NCBI GenBank assembly: GCA_023078555.1
Contig: CM041201.1
Span: forward strand, 1,309,713-1,373,712
Direction: 5' to 3'
DNA length: 64,000 nt
DNA from: Ulva prolifera
Taxonomy: Eukaryota > Chlorophyta > Ulvophyceae > Ulvales > Ulvaceae
Positions 1-64,000 of this stretch are shown piece by piece (the stretch's first letter is position 1; every line of letters starts with the position of its first letter). The translations under genes were made by a program, and so were the position numbers. A model generated the notes under the pieces. It searched no databases and was not told where the DNA came from. It worked only from the letters and a program-made list of their open reading frames with translations.

Positions 1-304
1 TATCGCCTGAATCCACGCACAGCCTCCCATTGGTGCCCTCTGCCTCCAGCAAGCGTGGAAGCCGGTTCCTCGATATCCTTGTGCGCATCTGAGTCGTTTA
101 ACCACACCTGTGCCCCGACTTACATGGCCGCACCGCCCCAGACAATCTCTGGCATCGCTTACACTACGCATGTGCATGACACCCCTCCCCCCGCCTCTTC
201 GCTGTGTCTCCTGTGCATTCAAAGTCGTACGCGGTGAGCTGGGACAAGGCTCCCATAGCACTGCATGGCGGCCCCAGCGCACGTCTCACCGCCGGTGCAT
301 GCAG

Positions 305-3300
305 ACTGTGGAGTTCAAGTCGAAGTACACAGAGCTCGTTCAGAGTGACTCAGTCGCATCAGGCCCGGACCACCGCAGCACGGCGGAGATCCACCAGAGC
401 CTCGTCAGCACGCCCGGCGGCGATGAGTCAGCGATTTCCGGCCTCGGCCCCCTCCCCTCCCACGCGACCGACATCCCGAACCTCGACCACCTCCTCTCGT
501 CGCGCAACTCGGAGCCGCCGAAGCTGTCGCAGCGTGACCACGCGGACTCGGAGGATGCGGCGGCGATGGAGCGTATGTTCACGTCGGTGACGAGCAGCCG
601 CGGCGGCGGGGCAGGGGAGCCGCTGCGCAGCACCGGCCCGAGCCGCAAGTCCGGCACGGGGCGGCGCACGGTGCGGAAACTGCAGGTGGCGCACGTCATG
701 GCGCGCACGGTGACGGCGGTGCTGTACGTGGACGCGGTGGCGCCGGACCCGCACGCGGGCGCGGCGGGCTGCGTGTGGTGGTGGAGCGGCGGCCACATGA
801 ACGTGCACGACGTGCGCGCGAACAACACGACGGCGAAGGGGATGCCGATGGAGAAGGTGCGGAGCAAGTCGACGGTGAAGGCGCTCGCGCTCGACCGCAC
901 GCGCCGCTGGGTCTGGGCCGGCCACGACAACGGGTGCGCCTGCTGCCTGTGCTGTGCCCTGCGTGCCTTGCCATGCATGTTCCGGGATGGCCAGCGCCGC
1001 TGCCGATGCATTGCCGTTTTTAATGCACACGTAGTGATGTGGCCATGTGGTGCGGTGGTCGGGCGTATGTGGTGCTAGCCTGCAGCCGTGCGTGCAATGT
1101 GGATGGCCAGTCGCAGCGCAGTGGGCCACAGCAGACCCGGTGCAGCAAGCAGAGACACCCTCGTGTATCCTGCTGCTTCATGCAAAAGCAGTGGCTGCTT
1201 CCCGCCACTGCGGCACGTAGGTAAGGCTGCTGCCTACAGGGGGCACCATGTCAGTGTGCAGCCGCTCAGGACTCTGAAGATCTATGGTAGATGGGGGCAG
1301 CTGCTGTTTGCACCACCAGCCCCGGGCCAGCTGGGGGCACCAGTGGGGGGTGGGGGTACAAGGGGGTACAGGAGGGTACAAGTGGGGGTGGGTTACATGG
1401 AAGCAGTAGTCATGCAGCAGTAGTCACACATGGGTGTGACGCAACAGAGCCAGGCACCAGGAGCGTGGGGGAGCAGCAGTGTGGGGGAGCAGCAGTGCTG
1501 GGCCAGCCAGCACCCCGCCGTGCGCGGGCCTGGGCGTCGAGGCGCTGGGCGCTGGGCGCTGCGGCGCTGGGCCTCGTCAAACGGCCACTGTGGCCCTGGC
1601 GGTGCACACTGGCGCAGCTGCGGCGATGCGATGATGCACCTGCATCGGCGCCACAGCAGACGGCATGGCACACGCTCCGGGGCGTGTGAGGGGGCGCTGG
1701 GTGGGGAGTGTGTGGCTGGAGGCGGTGCATTCACAGCCACCACGTGGCACACGTGTCCCGCTTATCCGGAATCATCAATGTCTAGTAAGGATGCGGCTGG
1801 GTACAGTCAGCTTGACCGTGCTTGACGTGGCATGCAGGCAGGTGTCCATCTGGCGGGAGGCAAAGGGCAAGCTGTCGTGCGTCACGGGTTCCGAGCTGAC
1901 AAAGACGATCGGCGCGGTGTACCGCCTCGAGCCGGTGATCGACCTCACCGTCGCCGTCGGCTGCGAGGGCGGCCGCGTGCTGCTGCTGCGCATCATGGAG
2001 GAGATCGACGGCGACCTCACAGGGGCGTCGTCGGTGGCCAAGATGATGCAGATGTCGGTGCCCTCGCACGACGACAAGCTGCGCATCGTGCAGGTGCCGC
2101 CCCCCACTGTCCGTGTGCGTGTGGGGCTGGATGCATTGGACTGCCTGTGTGTAGCTCACTGCAGCATGGGTGTGTGCTGCATGCATCGTGTGTGCATGCA
2201 GCTGCGTGGGGGCGAGAGTGCACGCAGAGGAACCCTGAACATTACGCGCTTGGCATGCATGTATGCTTTGTCACAAAGTTATGGCTATGCCCACATTGCC
2301 TCGTTTTCGGCTAGTGTACGACTGCGTAGTGTCGGAACCTGCTCTGGATGTCGTGTGTGCCGCTGTGTGCCATGTGTCGACCACATGAGACGCGATGGCT
2401 CGATGCTGTGGCCGCTGATTGCAGGTCGGGGAGCTGCGTGCGTTGTCGAATAAGTCGGAGTCGGCGATCGGGGGTGACGAGACACAGATCGCGTGCGTGC
2501 CGCCTCCACCTCCGACCGGCCCCGGCGCTCTCAAGAACGTCATCCGCAACTTCCTGAACATGCGCGGCTCCTCCCCCGCCCCGTCGTCGATCGACGATCG
2601 CCAGCAACCCGTGCGTACTCCCCCCCCTGCACCTATTTGTTACGTCCACACACCCTGCTGCGAGCGACCAGGGTTAGCCTTGCGGCAGTGATGTGTGCGT
2701 GCTGGCGAGGTCCCCTAAACATGTTTCTGATTGTTTTGACGCAGTACTAAAGGAAAACGATCTGTCTGAAATGCTCAGTGTCGAGTGGCGTTGCAGATTC
2801 GGCCGACGTCGGCGCCAGGCGCGCTCGTCGCGGAGGACTCGTACACGGGCCTCCTTGCCGAGCCGGGCACTCCGCTCGCGCCGGGCGCACGCGCCCCCGG
2901 GCCGTTCCAGACGATGCCGGTGCAGCCGATCCGCACGAATGGCGGCCGCAGCAGCGACGCGCCGGCGACGCCGCCTTGCATGACGCCCAAGTCGTCCGTC
3001 GTCGCGGCGTCGGGCGCGCTCTCTGAGGTGTCGATGTCGATGTCGGCGGCCGGCGGCGGCGGCGACGGCGGCGGCGAGGAGCGGGCCCCCCGCAAGAAGG
3101 CGAGCGACGACGGCCTGCTGCGCAAGGTGACCAAGGTGGGGCTGGACCTGAAGCAGCTGATGCGCGCGGACAAGGGCGCGATGGCGATGCTCGGGGACGA
3201 GGCGGTTGGGGGCCGCGCGCACGACAACCGCATCGAGTGCATCATGGTGCAGCACCCGTACATCTTCACGGCGTCGGCGGCGAACCATGCGTGCGACGCG

Positions 3301-6300
3301 CAGATCCGCATGTGGGTGCTCTCGCACGAAAAGGGAACCCTGCAGTGCGCTGCCCCCCTCTTCCCATGCTGAGCCTTCGACTCGCATCAGCTTTGGCCGT
3401 TGCATGTGATTGCCGAGCGTGCGGTGAATGAGATAGTGGATTTGCGTGGAATGCGCTGACCCGGGCTGTGATCGCGTGATGCCGAGCCATGTGGAGTTGA
3501 TGCTGCGACTGCCTTTCGGGCGTTGACTTCCAGGTCGGGTGCATGTTTGCAGCACGTAGTTCACTCCCACAGCTTCGCTGTTCCCGCTTCCTGTGGCGCG
3601 GTGACCACCCGGGTGTGCATGTGTCAAGTAAAGTAAATCTGAACTTGCGGGGCCGGATCCTATTGGGCATTGAACCCGGGTGGGCGTGTGTAGCTACGGA
3701 CTGCACGACTCGTTCGACTGCCGTGCGAACCGCGCGACCCGCAGCATGTGCGTGCTGCCATGGACGAATGCCGGCATGGCCCTCCGGTCGAGCGACGTCG
3801 GCACGCTGTCGGGCCTCAGCAGCATGCATGGCGCGCAGCCGTGGCGCCTGCTGACGGGCCACGACAGCGGCAACATCCTCATGTTTGACCCCGCGCTGCC
3901 GCACTTCAAGCCACTGCTGACGATCAAGTTCCCGCCGTTCTCGGGTGTCGCGCCGGTGAGCATTTCGGTGCTCGCGTCGCTGCAGCTGCTCGTCATCATG
4001 CGCGCCGATGGCATGGTGCAGCTCATGAGCATGATCACCCCGGACAACCGCATCATGGCGAGCGCGATCGACCCGACCCAGCCGGTGCGCCGCTCACTTG
4101 CCCCTCTCCTTTGTCCCTGCCCCTTGCGTAGTGCACAAGCTGGTATTCTGTGCATGCCGGAATTGGTTGGATCCGTTGAGGCGCATGAGTTTGTTTCCAT
4201 TGTCCCAATGCATTTAGCAGGCTCGCCATGGAGTCCGGTAATTGGGGGTTTTGCATGATTTGGGCTGTGCCACCCGATGGATAATATGCCTGTATGGTTA
4301 TTTTTGCGAGCCGGGCGGTGCTGCAGAGCGAGATCATGGACGGTGTGGTGTCGCTGGAGAAGGCCGGTGTTGACTTGCGGCTGCACGACCGCCGCATCGA
4401 CCACGCGAGCGTGTCCGCCGCGTGCGACGACGTGGCCACCGGCACGCTCCGCGGCAACGTCAGCCTGTGGCCGCGGCGCTTCTTCCAGGACAAGGCCGCG
4501 GAGGCCGGCATCCTGGAGAAGGATGTCGCCGTGGGGGCCGGCGGCGGCGGCGGCGGCGGCGGCTCGAGCAAGGAGGTCGCCGCCGATAGCAACGGCGAGT
4601 TCGGGGCAAGCCTGTTCCGCGTGAAGAAGCAGCCGTTTGACGCGATGCGCGCGAGCACCGTGCTGACGGACCTCGACCTGGACGTCGTGGACAGCAAGGA
4701 CGTGAAGCTGAACCGGCACCTCGGGAACGGCGCGTTTGGGACGGTGCGGGAGGGCGTGCTGCACCACACGACGGTGGCGGTGAAGATCCTGAAGGAGGGG
4801 GAGTTCCGGGGGGCGCTCGGCAGCCTCGCGCAGGCCGGGGAGGCAGAGCGCGAAGACATCCGCCGCGGCCTCGTGCGGGTGCGTGCCGATCCTCTGCTGC
4901 ACGTGACTGCTTTTTGCTGCAGCGTTCTTCTGTCTGCTGCAGCGCCCTGCCACGCAGTGGCACAAGCTCGTGGAAGGAATCGTTCCTGGTGTCTCACTGG
5001 AGTCCTGCCTCGACATGCATGCATCACATGCATTGGAACCTGCCCAAGTCTCCGGGAGTTGCAGAGCCTGGACTCACGGAGCTCCGCGGAGTGGCGCCGT
5101 TCGTTGTGGCACACGGTGGCCCCAAGTCAGTGAACTGAGGAGTTGTGTGCCCGAGGCTTTGTTCGGCGGCTTTGCTGCGCCGCAGGTGATGAGATTGTGT
5201 GGGTATGAACACGGCACGGCATAGCGCTTGCCGTCCCGGCTTTGCGTCTGGGAGGTCCACTACCACTGTGGGTGGTGTGGATGAGGTAGTGGGCGTGTGC
5301 ATCTGCGCATGAACGTGCTGTTTGCTGGGGTGCCGTCCCGGGGGGGAGGGCGCACGCCCCACCAGCAGCATGGCGCGGCTGCAGTCCTTCGCAAAATCTA
5401 CGCTGCCATGTGCATAGTACTGACGGTGGTGGCGTGCAGGAAGTGCGCATCCTGAAGGGTGTGCGCCACCCTAACGTCCTCTTCTTCCGCGGCATCTGCC
5501 TCACGCCGCCGATGATCATCACGGAGCTGTGCGAGCACGGCAGCGTGAATGACGTTATCAACCTCACCGTGCGCATGTCGCAGCCGAACAGCACGCTGAT
5601 GCTCGGCGGCGACAAGCGCGCGATGCTCGAGGAGCACATGGCGTGGATCGGGCGCGTGCGCCTCATGCTCGACGCCGCGAAGGGCATGCTGTACCTGCAT
5701 AGCAAGGACCTCCTGCACTGCGACCTCAAGAGCCTCAACCTCCTCGTCGACAAGGCCTGGACGTGCAAGGTCGCGGACTTCGGGCTGTCGCGGTGTGCCC
5801 CGGCATTTCACCCCCTCCAGCTCGTCCGAGTATTTCAGATGCGAACGACACCATGTGTTGAACAGTCTACGGACAGTCCTGAGAGAGATTATTGTATTTG
5901 TTTACACACCTATGCGCCGGTACCAGCTCGTGGCCGCTGCCCATAGATTCACGCAATGCCTGTCGGCTGTTCGGATGTGAGCGCTGGTTGCCGTCGTCGC
6001 TGCAGTCTCGCTCGCTCGGTGCACCCTGGGCCTGCGGCCGCACTCACGGCACGGCGGCACTCCACGGCACATGTGCGATCTTCACGCGTGTGCCTTGTCA
6101 GTCGCGCACGGGGGCCAGGAGGTGGACGACCGTGGGCGGGTGTGCAGGTACATCTCGGGGAAGCAGGCGGGGACCAACGTGCCGGCAGTGAACAACCCGA
6201 TGTGGCAGGCGCCCGAGGTCATCTCGAACCCCGGCAGCTGCAGCAAGGCCGGCGACGTGTACTCCTTCGGCATCATCCTCTGGGAGCTGCTCATGATGCG

Positions 6301-7441
6301 GCGGCCGTGGCAGGGCACGCCGCTGATGTTCATCCAGCACCTTGTCCAGGGCGGCAAGCGCCCTGAGGTGCCGGCGGACCTGAGCCAGGTGCCGACGCCG
6401 CGGCCCGGGGAGGTCCTCTGGGGCGTCGAAGAGTACGTGCGCCTGATGCAGCGCTGCTGGGACGCCGACCCCGACGCGCGCCCGAACTTTGAGCACGTCG
6501 TGGAGGAGCTCGAGAGCATCGACAAGGGCGCGAGCGCACGCATGTGCGATCCCCCCCCCCCCCTCTCTCCTGCGCTACCGTGCTGTCCAAAGGACGTCTG
6601 GGCATTCGATCGTGTCGCGGGGCGGCGCGGGATGTCGCACGGGATGGCCCATCTTGGCGTGCGTTGGTGCCTGTGCTGCTCCGGTGGGGTATGTTGTACG
6701 GGCCATGCTGTGCTGTGCTATGCTGAGCGGCTGTGCTGAGAGGTTATGCTAACGGGTGGTGCTGTGGTGCAGGTCGCAGGCGGAGCCGCGGCGGCAGAAG
6801 TGGGTGGACTCGCGGTCGCCGTACATGTCACAGCGCGACGCCGCGTCCGGCATGATGCGGTCGGGGCGGCTGTCGTCGGTGGGCCACTCGAGTGCCAGCC
6901 GCCGGGGGTCCCTCCCGCACGTCACCTCCAATACGTCCTCGTGCGCCCCCCCCTCCTGCTGCCTGAGCCTGCTGCCCCACCCTGACCTGGACCGGGCGCC
7001 GGCTATGTCCACCACGACCGCCTTGTTGGGTACGTTATGCATGCCGTCTGGCGGTGATACAGCTTCCACCTTGTCTCCCCAATGTGTTGGTTCACTATGG
7101 CCGTCACGTCGGCGCGGTTTCAATGCTCAGGCCTGGGACATGCTCCGGCCTGTGGAACATGCAGTAGGAGGATATTGGTGAGTATGCACGCTGCAATCCC
7201 GCTCCGGGGGGACTGTAGCCACTTCATAGATATCGACGCGCGCGGCATGCATGCAGGGGCAACCTGAGCCCGCTCTCGACAGGGTGGACACCGCAGCAGG
7301 CAATGGACCTCGACGCTGCCGCGGCCCCCGACGTGCCCGTCCACCACGGCTCCAGCTCCTCCCCGCACACCACCCACAACAGCCTCGAGCACTCCCAACG
7401 CTATGGTGCGCCTCGACGCCCCCCGCTCGAGATATGTCTCG

Positions 7442-7480
<39 letters not shown>

Positions 7481-10400
7481 TTGCTTCACGCCCCTGTGCC
7501 AGCGCTGGCGCAGGGGCGCTGCGCTCTTGTGGTATTCTCTGCAGCAGCCCTGCTCGGACGCTGCTGTACATGCAGCTAGCCGTGAATGCATCATATGCAT
7601 GCTACATCACCAAGTCTCTGCGGACGGAGCATGTGGCAGCAGAGCATACTCACACGACCACCGCTTCAGCCCCCCCCCCTTCCGCGTGTATGTGGCCATG
7701 CCTCTGAGACAACCCTGTCACAATGCTTCGCTGCGGCGCCACCAGCACACGCCACGAGTGCTCCTGCGTGTGCAGATCTTACGGCTGAGTCGGAGGACCC
7801 GCCTGCAGTGCACACCCCCGAGGGGGAGCGGGCGCAGGGACAGTACGGCTCGGCCCTCAGCGGCCCGCAGGCAGCCGCGCACGACGAGAGCGCCGCAGAC
7901 ATGCTGCGGCCGCGGAGCAGCCGCTTCAGCATGCATGCGACGGACGACATCCGCGCCGATGCCTCGGTGCGGCCCCCCCCCCGGTATCGTGTCGATTCAT
8001 GCAGAGCAGGAAGTGCTCCGTGCGGCGAATTGCACCCGCCCAAAGTGTCGCAACATCTGTTCTTCCTCCGCATGGCGTCATAGTCGTCCCCGCAACAGTT
8101 CAATACATAGAGGGGACTGGCTGTGCACACGGAATGAATAACCACACTGTGTTCCAGCATCTGCCTGGCCTGGGTCTCCATACGGTCGGACAGAATGCTC
8201 AGCCGGCACGGCTCGGGCAGTCGCCTGGCACCGACAGGCCACATGTTGACCTGTCCGATGCATGAGAGCCAGAGCCGAGGGTGTCGTGCCCAGAGCGGAG
8301 CATGTGGCTGAGGGGGCACATGTGGTGCAGGACGTGGCGCCGCTGCGGGCTCGCGCCGCGGAGCTCGCGCCAGAGAGCAACATGCTCTCCTTCAACAATT
8401 TCCTGGATGGCGATGAGCCGCCCGCGGCCCGTGAGCGCGACCCCGAGAGCACGATGGAGGGCATGACCCCGGTGCGCCCCCTCTGGCCACGCCGGCCGCG
8501 GCTGTGTGTATGTCCCTGTGTGTAACGCTGTACGTAAGTCTGTTTTTACTTGGCCATGTTCTTGACCAGGACTTGTGACCCCTGTGTAAGTGGGAGCGCT
8601 TGCCGTTTTGTTGCAAGGTCAAAGTCGGAGAGGCTGTATGCGTTCGTCCGATTTGCAGGCCGAGATATTGAAAAACGTGGCAGAGCGGCCACGGTCACCC
8701 AAGTCGCTGCGCGACGGCAGCAGCGACACACAGTCCACGGACTCGTGGGGCCGCATGCATGGCAGCAACAGCGACCACCCCCTCTCGCACGTCCACATCA
8801 CGATCGGCAACTCGATCCAGGACAAGCTGCACCTGGAGGACATGGTGTCTCCAGTGCCCTCCACGACCGGCGGCGCCGTCCAGCCGCTCGACTCGATTCC
8901 GGAGAACATGCGCAGCACAGACGACGAGGGGGCCTCGGCGGCTGGGCCCCCCGACTCGGACACGCTCGAGATGCTCCTCCCGGGTCCGTACTCGATTGAG
9001 GCAGGCGAGGCGGCGGGGGGCTCGCGAGGGGGCCCGCGGCGGCCGCCGCGGCCGCCGCCGCCACGCCGCGACGCGGGCGCCGCGAGCGACGGCATGTTCC
9101 ACGTGTCGATGGACCGCTCGGACATCGACTCGCTGCCGGTGCTGGACTCGGCGGCGGGGCCGCTGCTGCCGTCGTCGCTGCCAAATTCGGTGCGGACGTC
9201 GAGCGGGCGGCACGTGTTTGGGGCTCCGGGGGCGGACGAGGGTCGGCGGGCGTGGCCGCGGCAGCAGACGCAGCCGTCCTCCGGGTCGGACGACGGTGCG
9301 TTTGACCCGTCGCTGTGCGAGCTCGCGCGCTCGATGCCGCTGACGGACACGGCGCACGGCGGCAGCGCAAACGCGGCGCCGCAGAACCCCCTCGGCACGC
9401 AACGCAACAGCGACGGGTCGGCGATCGAGACGTCCGGGGCGATGTCCGGGTCGGGGCCGTATGGTGGCGGCGGGGCGTCGCTTGTGAACACATCAGACTG
9501 CTCCCCGACGTTGCCGCCGCTGACGTCGCCGTTCACGTTCGACTTCATGTTGCGGCAGCGTAGCGCGCGGGGAGTGGTCACGGCGCACGCGACACCGTCA
9601 CCGTTTGACGCCGAGCCGGCGGTGGCGGAGGCCGCAGAGGCGGCCGTAGCGCTCGGCAGCGGCAGGGTGCAGCCGGGGGCTTCGGTCAGCGACGCGTCGG
9701 ATTTCCCGCCGCTCGAGGCTGGCAAGTCGGCCTCGTTCCGGACGCGCATTGACGCGCCGCCGTTGTCGCCGGAGCTCGCGTCGCCGTTCGACTCAGAACC
9801 CGCGGCCCAGCCGCCAGTTTCGTTCACCAGCAACGGCTCCGCGGGACCGCGGCAGGACAAGACGGCGCCGTTCTTCCGGCCGTCGGACACGGAGGCAGCC
9901 GTGCCGGACAGCGGCAGCCGCGGCGGCGCGTTTGTGCCGCCGAGGGAAGCGGGGCACTCGACCGGAGACGCGGCGGCCGGCCCCGGCCCCGCGGCCACGG
10001 CCGCGACGAGCCCCGCGATGTCCGTACGAGGCACCAACGGCACGGTGTCGCCGACGTCGATCGGGGAGGACCCCCCGGCCCACCTCTCGGTGCACAGCAA
10101 CCAGCAGTCATTCTCGATGTCCTCGACGCTCGCGCACGGTGGGGGGGAGTCGCGGTCGCCGACCAAGGCGCTCCCACCACGGCCGGAAGGCCTCCCGGAG
10201 GCTGTGATCTCGTCGCAGAACTTCTCCCCGGCGACGGCGATGAGCATCCCGCGGCTCTCCGATGCGCCGTTCGGGGCGTCGTCGTTCGACGCGGAGCCCC
10301 CGATCGCGTCGCTCAATACGTTTGCGGTGCAGCAGTACAACACTCCGTTCTCGCGGCCGCCGTCGCAGTCGGAGCGCTCACGCCGCACGGGCAGCGCCGG

Positions 10401-12903
10401 CAGCGGCGGGCGCCGCGGCGAGCGCGGCGACCGTGGCGGCAGCTTCATCACGCGCACAGGCTCCAATGCGAGCCGCACGGTCTCGAATGCGAGCCGGCTC
10501 GGCCTCGCAGATATTGCGGAGGCGCACGAGACGGCGGCGGCCGTCGCCGCGGCCGCTGCGCCTGCGGTCGCGCCCCTCCTGCAGTCGTCGTTCGACGCCG
10601 AGCCGACGTTCGCGGCTGCACATGCGGCGGCAATGCCGCCGTCGGCACGGGCGGATGTGGAGCGCAGGCCGTCGTCTAGTCCCCTCGCACAACCAGCCTT
10701 CCACGCTGCCCCAGCCGTGCAGCAGCTCGCGTCCGGGTTTGATGTGGAGCCGGGGGCCGTTGGGGGAGGCTTCGGGGGCGCGATTGGAGCAGGTGTCGGG
10801 GGGGGATTCGCTGGTGCGTTTGGGGTGCCTGGGGTCGAGGGCGGCTTCGCGAGCGCGTTTGCGCCGCCGCCGGCCAGCCACACAGGCGACGCTGTTGTGC
10901 CCACGCTGATGTCAGGGTTTGACGTCGAGCCGGCGGCGGCCGCCGCGTCGGGCGGGCCACCGCCGCCGACCTTTGCCGCTGAGGCGCCCCACGTGCCGCA
11001 GCTCATGTCAGGGTTTGACGTCGAGCCGCCGGCGGCGGCCGGCGACCGCCCCCCGCCGGTGGCCGCACAGATGCCGCCCTCGATGTTCGACGCAGACTCT
11101 GGCGGCGCAGGTGGCGCGCTGCACCTCGCGGCACCGCACCGCGCCCCGACGCCCCTCTCCCGCAGCAGCTCCCGCGCCAGCGTGGATCACCTGCGGTCCT
11201 TGAGCCGGCAGCCGTCCCATGACCACTCAGCCGGCCTCAGTCGTGTCGTGAGTAGCACGCGCTGCCTACTGGGGATGCCGTCGAACACCGCGGCGCGGCC
11301 CCACACGCCATCCTCCCCGAGTCCGCTCCACGCCGAGCCGCAGCACGCACAGCACGCACAGCGGCAGCTGTCCGGCCTGGCGCCGGTCGCCCCCGCGCTG
11401 CCGACGTCCTTTGGCATGGAGCCCCCGGCCGCGCATGGCAGCGGCGGCCCGCCACGCATGCAGTCCCCGGCGAGCCACGAGCTGCCGACGTCGATCACCG
11501 CGGAGCAGCGGATCTCCTCGCATGCTCTGCGCATGGACTCTGGTGGCGTCGGCGGGACATCATCGTTCACCCCGTCCCCTATCGCGCACCGCTCCCGGGC
11601 GTCTGTGTTTGACATCGATCCGCCGTCGTCCGTTGGCAGCATGGCGTCCGCGACGGGGCGGGAGCGGCCGCCGCCCCCGGTGGTGCCAGCGGAGCAACCG
11701 GCCGCGTCGCCGGCGCCGCCCTCGTGGGCGCAGTCGTCGCAGGCAGGGGGGCGCTCGCCGTCGGCGCAGCAGCCGGTGCGGTTCATCCCGCGGGAGGACG
11801 CGGCGGCGCTGCCGCTGCAGCGCAACGCGTCGGCGATCCTCCGCTCTGTGCGCGACAGCCTCGCGTCCGTGTCCGGCAACTCCTGGTCCCCACATGCGGA
11901 GGTCTTCAGCCGCAACCCGAGCCCTGAGCAGCCGCCGATGTACCAGGGTTTCACCGGCGTGGACTCGCCGGATGTGTCGGCCGAAGGGAACGTCGCGCAG
12001 CTCGCGGCCGAGCAGGGCGCGGCGGCGACGGCGGCGACGCGCGCACAGATACCCGCGGCGGTGACTGCGCACCACGCGCACCGCGTATCGCCGTTCTACT
12101 CTGGCCACACGGTGGCGGCGGAGGACGGGGTGTGGGGCCGGAGGGGGTCTGTTGCGGGGCCACCCCTGTCCCTGCCGACGGCGGCGAGCGGCCTATTGAG
12201 CACGCTGCAACTCCGCCGCAGCCCCCCGCAGCCAGGCGGCGCAGAGTCGGTGCGTGCCTGTGTGCGTGTTGAAATTAAATTAAACTATATTTGCTGCTGA
12301 TTGATCACCGGCATGCATGTACCCGCATGTATAACCCCAGTGCCAGTCTGCGACCCGGCAATGCGTGCATCCCTGCTCACACATCCTTACACACCCTGTG
12401 CCGCGGCGGCCGGCAGCGCCTCAACTGTATTCTTCACAGTGCAGCGCCGCCTCGCACTGTGGCCAGTCTTCGAGCTCGCGTGGTCCACGGCGGTCCACAC
12501 AGCGATCGCGAGTGACGTGCGTCGCATGGCCGGCTGTGACACTGGGTGCGCTGTGTAGGTGTACCCGCCCCTGCAGCCCTTCAGCTCCCCGGCGCCGGGG
12601 CACGCAAGCCTCAACAGCCACTACTCCGCGGCCTCCTCCCTCGGCAGCTCCCCGTCGCAGCGGCTGCCGCCGAACATGACGGCGCGCCGCGGCTCCCGCG
12701 TCTCGTCACTGCACCGGGTGTCGGCCGTGCCGCCCAACGCGACGGTGCGGCCCGGCCGCTCGGGCAGCCAGGTGCGGTCGGCGTCCACCGCACGCTCGCT
12801 GCCGTACGTCGCGTCGCTGCAGCACACGAGCTCCGCGGGCTCGGTGCGGACGCCGCCGCTCATGCAGCTGGGCAGCCTCGCTTTCCAGGAGCACCTGCTG
12901 TGA
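305..12903 (+). CDS. Giant beta-propeller / TKL-type protein kinase with F-D-x-E-P repeat tail (5' partial)
   Basis: Fourteen exons join in frame: 305-933, 1838-2093, 2425-2610, 2797-3344, 3694-4084, 4327-4878, 5440-5792, 6148-6543, 6773-7029, 7283-7405, 7776-7983, 8273-8471, 8659-12249 and 12559-12903, giving 2,677 codons plus a TGA stop. The first exon opens at an acceptor (TGCATGCAG), so the start lies upstream of the window. Exons 1-6 read like WD40/propeller blades (WVWAGHDNGQVSIW, LLTGHDSGNILMFD, TGTLRGNVSLW). The kinase domain spans exons 6-8: glycine loop GNGAFGTVREG, VAVK lysine, HCDLKSLN catalytic loop, DFG, WQAPEV and a C-lobe ending near RPNFEHVVEEL. This is TKL/MAPKKK-like, with Cys in place of the HRD Arg. 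Exons 9-14 are disordered, rich in Ser, Pro and Ala. I infer a signalling scaffold kinase; the substrate is unknown. The 3/4 junction uses an internal GTGCGC donor chosen to keep frame. Exons 10 and 12 are the least certain. Confidence 0.8.
3616..3673. repeat. Short dispersed repeat (family 2), copy A, in a kinase intron
   Basis: A segment around AGTAAAGTAAATCTGAA followed by CCTATTGG and CATT recurs at 24411-24460. Copy A lies in intron 4 of the giant kinase and is flanked by ACCCGGGTG at 3607-3615 and 3674-3682, a possible 9-bp target-site duplication. The two copies are about 80% alike over some 45 bp. No coding function is apparent. Confidence 0.5.
7442..7480. repeat. C39 homopolymer tract
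   Basis: Thirty-nine consecutive C residues lie in intron 10 (7406-7775) of the giant kinase. This is the longest of five G/C tracts of at least 23 bases in the window. Exact length is prone to sequencing error. Confidence 0.9.
9595..11640 (+). repeat. F-D-x-E-P motif array inside exon 13 of the giant kinase
   Basis: About ten spaced copies of a short protein motif, S-[PSG]-F-D-[AVS]-E-P, occur in the disordered tail: SPFDAEP, SPFDSEP, SSFDAEP (twice), SGFDVEP (three times), and weaker SMFDADS, TSFGMEP and SVFDIDP. Spacing is irregular, from about 30 to about 190 codons, and the intervening sequence is low-complexity Ala/Gly/Pro/Ser. The phrase stays conserved while its surroundings vary. 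That argues for a linear binding motif rather than a folded repeat. I do not recognise it as a named docking motif. Confidence 0.75.
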
Positions 12904-13267
12904 GGGGCGGTGCGGGGCGGTGGCCGTGTCCGGGGGTCGTGCGCGGCCGCGCGCGGCGCCTTGATCGGTGCAAATCTCGTGGCTCGGCGTGACGTCGGGG
13001 CCGTGGGGCGGGGGGCGGGATGTGTCGCCTGCTGGTCTGATGGCTTGGCGAGGGAGTGGGGTGTGTGGGTGTGATGCGGGGGGATGGAAGTATGGGGAGG
13101 GGGGGTGAGGGGGGATGCTTGTGCGGCGTTTGGTTTGCGGGCTGTTGCGCCGGCAACATTCCGGAGGTTGGAGAGAGTGCAAATGCGTACTTTATGATGC
13201 AGTTGATTTTTTTGGTATGGCGTAGCTATCTTCTTTGCAAAAGCTTTTTTGCATGTGTTCGGATGGT

Positions 13268-13293
13268 GGGGGGGGGGGGGGGGGGGGGGGGGG
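13268..13293. repeat. G26 homopolymer tract
   Basis: Twenty-six G residues lie about 365 bp downstream of the giant kinase stop codon, in a G-rich stretch that may be 3' UTR. Confidence 0.9.
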
Positions 13294-13915
13294 CTGCACA
13301 CAGGCGCGCCCCTTATGTAGTGGCGGTGCGTCTGCGTGATATGTGGCCGGCAGTCGTGGTATGCATATCGCTGCACGACCGTGTGAAGGCCACTGGCTCA
13401 AACTGGGTCCATGCGCAGCGGTCTCAACGGGCATGATGAGTTGTGACCGTCCCCATCAGAAGATTGTTGCTCAACTAGCACAGTTATTTATTGAGGTCTC
13501 TGATAGACAGCTTGCCTGTGTGTTTCCTACGGGAAAGGATGAACTTCAAACTCCAGCTTGATTCATGGGTCATGAGCGTGAGACAGTCGGAGTCTGCATG
13601 TAAGGTTGTCCACACGCTTGGCACACTCATCATTTCCCGACTACGACAAGATGTGGTGCATCGTTCGGGCATGATTCGCAAGCGCCACTGTTGGCCGCTG
13701 TTTTCTGGATGTTTGCTTTCTGGGACTGCTGATTCCAGTGAACAGGCCACTGTTTTAATGCTTGATACATGTGATTTAGCATTCAAACGCTCTTTCGTAA
13801 GCAGATCAATATTATTTATGTGACATCACAGTACAATGCAAGGCGGCTTGATGAGTGCGAGTGGTACTGCACACTGTCATCTGCTGTGCTTTTGTGATGT
13901 CCACACAGGCACTGC

Positions 13916-13961
13916 GTTGTTGCTCGCGGAGCTGCCTGCCTTGCTTGCGTTGTCCTTGTAG
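13916..13961 (+). mobile_element. 46-bp 5'-truncated retroelement fragment (family 1, copy 1) with 12-bp target duplication
   Basis: The insert carries the family core TTGCTCGCGG, a CCTGCCTTGCTTGCG stretch and the 3' end TTGTCCTTGTAG. It sits between two identical copies of CACAGGCACTGC (13904-13915 and 13962-13973). The shared 3' end combined with a very short body is what 5' truncation during target-primed reverse transcription produces. Confidence 0.75.
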
Positions 13962-15399
13962 CACAGGCACTGCACAGTGCTGCATAGTGCCTCGGCGAGA
14001 TCGCAGATGTGATGTGAAGCAGGCAACCAGTCACCCAGTCAGGTAGAAGGAATCACTGCCACCACTGGCCATTGTGCATACAAAAATGTTGGGAGTGCAT
14101 CAAAGGTTCGGCAGTGTGCTCTCTCCAGTGCAGGCCGCAATTCGTGGCATGGTTGTGCCTGCTGTACAGTTTAAAGCGGAGCCAGCCCGAGGCCGCTGAA
14201 GCACTCATAAGTCATGTCCCGCCTCAAGGCCCACCGATATATTTCAGAGCACAGGTGCATCGCAACATGCAAAGTTTGACTTTGCGTGGCCATGTGTGCA
14301 ACTTGGCATTAGTATGCTACTCCGCCAGAATGCAGGAAGCAGTACAGATGAGTGGAGCGCAGGTAGCATCGCCAATAGGGTAACAAACCGGCATACATGC
14401 AGCCACCGTGGTCAGCTTCGTAGTCAGTGTGCCGGGACACACGACCGCAGCGCACAGCAGGCTGCGCTGACCGTACCGATATGGTACCCCCGTGGTATGT
14501 GCGACTAGCACACGTGTGCATGTGAGCACAGCAGTAGAGCATCTCATGATTCTGAAAACCACTCCTGTGTGGCCTGCCAAGGCCATGTATTCACAATTAA
14601 TATCACATCGCAGTGCATTCGTGTGCAACTGTGAATGTGTCACCGTTTCCTGACAGGTGTGTGAGTTGTACCCATACAAAATCAATCCACACGCATAGCA
14701 GTGTGGGAACACGGTAGTCACAAGGCAGTCCATCCGACGTCAGCTGCTTCCATTCACAGCACCAGAGCCTGATCGTGTGGACATGTCGCGGATAGCCCGA
14801 TAGACGCAGGCCTGATCCTGCATGGGTGCGAGACCCGTCCGCTCACTAACTTCCACAGAGTTGGCCCTGTGCGACATGCACATCTGGACATGACACAATA
14901 CGCGGGTAGTCTCATGTACCATTTCATGGCACTGCTGCGGCCCATTTACTTTGCAATCCGCTGATCATGCCGCTTGGCGGCGTTCATGTAGAGGGCAACA
15001 ACAACCGCCATGCACGTGGCCCGCCCTGGTCAATCATGTGCGACCGCACTGCACACGACGCGGGCTTCACTCTCATCGCGCGCCATGTACGTTGACACTA
15101 GATCATACAGGCTTCTCGGTCAAACTGAAATAGCCTCATATGGTCATCCATCGGTAAAACCTCACCTGTCCATGGCAAAGTTAGGTGAACATCGCTGTGC
15201 ATCCTCAAGCAACTGTCTGTGGCCACAGCCTACTCAACAGCACCTCTACATACTGCTACAGCCCGCATGCACGGGCAAGCCCTCGAAGGCGTGTCGTGTC
15301 AGGTGCACACACGGAACGGCTGCCGCAGGGGCGCTCTGCGCTGGCAAGGCTGCAGGAGGCCCCCCCTTGTGCAACACCTGCTCACGGGGTGCCCGGCCA

Positions 15400-18300
15400 T
15401 CACTTCCGCCGGAACATGCTCTTGATCCTCGACCCGAGCCGCTTCTTCGGCTGCGCAGCTCGGGAGGGCTGCCGCCACAGCTCCGCGGTGGACGAACTGT
15501 CGCCGTCGTCGGTGCTCTGCTTCGGGCTCGCACCCTGTACCATCCGCCCCTGCTCTCAGCACTCACGCCATGAACTGCTTCTCAGTGTTAACCTGTCAAA
15601 TGAATGCCGATTTGCCATCTCACACGCAAGCCTAACGGCACATACTCTCGCAGGAGTGACACCACAAGCCTCTGCAGTGGGTGTGCAGTGCCCGTCCCGT
15701 ACACGGGGACCGCACGCAGCAGCGGCCAAGCATTTTTGCACAGCGTCAAGCACATGGCTGCATTCAGATGTCGGTGGACTTGAAACCTGCTGACGTAGGG
15801 ACCAGCGGCACCACCATGCGCACATAACCACACCCCCCTCCTCCCACACCACCGGGGCCGCACGGCCGCCGCACACCCCCACAGCACGCACAGCACGCAC
15901 CTTAACCGACTCCACGGTCGTCGTGTACGCCGAGCCCTGGCTTCGGTCCTTTGAGAACACCGGGGACGGCGGCACCGCGGGCGGCGAGCCGCCGCTGAGG
16001 CCCGCCGACTCCGCGTCGACCGCGCCCGACGCCGAGCGCATGCGCGGCAGCTCGCTCGGCGCCGCACTCGTGTCAACCGATGCTGATTGCGCGGCCGCAA
16101 GCATCGCCTTCGCGCTGCGCTGCGGCGACCGCAGCGTACCGCCCTCGACGCTCTGCCCCCGCCTGAGCTCCCCGCGCCGCTTCGTCAGCAGCGCCGGCTT
16201 CTTCTTGCCCCCCTCATCCTCGCTGTCGCTGGACGACGTGCCGTCGTCATCATCCCCGTCCTCCGCGTCTGTCGCCGTCGCCCCGGCCGCCGACGGCTGC
16301 CGCTCCGGCCCCCCCGCCCAGCGCACGCCGCTCATGTCCGCCGACGCCTGCGCGCCGCTGCCGGACAGGTCCCCACGCGACGGCTCGCTCTGAAGCGCCG
16401 TGCTTTCCAGCGCGCAGGGTAGGCTGCTGCCCTCGCGCAGCAGGCCGTTGAGCTGCGACAGCGGGGGGTCCAATGGCGGCTGCGGGCCGCTGATGCGCTC
16501 GATGTGCACCGCGCCGGCGCCCGCCGCCATGCGCTCCACGAGGTTGTACCCGCCCTCGCCCTGGATCAGGACCTTGAACTCGTCAAACGTCAGGTCGTGG
16601 TACTTGCCGTTCGCGTCCAGCGCCGCCTCCCAGATCTTCGCCTTCTCCTCCTTGCTCCAGTCCACCACCTCGAGGATATTCTGCACCGCACGGCCCGCCG
16701 GCGTGATCATTGCAGCCCGTGCCACCTCCCCCCTGCCCACGCCCTCAGCCCACGCCAGCGCTCGCACAGCACATGCACCCACGGCCAAAGCACGTTTCGC
16801 ACGCTCGTGCCGCAGCACTGTCGCGACTACCGTCGCACCTGCCAATGCAGGTATGCACCGAGTCCATGCATGTATGCAAGTACTCTGCAAACATCACCGC
16901 TTCGCTGTCGCCACGCAGCGTCATGCCTGCCTCAATACCATTCAGTGTACACAGCACATCCGCGCCAAGTCCGCAGCACGCACCCGCAGGTTGTCGCCCG
17001 TGATCGTGTTGCTGTCGTCGTCGTCCATGAAATCAAACACCCAGCGCAGGAGGTTCTCGCCGACAAGGATGTTGTGGTCGATGGCGCCCGCGACAAACTC
17101 GTGGTAGCGCACGAGGCCGGTGCCGTCGGTGTCCAGGTGCTGGAACACGCGGTCCAGGTCATCGTCCGACACGACGTAGCCCGCCTGGCGCACGCCGAGC
17201 GAGAGCTCCTCGCGCGTCAGCGTCTGGCTCTGATTCTTGTCGAGCTTGAGGAAGGCCTTCTTGATGCGCTCGATCTCCTTCGTCGGGGGCGCGTTCTCCG
17301 CGACGATGCGGCGCACGAGCTTCTGGAACGGCGTCTGCTCGCGGTTGTTGTGGAAGGCGGAGACGACGCCGTCGAGGTCGTTCGTGAGGCGCTGCGAGAC
17401 CGAGGGCATCATGAGCTCGTGGAACTCGTGGTACGTCATGATGCCTGCACCCGCCCCGGCGCCCGTCACCACCATGCGGCATGGCAAGACCCTGGCTATA
17501 CCAGCCTATCACCAACGAAAAACCAGGTGATTGCACGGCACACATGTGGCTGTTACGCTCTGCTGATGCAACACATCTGCTGCTGGGTCGGTGGCCATGA
17601 TCTGACGATGCCCGCTGTTTCCGCGGTGCTGCCCACACCTCTGCGTGTCGGCGGGGTGGCTCAATGCAGTGTTGCCCCAGTCAGCCACCAAAACGAAACA
17701 GGCACGCAGCTCTACAACCACGCAGCTGCGGCCACGGCCGCGCGGCGGGTGGCCGCCGAGGCGCGCACCGGAGGTGCCGTGGCTCTCGCCGAGGCGCCGC
17801 TTCACGCCGTACTTCTCAAACAGCCGCCGCAGCTCCTTCTTCGTGACGTGGATACCCGTCGGGTGCAGCGCGTCGTACGCGTCCTCCGCCGAGATCCAGC
17901 CGTCCCGGTCGGTGTCCATCACGCGGAACATCGTCTTGATGACCTGGTCCGACAGGTTGCGGTACTGGTTCATCGTGGCGACGATGAAGTCCTCGATCGA
18001 CAGCTCGCCGTCCTTGCCCATCACAAACTGCAGCCACCGCGATGCAGCTCGCGATCACCCGCAAGAAGGGCAACATCGACGTTCACAAGTCAGGTGGGCT
18101 CTGTCGGTTGGCAGCTGAGTGGCTGTGTCCTCGCCGCCCCATGACCACTGCACTCTCGGCATTCCCGCGGACTTCACCAACCAGGCATGCCGGCTGACGC
18201 GGGCGGGACCCTAGACCGTGGATCTAGAGCCGCACATGCACACGGCACACGTGTGTGCCTCATCACTGCTGCGCAGCACAGTGTGGCCCCATACGGAAGG

Positions 18301-21300
18301 TGGGGGGGGTCCCTCGTTCTGGGCTGTTGATCGGCATGCGCCAAAAATGTGTGGGGGGGGATCGGGGGGGGACGAGGCGCGGCGCTCGACAAGAGGCCGG
18401 TGGAGCGCACAGCCTCTGAGGCGGGGGGTGTCAGGTGCTCCGCCGCTGCAGGCCGCCAAGGGGGGGTACGCACCGTGACGGTGTCGGCGATCTCCTCGGC
18501 CTCGCTCGGCCGGCGGCCCTTGGTGAGGATGGCCGTGATGTCCTCCGCAGGCAGGGGCGTGTGCTTGTCGGTGTTCAGCCGGTTGAAGATCGCAAGCATG
18601 CGCTGCATCTCGTTCTTGTGGATGAACGTCACCGCGAGGTGCATGAACGCGCGCTGCAGCTTGTTCGACGCCGCAAACTTGCTCAGGTTGCGCGCGACCT
18701 CGTCCGAGATCGTCTGCATGTACGGGTCGTTGCCCTCCAGCGCGAGCTTCGAGCCGGTGGCCTTCAGCCACGGGTGCCCGAGCGCATCGCGTGCGTCCGG
18801 CCGCTTCTTCGGATCCTTCGTCAGCAGCCTGCAATCCAGCACCCTATGAGCACCCTCCCCCCTAACCTCTCGACCGTGCGCAGTCTGCACCGAAAGCGCA
18901 TGTGCACCACTTTTGCACCCTTCACTCCGCTGAAGCCAGGTGCTGCTGACTGCGCCGGACATCGCCCCACGACTGGCGTAGGTCCCCCCCCCCCCCCCCC
19001 CCCCCCCCCGCGGGGCCCCCTCTGAGCTCGCGTGGTGCTGAGGCACTCACGCGAAGGCACCAGCTTGTATACATCCACCTGCATCAAATGGCCCCCCAGC
19101 CATACGCCCTCCCCCCTCCCCCTGGGCTGATGCGACACTCAGCGCTGGTGGCATCGGTGCCACCAGACACATGGCCAGCAGCATGAATGCAGACCTCTGC
19201 GATCAACGTATGGCCACCGCGGTACGCGAGTCCTACGGGGCGGGGTGCGCTGCAAATGCCACACAGCTCTGCGTCGCGTGCGACTCCCCGTGCAACGCCC
19301 ACAGGAGGCGCAGGGCGCGATGCGGACAACGCACACCGGGTGGGGGCCGGGTGCGTGTCTGTGGGTGCGTGCATGTGCGCAGGCGTGGGGTGAGTGTGGC
19401 GCTCCCACTACATGCATGCCGCGGCGTTGCTACCGGCCTCGCCGGCTTTGTCCTTGCAACACACGCACGCCACGTGCGCCTGCAGCGATGCAGCCAGGTC
19501 GTACCATGAGACAAAATCGGCGACGACGGGGTGCAGCGCGGCGACGTCGGGCTTGCGCGTCGCAGCGCGCGACATGATCTCCTCCGCGCTGCGGCCGTCA
19601 AACGGCAGCTTGCCGTTCAGCAGCGTGTAGATGATGACTCCGATGCTCCAGATGTCGACCTTGTGGTCGTACATGCGCGACTTGATTTCGGGTGCCATGT
19701 ACGGAATGCTGCCTGCGACAAGGTGCGCATGCATGAGGCTCATGCATGGTGCATTGAGACATAGCTTTGGTGGACGAGCACACTCTCACTGTGACATGTC
19801 AAAGTTCGCTGTCTTTGCAAGCATGGAGATACACATTTCCGGAGGCTGGGGCAATAAGGCTATCGGCATTAGGATGTGAGAACGTGAGATGCACCTGCAA
19901 GGCCTGCAATGGCTTGTCCGCCTCTCACGCGCTGGCTCAGCCCGAAGTCAATGAGCCGCAACGACTCCATGATGGGCTTGCCGCTGGAGGAAGGCTCCGC
20001 GAGACAGAAGTTCTCTGGCTTGAGGTCACCTGCACGCCCGCAACTGGTGAGTGAAAACGCGTCGTAGGTGAAGGCAACACAGGGCGCAGAAGTCGATCGT
20101 GCGCAAAAGCAAGCAATCCCGGTGAGCGGATGATTCATTGATTGAATGTCTAGACAAACGCTGATGATCTACGCTTGCGGGTTGACAGATGCTGAGCGCT
20201 CGTCAAGCAGAGCAAGTCCGCTTCATCAAGCTTGGATCGCGTACACACACCATGAAAAGCTGCAGCTGCTTCGGAGCAAGACTCGCTACACACAAGGGTC
20301 CTGTGAAGATTGCAGGTTCACTTGATTGGCCGCTACTGAAGGCGCGATTCACTGCCGACCAATAAGCCAATGATCGATACTGAGGGTGAGCAGCGGGTCA
20401 GGTCAAAGATGACGTGATATGGGGCCGCACAGTGAACCAAGCCTCGGGAGTGCATAGCATCCGCAAGGACTAGCATGCACACAGCGATCCGCCCGACGTC
20501 CCCGTATGTGTAGCTCTTGCCTTCACTTGAATCCTCAAAGCTGGTGTGGAGCTCGCCTCCTTTGCAGAGCTGCATGACATGCTGGTGTCGTGTCAACCTC
20601 AGCGACCAGACGTTCAGCAGATCTCCATTGCCGAGCACACAGAGGCGATGCTGATGATGACTTCAGAGCGTTGTTGACGTTGCCCTGGTACGTGGCTGGC
20701 ATTCATGGCCAATGGCAGTGAAGCATGCCGCTCTTGTAAATGAGCTGTGCAACAACCAGGCATTGAAGGGGCACAGGGAGCTATACACTTAGCTATGCAT
20801 GAGCATCGCAGCACGTGCTAGATTCTGGCAGGTGTTCATGCCCGTGAATGCCAAAGAAATGACCCCAGACGCACGCGCAATCACCTTGCAAGATGAATTC
20901 CAGGTGCTGCTGAAGCTCTGCCATGACGGGCAACATACAGCGATGCAGACTCCGGACCTGGACCACAATGTTGAACGTCTTTGTTCCAGCAGGTAGGCCT
21001 ATTGCCAGTCATGTTGTCACCGCAGGCCTACGATGTACTGGCAGGTGAGAGAGTGGAGCTGGGCAGAATTGTACCTCCATGACGATGTAGAACTGATCAC
21101 CATTCTCAAACACCTCCATGATACCCACGACTTGCTTCACATCTAGCAGCATGATTAAATGCTTGATCTCCTTGTATACGACCTCTTCGTCCCCCTCTCT
21201 GCACACGCCGCTTTACGCTTGCTTCAACCCCACCACTCATGTGTTCAAGGCACATGCGAGCCAGTCACGCAGCGTACTCTGACACAGTGATATGCTTAAC

Positions 21301-21964
21301 AGCAACATCTTCACCGGTCTCCTTGTTTCTTCCTTTGATGACTTTCGCGAAACCTCCTGTGCCGAGCGGTAATCCCAGCTCAAATTTGGCGGAGATGTCC
21401 TGAACGCATCGGAGATGGCTACAGATCAAGCACACATCGATATTCATGCACCTTGTCGCGTCACGAGTCATAGAAGTCAGACTGGCATTCCTGCCAAGCA
21501 AATTCCTGTTTTCCATGCCGATACGTGGAGTTCGATATAGTCGTGGCTCTCGGTAACTAGAGACGCTACGCATGCAAAACGCAGGCCGAAGCATGAAAAC
21601 ATTAGCATTCTGCGATATGCAGGTCGTGGTTGCACCGATCGGTAAGCGGTTGTGTCCAAACCTCGCCAGTGTGCCACGGAATCTTGCTTGTGGCAGCAAG
21701 AATCCGGGCGTCATGGGCAACCGGAGCATCCTCGGGCCACGGAAGGCCCTCTTGCACCTTTTGGGCTGCCTTCATGGTCAATCCATGGCGGTTGTTCAGT
21801 GCTCCGATCTGAACAGGGCTGCCGGACCTATGCACTCGCCCAGTTGGTGATGCCCCATTCGCGGCAGACTTGTTTGGTTTGGAAGAACAGTCTTTCACGT
21901 CGCTGATGTTTGGACTAACAGACTCGTCGTGGGTGGCAAGCTCGCCTTTCTTATTCTCCGGCAT
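15400..21964 (-). CDS. Calcium-dependent protein kinase-like protein with extended EF-hand array
   Basis: Modelled exons, in gene order: 21964-about 21755, 21399-21278, 21198-21075, 20569-20431, 20029-19895, 19712-19505, 18828-18474, 18027-about 17768, 17444-16984, about 16728-15901 and 15534-15400, roughly 990 residues. The start ATG at 21964 sits in a good CACCATGCC context. The kinase domain has GTGGFAKVIKG, VAVKH, HCDLKPEN, IDFGLS and YMAPEI, and ends in a typical CDPK C-lobe (HPWL). After an autoinhibitory-like stretch come a degenerate hand, canonical loops DTDRDGWISAED, DKNQSQTLTREE and DTDGTGLVRYHE, and further divergent hands (DDDDSNTITGDN, DANGKYHDLTFDE). Classical CDPKs have four hands; this has about seven or eight EF-like units. 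The tail is Ser-rich, with an acidic run and a basic end (KKRLGSRIKSMFRRK). Expected role: Ca2+-activated Ser/Thr phosphorylation. Non-RD (HCD) is unusual for a CDPK. The end of exon 1 is uncertain. Confidence 0.85.
18984..19009. repeat. C26 homopolymer tract
   Basis: Twenty-six C residues lie in the intron between exons 6 and 7 of the CDPK gene. Read in the gene's direction it is a G tract. Confidence 0.9.
19425..19466 (+). mobile_element. Probable degraded family 1 retroelement 3' end in a CDPK intron
   Basis: GGCTTTGTCCTTGCAA followed by CACAC matches the family 1 terminus and its CACA junction. I see no clear matching left duplication, so this is either an old copy or a chance match. Confidence 0.35.
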
Positions 21965-22559
21965 GGTGCGATGTTGGAAACTCGGGCTAAATCCAGCGCT
22001 GCTGCGCGTGTGCAGCGAAAGTAAGCACCCATGACCGCTGTGCTAACTAAAGTGGGGTGTCTACACAGGGATTGAGCCTTGTCGGTGCTCAATCCCTTGA
22101 ATTGCCTTTTGACAAATGCATGCATCGTGCTGTACGAGGGATGCAACGCGAACGTGCACGTGACGCTCGCCGCACATGTATGTACACGAATTGAGGCACC
22201 GGAACACTTCGCCGGCTATAGCTTTCCAATGATCCATCAGCGTTGATACATCCAGTCGCGCACCCATCGGCCGGCACGCTCATGATGGGCGATTCGTGAG
22301 CGTTCGCGACCGTTCACCCATGCAGTCGATCGCGACCGACGCCAGTGTTGTTTGCCGCATGCGTGCAACGTTAGGCCGTGTTCAGTAGGTTGACCTCGGT
22401 AAACAAAAAAATTGCAAAAGGCCTGAACGAAGCATGATCTATACTTACGATCATGGTTCAAGTATCGCTGCATCGATAATGTGTCCTGATTCGATAGCAT
22501 TTAAAAGTTATTTGATGATACGTGATGTGTCCCGCGAATGTGTCCGGTGGGGTGTGTGA

Positions 22560-22585
22560 CCCCCCCCCCCCCCCCCCCCCCCCCC
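22560..22585. repeat. C26 homopolymer tract
   Basis: Twenty-six C residues immediately precede the tandem duplication that starts near 22610. Confidence 0.9.
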
Positions 22586-22609
22586 GACGAGGGGAGTACA
22601 CATTGCCGG

Positions 22610-23155
22610 GACACATTGCACGAGGACGCGACAGGGGACACATGCCTTTGATAGACTGGAACATCATCGCGAAGCACACCAGAACATCAATTTTGTCAAC
22701 AAATACCATATCTAGCATGCACAGGTGCTTTTCATTGTGCCCGAGCAGGTTCTGCAGTACGTGGTGTTGTTCACCGGTGCGACACCAAATTGCTTCTGAA
22801 AACAGCACGCAATGTGACCGGTCACATCACCCTCGTCCGTCCCATGCGTCCTATTCCAGGCGCACCCCACTGAACACGGCCAGGACGCGACTGGGGACAT
22901 GTACACATACGTTTCACTGACTGGAAACTCATCGCGAGGCACACCAGAGCATCAATTATGTCATATAATATCACATCTAGCATGCACCAGTGCTTTGTAG
23001 TCATTCCGAACGGCCTTCGCAGTCGATTGTGCTGTTCACCAGAGTGACAGAAAATTCCTTCGAATATTCTGAACACAGCCCGTACCGTGCCCGGTCACAT
23101 CGCCCGTGTCCGCCCCATGTGTCCTTCGTTGGACACGTTCCGCTGAACACGGCCG
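22610..23155. repeat. Two-unit tandem duplication, period about 265-272 bp
   Basis: Landmarks recur once each: GACTGGA at 22654 and 22919, followed in both by (A)CATCATCGCGA or CTCATCGCGA and CACACCAGA; TCTAGCATGCAC near 22711 and 22976; and CTGAACACGGCC at 22870 and 23143. The units are clearly diverged. Read on the minus strand, both keep an open frame of about 60-80 codons with matching words (GEQH, CMLD, ALVC or VLVC, MxFQS), so an old small coding unit cannot be excluded. Its protein is not recognised. Confidence 0.75.
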
Positions 23156-23932
23156 TGATCGTTGCAGCCGCGCGCTGCAGGGGCACGGATTCCGTGAACA
23201 CCTCTCCTCGCACGCGCCACGCAGAAGCAACGCCGCTGTCTCTGCGCCATGCTGCGGCCTGTGTACATATCGGGCCATAAGCCTATATGTCAGCTTCCTG
23301 TTCCACATGGCTGCGCCCATGACTACAGTTTGTTTACATAGCCTGGCCTGCTCCCGACTGCCTGTACATGTCCTGCGGTGGCAATGCCCCCCCCCCTGCT
23401 TGTACATGTCTGCATGGGGGGCGACTTGGATAACACCGTGCTGTCTGCATTGCATCAATCGGCACACCGCAACACATAGCAGGGTGGCATGATCGGCAGT
23501 CAAAGTGGAGGCCATACGGCACGCTCGCGCTCTGGTGAAGTGCACTTTGCTGATGAGATTTTCGTAACTGCTGCTGCTGCTTCATTCTCTTGCAGCGTCT
23601 GATGCCTCTCTGACGGTTTCTTTCCTGCATACACCCGTCACACAAGCATCGACACCCAGGCCACAATACATTCGCAGGCACCCCGGCACAGCAGCACAGC
23701 AATGAGAAGATGCCTCTGCGCCGTATCACGCACACTCAATGGACGACTGTGCATTGCGCTCTGAGTGGCATGTCAACCATTTGCGCATTCCTTTCAGCCC
23801 ACAATACTCCATCTAATCAAATACACTCAGCCGCTTGCTCTACGCCCGTTCCAACCAGGAACCTAGCTGGACTGTGCCTAGTCCACACAGGAGGGCACGT
23901 AGCTCTCGAGCAGTGTTCAGCTACTCAACTCT

Positions 23933-26900
23933 CTACCGCCATGCTTTGATAATCCCATCTCTGCCAGCTGCCAGCAGCAGAGGCCCGCTGGAGATGCTAG
24001 CTAGCGCCATGCTCGTCACGCAGTCTCTGTGGCTCTGAGCCTGTTGCCTCCTAAACGCTCTGTCCTCTGCGACGGAGTTTGGCAGGGAAGCACTGCGGGA
24101 AGGACGGCTGTACACCACCTCTTCGCTGACAATGACGGCATCCCCCTCAGATCTCTGAGTGTACCTGACGTCACCCTGGTTTCCCTTCAGGTGCCCACAC
24201 ACCACGTAGCTCTTGCTCCGATCCTTCGTGTTCAGGTATCGGATGCACTTGTCGGTCCCTGCACACAGGACACATGTTTTTTTATATGTTTTTCCTGGCG
24301 GTATTGAGGTGAACAAACGCTGCGGTGCTGCCTGGCGTCTCGACTGAGTCCTTGTAACACATGACACCGGCGCCATCATGCAACAAACCATGACTTCAGC
24401 ATGCGATGTAAAGTAAAGTAAATCTGAATTTACTGAGCCGTATCCTATTGGACATTAAAAACTCCAAATGAACGGGACCACATGCCGATTTGTGGACGAG
24501 CGTGTCCGGGTGACGCCGTGTGCGGAGCACCAACGTCAGGCTTGGGTGAGCGGTGTCATTGCGCTGCTCACGTGTGCGGCATCTACGATGCAGCATATTC
24601 AGCCAGCCGCACCTGCGCAGATCAGCCCGCCCGACGGCAACGGCAGCATCGCGCGGAAGCCCTCGCGGCTCTGCGCCGGCAGCTGCGCGGCGTTCACGTC
24701 CGCGATGTCGTCCGCCGCGAGGCCCTCCGCCGGCAGCACCGTGTCGGCGGGCCGCCGCGGCAGCCAGCAGCAGATGCGCAGCCGTGTCCGGAAGTCCTGG
24801 AGGTCGTACAGCGACATCTCGTTGTTCTGGCCTGCGACGAGCATCAGGGGCGCGGAGCCGGTGTAGCCTCGCACGCCGAGGGCGGCGGGGGTGGCGCTGG
24901 GGCAGACGAGGGCCTGGATGGCGGCGCGGCTGGGGTGCCATCGGGAGTCCACTCGCAACTGCACACCCACATCTAAACAGCTCAGAGCTACGACTGAGGC
25001 AAAGCCCGGGCCAATGCCTTCAACAGACATCGTCCGATAAGTCGGCGGCGCACAGGTCAGACCAAAAGCACGCCCCGAACACCTTTGCGGCTGAGCGTGT
25101 GGTAATCCCATCAGCACGCACCTGCATCCGCATGTCCCACACATGCATCATGCCCCGGGTCGTCCCGGAGCACAGCGCCGGCGCGCCCGGCACGGCCGCC
25201 ATGCACGTCACGACCCCGTGGCTTGGCGGCACGTCCATCGCCCACACCCGGCGGCCCCCGGCCCGCGGGTCAAACGCGCTGATCCCCCCCGCCTCGGACG
25301 CGACCAGCAGCAGCGGCCCCCACACGAGGAGCTTCGTGAGGTGGCCGCTGTCAACGTTTGTCTGCGCGGGGCCGGCCGGCGGGAAGGCGAGCGTCGGGCG
25401 CTGGCTGACGGCGCGCCGCGGCTGCACCGACACGTCCCATAGGTGCATCGAGCCGGTGGAGTCGATGGACGCGACATGCATGGCGTCCGCGGCGTCGTCG
25501 GTCAGGAGGCGCACGTCGGTGACGCTGCCGTCGTGCGCGCTGTACGTGAGCAGCGAGCTGAAGCACGCGATCTGCACGGCAACGCGTCCGTTTCTGCGGC
25601 GGAAGCGACACGAGGGGACACCGGAGGAGGGGGCATGCACATCATGAGCACAGGCCATCGTTTGGCACAAACAAGGCGGTGTGTGAGAGCGTGCAATACA
25701 CTGCCAGAGCCTGTGCTGTGTGCTGTGGGGGATCCAGCTGAGTGGGGATGTGCAAGCCAGGTGCAATGATGGGACGCAGGTGCTGGAGGGACCCCAAACA
25801 TACAGAAGCATTCACGTTCAAATAGTACAGTTCTCACTGAAACCCAAATGGGCGTCTTGGGTTTCACCTTCGGGTTTCAACAATGGGCGTCTAGCCCAGC
25901 AGCAAACCGGCTGATGATGCAGGGGGCGGGAGGGAAGCACCTTGTCGATGTGGGCACCCTCCTTGCCGCAGCCCCACAGCTTCACCGTGCCGTCGCTGGA
26001 CGCCGACGCGAACCAGTGGCAGCGGCTGCGGGACACCGAGAGGCCGTTGACGCCGTGCTGGTGCTCCGCCATGTGTGCGACGAGCACGCCGCGCGGCATG
26101 AAGTCTCCGATGCCGTCGGGGACGTGCTGCGCGGCTGGGCCCGCGTCGACCTCCCACCCCCCGGGCTTGCCTGCACCCACCACACAGCATCGGGCCCGGT
26201 CCAACTTTGTGTTCTTGTTTTGACAGGACCTGTGTATGATTGTAAATGCCGGTATGTTCGAGGCGTGTCTGTCCGATACGACGCCGCGCCAGCCCCATGC
26301 AGCTACCAGTTGACACACCGTTGGGTCCGCCGGAGTCGGGAGGTGCTGTGTGCTCTATGTATAGTCATGTAGGCCGCCGGGACGCAAAATTGCACCGTTG
26401 CCATGTACAATGGAACGCGGTGGTGCGCTATCATCACCCGGCCAACCCTGACACAACACACGCATGAAGTTCCGAACTATGCCGTCCCTGCGGAAGCGTC
26501 TCAGCTAGCAAAGTGATTGCAGAAGAGTGAACGGGCATAGACACACCTAGCAAGAGAATCTCTTACGAATCAACTGTCGCACACACAGCTAGGATGGTGG
26601 CAGCAACGCTGGGCTTGCACGCCGTGTGCGATGAGAGTCTCTGTGCGCCTGCCGAGCATGGCGGCAGTAACGCGCTGCTTGCACACAGCGAGCAGGCAGA
26701 GGTGGCAACTCTCTATGCATCTGGCCAGCATGGTGGCGCACCCTCAGAGTCCAGCGACGAGTTCCGCACGCGACTCTGCAGGATCAGCCGCGACGACAGC
26801 TCCGAGAGAACAGACTCCGGCTGCACCCCCGCCACCGGTGCCATCGACCGCGGCCCCCGCCCGTCCGCCTTCACCGCCCTCGGCGCCAGCGACTCCCCCG

Positions 26901-29900
26901 GCGCGAATGACGCGCACACTGCGCCGTTGCACAGCCGCCGCATCGCGCCGGAGCCGTCCGCGGCGGCCACCGGCCGCGCGATCGCGGCGTGCTGCAAGGC
27001 GAGGGAGTGGAGGCTCTCTGTGCAGTGGAGCTGCGGGTCGGCGGTCTCGGCGATGAGGCGGGCGCCGGAGGAGGCGCAGGCATGGCTCGTGGGGAGCGCG
27101 GACTGGAGGAGCTCGGCGCGGGTTGCGGGCTGTGCCGGGGGCGGGAGCTTCGGCGCCTCCACGAAGCGGCGGACATAGTCGGCCATCTGCACAAGGCACG
27201 TGCGGGATGGGGAGAGTTTGTGTGGGCGGAGGGACTGACGCATGCTGCATAGACTGATGCGCCGTAAGTGCAGATGTGTGGCCCGAGCGCCACTGGTACA
27301 TCGGCGATAAGGTGTCGCGAGGGCAGACATCATGTCCGGGATCACAGTGTAGCTGCAGGACCAGAGCGCTTTGTGAGCGCGGTGGGGGGGGTCCGCTCGC
27401 AACCGCCGAATAATCGCTTTGCAGGGCCCGACCGTGGTGGCATCACGACACAGCGCTTCGCGCAGTGACCGCATGCATGTGACCGCATGCATGTGCAGCC
27501 CTGCATGTGCTGCATCGGCGTTCTCGTCCTTGTGTTGTACGCTTTCGTACGGTGCTGCCCTGCCTCCCTGCCTTTGTCTGCGTTACACGCTCAATGCAGC
27601 GGCGCACGTGGTGCAGCCTGCCTCTCCACCTCTGTCACTGCAACACACATGCATGTGCAGTCACCGCATGCATGCGGACACGCACCACGGTGCGCTCGGA
27701 GAAGAGGAGGGGGTTGAGGTCCGGGAGGGCGCGCAGGCCGAGCGCGTGCTGCAGCGCGGGCGCGAGCAGCGCAAACAGATCTGCGACGTCCAGCGACGCC
27801 GCAAGTGTGGCCACGAGTGCGACGGCGGCGCCGCGCACAGCGGTCGAGCGGTGCAGCAGCAGCCGCAGCGCGGGCAGCGGCGCGCGCAGGGGCGAGAGGA
27901 AGGCGGCGGCCGGGAGGAGCTCCGCCGCGAGGAGCTGCGAGAGGGCCGCGAGTGCCGGGACGAGCACCTCCGGGGCTTCCTCGCGCTTGCTCAGCGTTGC
28001 CTCGATGACAGGCAGGAACACCTTGCTGAGTGTCGCGTGGCCCTGAAGGTGGCCGGCGGTGAGCAGGGGCATACGCAACCGGGTCAATGCTCTCATGACA
28101 CGCCGACATGCATGCCAGGGCAAGTGAGTCGCTGTCCGAGAGGAACAGCTGGGTCCGGCAAAGATGGGAGTACAGGTGGAAGTATGCCGGCGAACATGTG
28201 TGCAACCGAATGTGCAGTGCTTCGAATGTGGTGTGCCGGGGGACAAGGTCACGCCCTGGACTGAAGTCACCGGTCTGAGCACTCAGCCTGTGTCCACCAC
28301 AAGCTGCACAGCGCCACATGCATGCAGCGCTCAACATCACACGCAATGGCACAGAGATAGCAGGCGCACCCCACGCTAGCGCGGCAGCGTGGGGTGCTGG
28401 CGTGGACGACGTGCATGCATGTGGGGTACATCATGCATGCACAAAGTGGCAAGCGCGCACCACAGTGGCCAGGTCGACGTGCATGCATGGGTTACGACAT
28501 GCATGCACAGAGTAGCAAGCGCGCACCACAGTGGTTGCGACCTCTGGCAGGTGGTGGTAAAACGCCGCCCGCACGCGCCAGTTTGTCTCGTTCGGGAGGT
28601 ACATGAACGCCGGCACCAGCGCCGTCATCGCCATCTCCGTCCCGAAGAACGTCGCCAGCTCCCCGGCCGCCTGCATGAGGTACACCCGCGCCGCGGACGT
28701 CCCCGCGGCGGCGCCGGCGCTCCGCGCGTCGCCGCCGCCGCGGCTGCCGGGGGTGCCGGGCGGGGCTTGGCCCGCCTGTGAGGATGCGAGGTCCTCTGGT
28801 AGGAACCGGGACTGCACGATCTGGGAGAGCGATTGGCGGAGGGACATGAGCTGGCCCTCGAGGGCCGTGGCCTGCTGCTGCCTCCCTGCAGAGCAGCGCT
28901 GCCGTGGGATAACAGCACACATGGGAGTGGAATTCTGGTGTGGACGAATCCGACACACCGAATCTGAACCAACCGTCTGTGAATGCAGGGCCGGAGGCAC
29001 CGACACACTTCGCTGTGACTGAAGCATGGCCACAGGAGACTTAAAAAGACACAATGCATGCAGCGCATGCATGACAAACGAATGCTCATCACGGACCCCC
29101 TCGACCGAGTATGTTGCGACAAGGGCGGGGGGGGGGGGGGGGGGGGGGGAGGGGGCACCTGTGGACGCGTCTGTGAGAGATCCGAGTGATGCGACCGAGA
29201 GCCTCTGCGCGGCCGTCGCGAGCGCCGGCAGGCTCAGGAAGAGGTCCCGCCGCAGCGTCGGGCTCGCGGTGTCGGGCCTACTGGAGCACGCCGGCACGAG
29301 GTACGCATTGAAGATGCCCCACTCGCCGCGGGGCAGCTCCGAGAGGCGGCCCCACATGCGGCCGAGGTGGCGCAGCGCGACGCCGCGGGCGAGCGCGTCG
29401 CTGTCCGCGGAGTAGCGCCCCGCGGCCGCGGCGGCGCGGCTCGCGCTGGTGGACCCCGGAACGACAAAGTTAAGGAGGTACGGGATGAGCCACTCAACGA
29501 TGCAGGTGTCGTCGCAGTGCTCCCCGATCTGCATGCATGCCGCATGCATGGCGCCGCAGCATGCATGGGACATGCCCCGCTGTGGTGTGGGTGGTCGGCC
29601 ACACGCACATGTGTGGACGTCCGGAAGATCCGCGGAGGGTGGCCGCACTGTGAACGCATGGTCGCTACACCTTATTTGCATGCATGGCATGCATGCATTG
29701 CTCCGGAAACACTGCCGCAGCTTCCGCGGTTCACCTGCCACATACCGGGGCACCAGGGCAGACTGCAATGTGCCGTCCTCAATTGAGCCGAAGGGGGACA
29801 GTTTGCGCGGCTTGGGGGCGCAACTCAAATCCTCAGGAACTACGCAAACATATGCAAAGCCGCACCTCCACCAGCATCTGCACACACTCCCACCGCGCCT

Positions 29901-32900
29901 CCATTGTCGCCGCACCCCGCAGCCCCACGCACAGCACACACGCCAGCAGCGTGAGCGCGGGGCGCAGCCACTGCGGCTTCGCCGCCGTGTCCGCAAACAC
30001 CGCCGCGGCGCGCGCCACCTCCGCTGCCCGCTTCGACACCCCCGTCAGCAGCCCCTCTTCCTGTGGCCCCGGTCCGGACCCCACATGCATGCGGCCCAGC
30101 GCCGCCGCGACCGGAAACGCGCTTCCGGAGCCCCCCACCGCCAGCCCGTCCTGCCCCTGAGGCCCCTCCCCTCCTCGCACCCCGGCGCCTCCATCACCAC
30201 GCACCTCCTCGGCATGGCCATCACTGCCCTCATCTGCCCCCCCGGTCCACTTGCCCCCCGACTGCCGCGTCTCCGCTGGCACTGCACCTGCACTGACATC
30301 GGCATCATGCATGCGACTCCCAGCGCCATCGCCCCCACGTCTCACCGCCGCCCCCGTCCCTGCACCGCCCAGCGCATCAGCTGCGCCAGCGCCCGTCAAC
30401 GCAGCATCCCGGCCCGCACCCGCCGCACTGGCGGCGCCATCATCAGCCTCCTTTGCCCCAGAAGGCCCCGCTGAACCCTCCGGAACGCTATCCAATGCAT
30501 CGGCATCCTCACCTCCGCCCGGGCGCGGAGTCACTGCGTCAGCCCCGGAGGCGGACAGGTCCCCGGTTTTCGGTTTCTCTGTGCGACCACGGTCGTCTGT
30601 GACAGCCGCATCTCTTGCGGCCGCGTGCGCGTGTTGCACGCTGGAGAAGAACGGTGAAAAGGCGGCCTTGATGAGGAGGACGGAGTGGTCCTTTGGCCAC
30701 ACCATGAGCGGGCTCAGCAGCGCGTGCAGGGGCTCGAAGAAGTCCGGGAAGACGCCCGACCAGTCGTGCAGGTACGCATGCATGTCGTGGCGGCTGTCCG
30801 GCTCGAGCTGAGTCATGTGACGCACGAGCTGTGCGAGGCCAGCGTGCATCGTCTCCAGCTCCTCCAGGCGTGCCTGCACGCGGTGACTCATCAAATGAGG
30901 CGGTGGGGGCAATGTGAGCAGCGGGAGCATGGTATGTGGTTGTAAGGTGAGACAGAGTTCAGGCTGCCATTGCCAGATTTGCATCGCCTGCAACGGCACA
31001 TGCATTAGTTGCGTGTCACGGCACGATGGGGTGGTCCGTCAGGCTGCATGGCACATATCCAGCAAAGGCTGCACATGGCTCAACAACGTATGGCTCCGCT
31101 GCAGGTCGTTCAGCCACGTATGGCTCAGCTGCTGGCACTCTGGCCACACATGGCTCATCTACAGATGAACCAGTGTGTTGCGAGGGGACTCGTTCTGGGC
31201 ATGGAACTGCGTACACGGGGCTGTGCTGGCAAAGGCGCGCCGTCAGATACGCTTCTTCACACATCCTTACACACATAGTCTTGGCTGGCTGGTGCTGCCG
31301 GCCAAGCGGGAGCAAATCGATCCGTACAACTGCGCCCTGCAACATGCACGCATTGCAGCACACAGCAACACGTTGGCTAGTCATCGTGCAGGCAGCAGTC
31401 CTGGTCACCCGGCCTGAGCACATGTCGTGAGCTACACAGTAAACGAAGTGCACAATGAGGCCAGGCGCCACAAGCAGACCGCTTCAATAATCAATAAAAA
31501 CTATTATTATTATTATTATTATTATTATCATTATTATCATTATTATTATCATTATTATTATTACTATTATTGTATAATACATAATAATCAATAACTGGGG
31601 ACTGGGATGTGCAGGACTACACAGCCAGGGCAGCCGCCGAGGCGCCCACACACAGGGAGGAAGACGAGAAACATCCGCCCCTCGGATGAGCGCAGCTGCA
31701 CTGCACACCTCGCAGGCGGCCGGCAGGGCCCGGTGCTGCACATACGTCATCATATCCGAGTACTGAAACAGCGCCGCCCCCGTCCACAGCTCTGCGATGA
31801 CGCAGCCGGCCGCAAACACGTCCATCGCGGCCGCGACGTGGCCGGCGCCGCGCGCGCGCGCGACCGCGCCGGAGCCGCGCAGGAACCGCTCCGGCGCGAG
31901 GCAGCAGCGGCGGCTTCCGGAGGTGTCGAAGAAGTAGGTGAAGTCAGCGGTGTGCTCGAGGTTGAGGAAGACGGGCTTGTAAGGCGCGAGGTCGGAGAGA
32001 AGGAGCCAGTTCCAGGAGGTGAGGAGAACGTTCTCGGGCTTGAGGTCGCCGTGCCGCACGCCGCATGCATGCAGGCCCGCGACGGCCTCGATGAGCTGGA
32101 AGGAGAGCCACAGCTTGTCGATGCTGGTCAGGAACGGGCGGACCTGCAGGTTGTGGCTTGAATCTGAGAGATACACTGTGCCAGTGTGTGCTGCCGGGTG
32201 AGAGCTTACCGCTGACCGAGGCCGCGGCTGGGTGCTTCAGGCGGTGCAGATGCTTTTGATGATCAAAGCACGGTGACAGGAGGAGTTGCTGCTGGGCTCG
32301 TCGGCAAAGTCGGGTCACCGTGGAGGACAGATAGACAGAAGATTTGCTGGCGTATGTTGTGTGTCCAGGGCGTGTGACTCATGTGGCGCACCAGGATTCG
32401 ATCATGTAGCGTTGAGTAGAGGAACGGGCGTATCATATATGCAAGCGAGGACTTGATCTCGAAAGCCTGATACCGGCACACATGAGGGCTGCGTAGATGC
32501 TCCAGCTTCTCATTCAAGGCGAGCAGCTGGTTCTGAGCAGCTAGAACTGCGGGTGGGTGTGCTCTGGCACTATCATCGCGGTCTCGTGTTTCTCGTATTG
32601 TATAAACCTGAACGAAGGCACATGCAGCTCCAGAGTGTGTATGTGTGTGTGTGTATGTGTGTGTGTGTGTTGGCCAGGCGAAAGATGACCGAATGCCTGG
32701 ACCGAATGTCTGGACCGAAAGTGGGGTGCATGTCTGTACTATGCCACACCTTGACAACAACCAGACCATGGTCTGAATGAAGGTACTGAAACGTCCGTAG
32801 GAAAGAGCTCCCTCCCAGTGTAGATTTGTAAGTCAGCTGGCTGCCTTTGTATCCTGTAATTTGTGTGTGCTGTTCACCGTACGTTGCCGTGGCCGGCAAG

Positions 32901-32917
32901 TCCAGATGATTTCCCAT
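23933..32917 (-). CDS. VPS15: VPS15 / PIK3R4, regulatory pseudokinase subunit of class III PI3-kinase
   Basis: The protein starts MGNH, so Gly2 is a candidate for N-myristoylation as in VPS15. Early exons are 32917-32750, 32607-32392, 32143-31742 and 30873-29866. Others lie near 29833-29746, 29537-29160, 28888-28530, 28100-27690, 27189-26720, 26170-25925, 25630-25115, 24975-24610 and 24265-23933. Diagnostic features: no glycine-rich loop, RPFLTSID, VRHGDLKPEN, TSWNW, SDLA in place of DFG, FDTSGSRRC and LAPERF; then HEAT-like helices; then WD40 blades (VLVAHMAEH, SASSDGTVKLW, GRDGIIKAW) running to the stop. VPS15 anchors VPS34 to membranes for autophagy and endosomal PI3P synthesis. Exon 4 contains an Ala/Gly/Asp-rich insertion of about 200 residues that I regard as disordered. 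First and last exons have balanced base composition while the middle is very GC-rich. Several mid-gene junctions are approximate. Confidence 0.9.
24300..24355 (+). mobile_element. Probable family 1 retroelement remnant in a VPS15 intron
   Basis: GCGGTGCTGCCTGG and a terminal GAGTCCTTGTAA followed by CACATG resemble the 3' portion of family 1. A possible CACATG duplication lies upstream near 24270 (ACACATGTTTTT), only 6 bp. The copy is more diverged than copies 1-4. Confidence 0.45.
24411..24460. repeat. Short dispersed repeat (family 2), copy B
   Basis: The sequence AGTAAAGTAAATCTGAA followed by CCTATTGGACATT matches 3628-3672. It lies in the intron before the last VPS15 exon. No flanking duplication is seen here. 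Confidence 0.5.
28411..28540. repeat. 66-bp tandem duplication spanning a VPS15 splice donor
   Basis: Two units of about 66 bp each contain GTGCATGCATG, a second CATGCATGCAC and AAGCGCGCACCACAGTGG. On the VPS15 strand this duplicates the end of the exon around 28530 and its donor (ACT/GTGGTGCGC) 66 bp further on, at 28463. The 22 codons between the two donors are open and in frame. Confidence 0.8.
29127..29149. repeat. G23 homopolymer tract
   Basis: Twenty-three G residues lie in a VPS15 intron, just upstream in + coordinates of the exon that begins near 29160. In gene orientation it is a C tract. Confidence 0.9.
31060..31165. repeat. Short imperfect tandem repeat in VPS15 intron 3
   Basis: Phrases of the form (A/C)C(A/G)TATGGCTC or CACATGGCTC with GCTG recur four times at roughly 27-30 bp spacing. 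No coding role is seen. Confidence 0.5.
31497..31592. repeat. ATT trinucleotide microsatellite
   Basis: Imperfect ATT/ATC repeat of about 95 bp in VPS15 intron 3 (31741-30874). It forms an abrupt AT-only island inside an otherwise GC-rich block. Confidence 0.9.
32634..32670. repeat. TG dinucleotide microsatellite
   Basis: Imperfect (TG)n run with two TATG interruptions, in VPS15 intron 1 close to the first coding exon. Confidence 0.9.
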
Positions 32918-33469
32918 GGCCAGCAATCGTCCCACGAGCTATCACATAGTCATATCGCAAACGTCGATCGCTGGTGCTATCGTGGGTGGTGCACACGCTT
33001 GCATGCTGGCCGTGCTCGGGGAGACAAACAAAGAACAAGTTAGACCGCACATAGCTGTGTCGGTGAACCGATCACACACATGGTGCATGCCAGGATATCA
33101 TCTTCGCTTCTGCGCTACCCTGTGCAGCTACCGTCCTGGCTGCTCTTCTTGCAATCACTGGTAAAGCATTTCGCCCGGCCGGGCGCTTCGGTGGCAGTGG
33201 CTAGCGGTGCACATGATGAGGCCTCATCATCCCGGCATTGCATGGTCCAGGCGATTTGGCCATCCATTGCCAACTTCGAAGGTAGCGAAACCACATATAA
33301 ACCTAACACGCCTGAAGCGTTGCGTTGAAAGTGTGGACATTCCTTGATTACATAGCTTCAGATCCTAGTTGCGTGGATCGTGTACGTGACGGTACCTGCT
33401 GAACATCTTCTGCAAGACCACCACGCCCGTGTAATCAGCAGTTCCAACATCTCGGAATAGATTTGCAAT
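32918..33469. promoter_or_regulatory. Divergent intergenic region between VPS15 and BAP31-like genes
   Basis: The two start codons point away from each other across about 550 bp, so both promoters should lie here. No TATA box or recognisable operator is visible. Composition is balanced and no gene is apparent. Confidence 0.5.
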
Positions 33470-34033
33470 ATGGCAGGTGTCTGGACTGTAGCCGTGGTGG
33501 TGCTGCTGCCGATTCCGCTCACGTTTCTGTTGCTCTTGTCCATACCAACGCCCAAGGCGGTGAAAAAGATCATTATGTCGATCTGCAGCAACACGTTGGC
33601 AATCAAGTCGTTTGGCGTGTTCACGTTGTTTCATTTTCTGATGTTTGTGGCAGCAGTCACGTTTGCAGCTCAGTGCTGGGGGACTAAGCAGGCACGTCCA
33701 TGAGCTTCTTGTGCCATTCCGCGTACAGAAAGCGCTGCAGATATTTGTTCCGAACGAACTTTGAGTGCATATCTGTGTTGCATGCAGATGAACGATCGCT
33801 ACGTCTTTGCACGGTCGTCAGATTTATCTCCTTGCGAGAAGAGCCAGCTTCTCGCTGACAAGTGGAGGCATGAGCGCAATTTCTGGTTATCCGCCCTCAT
33901 GCTTTCACTGTGGATTATTCTCAATCGCTTCTACCAGATGAACAAGCAGCTTGTTGAAATGCAAGACCACATGGAAGAGGAAATGGGCCCAGGCGCCCCA
34001 GAAAAATCCAGTACCGCGAAGAAGACATCTTAG
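33470..34033 (+). CDS. BAP31-like endoplasmic reticulum membrane protein
   Basis: Two exons, 33470-33691 and 33788-34033, encode about 155 residues. The N-terminus has a hydrophobic helix (VAVVVLLPIPLTFLLLLS), a short basic loop (PKAVKKI), and a second hydrophobic segment around FTLFHFLMFVAAVTFA. Exon 2 gives a polar stretch, a third helix (LSALMLSLWIILNRFYQM) and a short charged tail. Three N-terminal helices with a conserved KAVKKI-type loop are typical of BAP29/BAP31, ER proteins that handle export and quality control of membrane proteins. The C-terminal coiled coil of animal BAP31 is almost absent. The intron uses a GC donor (CAG/GCACGT) and a CATGCAG acceptor; the frame is continuous only with this junction. 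The family assignment is by overall pattern, not by a unique motif. Confidence 0.65.
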
Positions 34034-34363
34034 ATTTTTGTCAGGCTCAGACGCCTAGGTTGGAATCGAGTAAAACCTCCCCTTTACGATCTTATTTTGG
34101 CAAACGACCTGTTCCGGTTGTGGTGCTGGCTCGGTTCACCATTCGGGTTGCATCAGTTGCGTCCCGCGTAGTCTCGATCGGTGCGTCATACAACAAGTGC
34201 TAGTCGGGGCCTCGAAAGGGCAGCATTCCGGCATGATTCGTGATCAGACATGTCGAAATTCTGTGGCGCCCATATGTCAAATCCGACAACACGTAAAGAA
34301 GGATGTGTTACAAACTCAATATGGCATCGATAGAATAATTAACAGCACATGTTGTACCAGGCA

Positions 34364-36202
34364 CTAGTTCGCAGGGATGTTCTGATTTTGGGGTATCCTT
34401 GTGTCAGTCTGCTCCTGATTGAGCTTCTCCATTGCTCCAATGTAGTCATCCTGCTCACAGGCTTTGTACTCATCGCATAGACCTTGCACCACCTCTGCCG
34501 CATCATCGAACTCATCTCTAACCAGGTTACCTTGGCCATCATTGAACTTGGAGAAGTCCTTGTAGTGATCGACATAGTACTTTGGGTAGAGCTTCTTGAA
34601 TCCACGCAAACACTTCTCCAACAAGAATCGAATTGATGTATGATTGGCCACCATGAGGCCAGAAACTCGGTGGGCACTCTTGACATATGGTGACTGCTTT
34701 GACAGAGCAACCTGCATATTGACTGTCATTACCATCCATAAATTCTACTGTCCTGACGTTGGCTTGATGACGAATACTGGCACATTGCAGCACCTGTCGT
34801 AAAGCAACATGATACGAAGACACATCCAGTGTCTGGTCATAAGCCACTCATGAACATGGACGCAGACACGCTGTGATGTTTGGGATTGGACATGTGTATA
34901 GGAGTGGGTACAACACCTGAAGGCTGGCTGGAGCCCATCTGATGAAGTCAATGAGATTCCGCTCACGAATTCGTTGCAACGATTTGTGTACTTGAGTGGG
35001 GTCTACGTCCCCTTGAATAATGTTCAGAATAGATATATACTTTGCAGACGTCGAGTCTTTAGCTTTTGCATGGGCAGAAACCATAATGTTCTTCGATTGA
35101 AGCAAACGCCGCATCACATCCAGCACTGTGGTCTTCCGGATTTGATTGGAGGTCTGCACAGCAAATCAGTGAGTTCCTGTGGCGGTGGGGCGCCGATCAC
35201 AAAGCATGGTGCACAGCTTCAGCAAGCAAATCATTTCATGGCATTGAAGTATGCAGAGGCTCACTGTGCTACCTTCGACGGTCAATGGAGTGTATCCTGT
35301 CATCAAGAAGTGGCATCGGGGTGTCAGGATGAGCGAAGCAAACAGATTAACCAAGTCATTGTTCATGTACCCTGGATACCGTAATGTTGATGTTGATGCT
35401 GCCATTACTGTAGACACCAAGGAGTTGGTCTGAGCGAAAGTGGGATTTTCAATGTGCAAACGCTCTGTCACAATTCGATGTAAGGCTGTATTGTCGAGGA
35501 CCACCACGGCATCAGCATTCAGAGCGAGGCGCTTCAGAGTCAAAATGGAATTGTAGTCCTGGACAACCACGTCGGACGAGCCGCTTTGATTGGGGAAGAC
35601 ACTGCATGGAGCAGAATGTGTGCTGTAAGTCCTGGTGTACACCAAGTCAGGTGCAATCACGTAAAGAATCTGTCACAAAAAAGTACAGACCTGTACGCTT
35701 GTACTAGCTTGCTGCTGTATCTGCTGCTCAGGATCTCTTCGAGCAGATAGGAGCCCATGCCCGAGCCGGTGCCTCCCGCGATCGAGTGACACAAGGTGAA
35801 TCCTTCAAGACTGTCACAATACTCCGCCTCCCGATCGATGATGTCTAGCAGCTGCTCTTCAAATTTTGCTGCTTCGTCAAACCCGGCTCCCCAGTTGTTT
35901 CCCGCTCCACCACCTTCCGCGCCAACAAAAATGTTCTCCTGATTGAACAGATTCCGAATATCGGATTTTTGAATCGAATTGATAACTCGGGGTTCCAGGT
36001 CGAACAGGATAGCACGTGGCACGAAGTGCTCATCGTCTGCTTGGTAGAAGAAAACGTCCTTTCGGTCTTGACCGTGCATCGTGAACTCCTCCAGCTGCCC
36101 ATCTTTAGATATGCCATGTTCCTGGCACAGCTTCTTCCAGAACTCTGTCCCGATTTGATTGCCGCACTGGCCCACTTGAATCGAGATTATCTCTCGAGGC
36201 AT
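34364..36202 (-). CDS. Gamma-tubulin
   Basis: Four exons: 36202-about 35690, about 35603-35270, about 35152-34927 and about 34716-34364. The start is [16 protein letters not shown]. Gamma-specific features include the GTPase signature GGTGSGMGS, the nucleotide loop [71 protein letters not shown] and [16 protein letters not shown]. The length, about 465 residues, is normal. Gamma-tubulin nucleates microtubules at centrosomes, basal bodies and spindle poles within the gamma-tubulin complex. The C-terminal segment is divergent, as is usual. The gene converges on the BAP31-like gene, with stops about 330 bp apart and no gene between. Confidence 0.97.
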
Positions 36203-37161
36203 TGTTCACATTTCTGACAGTAAGACGCGATTTAATCTTCGCTACAAGCTGATCATGCAGAACTCCCAAACTCGTCTTGACAGTTGAAACATCATGAGGT
36301 GAGAGGTTGCAAGGTCCGTGCATTCATGTTCATGGAACCGCTCTAGGCTTTGCTGCTGCGCCCCCTTCGCACAATGCATGCGGCATGATGCAGGCTGCAC
36401 AGCGCGTCACACTAAGTTTAAACGGGAATAGGAACAGTCTTGATAAGACCAGCGCTACGAGATGGAACAACAGCCACAAAAGCAACATCGTGTTGACGTT
36501 GGACTCACGAGGTTGGTGAGATGCACACTGATGCCCGCCATTCAGCGCTCCCTGGTCCGCAGGTCCTTGCCAACTCCATGGGATTGCTAACGGCGCGTCA
36601 GAGGCGGCAACGTGCTGCGGCCGTCATTTATTGCCAGCTTGGTCCTCAGTAGGGAAAGAGGTGGGGCCAAGGGTGTGTAGCGGTGATTGGAGCCACGGCC
36701 ATTGCAAACCTCTAGAGTGCAACACTCAACACATTGCCCAACTAGATGCAATCAATGTGGCTAGCATTCCAAAGTTTTTTCCAGACACTTTGGCGTCAAG
36801 CTGGGTGTATTATTGCGCGTTGCCCGAGCGGTTGTTCTCTGCGCTTGAACAGCCTGTGTCGCAGTGTGCAGCATTCAGCTTCTTCCAGGCAACCGCCACC
36901 CCATGGTGAAAGCCTGTATCAAGTGCGGCCGAATCTCGGATTCCATTCGTGATCATCCTTATCAAACGTGATTGTTGTTATGTGTTTCCTCTTCTTAGGT
37001 TTTTCCGCCCACACGACTGCGTTGTATCATGCAATCCTTTGTTCCCGTTGCCTAGCAGTATAGACATGATCTGCCTGGTCGATTACAACTTCATTTGGTA
37101 TGTAACCATGTAGTCATCTGAGTCTGCGGACATCACAGCTGCTCTGGAGGTGCCCCACAAC
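36203..37161. other. Divergent spacer between gamma-tubulin and a kinase gene
   Basis: About 1 kb with the presumed gamma-tubulin promoter and either the promoter or undetected 5' exons of the downstream kinase. One open frame of 92 codons (36631-36909, +) is not convincing as coding. Confidence 0.5.
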
Positions 37162-38712
37162 ATGGTGATTTGCTCAAGTGAATGGGACCACATCACAGAT
37201 GCATTGAGCGGCCACGAAGGGCTCCAATACAGATCTTCACACTCCCATAATCCTCCTTTTCCGGTTGATGTCGATCTGCCTGTTTCGCCAACACAAAGCT
37301 GGAGCATCCGCAGCGATGACCTCTGTTTCAGCGCGGATGTTTTGCAGATCATAGGCGAAGGTCTGTTAATCCCTTGCCATCCTCAAAATCAGTCAATGGT
37401 TGCTTTGCACGCGACTGGCACTGGTAGAGAATTCGTACAGGTGATGTGATCGGAACCGGGTCATATGGCACTGTCTACAGAGGCACCTTGAGAGGCATCA
37501 AGGTGGCAATCAAGAAAATTGTATACAGAGAGTGTGGTCCAGTAACCGATGAAGTGTATGCATCATTTGCACTTGAGCATCCGCATCTGGTGAAGACATA
37601 TATGGCGTTTAGCCGTGCAGCATCGCGAATTACTGGCAGTTATGGAGGTGACAGTGACTGCAACTCTGCTCACGTGTCTTCCAGTGGTGATCTCCGCACA
37701 TGCGAGCTGTCTTGTGAGCACGATCAGCTCGGCATTTGGACCGGTCCCACAGTGGAACACAGGAGGAGTTCTGAGGGCAATCTGTTGGAGTGCTATATTG
37801 TTCAGGCATGCAGATCGCCTGCACACTGTGGATGCCACACCAGGCAGATCCAGCCTTGACAAGAATAGGCATTGACACCACGACCGGTCACAATAGCACC
37901 TTCTACACCATATAATGCACGACTGACTGCAGGAACTCTGCAACGGTGGAACTCTGCAGCAGTACATTGCAGATGGTCGACTAGCTGGCTTGTCGCGATT
38001 AAAGCAATGTCTAGCGATGATGATCGACATAGCACATGGCCTCAGCTACATGCACGAACGTAACATCCTTCATCTGGACCTCAAACCTCAAAACATCTTG
38101 CTCCACAGGAAAGATTGTGACCTTGAATGTAAGATCGCAGACTTCGGTTCGCTACCTGGGCCATGCATCTGCTTGCAATTTGACATATGGGTCAGCGACT
38201 GGCCTCTAGGATCTAGGCAGGGTAGTGCGCTGTCTCAACTTGCGATCACAGTTGCAGGACTGAGTCAGGCAATTTCGCCAGACATGGCGACGATTGACAC
38301 TTTGCGGCAAGGAACCGTAATGTATGCCCCATGGGAAATGGCAATGCAGCAGAAATCGTCTCCAAAAGCAGATGTATATGCTCTGGCTCTGATCACTGGT
38401 GAGGCACTCACAGGGCGACTTTTCTATGAGGGCATGACGTTGGCACAGGCATTGACCGCAGTGATGCATCATGGTTTGAGACCCGAACTTCCACACTGGG
38501 TTCCACGTGAGCTGAAAGCGTTGCTGCGCCAAGCATGGAGTGGAAAACGAGCTTTGCGGCCGTCCATCCAGGACTTCGTGACCAGGCTCGAAAAGATTCA
38601 GCACAAGCTGGTTGCTGTATCAGAGCATGGACCGGTCGGACATTTGGGTTCACCAGTTTGCAGGGGGGCCAAAAATATTGCCTGTAAAGGGCACGTTGTA
38701 TCAGCTGTGTAA
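37162..38712 (+). CDS. TKL-like Ser/Thr protein kinase, non-RD
   Basis: Exons run about 37162-37356, 37441-37805, 37933-about 38145 and about 38254-38712. The N-terminus is a short low-complexity region of about 65 residues. The kinase domain follows: GTGSYGTVYRG loop, VAIKK lysine, hinge YIVQELCNGGTL, catalytic loop HLDLKPQN, ADFG, an activation segment ending YAPWEM (in place of APE), then a complete C-lobe. HLD replaces HRD, so this is a non-RD enzyme. The catalytic Asp and Asn, the VAIK Lys and the DFG Asp are all present, so activity is expected. Intron 2 needs a GC donor (CAG/GCATGC) to give the hinge sequence. The start codon is the first ATG in the open frame and may be wrong if upstream exons exist. 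The gene converges on the MORN gene. Confidence 0.7.
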
Positions 38713-38890
38713 CCACGGGAACCAAGGAATGAAGCACATATATCTGAAATTTCAGAATTCTACCATTCATGAACACCACATCCACTGCTTTTGCAATTGT
38801 AGATGGGAAGTCAATATTGCGTATCTCTTGAGAAACATGCACCACACTGGCGCGCCCACCTACTGTTTACATTGGCAGATAGTTCAAGCG

Positions 38891-41184
38891 TCATCTTCCA
38901 CCATGATCGGAAACGTAATGGTCCACTATCCGCAAGAAGTCCTCGAAGAGCAGCCGTTGCTCTTGATTTGCCTTCAGCGCTTTGACCTGCAATATGTGTA
39001 TCTATTCATTTTTCCCAGCATGCTGGTCCGTACTTTGCAGTACCAGAAACAAGCACTCCACGATATCGAAGCTGGTGAAAGCAGTTCCAACAACTCTGCG
39101 CCCAACTTCCAAGTCAGCCGTGTGTGTGTGCCAATTTCACAGCTCAGGCTCCTCAGCACTGGAATTATCCAGAAACTCCCAGCAGCCAGCCGTGGCACAG
39201 TTGGGCAGCGGTACATGCGGAGAGATGGATAGTGGGAGTGGGGCCCTCACCATTTCAGTGAGTGCGTTCGCCGTGTCAGGGGCAGAGAGGTCCATCCCTG
39301 CCATGACCATAATCTCAGGTAGCTGGTGCAGTGTGACGCCTGCCTGCTGCCCGCTGCCCTCGCACAGAAGCTCAAACGCATGCCTGAGGCGCTCCAGCTG
39401 GGGTGCAGTCAAGGCAGCAGTTGGCAGCAGGCAGCTCTGTGCTGATGCCTGCCCCTGCGCCGACCGGATCTTGACAGCCTGCAAGCACCACTCCACTACA
39501 GTCAGTGCAACTGTACATGAACGGCACGTGCATGTATCACGTCACATGGTGGCGCTTCCAATGCTGCTCCGATATTGCAGGAGTGTTTCACAATTCAAGC
39601 TGCCTATGTGACATGGTGCTATGTATACTGTCATGTAGAAGCAGGACAAGAAGGCCAAGGTCAGCTTCACGACCAGTGTGTGCACTGATAAGCATCAACA
39701 TGTCTACAGGTTCCGCGACATCATCCTGCATGAACAAATGGAACGCAGTGCATGTGCAATAACTGTACGATAAGACAAGTAGATGGCGCTCGAGGGTAGT
39801 GCTGCTACATGCCACACACTGCATCGCCAAGCTTGCGCTGAAGACTGCAGAAGCTGTGCCATGGGATCGATACGCAAGAAAAGCAACTCTGGTTGGTCAG
39901 CAGGCTGGGATGTGTATATAAAATTTGCAGGCTGCAGCACCAATTGACCTGGATTTCATTGCAGCAGCTTTGCGGTTGACATAGAAACGCACCTGGGCAT
40001 GGACAACAGCGTTTGGCTGAGCTAGGTCAGTCTGTGGCAGGTGAATGTGCTGGCCAAGGCCTTGAGCAAACTCCGCATCCGATATGCGCCGATGGTGGCG
40101 TTCCAGCATATCACGTACGATCTTTGCACGGGGATGCTTCAGGTCTCCTCGGATCTCCACAACAGTCCCGCTCTGGGCTCTGCCCTGGATGAATTCCCAG
40201 ACATGCGCAATGCCCTGCACGACTTTCTCCCTGCAGCCGATGCATACGCGCAGCCAGAGTATCACTGCCAACCTAGTGGCAGATGTCGAGATCGGAAGCA
40301 AAACTCAGACCAAAGCTCATCTACTGATTCTTCTGCAGTCAGAGCATATCCATATGGTTCTGGCCATTGTAAAACGTTTTTGTATGTCATGCCCGGGCAT
40401 TGGTTTGGACAGTGCACAGCAGAGCAGATCAGATCAGGAGGTGAATTCGCGGCCTGGAGATCCACCTTCGAGGGACGCAAGAGGATGCCCAGTCCCTGCC
40501 GACTGCCGTTGATATATGAGCCCTCAAACACATCTCCAGATGCAAACATGCATGTCCCCAGCCCATGATGCACTCCCGCTCTCCACTGCCCTTCGTACAC
40601 ATCTCCACCAGCATACTGTAGCCTCCCGAATCCCTGTCGACAGCCGTTATGAAACGAGCCAGTATATATCTCGCCACTGGAGCTGTACTCTGAGCCGTGA
40701 CCGTGCCGTTGCCCCTGAAGCATCATGAGAACCAAATGTGATCCGCCACTGCCGCAATGTTGCTACGATAACAGAGTGAATTCCAGCACGGAATTCCGGC
40801 ACGTGGCCTAGAGCACGGACGAGTCCATGGTGATGGAATGCATGAGGTTCTCCTACAGGACAGAGAAGACGTGCATATCTGATGCTCGGTGCAAACATAG
40901 AGTCATCATGCCTGCAACCATTGACCATCATATTGAAGGATGTAGTTGGTCCCAGATCCCGCTGCGGGAGCATAGTATTGGCCATGCCCGTATGGCTTTC
41001 CCCCAATTGTCTCCCCTACATAGCGTCCGCCATCATGCCCAATCAGCTCAGCATACTTCCCGTTAGTATCAGAGTTAACCAGGCGTGATTCCAGCCGCAG
41101 CTTCTCACGAGATTTACTGCACCAGTCCTTCCTTTCCGTTCGTTGAGCCAGGATGGGTCTCGGTGCTTGCCTGGCCTTTGCCAT
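38891..41184 (-). CDS. MORN-repeat protein, possibly with EF-hand-like C-terminal region
   Basis: The first exon (41184-40912) starts MAKARQAPRPIL and ends in a first MORN unit (YDGQW). It joins 40714-about 40445 through a GC donor (CAG/GCATGA), continuing with MORN units GEIYTGSFHNGCRQGFG, GDVYEGQWRAGVHHGLG and GDVFEGSYINGSRQGLG. Further coding-like exons lie near 40264-39994 (helical, IRGDLKHPRAKIVRDMLE), 39736-39640 and 39485-39260, where a helix-loop pattern (ERLRHAFELL, VTLHQLPEIMVMAG) resembles a degenerate EF-hand. A last exon near 38985-38891 ends FEDFLRIVDHY...GGR stop. MORN arrays often bind membranes or act in cilia, basal bodies and parasite cytoskeleton; no specific function is claimed. 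The part downstream of 40445 is an inferred continuation and could be a separate gene. Confidence 0.6.
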
Positions 41185-42571
41185 GATGACTGCATTTGGA
41201 GGATCAATGGGTGTGTACCTACATGAGCCAGTGATTTCAGACTGATCTGTCAGATCATAGCCTCATAAAATTCATCGAACTGCATACTTGATAGAAGGCC
41301 GATCAATGAACTGGGCGCTCCAGTTCTGGATCTGATCGCCTCCTCCGCACTGTTGATCCAGAACAGCCATCTTAGGAAACAGCTCACTCAGATTGTATAC
41401 AGTCTGATCTACTTCGGCACTTAAGAAATACAGCGAGAGCGACAGTATGCGAGCGGGAGGGGCCAATGTGCAGTGCTGGTCAGCACGTCTGCTTCCTGGC
41501 CCGTGCGTAAAGTCAGCACGCACGGGTGACTTCTGTTAGTCAAGTGCATAAAGCTCTCATCACACCATTTACATAATGTGCCGAGAGCTCCCATGCCACT
41601 GTTCGGTATGTGGTGCATGCGTGGCACATGGTCGAGGCCTCGGGAGGTGACTGACCAGACACAAAATGTAGATCTCTGTGCGCGAACGCTATACAAGCAC
41701 TCGCATCAGCACCCACTGCATGACTGCGGCAACACATCATACAGGAGCCGGGCACGGGCATGCCATCAACATGAACGCCTGACACAACTGAGCAGTGCCT
41801 AGACATGTGCATGCAGCAGCACTAGATCGGGATTGCCCGAGGTGCACTACACTTCACCAAAACATACGGTGTCACAGAGGCTGAATACTGCAGCAGTCAA
41901 TTGCTGCATGTGACTCACAGACTAGTCCAGAACCAGCCGGGGCGTCCAGATTTCGCAAGCCATGCCTATTGTGGTGGCCCACTTGCAGCCATGGTGGTGA
42001 TGGCATGGAGTACTGCCAGTCGCTGACGCTGCTGAGGATGATGCGGGGAATCATTGATGGTTTGTCGTTGGCCAGGCATGTCCTGGCGCTCATTTTGTGT
42101 ATGTTAGCCCCCGTATCACCTTGGTCCCTGGTCCAGCCAGTCCACGTCCTTGTGCACAAATCACCCGTGACTGACAAACCATGGTGTCTGGCCTCAAGAG
42201 CTCCACTTTGTACCCCGCATGACGTGCACATGACACTGTCACACTGTGTGTCTGTTCTGCCAGGGTGTGCCCGTGGCAGCGGGAATCCCTGCTGATGTAA
42301 CGCATCGTTGCTGATTAGAAATCAACAACCACATGTGCCATGTGAAGCATGTCGCTGAAATCCGCTTGCAAAGACAAGTATTGCAAGGAAAGATGATCTG
42401 TGGCAGCACATGCGGTAGGAGTGCGTGCATGCGGAGCAAACCGCCCGTCACGAGATGCCATAAATGATAATCAACAATACGGTGCATCCGATCATGGCAG
42501 ATGGCACCCACAACATCCGATACACAATAGTATGCAGCCATGAGGCGCTGCCCAGCCCGCCTGGCGACCAC

Positions 42572-44744
42572 TCATGAGTCATGAAAGGTGACTATGCTAT
42601 TGCAAAGCTTGTGTTCTGTAGCGATTGGCAGCAGCAGACTGAATTCCCGCTGTGACCACACATAGTCAATACAAGGAGCCTCATGGCACATGTCTGCAAG
42701 ACGGATCTGCGGATGACTCATCTTTGCACGAGAAGCAGCATTTGCCCAAGCGCGCTCAGCGACCTGAGCACAAGGGAAGTGCTCAGAAGAAGTCTCAACG
42801 AAAACGTGTGGCAACGGTAGCCAGGGCTACCATGTCTGCCTTACTTCTCTTGAGTTCATGGCCCTGTGAAAGGCATTGGCACATTGCACAATCGCTCCTC
42901 ATCACATTGTGGTACAAGGACAAAGGCGACGAGGGGGCAGCTAGCGAGCAGTGCAAGGGCGAATCCAGCATCCCAGCACAATTTGCTCCTGCCACAGCCA
43001 GCACAAGCAGAGATCTAGAGCGACTACAGAGACGCACAGTCACACCAACACCCCCCACCAACACCCCCACAGCACGCCCACACAAATTGTGTCGCCTCAG
43101 CTTTGGGCAATGTATCCACCTCGAATGTCGTCCATGCTGACAGACCTCGCTTTGCAGAATGCCTCAGCTGACAAGCTGTCATTCATGATCTTGCTCCGTT
43201 CCCCAGGAAATACACAGGCCATGAACAAGTAACCGTCATCATACGGCCGATCAAACAGCAGATTGGGGTCGGTCTGTAGCCTGGTGTTGACTTGGAGGAC
43301 CTTGCCAGCTATGGCCGCACGGCACTGCATCTCTGTGGGCGGTGTTTCTGTATCTTTTTCTGCAGCCTGTGAAGTGACGCTGCAGACGACGGTGTCTTTT
43401 GTGGTCCACACGCCATCTCGCTTGGACATCTTCTTGCCGTTGGTCTTGATCGATTCAAGGTCTGTCCCTTTGACCTGCATGCCAGTGGACCAGTGAAGCC
43501 AGCGACCGTTTGGCCACATGTGCCCACCAGGATGCATTCCCGCCTATGTGGCATGATGCTGGCCAGCCTGCTCTGATGCTGATTGAGGAATATGCAGCAG
43601 TTTATCCTAACATGCAGACGGAATGCATGACAGGACAACGTCATCTCTGCTTGCCTGAAGCAGCGCTGGAAGCCACAAAGGATACAATCGCAGCGTGGCT
43701 AGCCTGTCTGCCTGTGTGGCCACAGGAAGCAAAGAGATGGACATGTAATGTGCAGAGTGTTGCAGTATAAGCAGATGCAAAGCAGATATGCAACGAGGAC
43801 AATGGTGAAGCACAGAGATGGGTGGGCTTGCAATATGATGGTGCAACTACGTCAATCTGGTGCTGCAGCAGAAGTCGATCATGACCTGTGCATCTGGCCT
43901 GCCCACACAGAACAGATTCACAGTGTTGCACATAGCGGCACAACCGCAAACGCCATTTTTCAACACGCATCTGATCATGCGGCAACAGGGAAGGGCCCCA
44001 CTCAGGCCACATTGTGGGCTACGCCATCAATAGGCGGTGCATACGTTGCTGTAAGCTATGCGGGTAGCTTGCTTCGCTGGGTCATGGATCGACTTGAGCT
44101 GCTGAAAGACTACATGCGTAGCGCAAACCCCCACCACGCATACTCCAGTTGGATGAGCACAAATCTGCATGGCCGATTTGTTATTGTTGCATCCAGGTGA
44201 TTGCATGGCCAAGTGTGCTGACATAGCGTGAGCTAGAGTGCCGCTTGTGTGCTTCAGCAGCTTGAATCAGAAGCGTCGGGGGCACACTCACCCAGTAGTC
44301 ATGCCCACTGGCCCCAACGTCAATGATATACCGCCTGTCATACGTTTTCTCAATATGAGAAGGGGGTCTGGCTGGCATGGACGCCTCCTCTGTAAAGGAG
44401 GTGAATTCTGCGTCCATCTGGCTTGGAGGCGATCTCTATTGTGGTGGCTGACCAAGGTGCAAGGTGCAGGCGTTCGGCAATACGTCACGCGGCATACATA
44501 TCACAGAGAGATTTCAAGTTTCATACATACAAGCCTCTGATCGGCGGGAAGTGGTTCCGACTGCAGCATTTTTGTGGGACACCAACGCATTATCAACAAA
44601 CCAAGCCGCGCTACGTGCCACGAACACCAGTGGGAGTTTGACGTCGGATGTTAGCAGATCTACAAGGTGAGCATACGGAGGCGACGTGCGGAGGAATCGA
44701 GTGGCATTCTCGAACAACTGTTGGTGTCTAGGACACAATTTCAA
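42572..44744 (-). CDS. Unidentified multi-exon gene (coding-like segments)
   Basis: Several minus-strand segments look coding but I do not recognise a family. They are 44744-44514 (LFENATRFLRTSPPY, LLTSDVKLPLVF), 44417-44240 (HIEKTYDRRYIIDVG, YWVSVPPTLLIQAAEAHK), 43537-43100 (GRWLHWSTGMQVKG, LLFDRPYDDGYLFMACVF) and 42790-42575 (RLADMCHEAPCIDYVW). The 43.1-43.5 kb segment is the strongest, at 146 codons with a balanced residue mix and no low complexity. Exon order and joins are not resolved, and more than one gene is possible. No transmembrane run or catalytic motif stands out. The gaps between segments hold nothing recognisable. Confidence 0.35.
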
Positions 44745-45099
44745 ATGAACGCTCGCGCTTCATCAACGCCCACGACCAGCTGCATGCAGCAGAGACCCAA
44801 CGTGCAGCGCCAAAGGACACATCAACGTTGATTGGATGTCCACTTTCTAGATGCTACATCGGTCGCAGCTGCTGCATCTGTGGCTGTGGCATGCCTCTGC
44901 TGTCCTCAACGGAACATGCAACCAGATTCAGCGGAATTTCAACTGTGATGCAGCAAGAAAATCTGTGAACTCAATGATTCAAGGTGTTCGCAGGGTTCAG
45001 ATCGTTGGTCCCGGTGCAGCTTGGCAATCGTTCCGGTGGTATCGGCACCGTCTCGTGTATCAGTGGCGAAACGGAAAGCGATCAACAGCTCACAAGACG

Positions 45100-47749
45100 A
45101 TGGCTACTTATCAGGCATCATCAACATTCGTTGATATGATTCCTCGTCTAGACGGTGCTCCCTCAACTGCCACGTCTGATCTGTATCTTTGGCTTCATCC
45201 CCATATGACCCATGGCCGCATCCGGAACGCCCATCGCGTGGCATCACTACTGTCCAACTGAAATGGTATGTCAGTCTGGTGGATATGCAGGCTCGAGCCA
45301 CAAGGGCCAGCATGGGAAGGTGTCGGTGGTGGGGGGTAATTTTGAGTTCACAGGGGCTCCGTACTATGCTGCCTTCTCAGCCATGCAGGTGGGTGCAGAC
45401 TATGGCAATGTCTTCTGCACCCCAGGAGCTGCCATCCCGATCAAGACCTATTCGCCTGAGCTGATTGTGCACCCGTGTATGCTAGAGCTGAGAGACCTTC
45501 ACACTGGATGGGTATGCAAGGCTTCTCACTCTGTCGGGATGCAACAACTGCCGTTAGCATCCCTATCTCCATAACGCTGATATAGCTTAGTCAATCCAGC
45601 GCATGTCAATCTTCCTCTTGCCTGCAAATTTGACTGTTGCCCCGTGCTGCATTCATACTTTGACGCCTGCCCGACCTGGATCACTTGCAGACGATGCATC
45701 TCTGTCCCATCAATGCCACTCTGCATAGTAAGCTTCTGACATCCGCCAACCGCACATATCAATACTATACTCACTATGGCTCTCAGCTGCGCGCTATGTG
45801 TCTCAGCTGCAGGCTGCAAGAGTGTGCCAGATTTGCCACATCTGAGGCAGCATTAACCCGGGCCTGGGTAGCTCATGGTGTCACGCGTACAGTAGTCCAT
45901 GGCACAGCACCAAGATACATGGACATAGCTACGCATATTGCAGGAGTCCGTCGACATCTCGCTTGAAGTTCAAGAGCGGGCCTCACAGCAGGCAGCGGAG
46001 ACTGTGTTTTCTTGGCTGAGCAGGTCTTCGTGCATGGTCGTTGGGCCAGGCCTGGGCAAGGACTCGGTGATGATTCGGTCTGTGTACCTCATCATGCAAG
46101 AGATCCGGAAGCAGGTGTGTACTGCTGCTCTTGGACTGTGTGTTTCTGGCATTTCGTTGGTTTTGCCCGTGACTCAGACCACATGACTGTCGCACGCTTG
46201 CAAATGCATCGGCAGCAGCGACGTGCGTGACGACGGTCAAGAGACATTCCACGAATACTGCACATGATCCGTAAAGTGCTTCGAAGCGAGTCTGCGTCGG
46301 TGCGAGGCATATGCCACCGCCATCTGATCTGGACAACCCAAGCCAGACTCATACACATGTATCCTGTATTACCTGTATGTATTGTGACTCATGCTGTTCT
46401 GCTCTCATGTCATGTACACATATTACCTGTATGTACTGGCTCATCCTGTATCCGCATGCTATACGCACTCATTGCACATGTGCATCACCCCATCTCGAGA
46501 TACATGCTAGTCTTTCTGATCCTTGCAAGGTTCGCAGGAGCTCTTGATTGAGACTGTACAGCCAGGATTCTCACCATACATATCCCTGCATGCACAATAC
46601 ATCACAGGCCCACAACTGCATTTGACTAACCTGTTGAACATGGTTTTTCAGGGCCTGCCGATGGTGGTGGATGCGGATGGAATCGGAGTCGTGTGTATGC
46701 ATCCAGAGCTAATTCAGGGCTACCCCCGGGCGGTGCTCACTCCCAACGCCCCGGAGTTCTGGCGGCTATGTGACACGTTCAACGTCGAGCACAACAACGC
46801 TCAGCCTCATGACAGTCCAGGCCTGGTGCAAGTGCGATGCCATCCCACTGTTAGTCCTTTCGCGAGCACCACTCTCTCGGAACTGACTGGGCACTTATCG
46901 AAGCCCTGCAGCGACAACTCAAGCTGAAGCGTCTAAATTCTGTTTGTTTTGATTGCCCGCACGCCTTCACGACTGGCTGCAGCAACCTCAGGAGCAGCAC
47001 CGTCTGGCTCTTGCAAGTCGTGACATCACACCCTTGTTCAGGCGCTGGCAAAGCGGCTAGAGGGCCCGATACTGCTGGCAAAGGGTGCACAAGACACAGT
47101 GTGCTCTGCTTCGGGCGAAGTCATGTCCTCTCGGAGCAACGGCTCCCCAAGGCGGTGTGGTGGTCAAGGGGACATTCTGTCAGGAACGCTTGCGTCATGT
47201 GTCTCCTGGGCAGCGTCTTATGCTCGGGATGAGGTGTGCTCGCCTCGCCTGGACAATGTGCCTTGGTCCTGATGCACTCAGGTGGCCGGTGCTGCCGATC
47301 AATCCTTCCTGCCACTGCTGACGCGAACGTCCCACCTTCACACATGCTAGATGCTGTGTGCCTCAGCTGTGCGATGCAAACGACTCACCCATACTGGACA
47401 TACTTCTTTAAAAGAAAGAGTCCTGAATGCCTTGTTTGCTGCTCTCATGGTAGGCCATCCCCAGTCACAGGAAGACAGCCGTTCCCTTCACTGACAAGCA
47501 TGCTGCAATGCCGCTCCATTCGCATGGGCTCCTGTGTTGATACCCCAATCCTTGGTTTGAGGCCCTGTCATGCAGGGACTTGAGGGAGCAGGTGAGCAGG
47601 AGTGCATAAAGCAGGCTGCGGTGAACGCATGTGAGCTCGTGCGCATTGCACAGGCGATGGCCTACGCTGAGAGAGGCCGGTCCATGGTCGCGAGTGACAT
47701 CCTACGCTACCTGCAGCCAGCAGTGCAGCAGTGCTGGAGGCACACTTGA
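45100..47749 (+). CDS. NAXD: ATP-dependent (S)-NAD(P)H-hydrate dehydratase
   Basis: Exons: 45100-45154, 45291-about 45510, 45944-46114, 46652-about 46800, 47042-47233, a short one near 47418-47450 and 47576-47749. The enzyme restores NADH/NADPH from damaged hydrated forms using ATP or ADP. Family landmarks appear in order: [77 protein letters not shown], then [12 protein letters not shown], whose Asp is the catalytic base, and a C-terminal helix ending [10 protein letters not shown]. Everything needed for catalysis is visible. The start at 45100 ([10 protein letters not shown]) gives a short N-terminus. An in-frame ATG at 44851 would add about 80 residues, possibly a targeting sequence. The stop codon lies within the left copy of a target-site duplication made by a retroelement insertion just downstream. 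Confidence 0.93.
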
Positions 47750-47757
47750 AGCACCTG

Positions 47758-47860
47758 TGTTGGTGTGTGCTGCGTGTGGCTGGTTGCGTGGTGTGCGGTT
47801 CCCCTGGTTGCTGCTCGCGGTGCCACCACTGCTGCGGCCTTGCTTACTTTGTCCTTGTAA
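47758..47860 (+). mobile_element. 103-bp retroelement insertion (family 1, copy 2) abutting the NAXD stop
   Basis: Flanked by identical 17-bp copies of CACACTTGAAGCACCTG at 47741-47757 and 47861-47877. The body includes GTGTGCGGTTCCCCTGG, TTGCTGCTCGCGGTGCC and the family 3' end TTTGTCCTTGTAA. Duplications this long and perfect argue for a recent insertion. The left duplication contains the NAXD TGA stop. Confidence 0.88.
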
Positions 47861-47877
47861 CACACTTGAAGCACCTG

Positions 47878-48688
47878 CCACACGCAGCATGCATCTCTAC
47901 GTTAAGCACGGCTGCTACAGCGCAACCGCGATGCTGGCTTGTTGCGTTCAGGGCACGTGTGCAGAGCCACAGATGATCACACCACCTTGAGACAGTGCCT
48001 GTATGCGATGTCCAAGCCTGCGCTGACCCTCTGCTGCTGATGATGATCACTCCTGGACTGCCCTATGCTTTCTGGCTGAGAGGGCTGTGCGAATGAATTG
48101 ATCTGAAGTGCTGCCGTAGCGCGTGATTGCTGTTTTGACGGGCCTGCTGCTCAGTGCTCCGTTTTGCATTCTTCTCGCTGAGGCCAAGGACATCACAAGG
48201 CGGGGTCTTCACTCCATGTGGGTGCTCACAGAGTAGCCGCTTGAATGTAGTTAGAAAGGACAGAGGCTGGGCATGGAGCCGCTAGCATGTATGTATACTG
48301 CCATCAACAAACATACACAGAATCTCACAGACATCAATACAGCGGAGCGACCCCACGAGACGTGCAGGGTCCTCCACAAAGGATGCTGAGTTGCATGTTG
48401 TAGGGCATAGCGGCCATGATACCGCGACACAAGTCATTGCACGACCTCTGGAATGATTATGAAGGGTCCAGGTGTGCCGGTGCCACCGGCTGGCAACATG
48501 CATGCGCACGTGAGGAGCACTGACGCCTTGTCGGTGCGTGGGCCCTATGCCGCAGCAAGATAGGATTGCTCATGCAGGAGTCAACGTCATTGCAGGAGGT
48601 CGCACTGACTGGACCATTATTGCACGCGTTGCAGAAGCAGAACGTGAGGCATGCGCGGTCAGGACTGTATTGGTGATACGCAAGCGCG
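47878..48688. other. Spacer between NAXD and OSCP1
   Basis: About 800 bp with NAXD 3' UTR and the OSCP1 promoter region. Short open frames only; nothing recognised. Confidence 0.5.
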
Positions 48689-50254
48689 ATGGCATGTTAT
48701 ACGACACCGTTCCTCGTATACAACCTCGGTTGCGAGATGTTGTTCATCATTGATCAGCGTCTCCGAGCTCAGGATTCTTCACAAGAGCGATCGGCAACCG
48801 TGCTGCTTGATTTGGCGGAGGGGTTGCTGCAGCCTGACTTGATGGAGGCACATTTCGCAGCGCAGCCTAGGCCCGACATTTCGTATATATACGACATATT
48901 CTTAAGGCTCACACACTCCACCGTCATGCGTCTTTCAACGACAAGGTGACCAGCTGTTGAAGCTGGAGAAACATCCATCAACCCAGCAAGGACATTTGCT
49001 CACAAGGTTGTTGGTGCAGCATGGACAGGCTGTTTGACCTTATGCTCATGGGTGTCAAGCTCATGGTATGCGGCTGTTTACATCCAGAAGCACTTCTGCA
49101 GTCTTCTCTGTGGCACCTGGACGGGATGAAGGCCATCCTAGCTGCAACTGGATCCAGGAGGGGGGCACAAGGCCCGAACAACAATGGCGTCATAGACATG
49201 CTCGAACTCTGCAAGGCCCGATTCGTTCGGGTCTATGGGACACTCAAGCTTGGTCAGCTGCACCAGTTACGGACAGAGCTTCTCCACTTCTTCTGTACCA
49301 GCAGGATAAAGGTCAGCACTCGATGGTCACTGCAGATGCGCCTGCACAGATAGCACTTCTTGATATTGTCATCTATTGCCTGGCCTGACATGATACTTAA
49401 CAAGGCCCCAGCATACAGGTGTCACTCTATCTGACAGAGGGGATCCAGGATCCGGATGGCCAGTACTTCCTGCGCAAGCCTGTGCGTGCAGCAGGAGTGC
49501 CTGTAGGGACGATCAAAACTGTTCGGGATGGAAATTACACCGTTGACCGTGTCAGTGTGGCATTCATGGAGGAGCCAGATGCAAACTTTTTCTGCCATCC
49601 CATGGTTCTTGGCGACAATTTGTACAGGCAAGCACACAGCTGCCGTACTGCAGCTTTGAGCATTGTGCCTGTGAATCGCTGGGGTGGTGCCTGTGTGGCT
49701 CAGTCAATGCTTCTGCAGCAGCGGCGGTTTGTCCTCTTTTGGGGGCTATTGGCTCACCCCCATGCACGTGCAGGAAAGACCGGATAGCTGTCATGCCACC
49801 TCCTCGAAGTGCCTTCTTGGACAATCAGCCAAGCGGCAAACGAAGCTCCACTGACAACACATCAGCAGTAGAGCACAAGCCTTCAGCATATTCTGGAAAG
49901 GATGAGCCAGGCCAGCTTCAACCAACTCAAAAATGCGCTGCTGCAGCCAGGAACAAAGCCTTGCAGAACACTGGTGATGCGGAGGACGTCACAGCCCGTG
50001 GCGAAGTGCAGCTGCTGTCTGCACTGTCATCCATGAAGGTCCGCAATGAAGCTGCAAAACTGGATTTGTTCATTGAGGATGATGCGATCGAAGAGCCGCC
50101 TCCGCAAGAGCCAAATGTTGTCCGCGTCGGCACAGCAGGCCGTGGTGCCTACTCATCTCACCTCGAGGGCATGGCAAGCATCGTGGAAAGCGGGGGGACA
50201 AATGGAGGGGCATTGGATCTTCTGGCGATGATGGACCATGAAGCAGAGGGGTGA
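48689..50254 (+). CDS. OSCP1: OSCP1 (organic solute carrier partner 1) homologue
   Basis: Four exons (48689-48945, 49020-49311, 49419-49627, 49774-50254) give exactly 412 codons plus stop, close to the human length of about 390. Landmarks: VYNLGCEMLFIIDQRLRAQ at the N-terminus, STTSMDRLFDLMLMGVK, the HLDGMKAI segment, the central TVDRVSVAFMEEPD, GDNLYRKDRIAVMPP, and an Asp/Glu-rich disordered tail of about 130 residues. OSCP1 (also called NOR1) is conserved in ciliated eukaryotes and has been associated with organic solute transport and cilia; its molecular role is unsettled. Intron 3 (49628-49773) has a GC donor (TACAG/GCAAGC). The start (MACYTTPF) is immediately followed by the conserved core, so it is probably right. 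Confidence 0.9.
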
Positions 50255-51486
50255 GCACAGCAGGGTTGGTGAAGAAAGTGGATACCGATTTGGCGGTCAA
50301 TCGACGGGAACCGTACTTCAAACGCTGCTCTTTTGAAGAACGATGTTCCGTTTCCTGGTGTGGTGAAAGGCATGGACTAGACTCACGGATCCTACGATGG
50401 TGTGGAAAACAGAGATGCGAGACAAGTTCTCATGTCACCCACATCATGTGCTTGTGCGTGCTTCAGGCAAAGGCAATTCCTGTGACCTGAAGCACTGGGC
50501 CTGGATCAGCTGATGTGCATGCAATCATCAACATGAGAGCCAGGCAGGGAGATCGCGCGCCTCTGCCAGCTCTCTCAGCACTTGTGGCTACAATCGGCAC
50601 AATGCTGTCATGATTGATCAAGGCGCCTGTACATGTACCTACGGCAGTTCATTGTTGTTTGAGGATCGATTGCAGCCACTGCATGGATGTAATTGCACCT
50701 GCACACAGCCTATCGGGGTGGGTTGCATGTGTGTGTTTGTGGGTGTGTGTGGTCTTGTGTGGGTCACAAGGACAAAGCAAGCAAGGCAGGTAGGCCCGCG
50801 AGCAGCAACCAGGGGAACCGCACACCACGCAACAAGCCACACACAGCACACCCACGCATCACCAGCGACCGCCCCGGCCACAGCCACACACCCACAAACA
50901 CTCACAAGCATCACACCCAAGACCCACAAGCACACGTACACCCACCCGCACCCCGCCCACCAGCCAGGCACAAGAGCCCCGAAAGAAAGAAGCACCTGCA
51001 GCCAAGGCCGCCGAGCAAAGAAACAGCCAGACCCCACAACAAACAGTTGCGTAGTCTGCGGTTCCCCCGGTTGCTGCTCGCGGTGCTACCTGCCTTGCTT
51101 GCTTTGTCCTTGTAACACACAGCCTATCGGTCCTCCAGACCACTTGCATATGCACATCTCAAGCATGCACGGCACGCTGCCAAAGCCTCCCACCGGGGAC
51201 GATGCGGCCTGAAGGATCATGCATTGACTTGTGGCGTCATCATCTCGGTGCGTCGAGGGGCACGTTGCGAGCAGCGATGCAAAGGCTGCGGTCAATAGAT
51301 TATTGTGTCTTGACGCTGTGGAGGCAGACGTGGTCTTCAGCGTGCAACTCCCGGAGAAGCTTTGGTGCTACTGCAACGGTGTCTATGCGCGCAATTGGCC
51401 ATTTGATAAAGACGATCGCGGTCACCATTCATATGTAAAGTTCGTGTTCATTAGATGTTGTGATCCCCAGCTTGTCAACCACGACG
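50255..51486. other. Spacer between OSCP1 and FAM184
   Basis: About 1.2 kb carrying the largest balanced-composition insertion of family 1 (50717-51115). The remainder is presumed 3' UTR and the FAM184 promoter. No gene is recognised. Confidence 0.5.
50717..51115. mobile_element. 399-bp retroelement insertion (family 1, copy 3) with internal inverted arms
   Basis: Flanked by identical 15-bp copies of CACACAGCCTATCGG (50702-50716 and 51116-51130). The right end carries TTGCTGCTCGCGGTGC, CTGCCTTGCTTGCTT and TTTGTCCTTGTAA. Near the left end (about 50759-50835) the same roughly 75-bp sequence appears in reverse complement (ACAAGGACAAAGCAAGC, CGCGAGCAGCAACCAGGGG), so the transcript could fold into a long hairpin. 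The interior is CA/CAC-rich and has no meaningful open frame. Confidence 0.88.
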
Positions 51487-54400
51487 ATGGCAGAGAACCC
51501 GTACCAGATGCCAGACCTGCAGGTGTGCCGCCGTGCGCATGCGGATGCATATTGAAACATCTGCATCGATGATGATGGTCTATGCTGTGATGCCTCGAAC
51601 ACGCACGTGCAGCTCCGCATGAGCAAGAAAATTGCTCAGCTGACAAATGTGATCCATCACCTGCACACCAAAACGGAGGATCATGAGATGGATTTACAAG
51701 ATATGGCGGCAGCCTACGAATCAGAGATTGAAAGTATGCTGAAAGATGCAGCAACCAGGATTAATTCTTTCAAGAACCAGCTGGAAGCTGCGAGAGACGA
51801 TGCTCGGTTTCAGGAGGCAGTGCAGAAAGTCAAGGCCGAACATGAGCAATTGCGACAGGTCAGCCAGCCCAAGAAGCGCAGTTGGCTTGAATCTTCTGTC
51901 ACTCGTTTGATGCAGCCTCTCACGTGACGTCAGTCTCGATACACGAAAGACCTGTGTCATTATTTGTCTCTTTGGTGCAGGCTTCTGTTGCTGAGCTTAC
52001 AGCGTTCAAGCAGAAGATGTCCGACCGCGACATTGCAGTTCAGAATGCTGCAAAAAAGCAGCTAGCGGATGTGAACTCGCAAGTTGCAGACCTTGTGCAA
52101 AGGCTGGATGCAGCTGTTGGAGATCTTGATGCTGTCAAAAGGCAGGCTGATGAAGAGACTTCGCAGCTTACAACGCAGCTCGCCAAGGTATGCCATACCC
52201 ATCAGCACCCCAGTTCGGGCCGTCATACCTTGCGTCGCAGCATCAGCGCCATCGTGTTCCACCTTGGCATGATTCCACCATGTGTGTGTCAACCACTACC
52301 AGGCAGCTGCAACGTTCGGCCGTGGCTGTACACATCAGCAGCATCAAATGCCACCTTGTTTAAGCATGTTGTAGTTGTGCGTTTTGGAGTCACGGTGGCA
52401 GGCCACAGCCTATGCCACTTGTTTTGAAGCGTTTACCGCCATCCCCTACATGCAGGCCAAAGAAGAAACGGAAGAAGCAATCAAAGAGGGCAACCACCGG
52501 TACAACTCGATGCTCAACGACCGCATGAACAAGGTCGATCAGCTGATGCGCAGCATGGAGTCACTGAAGCTGGAGCTTGCAAGCAAGGACGCCAGTGTGA
52601 AGAGCCTACAAGACGAGATCGCAAAGCAGGAAGCAGAGGCTGCTGCCACTCAAGCGCGGCAGCAGAAGGCATGGGACGAGGAGCGCAAGGCCGCTGTAGC
52701 ACAGCAGGCACAGGTGCCCTACCACTAAGTAGCCGCTGCACATCCCTGCTCGTGATGGATCTCCCATACCAAGTTTACTGGCATTTGTGGTCCCGATTAT
52801 CCGGAGTTGTCAAAAGTCCACAATGATAAGGCAGAGTGCTTTTTTTGTTACATCTCGTGTGGTTGAGTCTTGCTTCGCTTCACCTGCATATCACAGCTCA
52901 GAGCATTTTGCGGGAACTGTCAAGCTGTGCGCTCATAGGACCGGTCGGACCCAGGGTTGGACTGACCACATTTCATGATGTGTTTCCATCATATATACAG
53001 GCCATCAAGGCATGACGCACTGTCAAAAGTGTGCTTGCTGTATGCAGGTAGAGAAGAAGTGGCAGGAGCGCTTGCAGGGTGCGATCTCTGGCATAGAGGA
53101 GCAGCGCCAGGTCACGCTGTCTGCAAACAGGAAGATTGGAACCTTGGAGGCCGCACTTGCTGCGTCTAAGGACATGCACGCCACTGAGCTCGGCAAAGTG
53201 ACCAATCTACAGCGGCAGATCGAGGACATGAGTTCAGCATTGAGACAAGCTGAATCCAAGAAGGACGACATAGCAGATACAGCGGCCCATGCTCAGAAAC
53301 GTGTCTGTTCTCTTGAAGCAGAGGTGGAGGAGCTGAAAGGGAAGCACGCACATGCCTCAAGGGAAGCTAAAAAAGACCAGGCTAGTCTGGAGGAGCAGGT
53401 ATGCCTCTGTTGTTGTCCCTTGAAATTTTCTTCTTGCTGTTGTATGGGTATGTTGTGTTGATTCGTTGAGGCCAGGACCTGTCAAAACATGTGTTGCAAG
53501 CACATGTGCTGATGGGGGCGTTTTCAGGTAGCTGCACAACAACGGGGAGGTGGTGCCCGTGTCTCATGTTTTCCTCATGTGCCATCAGATCAGCTTTTCA
53601 TTCTCTGCATTTACCCATGTTGGGCATGTGTGCTTCCATTCCGTCACACACATGCAGGTGGCAAAGTTCAGTCACGAGTTGCACGCCTCACAGCAGGAGC
53701 TCAAAACCCTAGCAGAATCGCACAAGAAGGCCCTACAGGAGCACTGCAAGGCCCAATCTGCAGTACAGTCCACAGAATCAGAGCTGCATGACCTGAGGCT
53801 CGCGTTCACAGACCTGAAGGTGCCTTGCTACTGCTCGAGAACTCACGCCACAACATCGTGTGCTCATCGTCGTCACCAGCTATCACGATTTGCTCTCTGG
53901 CCACCACCATCAGTGCCCTCATTATGTTTCTGCACAGTGAACTTTTTGGTTGAAGGTGCTTCATATGGGCATGGACTGACGCCTGTTTTGAGGCCTTGAA
54001 TCTCAGACTCCCACCCAGGGCTGCTTGCTTTATCAAGACTGTATCCACATGCTTTGTAAAGCGCAAGGTGCGGCAACTGCAATACAAGTACTTCAAAGTT
54101 GAAGTGTGCCATATGTTGCAGAACTTGCGAGAGACTGAGAAAAACAAGCACGAGAAAGCGATGGGGGCAGCACAGGTGGCGCATGCAACGGACCTGCGCA
54201 ACAAAGAGAAGGAACTGGCTGAAGCTCGGGAGCAGCTGCAGCAAGGGCAACGGGAGCGGGAAAATCTGATGCAGGAAGGGCACAAAAGCGCTGCCGACGT
54301 GCGAGCACAAATGCTTGCAGAGATGAAACGGAAGCAGGACGAAGCTGTTCAGGTTCATTTGGCGGAGATCGAGCGCCTCAAGGCTGAGCATCAAGCACAA

Positions 54401-57400
54401 GTTCAGTCTGCAAGCTCCAGTCACGAGCAGCAAATGGAAACGTTGAAGATGAAGCAGCAGGAGCTGCAGCTACAAGCACACCAAAAGCGTGAAGCAGTGG
54501 GCCCCCTTGGAACATGGATGCTTTCTGGCTGTTCGTGGGCTGAATCGCTGCACTTGTTCCAGAGAATGCAGGTGCACGCTGTCAGCTTTGTGTGGCAACC
54601 AGAGAACAGCTCTGAATGCAGGAAGCTGAGGCGAATGCGTCATCTCTGAGAAGGAACGCAGCAGCCGAGCTTGTCAGACATCAGGAGACTTGGAATGCCA
54701 AGGAGAAGTTGCTCGAGGGTGAGGCTCAAGAGCTCCGAGAACAGCTGGAGCTGCTGCAAGCAAGTCAGCAAGACCTGCAGCGCCAAAGCTTGCAGACTAC
54801 AAAGCAGAGTGATGTGTGGCCCTGTTTCGCGCAGTTTGTTGTGCCCATGGGGTCATCCTGCACGATGGCATGCTCAAGTTATCGCGACACCCGTTGGCTA
54901 CCACACAGCGGCAAGCAAACGCGATGCATGAAGTGCTCATGCATGTGCAGCTGTTTGTCAAAAAGTAGCACATGCAGGCGGAGCAGCAGCAGCTCAAGAA
55001 ACAAGTGGCAAGCTTGAATCAGCAGCTGCAAACTGTGGAGCAGAAGCTTGCAGAGGCACTGAAGGCCATCGCGTGCGCTCAAGAGGAAGCACGTCAGTAT
55101 CGAGAACAAGCCAGCTCGGCATCTGCCTCTGCTGAGGCCGAGTCGCAGACATTGCAGCAGACCATTTCTGACCTTCAAGCCAAGCATGCGAAAAGCCAGC
55201 GCGAGGTACGTGTTGCGGGGCACTCTAAGCATGTCCGTATGGCACTGCATGACAAGTCGTGCAAGCGGGTAGCATGTGATCTCTTCAGGCGGCTCTGATG
55301 GTCGTGCGGGCAGCACAACGCTGACCAACGTGGTCGAGCAAAGGATCTGCTAGACGACAGCGTGATGTGTCTTTGATTCCTCTCACACCACATGGCGTAG
55401 CGCTGCCTCCTTGCATGGTCTGCACTGATGTGATCCTACGCTGCAAGCAGCATGCTGATAAGCTGCATGAGTGCACGTGCAACGACTCAGGTGCTGTGTT
55501 TTCAATCGTGACATGTCTGCCATTGTGTATGTTGGACGTGCAGGCAGAGCTCCTTCTAGAGCACAAGCTGGCGCAACTTCGGGCTGAGGTAACAGCCCAT
55601 TGGAAACAGAAAATGGAAGCCTCTGTAGCTGAGTCGCTTTCGAGCGCGACTCGATACCACAGCGACCAGCTGGAATGCCAGCAGCAGAGGCTTGCTGACA
55701 GCTTGACACAACGACACGCCGAGGAGCTGCATGAGCTGCAGACGAGGTAAGGACTACGTTTGGACCCTGGACATGCCTTGGGGTGGAGGTGTCACATGCA
55801 GCGTGGCCACATTGCATCCTTTCACAATGTGCACCATCAGCAGGCACACAGAGACATTGGATGCACTGCGAAGAGATTTGGACACTCAGCATGAAGAACA
55901 ATTGGCGCGCATGAAGAAAGACTGGAAACAAAAGCTGGACGCTGCAAGCGGCGATGCATGGTCGAACATGCAAGCGCTCCAGTCGACAGCATCAGAGCAG
56001 ATAGCCAGAGCAAAACAAGCACATGCAACAGATGTTGTGCAAAAGGAAGCTCGGCACAAGCAGGAGGTACATGACCTCCTTCAGCGGCACGAACAGCAGC
56101 TGGAAGGTGCAAGGGCTGGTCACGAGGCAGCATTAAAAGCACTGAGGGGGGACCTGGACAGAACGGTTTGGGAGAAAGACAAGGAATTGGCTGCTGTGAA
56201 GCAACACTCTTCTCAAGAGCTACGCACAGCACAGGTTTGACGTCGTATTGTATGTGGCAACTGCTTGTTGCATGTGGCGCTCAGCAGGGCAGCATAGCCC
56301 AGACAACAACAGCATACATTGTGGGAAACCAACTCGGGGAGAATGTGCACAGGTCAATTCTGAAAAAGCGGCGACAGAAGCTCGAGGCCTGCAGACACGC
56401 CTGGAGGGACAAATCAAGCAGCTGCAAGACAAAGTCAACAGTGCTGAGACTACGGTCCAACAGCTCACAGCCAAGGGCGCTGAATTGCAACAGGCGCTTG
56501 TCCAAAAGGCGGCCAGCATGTCCGATGCACTCAGAGAGATGCAGGGGGAACATAGTGAAGCTATGGCAGCTGCAGAGCAGAGCTTCGCAGACATGTCATC
56601 TGCCAAGGATCAGGCTCACAGTTGTAGCATAGCAGCACTGCAGGTGATGATCGTCTCACACACCCAAAGGAGTCCTTCCAGCCTCCGAGGACTTGAGATC
56701 ACTTGCGCAGTGAGAGCATGTCGACATCGATATCGACATCGATATCACAGCTGCAACGGCGGACATGTCACGCAGGCAATCGCACCAAGGATCAATGCTT
56801 GGATTCTCTAAATTCGCTAGTAGTTGAACACACAGTGTCCTGTGGCTGAGTGTGCACTGTGGAATAGGAATCAGAATCCATCGGCCTTGCAGGCCACGTT
56901 GGAGGATGTCCGGACAGGGGCAGAGGAGAAGTATGACTCATTAGCCCAGGCATATGGTGAGCTGAGAGCACAGTGGGAGACTCGGGGACCCCGGGAAGAA
57001 GACGTAGAACAGATCCAAACTTTGATCAGAACCTTGGAAGATAGAGACGCCAAGATCGCTGCTTTTGAGCAGCGGTATAATGAGTTGCATAATGTGCGTC
57101 ACACACCCCTTTCATGCACTGATATCACCTCCAGTTGGGCTGAACGATTATTGCACTGCATGAAGCTGGAAGTAACGGCTTACACTTGTTCTGTCAAATG
57201 TGATGACGGGGTTGTGAATTCAGGAAATGCTGCTGCGCGAGGACAATTACAACAACCGCTTCGCAAACGGTGGAGCTGGGAGGCACATACTGGCAGTGGA
57301 CAAAGCAATATCAAGCACCCAGGACGTTTCAGAATGGATGCTAAAAAGATCTTCATCTTCGAAGGCAGGGGCTGTTGGTAGATCGAGCAGCTTGGCGCCA

Positions 57401-57469
57401 AGATCCTCTTTCAAAACTAGTAGTGCGAGGGCTTCAAACCGCAAGGCAGAGCTGAAGCTGGACCGATGA
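51487..57469 (+). CDS. FAM184A: FAM184 family coiled-coil protein
   Basis: Fourteen exons join in frame to 1,128 codons, matching the roughly 1,140 residues of human FAM184A: 51487-51522, 51613-51858, 51981-52187, 52456-52713, 53048-53398, 53658-53819, 54122-54496, 54622-54813, 54978-55205, 55544-55746, 55844-56234, 56353-56643, 56893-57093 and 57224-57469. Exon 1 has only 12 codons (MAENPYQMPDLQ) and leads into the family hallmark RMSKKIAQLTNVIHHLHTK. The body is almost continuous alpha-helical coiled coil, rich in Glu, Gln, Lys and Ala. The family C-terminal signature is present: ELRAQWETRGPREEDVEQI and, across the last junction, LLREDNYNNRF, followed by a basic Ser-rich tail. Family function is poorly known; its distribution follows ciliated organisms. 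All 13 donors are GT and most acceptors are GCAG. The A/B choice in the symbol is by convention only. Confidence 0.93.
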
Positions 57470-58104
57470 GGCCCGGCATACACTTGTGACTATTTTTGGA
57501 GAAGGTTTGAGTAACTTTTGACGGCATCTGATCGGGTGTCACTTACAAATTCCTCTGTGTACACCTGTTGAGATGCCGACTGGGCTGAGTGGTTTAAGTG
57601 GACATGCGACAACAGAATCCACAGCTTCAGGAAAAGTTTGCATTGCCTAAAGCACAGCCAACGATGCAAGAGTGCACGCTTGCGTAAGTCGTTTCACATT
57701 TTAGCAGCTTTTACCGTCGATCGTCCAGATTACCTGTCGACCGGCGGTTCAAATTGTGTCATGCGTGTCACTGTCTTCTTCGTGTCGATGACGCCTGCCT
57801 GAGGCGATGAATTCAATCTGAAGTACCTTGACAGACGTTCATGTCCACTTTCGGCCGTAGTTCCTACACCGGACGCACGGCGCGGACGCTGGCCGCTGCT
57901 CTGCCTGGGCCCTCCCCCAAACAACACAGACGAACCTGCACCACAGCAACGCAAGACGCAAAAGCGGGGGGCACTATGTACTATTCGGAGCTAACTGTAC
58001 GTTGTAACATCGTTTGGAATAAACTGCATGCTGAACACCGGCGACATAGAAGTTGTAGTTAAAGGTGCTGGTCGGCAGATGCCTGCTGCAGGGCAATTTG
58101 GTCA
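57470..58104. other. Spacer between FAM184 and the methyltransferase
   Basis: About 630 bp, probably the FAM184 3' UTR and the next promoter. An ATG at 57841 opens a 73-codon frame that does not connect to the methyltransferase domain. Confidence 0.45.
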
Positions 58105-59327
58105 ATGCTGCAGGAACTGTACTGGAAAGCTTGCTGCATGCAGTTTGACCATAGCGAGTACTGGGAGGACCGGTACTGCACAAACAGCAGCGATTATGAG
58201 TGGTACCTGAGCTATCCCTCAGTCGCGCCAGTGATTGAACAGCACATTCCTAAGGATGCGTCCATACTGCACGTCGGGGTTGGAACATCAACGATGCACG
58301 AAGAGATGGCAACAGCAGGGTACCAGTCTATTACCAATGTGGACTACTCCCAGAAATGCATTGATATAATACAGGACCGATGGCACTCCAGGTCAGATCC
58401 CAGGAATGTTTGCTTCAGCCGCTTGACATCTGCTCGACCATCATGAACTCCATGAACAGAATTGCAGATCATCCGGCCATCTAATGAAGCTGTATCAGGC
58501 GTGCCGCTCTTTACAGCACCGTAGCTCATGCCTTTGCGTTCGCGGGACACAAGATCTGGCACTGCCCCTCTCAAATCGATCTTGACAACAAGATGGACTG
58601 AATCATGAATGCATGCAGGAGCGGCAACAGCGCCTGCCAGATGTCATTCCAGGTTGTGGACTGCAGACACATGCCCATGTTTGAAGACAGTTGCTTTAGC
58701 GCAGTCCTGGACAAAGGCACAATGGATGCAATGCTGTGTGCTGAAGACGACACTGGAAACGCTGCCAAAATGCTGGCTGAGACCTACCGAGTCCTCCGCA
58801 ACGGTGTGCAGTCTAGGTCTAGGCAGTTGACAGCAAGCCAGCATCGCTGAAAGGCATGCCATGCGTTTGCTGTGTGGACGCACACTATATACAGCAGCAT
58901 GAGCATTTTGAAGCATCCACCCCATTCAGTGTTCCAGCCCCAGCATGAATAATCCATGCTATTCATCAATGCCGCTTCACATCACTCCTGACAAATAGTG
59001 TGCACCACAGGGTACTCGTTTGAGCGCTAGCACATTTGGGCAACGCTCGTGTTAATCCCTCTTGGGTGAGTGAGCGAACATAGGCTGCACCTGAAAACAT
59101 CAAGGTTAACATTTGCAGGTGGTGTCTATGTGTGGTGCACAAGTGGGCTGCCAAACTCAAGAATGCCATACTTCAAGTTCTTTGGCCCTCACAAGCTGGA
59201 AGTGTACGCCGTGGGGGACACTGTGTCAGGGCCGCTGACAGCTGAAGATGCCAGCAGGGTCACAGACGTCAACTTTTCAAGCTATTACGCGTATGTGCTG
59301 ACCCGGACAGACAATGATCTGCAGTGA
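58105..59327 (+). CDS. EEF1AKMT4-like class I SAM-dependent methyltransferase
   Basis: Three exons (58105-58391, 58619-58803, 59119-59327) give 226 codons, near the 255 of human EEF1AKMT4. Features: entry motif HSEYWEDRY, SSDYEWYLSY, SAM-binding motif I ILHVGVGTSTM (GxGxS form), NVDYSQKCIDI (acidic motif after beta-2), DCRHMPMFEDSCFSAVLDKGTMDAML (motif II/III region with the family DKGTxDA), YRVLRNGG and a C-terminal KLEVYAVGD strand. EEF1AKMT4 methylates a lysine of translation elongation factor eEF1A; METTL13-type paralogues share the fold, so the exact substrate is inferred. The gene ends 125 bp from the convergent TXNDC9 stop. The start at 58105 (MLQELYW) could have an upstream extension. 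Confidence 0.85.
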
Positions 59328-59451
59328 GGCAAGAGCTGATGCGGTACACCGCTGCATGCATAACTTGTTGCTGCCATGTGGCGCAGTTGTGAACGTCTGT
59401 GTGGTCATTCGTCAACAGAGAAATTATGTAAGTGTAAATGGTGAAATTTAG

Positions 59452-60238
59452 CTAATCAAAATCAGAATCTTCGTCGTCATCTTGTTTCAACAAATGCTCA
59501 GCCTTCCGGATCCCCGACTTTGGCCCTGTACTTTGATTTACGCGGTCCCCTTCGTGGTATTCTATTACGGAAGCTGCGGCGAGGCGTGCTGCCAGTGCCT
59601 CTGTTGGAAAATCTTCCCTTCCACCCATATCATCTAGGCCAACAACATAGTCCACAACCTTCTCGTTCTTAACCAGTGCTAATGTAGGAAGCATCCAGAT
59701 TTTCAATTTCTCCGTTAGGTACGGGCTCTTTTCTGCGTCAATCTGCATTGCCACCGAGCAGGAGGTCGAGCATGTGTGTGTGCGCCAACAGATTGCATTG
59801 TATGGTGACCACACCTTTACGAATTTGCATTCAATGTGCTGCTTGCACAGAATGCCTAGGTGCTTGTCCATGACCTTGCATGGCCAATTGTTGCGATAGA
59901 AGTGACAGACCATCCGTGCCTCGCCCTTCATAGCAGCGAAAAATTCCTTTTCGGTCTCTATGTGGTTGTACTCCCCGTGCCCTTGTCTCATCCATTGCTC
60001 TCGTTTTTCTCTTGATTTTTGCATTTGCTGCAGAGTACACCTGTGTCGCGTACAATAGATCACATGAACAAAAGTATATAACAAAACTGCGTACTTTGAG
60101 CTTCTCCTGTCGTAATCTGTCCAGATCATCCTCATCGAGGTTGTCCATTTTGTGTATCTGGTCATCGAGGTTGTCCTCTATCTTCTGTGCTGCTTGGAGC
60201 AGAGCATTCTCCATCACTTGATTGACCGCAGCATCCAT
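59452..60238 (-). CDS. TXNDC9: TXNDC9 / phosducin-like protein 3 homologue
   Basis: Three exons: 60238-60095, 60027-about 59816 and about 59742-59452. The protein, about 210 residues, begins MDAAVNQVMENALLQAA and has the acidic helix LDEDDLDRLRQ, then EQWMRQGHGEY, CHFYRNNWPCKVMDKHL (thioredoxin-like fold with a degenerate active site), FVKIDAEKSPYLTEKL, MLPTLALVKNEKVVDYVVGLDD and an acidic C-terminus DDDEDSDFD. TXNDC9 binds the CCT/TRiC chaperonin and modulates folding of actin and tubulin, which suits the tubulin/cilia content of the region, although that link is only inference. The first ATG in the conserved frame was chosen as start. The last 50 residues carry an extra basic/acidic tail. 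Confidence 0.92.
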
Positions 60239-61172
60239 GTTCTTGGTTTGCGACAGAAGATTTTGAATCAAACAGCGTCCGCAGTCGCGAGGATGTCAAT
60301 GCAGGTCCGGTCGATTCGCGTGGGAAGGCCGTCGAGAGCGTCTATCGAACACTGCAAGCGAAGGAAAGGCAGTGGTCAGGAGTCGTGGTATTTCTCCCAT
60401 AGAGCTGTTCGGCGAAGTCTCATGAAAACTCAAGCGCGTTAGATCACTCAAGTCACGGTGGTGACAAGTGCCAACGACCGATGCTGCTGTGCACACATGT
60501 GTAAATCGATCTGGTCAGTGAGCAGCGTTCTTCAGACCAACACGTCGGCAGCCGCAGCACAGACCCGCGTCCCGGTCTCTGGTTTACGTCACTCATATGT
60601 CCACTTTGTTGCTGATGCCCCGCGACGTTCGAGCGTTGCATATGCATGTGCATATGTTGTTGTATACACAGGTCGGCCTGAGGTCGGGTGGCCGACCCTC
60701 AGCCTCCCCGAACCATCGCACGCGAACTCAGTAACTGCCACAGCCCACCTTAGGCACGCTGGGTCCTCAGGCTGCTGACTCATTGCGACCGGGTGGCCAC
60801 AGGCTCGTTGCACAATTGCAAGGCCAAGGCGGGGGCGACCGGACCCAGCTGCAGACAATATTATCATATGGCTGATACCTCCCCCAAGACACCACACGCC
60901 ACACTTGTAAGTTAAGATCTAGAGCACAGGCGTCAAGAAGGGGCCATACGTGGTAGCCTCGAAGGGCTTACAGGTAAGCAGCGCAGCAATTGCTGTGCCG
61001 AATGCATGGTGTAGCAGGCGCCTTCGGTGGTCGGCACCTCAGCTCTTCTGATCGATCTGTTCTCGGGAGCGCGTGAACAGGCGATCAGAAGTGCCATACA
61101 CTGTCCGCAAACACCCAGGCCATGCGCTGAAGGGAGAGTCCTTGCATAGGAAAGCCCAATCGCCTGGGATGA
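60239..61172. other. Upstream region of TXNDC9 and spacer
   Basis: About 900 bp of balanced composition, with frames of up to about 117 codons that lack coding character. The probable TXNDC9 promoter lies in its left part. No gene is recognised. Confidence 0.45.
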
Positions 61173-61186
61173 ATAGCGAGTGTGTG

Positions 61187-61781
61187 TTACAAGGACAAAG
61201 GCAGCAAGGCGGGCAGCACCGCGAAAGAAGCAAACAGACGAAGCAAACACACAGACACCCACGCACGCAAAACCCACCACGCCCAAAAGAAAAACCCATC
61301 ACCGGCGCAGCAATAGACACAGATCCGCAGACCGCAAAGCACACACCCACACACCCATGTGCACAAACCCAAACCCACACACGCACGCACAGACCCCACG
61401 GCCGACACACAACATCACAACCACCAACATCACAACGCCCGCCGCCGTACGACAGGGCCAAACCCAACACACTGCTGCCTGAGGCCGCCCATCATGGCCG
61501 CCCGACTGCCGGGGGCCGCCCTAGCCCCAAGACCCACCCCCACCCCACCGAGCCACAGCACACTACGCCAGCCCGGCACACCGCCGCGCAGCCTCGCCGG
61601 CCCACGCCGCACCGCACCCAGGACAATGCAGCGCCCAAGCCGTCTCCGCAGTCCCTGCACATGCCAACGAAGGCATCCCGCACACCCATCGGACCCGGCC
61701 TAGCCGGAGTAAGAGGCCACAGGTCGGTGGCGTCAAGCGGAGGGGGCGCCCGAGGGGCACCCCACCGCTCAGGCCGGACCG
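61187..61781 (-). mobile_element. 595-bp retroelement insertion (family 1, copy 4), longest copy
   Basis: Flanked by identical 14-bp copies of ATAGCGAGTGTGTG (61173-61186 and 61782-61795). On the element strand the junction reads TTTGTCCTTGTAA then CACACACTCGCTAT, the same 3' end and CACA target start as copies 1-3. Upstream of the 3' end are CGCGGTGCTGCCCGCC, a GT-rich segment, and a GC-rich 5' half. Open frames in the GC-rich half (up to about 165 codons running past the element) show no reverse transcriptase or endonuclease motif, so the copy looks non-autonomous or truncated before any coding region. Confidence 0.85.
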
Positions 61782-62046
61782 ATAGCGAGTGTGTGCGTCT
61801 TGAGCCGAGAGCTCTCGCTAGCGAGCTTGAGGATTCCTTGTTTGCAAAGAGTGGCCCGGGCTGCGAGTGGCTCCAACTGTGTTGGGTGTTGCGCCACCTG
61901 GACCGGGCAGAAGGGTAGCAGGAGATGAATGTGGTGGCATGCAGTCCGCCCGTGCCCTGGGCCGAAACCATAGGGCCAAAAACAACCAAAGTTTGAAACA
62001 GTCATGAAAGTAAACGCACTTCACAAAGGCGCCCCGAGATGCTGGT

Positions 62047-62944
62047 CTAGGGCGTGGAGCTTGTAAAATAGCTAGTGCCGATCTTGCTGGGATGAACTAC
62101 TGATTTCAAGACTGGCTTGTCCGGGGTTTCCTCAGCAGGGAAGGAACGCTCTGCTTCCCTGGCCGTGCCAGCCGCAACATGCATGCAGAGTCTTTCTCTC
62201 GTTGATAGGCTGCTGTGATCTTTGTAGCCTATGGTGACATCTGCTATCTTCATGAGACTGAGAATGAATCGATGTAGCATGATGCCTTGTCTCTGTTGTT
62301 GCGACGGCCCTGTGTGGCTGTTCGCGTGCGCGGCTGGCTCGCCAGTCGTGTCTATGGTCGCCAGCACCTCTCAGGCTCCCGCTTCCACTTCTGTCCACCG
62401 ATCCCACATCGTTCAGCGCAGACGAAAGGCACAATGAATATCTGCTGGCCTGACAGTGCGCTCGTGGTCGTCCTATCACGCACTCGTGCTGTCTTTGAGG
62501 CCTTCTCGGCGACTCTCAGGCCGTCGGACAAACTTGGCCCTCTCTTACCTGTGAGAAATAATGATACTCGTCGGCGAAGTAGATCTGTGATTGTATGCAG
62601 CTTTCACTCCGCTCTCTACACGTCTTTTCAAGTTCTTGCAACTGAGTGGGTGATCGTTGTTGCTTCACGTAGCTGCACAACTGCGTTTTGGCAGTGCATT
62701 CGCACCCCGGCTGCGAGATAGTTTGGTACTGGCATCGAAGGGCGTTCGTGGAGACAGAGTAGGGGCTCTGTGAGAATGGGACAGTCATGCTTGCTCGCGT
62801 GGTCGCGTGTCCAGCATAGTGTGCCCCGGCGAAACGGTCCCGCGAGTGCAGCTGCTCGCAAGCAGATGCGACGTCAGAATGCTCTACAGCCCACAACGTG
62901 CGATCACCACGAACACTTCTCCATTGAAGATTCAAATTTAGCAA
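62047..62944 (-). CDS. Possible unidentified gene (two or more exons)
   Basis: A segment near 62690-62549 encodes a charged helix (LQELEKTCRERSESCIQSQ, YFADEYHYFSQ) and ends at a canonical donor CAG/GTAAGA. A segment near 62450-62370 reads QQIFIVPFVCAER. The last, about 62345-62047, includes LHRFILSLMKIADVTIGY and ends at a stop. The joins are not determined and no family is recognised. It is reported because the donor and helix character exceed what shadow frames show nearby. Confidence 0.3.
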
Positions 62945-63829
62945 TCACGGCACAGCCACAGCGACTGCATGCTTACGGCTCCTGCTCACTGCTGATTGTC
63001 AGAGTTCTGCTCACTGCTGCTGCTCAACGCGGTCCAATGCGAATCAACTCTCTCCATCCAACGACGCCAAACTACCTCGATGTGATCATACTGTGTTTAC
63101 TGCTGCTCTCCATAGGCTTGCTGTCTACGCTGGTGGCAGCACTCGCTGCACTGTTCTGGATTAGGTTGCCCATGTCTTTTAGAGTAAGGCAATGCCTTAA
63201 TGCCTACATGTTGGCATGCTGTGAATGTATCTGTATCTCGCCCACAATTGTAGAGTTCATGACCAATCAAACCAGATACCACCCACAAGGCAGGTGATTT
63301 GATCTTTGATTCCGCACCAGTTTATGCTTCTACTCGTGTCCAATGACAGCGTGTCAATGCACCAGCGACCATTCTAGTTGCTCTGCAGCTGCCCTGATCC
63401 AGGACAACAGAGTCCGCATGTTGGCAGTGCTGGCGGGTCCATTAAAAGCATTTGGATATGGCATCACAGCAAGAACACACGCACCGGTTACAGGGAGACG
63501 CAGCCACCTGCGCTGCAACTGCTCCTCCGCTGTCGTGACAACCTGTTTGAACAAGCCTAAACGGCATATTGCTTTCTCACACAGACAGTCACTCTCCTAG
63601 TTCGCGTGACCTGGTCACATGACATATACCACAGCTGTCAACACCACACGCCACAATGCATGCATGATCACGCACATCAATATGATGCACCGTGCGGAGT
63701 CACTAGACGACCGCAGTGGACGAGGCAGCTACTACCAGCTTTCGAAGATGCAGACAAGACCCTGCAGGACACGACTACACAGCACACGCCTGCAGGTGGC
63801 CGCGCAGGCGCCGCCGCCGTGCCCTGCTC
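62945..63829. other. Spacer before the terminal GC-rich gene
   Basis: About 880 bp with short open frames on both strands and no recognised gene. Composition changes sharply to GC-rich at about 63.78 kb. Confidence 0.4.
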
Positions 63830-64000
63830 ATGCCGCAGCGCGCAACGAGCCGCGACGGCGCCGGCGCGACCGTCGACGTGCCCGGCAGCGGCCCCGGCGC
63901 CGGCGGCCCGGAGCTGCAGTTCAGCGACGCGCAGCTCCAGAAGTTTGAGGTGCTGCAGGGGGGGATGCGGGGGTACGCGAAGTTCACGGTCGCGGCGTCC
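63830..64000 (+). CDS. Start of an unidentified GC-rich gene (cut by window end)
   Basis: From the ATG at 63830, 57 codons are open to the end of the window with extreme G/C at third positions, like the giant kinase. The residues run from a Gly/Ala/Pro-rich lead into LQFSDAQLQKFEVLQGGMRG, which looks like the beginning of a folded domain. Too short to identify. The ATG may instead be internal, with an acceptor at 63791-63796 (CTGCAG). Confidence 0.45.
   Translation, partial: MPQRATSRDGAGATVDVPGSGPGAGGPELQFSDAQLQKFEVLQGGMRGYAKFTVAAS

Follow-up and report, generated by a model that had tools for sequence, protein, structure and literature searches.

5'-truncated insertions in Ulva prolifera as very probable copies of an R2-like LINE family, with a proposed mechanism of RNA-primer pairing

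Four truncated insertions and their remnants in the window

The window (the whole stretch of 64,000 nucleotides analysed here, from contig CM041201.1 of Ulva prolifera, positions 1,309,713 to 1,373,712 of the forward strand) contains four insertions that can be read directly, each bounded by a perfect direct repeat, of 12, 17, 15 and 14 bp for copies 1 to 4 respectively (Table 1), as the preliminary description had reported. The tail of copy 1 ends in TTGTAG, and not in TTGTAA as given there. Copy 4 starts 10 bases ahead of the TGA stop of the LINE open reading frame (ORF) described below (61769-61771, a placement made by eye from the resemblance to loci L025 and L094) and agrees at 92.7% with a family B insert in L025. 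Copy 3 had been listed as one of the four insertions; the 399-bp insertion and its 15-bp repeat stand, but the element is composite, with about 47 bp in sense orientation, about 275 bp in antisense orientation and then a 70-bp sense 3' end. At its start, the antisense part matches the tail in reverse complement (50760-50776); by eye, it has no target duplication of its own, and the host element apparently lacks about 70 bp at this place. Near 32 kb the G+C content of the window falls from about 60-71% (54% at 20-24 kb) in its first half to 51-57% in its second.

Table 1 Insertions, target duplications and 3'-end remnants in the window
Feature	Positions	Strand	Basis
5' target duplication, copy 1, CACAGGCACTGC (12 bp)	13904..13915	+	read directly, BLAST
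Copy 1, 46-bp 5'-truncated LINE 3' end, tail ending TTGTAG	13916..13961	+	read directly, BLAST
3' target duplication, copy 1, CACAGGCACTGC	13962..13973	+	read directly
Old 3'-end remnant, tail TTGCAA followed by CACA	19424..19459	+	pattern, BLAST
Old 3'-end remnant, followed by CACA	24322..24357	+	pattern, BLAST
Third remnant, tail TTTGTCCTTGTAC followed by CACA	42912..42924	-	pattern alone, without BLAST match
5' target duplication, copy 2, 17 bp	47741..47757	+	
Copy 2, 103-bp 5'-truncated copy with family A tail	47758..47860	+	
3' target duplication, copy 2, 17 bp	47861..47877	+	
5' target duplication, copy 3, 15 bp	50702..50716	+	
Copy 3, composite, outer sense parts about 50717-50763 and about 51046-51115	50717..51115	+	
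Antisense family A 3' end within copy 3	50766..51042	-	ends approximate, from BLAST
3' target duplication, copy 3, 15 bp	51116..51130	+	
3' target duplication, copy 4, 14 bp	61173..61186	-	
Copy 4, 595-bp family B copy, spanning the whole 3' UTR	61187..61781	-	
5' target duplication, copy 4, 14 bp	61782..61795	-	

A 17-base pattern consisting of the tail plus CACA, with at most three mismatches, was found 9 times in the window, where 0.07 occurrences would be expected. Two weaker remnants that had been suspected are real, their tails being located at 19447-19459 and 24345-24357 by both pattern and BLAST, and a third one (Table 1) had been overlooked. When nine family members were compared with the window by BLAST, matches fell at the four copies, at 19417-19466 and at 24322-24361, with weak ones at 8609-8634 and 19337-19371; there was nothing at 42912, and five shuffled windows yielded none. 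No convincing target duplication was found at the three remnants examined. At 8607-8634 on the minus strand a tail pattern with three mismatches and a 26-bp BLAST match lie within a long open frame, and this may be a fourth, very weak remnant.

Tails, duplications and truncation across the genome

The assembly searched comprises 88.9 Mb in 44 contigs. A search of the whole genome returned 1617 exact copies of the 13-base tail TTTGTCCTTGTAA (813 on the plus and 804 on the minus strand), against a single copy (0 and 1) of the reversed pattern. The tail is directly followed by CA in 1454 of the 1617 cases, 1176 of these 1454 reading CACA, and 163 of the 1617 lack the CA. A second tail variant, TTTTTCCTTTGTAACACA, occurs 261 times against 0 for its control. 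At least four tail variants (A, B, C and D) can be told apart by eye, listed from the 33 of 52 extracted tails that carry G[CT]GGTGC and the fixed end; these letters are shared because the tails were selected for them. The tail is conserved across several variants and no terminal repeat unit was seen. A weak hairpin of 4 pairs, none with a compensatory change, can be drawn in the tail and is for that reason not counted as evidence. The exact plant-type telomere repeat (TTTAGGG)4 is absent from the genome.

Duplications of the flanks are likewise a genome-wide property of the family. Among the first 30 loci in map order, with repeats scored after the first four bases behind the tail, 10 have a flanking repeat of score 11 or more, compared with 12 of 810 mismatched controls; since L050 and L051 represent a single site and L043 a tandem pair, about 8 of the 10 are independent. 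When CACA was required, 27 of 57 anchors reached a score of at least 11 (controls 3/560), and a score of at least 9 was reached by 37 of 72 anchors (controls 13/571). The 20 of 30 map-order loci that are without a repeat at the strict score may in some cases hold elements longer than 1.45 kb or decayed ones. Where a duplication is present, the element measures between 23 and 1083 bp, the loci giving room for up to 1.45 kb, and the measured copies have scattered 5' ends. The constant, non-poly(A) 3' end and variable 5' ends noted in the window are thus borne out at loci elsewhere, and the observations that the preliminary description had named as fatal to its reading, fixed 5' ends or duplications no more frequent than chance, were not encountered. 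A DNA transposon was rejected on the strength of the variable 5' ends and the variable duplication lengths.

Short copies of this kind could also be SINEs or similar non-autonomous elements with a tail taken over from the LINE. The tail families do differ, and beyond the last 70 or so bases most of the 41 matches listed cannot be aligned to copy 3. Against this, the longer copies of families A and B extend upstream into the 3' UTR of the LINE and the end of the same ORF, the 5' ends are scattered as described, and scans of the window for tRNA genes and for Rfam families found neither, all of which makes a SINE origin very unlikely.

An open reading frame linked to the tail

The preliminary description had called for a LINE whose 3' end matches the tail, and such an element was found, with an ORF of about 1531 aa. 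Locus L094 holds, at 4720-5699, a 980-bp element with a 14-bp duplication (CACAGCCTCATGCA) which starts with 139 codons of the C-terminus of this ORF. The 139-aa C-terminus is present at at least 150 places in the genome (all 150 scored, out of 1476 candidates, match), and the open frames around it measure 1463-1556 aa in eight of the places scored. Inspection of the 3' 980 bp by eye showed neither long terminal repeats nor an integrase.

On contigs C1-C3, which carry 59 of the C-termini, the second tail lies 547-616 bp 3' of the C-terminus on the same strand in 15 of 59 cases, against 0.06 expected, and in one further case on these contigs at 972 bp. On the opposite strand a second tail is found within 800 bp of 3 of the 59, which may be nested antisense copies. 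There is no exact second tail within 800 bp of the remaining 44 of 59, four of which, on C1, carry the first tail instead. Exact first tails lie 549 and 631 bp past two C-termini on C1; in distances taken by hand, the 13-base tail is at 549 bp behind the 1535-aa frame at C1:786 kb and at 574 bp in another case. In a copy on contig C7 (613.6-618.8 kb) with a 1531-aa frame, 1121 bases were read in frame over the reverse transcriptase (RT) and a further 771 in frame before the C-terminus, the C-terminus itself being known as an 82% match rather than read. The second-type tail of this copy (L097) occupies the stretch from 552 to 565 bp past the last codon, as counted by hand, and sits in a (CA)n run. 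The source of the window insertions is an autonomous LINE.

A different source was considered in Penelope-like elements, which combine a GIY-YIG endonuclease with an RT and whose relatives prefer (CA)n sites. Three ORFs of about 1025 aa with GIY-YIG (L094:3-3065, which is C1:3503402-3506464, C8:5479275 and C3:5669265) look to us like Penelope-like elements with an N-terminal endonuclease, and one of them is followed, 5 kb further on, by a tail in the same orientation. The ORF on C1 also carries a YVDD-like RT box, and only GIY-YIG is significant in Pfam. However, the tail near that ORF is part of the 980-bp element, a distinct insertion bounded by its 14-bp duplication, and this insertion contains the C-terminus of the LINE, which largely refutes the idea. 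No tail was seen at a matching distance from the other two ORFs (451 bases read for each), and the genome has only four GIY-YIG hits compared with 1617 tails. No linkage of GIY-YIG to the tail was found; this source was rejected, and that the copies are Penelope-like elements is to be regarded as extremely improbable. A gypsy-type RT was likewise rejected as source, the 11-base core of the tail being found in 0 of 30 loci (L061-L090, about 3.5 kb each). A separate locus, L091 (C4:1121000-1125000), has a gypsy-like pol ORF that looks to be of LTR type, in which a Cys/His stretch between the apparent RNase H and integrase regions resembles, by eye, a PHD finger.

The RT encoded by the autonomous LINE resembles that of R2. 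The RT segment (L095, C7 copy) matches Pfam RVT_1 at E=1.1e-4 with 22.4 bits, below the curated cut-off of 29.6. Its best matches among solved structures are chains named R2 (E=2e-4 and 2.7e-4, and another R2-named chain at 0.61), while two further chains named "Reverse transcriptase-like protein", presumably R2 of Bombyx, match at E=0.007. Behind the RT, the C7 copy has an in-frame finger C-x1-C-x8-H-x3-C followed by RHN, with an Ala/Pro-rich stretch of about 170 aa between RHN and GD. In L005 a single copy contains a GD-x12-D motif, which spans the start of the 139-aa piece. Residues D4, K34 and Y38 of the 139-aa piece are conserved in three relatives, one of them at 45% identity, and K-x3-Y is present in all three. 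We take the order of finger, RHN, GD-x12-D and K-x3-Y to be that of the restriction-like endonuclease (RLE) of R2-group LINEs. The PD motif of the candidate endonuclease has G where P is usual, and searches of the region against Pfam and PDB gave no match, so that the assignment rests on motifs and position; judged by these, the LINE probably cuts DNA with an RLE.

The element could also belong to the Dualen/RandI LINEs, which combine an AP-type endonuclease with an RLE. The ORF is long, its first 557 or so aa are outside the part read, and such LINEs are reported from Chlamydomonas and relatives (PMC8226300), with which the Ulva family would have an RLE domain and perhaps an algal host in common. 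In contrast, the 8 kb upstream of each of the 59 C-termini on C1-C3 contain none of the 20 hits to PF03372 or PF14529 on these contigs, and within the sensitivity of the profiles a Dualen/RandI affiliation is accordingly unlikely. Both profiles detect another LINE of this genome. That AP-type LINE, with an ORF of 1574 aa, is present in many copies of identical score (C1, C2, C3 and others) and looks recently active; as a source of the tail it was rejected, since it is not co-located with the 59 C-termini on C1-C3.

With a LINE ORF linked to the tail, an R2-like RT and RLE motifs, the earlier reading of the insertions as products of target-primed reverse transcription (TPRT) by a LINE-like enzyme is supported, and the four insertions in the window are very probably 5'-truncated copies of an R2-like LINE family, apparently of RLE type, for which a priming mechanism is proposed below.

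Target site, priming and comparison with known LINEs

The division between target and element at the 3' junction was examined in 29 distinct insertions with a repeat score of at least 10, about 2 of which are expected to have matched repeats by chance (controls 21/864). In the upstream copy of the target, position +3 is C in 27 of 29 and position +4 is A in 27 of 29, and the full CACA is present in 19 of 29. Five clean insertions with perfect repeats of 10-31 bases do not have it: L022, L029, L035, L036 and L057 read TGCA, TGCA, AACA, TACA and AACA upstream and CACG, CACA, CACA, CACA and CACA downstream, respectively, and the two target copies of L022 disagree at +4 as well. Other non-CACA cases were not counted as clean because they lie in simple or self-similar sequence (L002, L003, L011 and L050), and L026, with one mismatch, was set aside after an exact check did not reproduce it. 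The preliminary description had placed the whole CACA at the start of the target; its last CA does belong to the target, being found in the 5' copy, but the five clean cases argue against the whole motif. Reading nnCA upstream and CACA or CACG downstream, they indicate that the first CA at the 3' junction is probably copied from the RNA. The genome-wide counts are in agreement, the first CA (1454/1617) being more constant than the second (1176/1454). Counted against an RNA-derived CA are the 163 of 1617 tails without it and the 1535-aa copy at C1:786 kb (L098), whose tail is followed by CTCACACA and not by CACA. A purine stands directly ahead of the site in 24 of 29 insertions and T in 0 of 29, which is a mild signal only, as 4280 of 7091 background CACA motifs (60%) are also preceded by A or G.

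One may instead hold that CACA is all target and that the five nnCA cases reflect later mutations or unusual second cuts. The frequency of CACA in the matched upstream copies speaks for this, as CA precedes CA in only 11% of the background. It is opposed by the five cases themselves, where the repeats are otherwise perfect and the CA at +3 and +4 is kept upstream, and by the greater constancy of +1 and +2 over +3 and +4. We consider this explanation rather doubtful, though it keeps appreciable weight.

The priming mechanism proposed for the LINE would begin with an RNA transcribed from an element with one long ORF, encoding RT, CCHC finger and putative RLE, and a 3' UTR of about 550 bp ending in TTTGTCCTTGTAACA. 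The RLE would nick the bottom strand at a CA, usually within CACA (with the mild purine preference before it) or in a (CA)n run, and so expose a primer ending in TG-3'OH. The enzyme would hold the RNA at its 3' end, which it may recognise by sequence, as suggested earlier, and the terminal CA (or CACA) of the RNA would pair with the exposed TG, reverse transcription starting there and positions +1 and +2 of the junction being written from the RNA. Reverse transcription would often end early, resulting in 5' truncation, and a second cut some 10-20 bases away would create the target duplication.

An RNA end that adds CA beside a target CA would leave a fresh CACA at each 3' junction, which could be hit again and could yield nested and tandem copies. 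The elements are also GT-rich in the sense strand, and their antisense strand therefore offers CACA. Copies with the second tail are inserted antisense, with duplications of their own, in L004 and L053, and L025 has an antisense family B copy. Among the first 100 tail places listed on C1, 5 of 99 gaps are shorter than 100 bp, against 0.09 expected, and 3 of these 5 belong to one 39-bp tandem array. This array (L060, C1:1803766-1803899) repeats a 39-bp unit, made up of target plus a 28-bp element end, in tandem with four tails, and may just as well stem from duplication of the locus as from repeated insertion. It is a tentative proposal, for which we see somewhat less than an even chance, that the RNA 3' end supplies half of the landing motif, that RNA-primer pairing and not the endonuclease alone sets the target, and that insertions rebuild the landing site and thereby seed arrays.

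The RLE-type LINEs include CRE, R2, R4, NeSL and HERO, and the layout of the Ulva element appears to agree with the group architecture as outlined in PMC3636483, namely a single ORF with an RT followed by a CCHC finger and, in Ulva, a PD-(D/E)XK-like candidate endonuclease. R2 is confined to rDNA or its spacer, whereas the Ulva copies are dispersed. The chains matched at E below 1 are also shorter (1114-1390 aa) than the Ulva frame of about 1531 aa, with its Ala/Pro-rich insert in the endonuclease region. Insertion into (TG)n or other microsatellites is described for Togen of fish and for microsatellite-specific HERO families, both of RLE type (PMC4640811). Ulva targets, by contrast, are often short CACA or nnCA sites in unique-looking sequence and only sometimes (CA)n. 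Stringent LINEs such as UnaL2 are of the AP-endonuclease type. In UnaL2 and zebrafish LINEs the RNA 3' end is recognised by sequence (PMC3747384 and PMC4176376), and UnaL2 ends in TGTAA repeats (PMC3747384), whereas the Ulva tail leads into a CA with complementarity to the primer at the target.

Our literature search, as far as titles and partial texts go, returned no description of this LINE family, and matches to the letters of the tail were unrelated by title. Since targeting of (TG)n by RLE-type LINEs is known, and recognition of RNA tails as well, the family is new and its type is known; Togen is set apart by its description. R2 and other RLE-type LINEs are in development as RNA-templated gene writers, R2 itself being bound to rDNA. 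With a highly successful family of probable RLE type whose target is short and dispersed and whose 3' tail is defined, and with natural junctions at hand, one could test directly to what extent RNA-primer pairing determines the choice of target in TPRT. If the proposal is true, RNA-primer complementarity co-determines the landing site and the element seeds its own tandem and nested arrays. Compared with the known systems, what is less usual in Ulva is the dispersed short target, the abundance of the family, and junctions at which RNA-derived and target-derived bases can be told apart.
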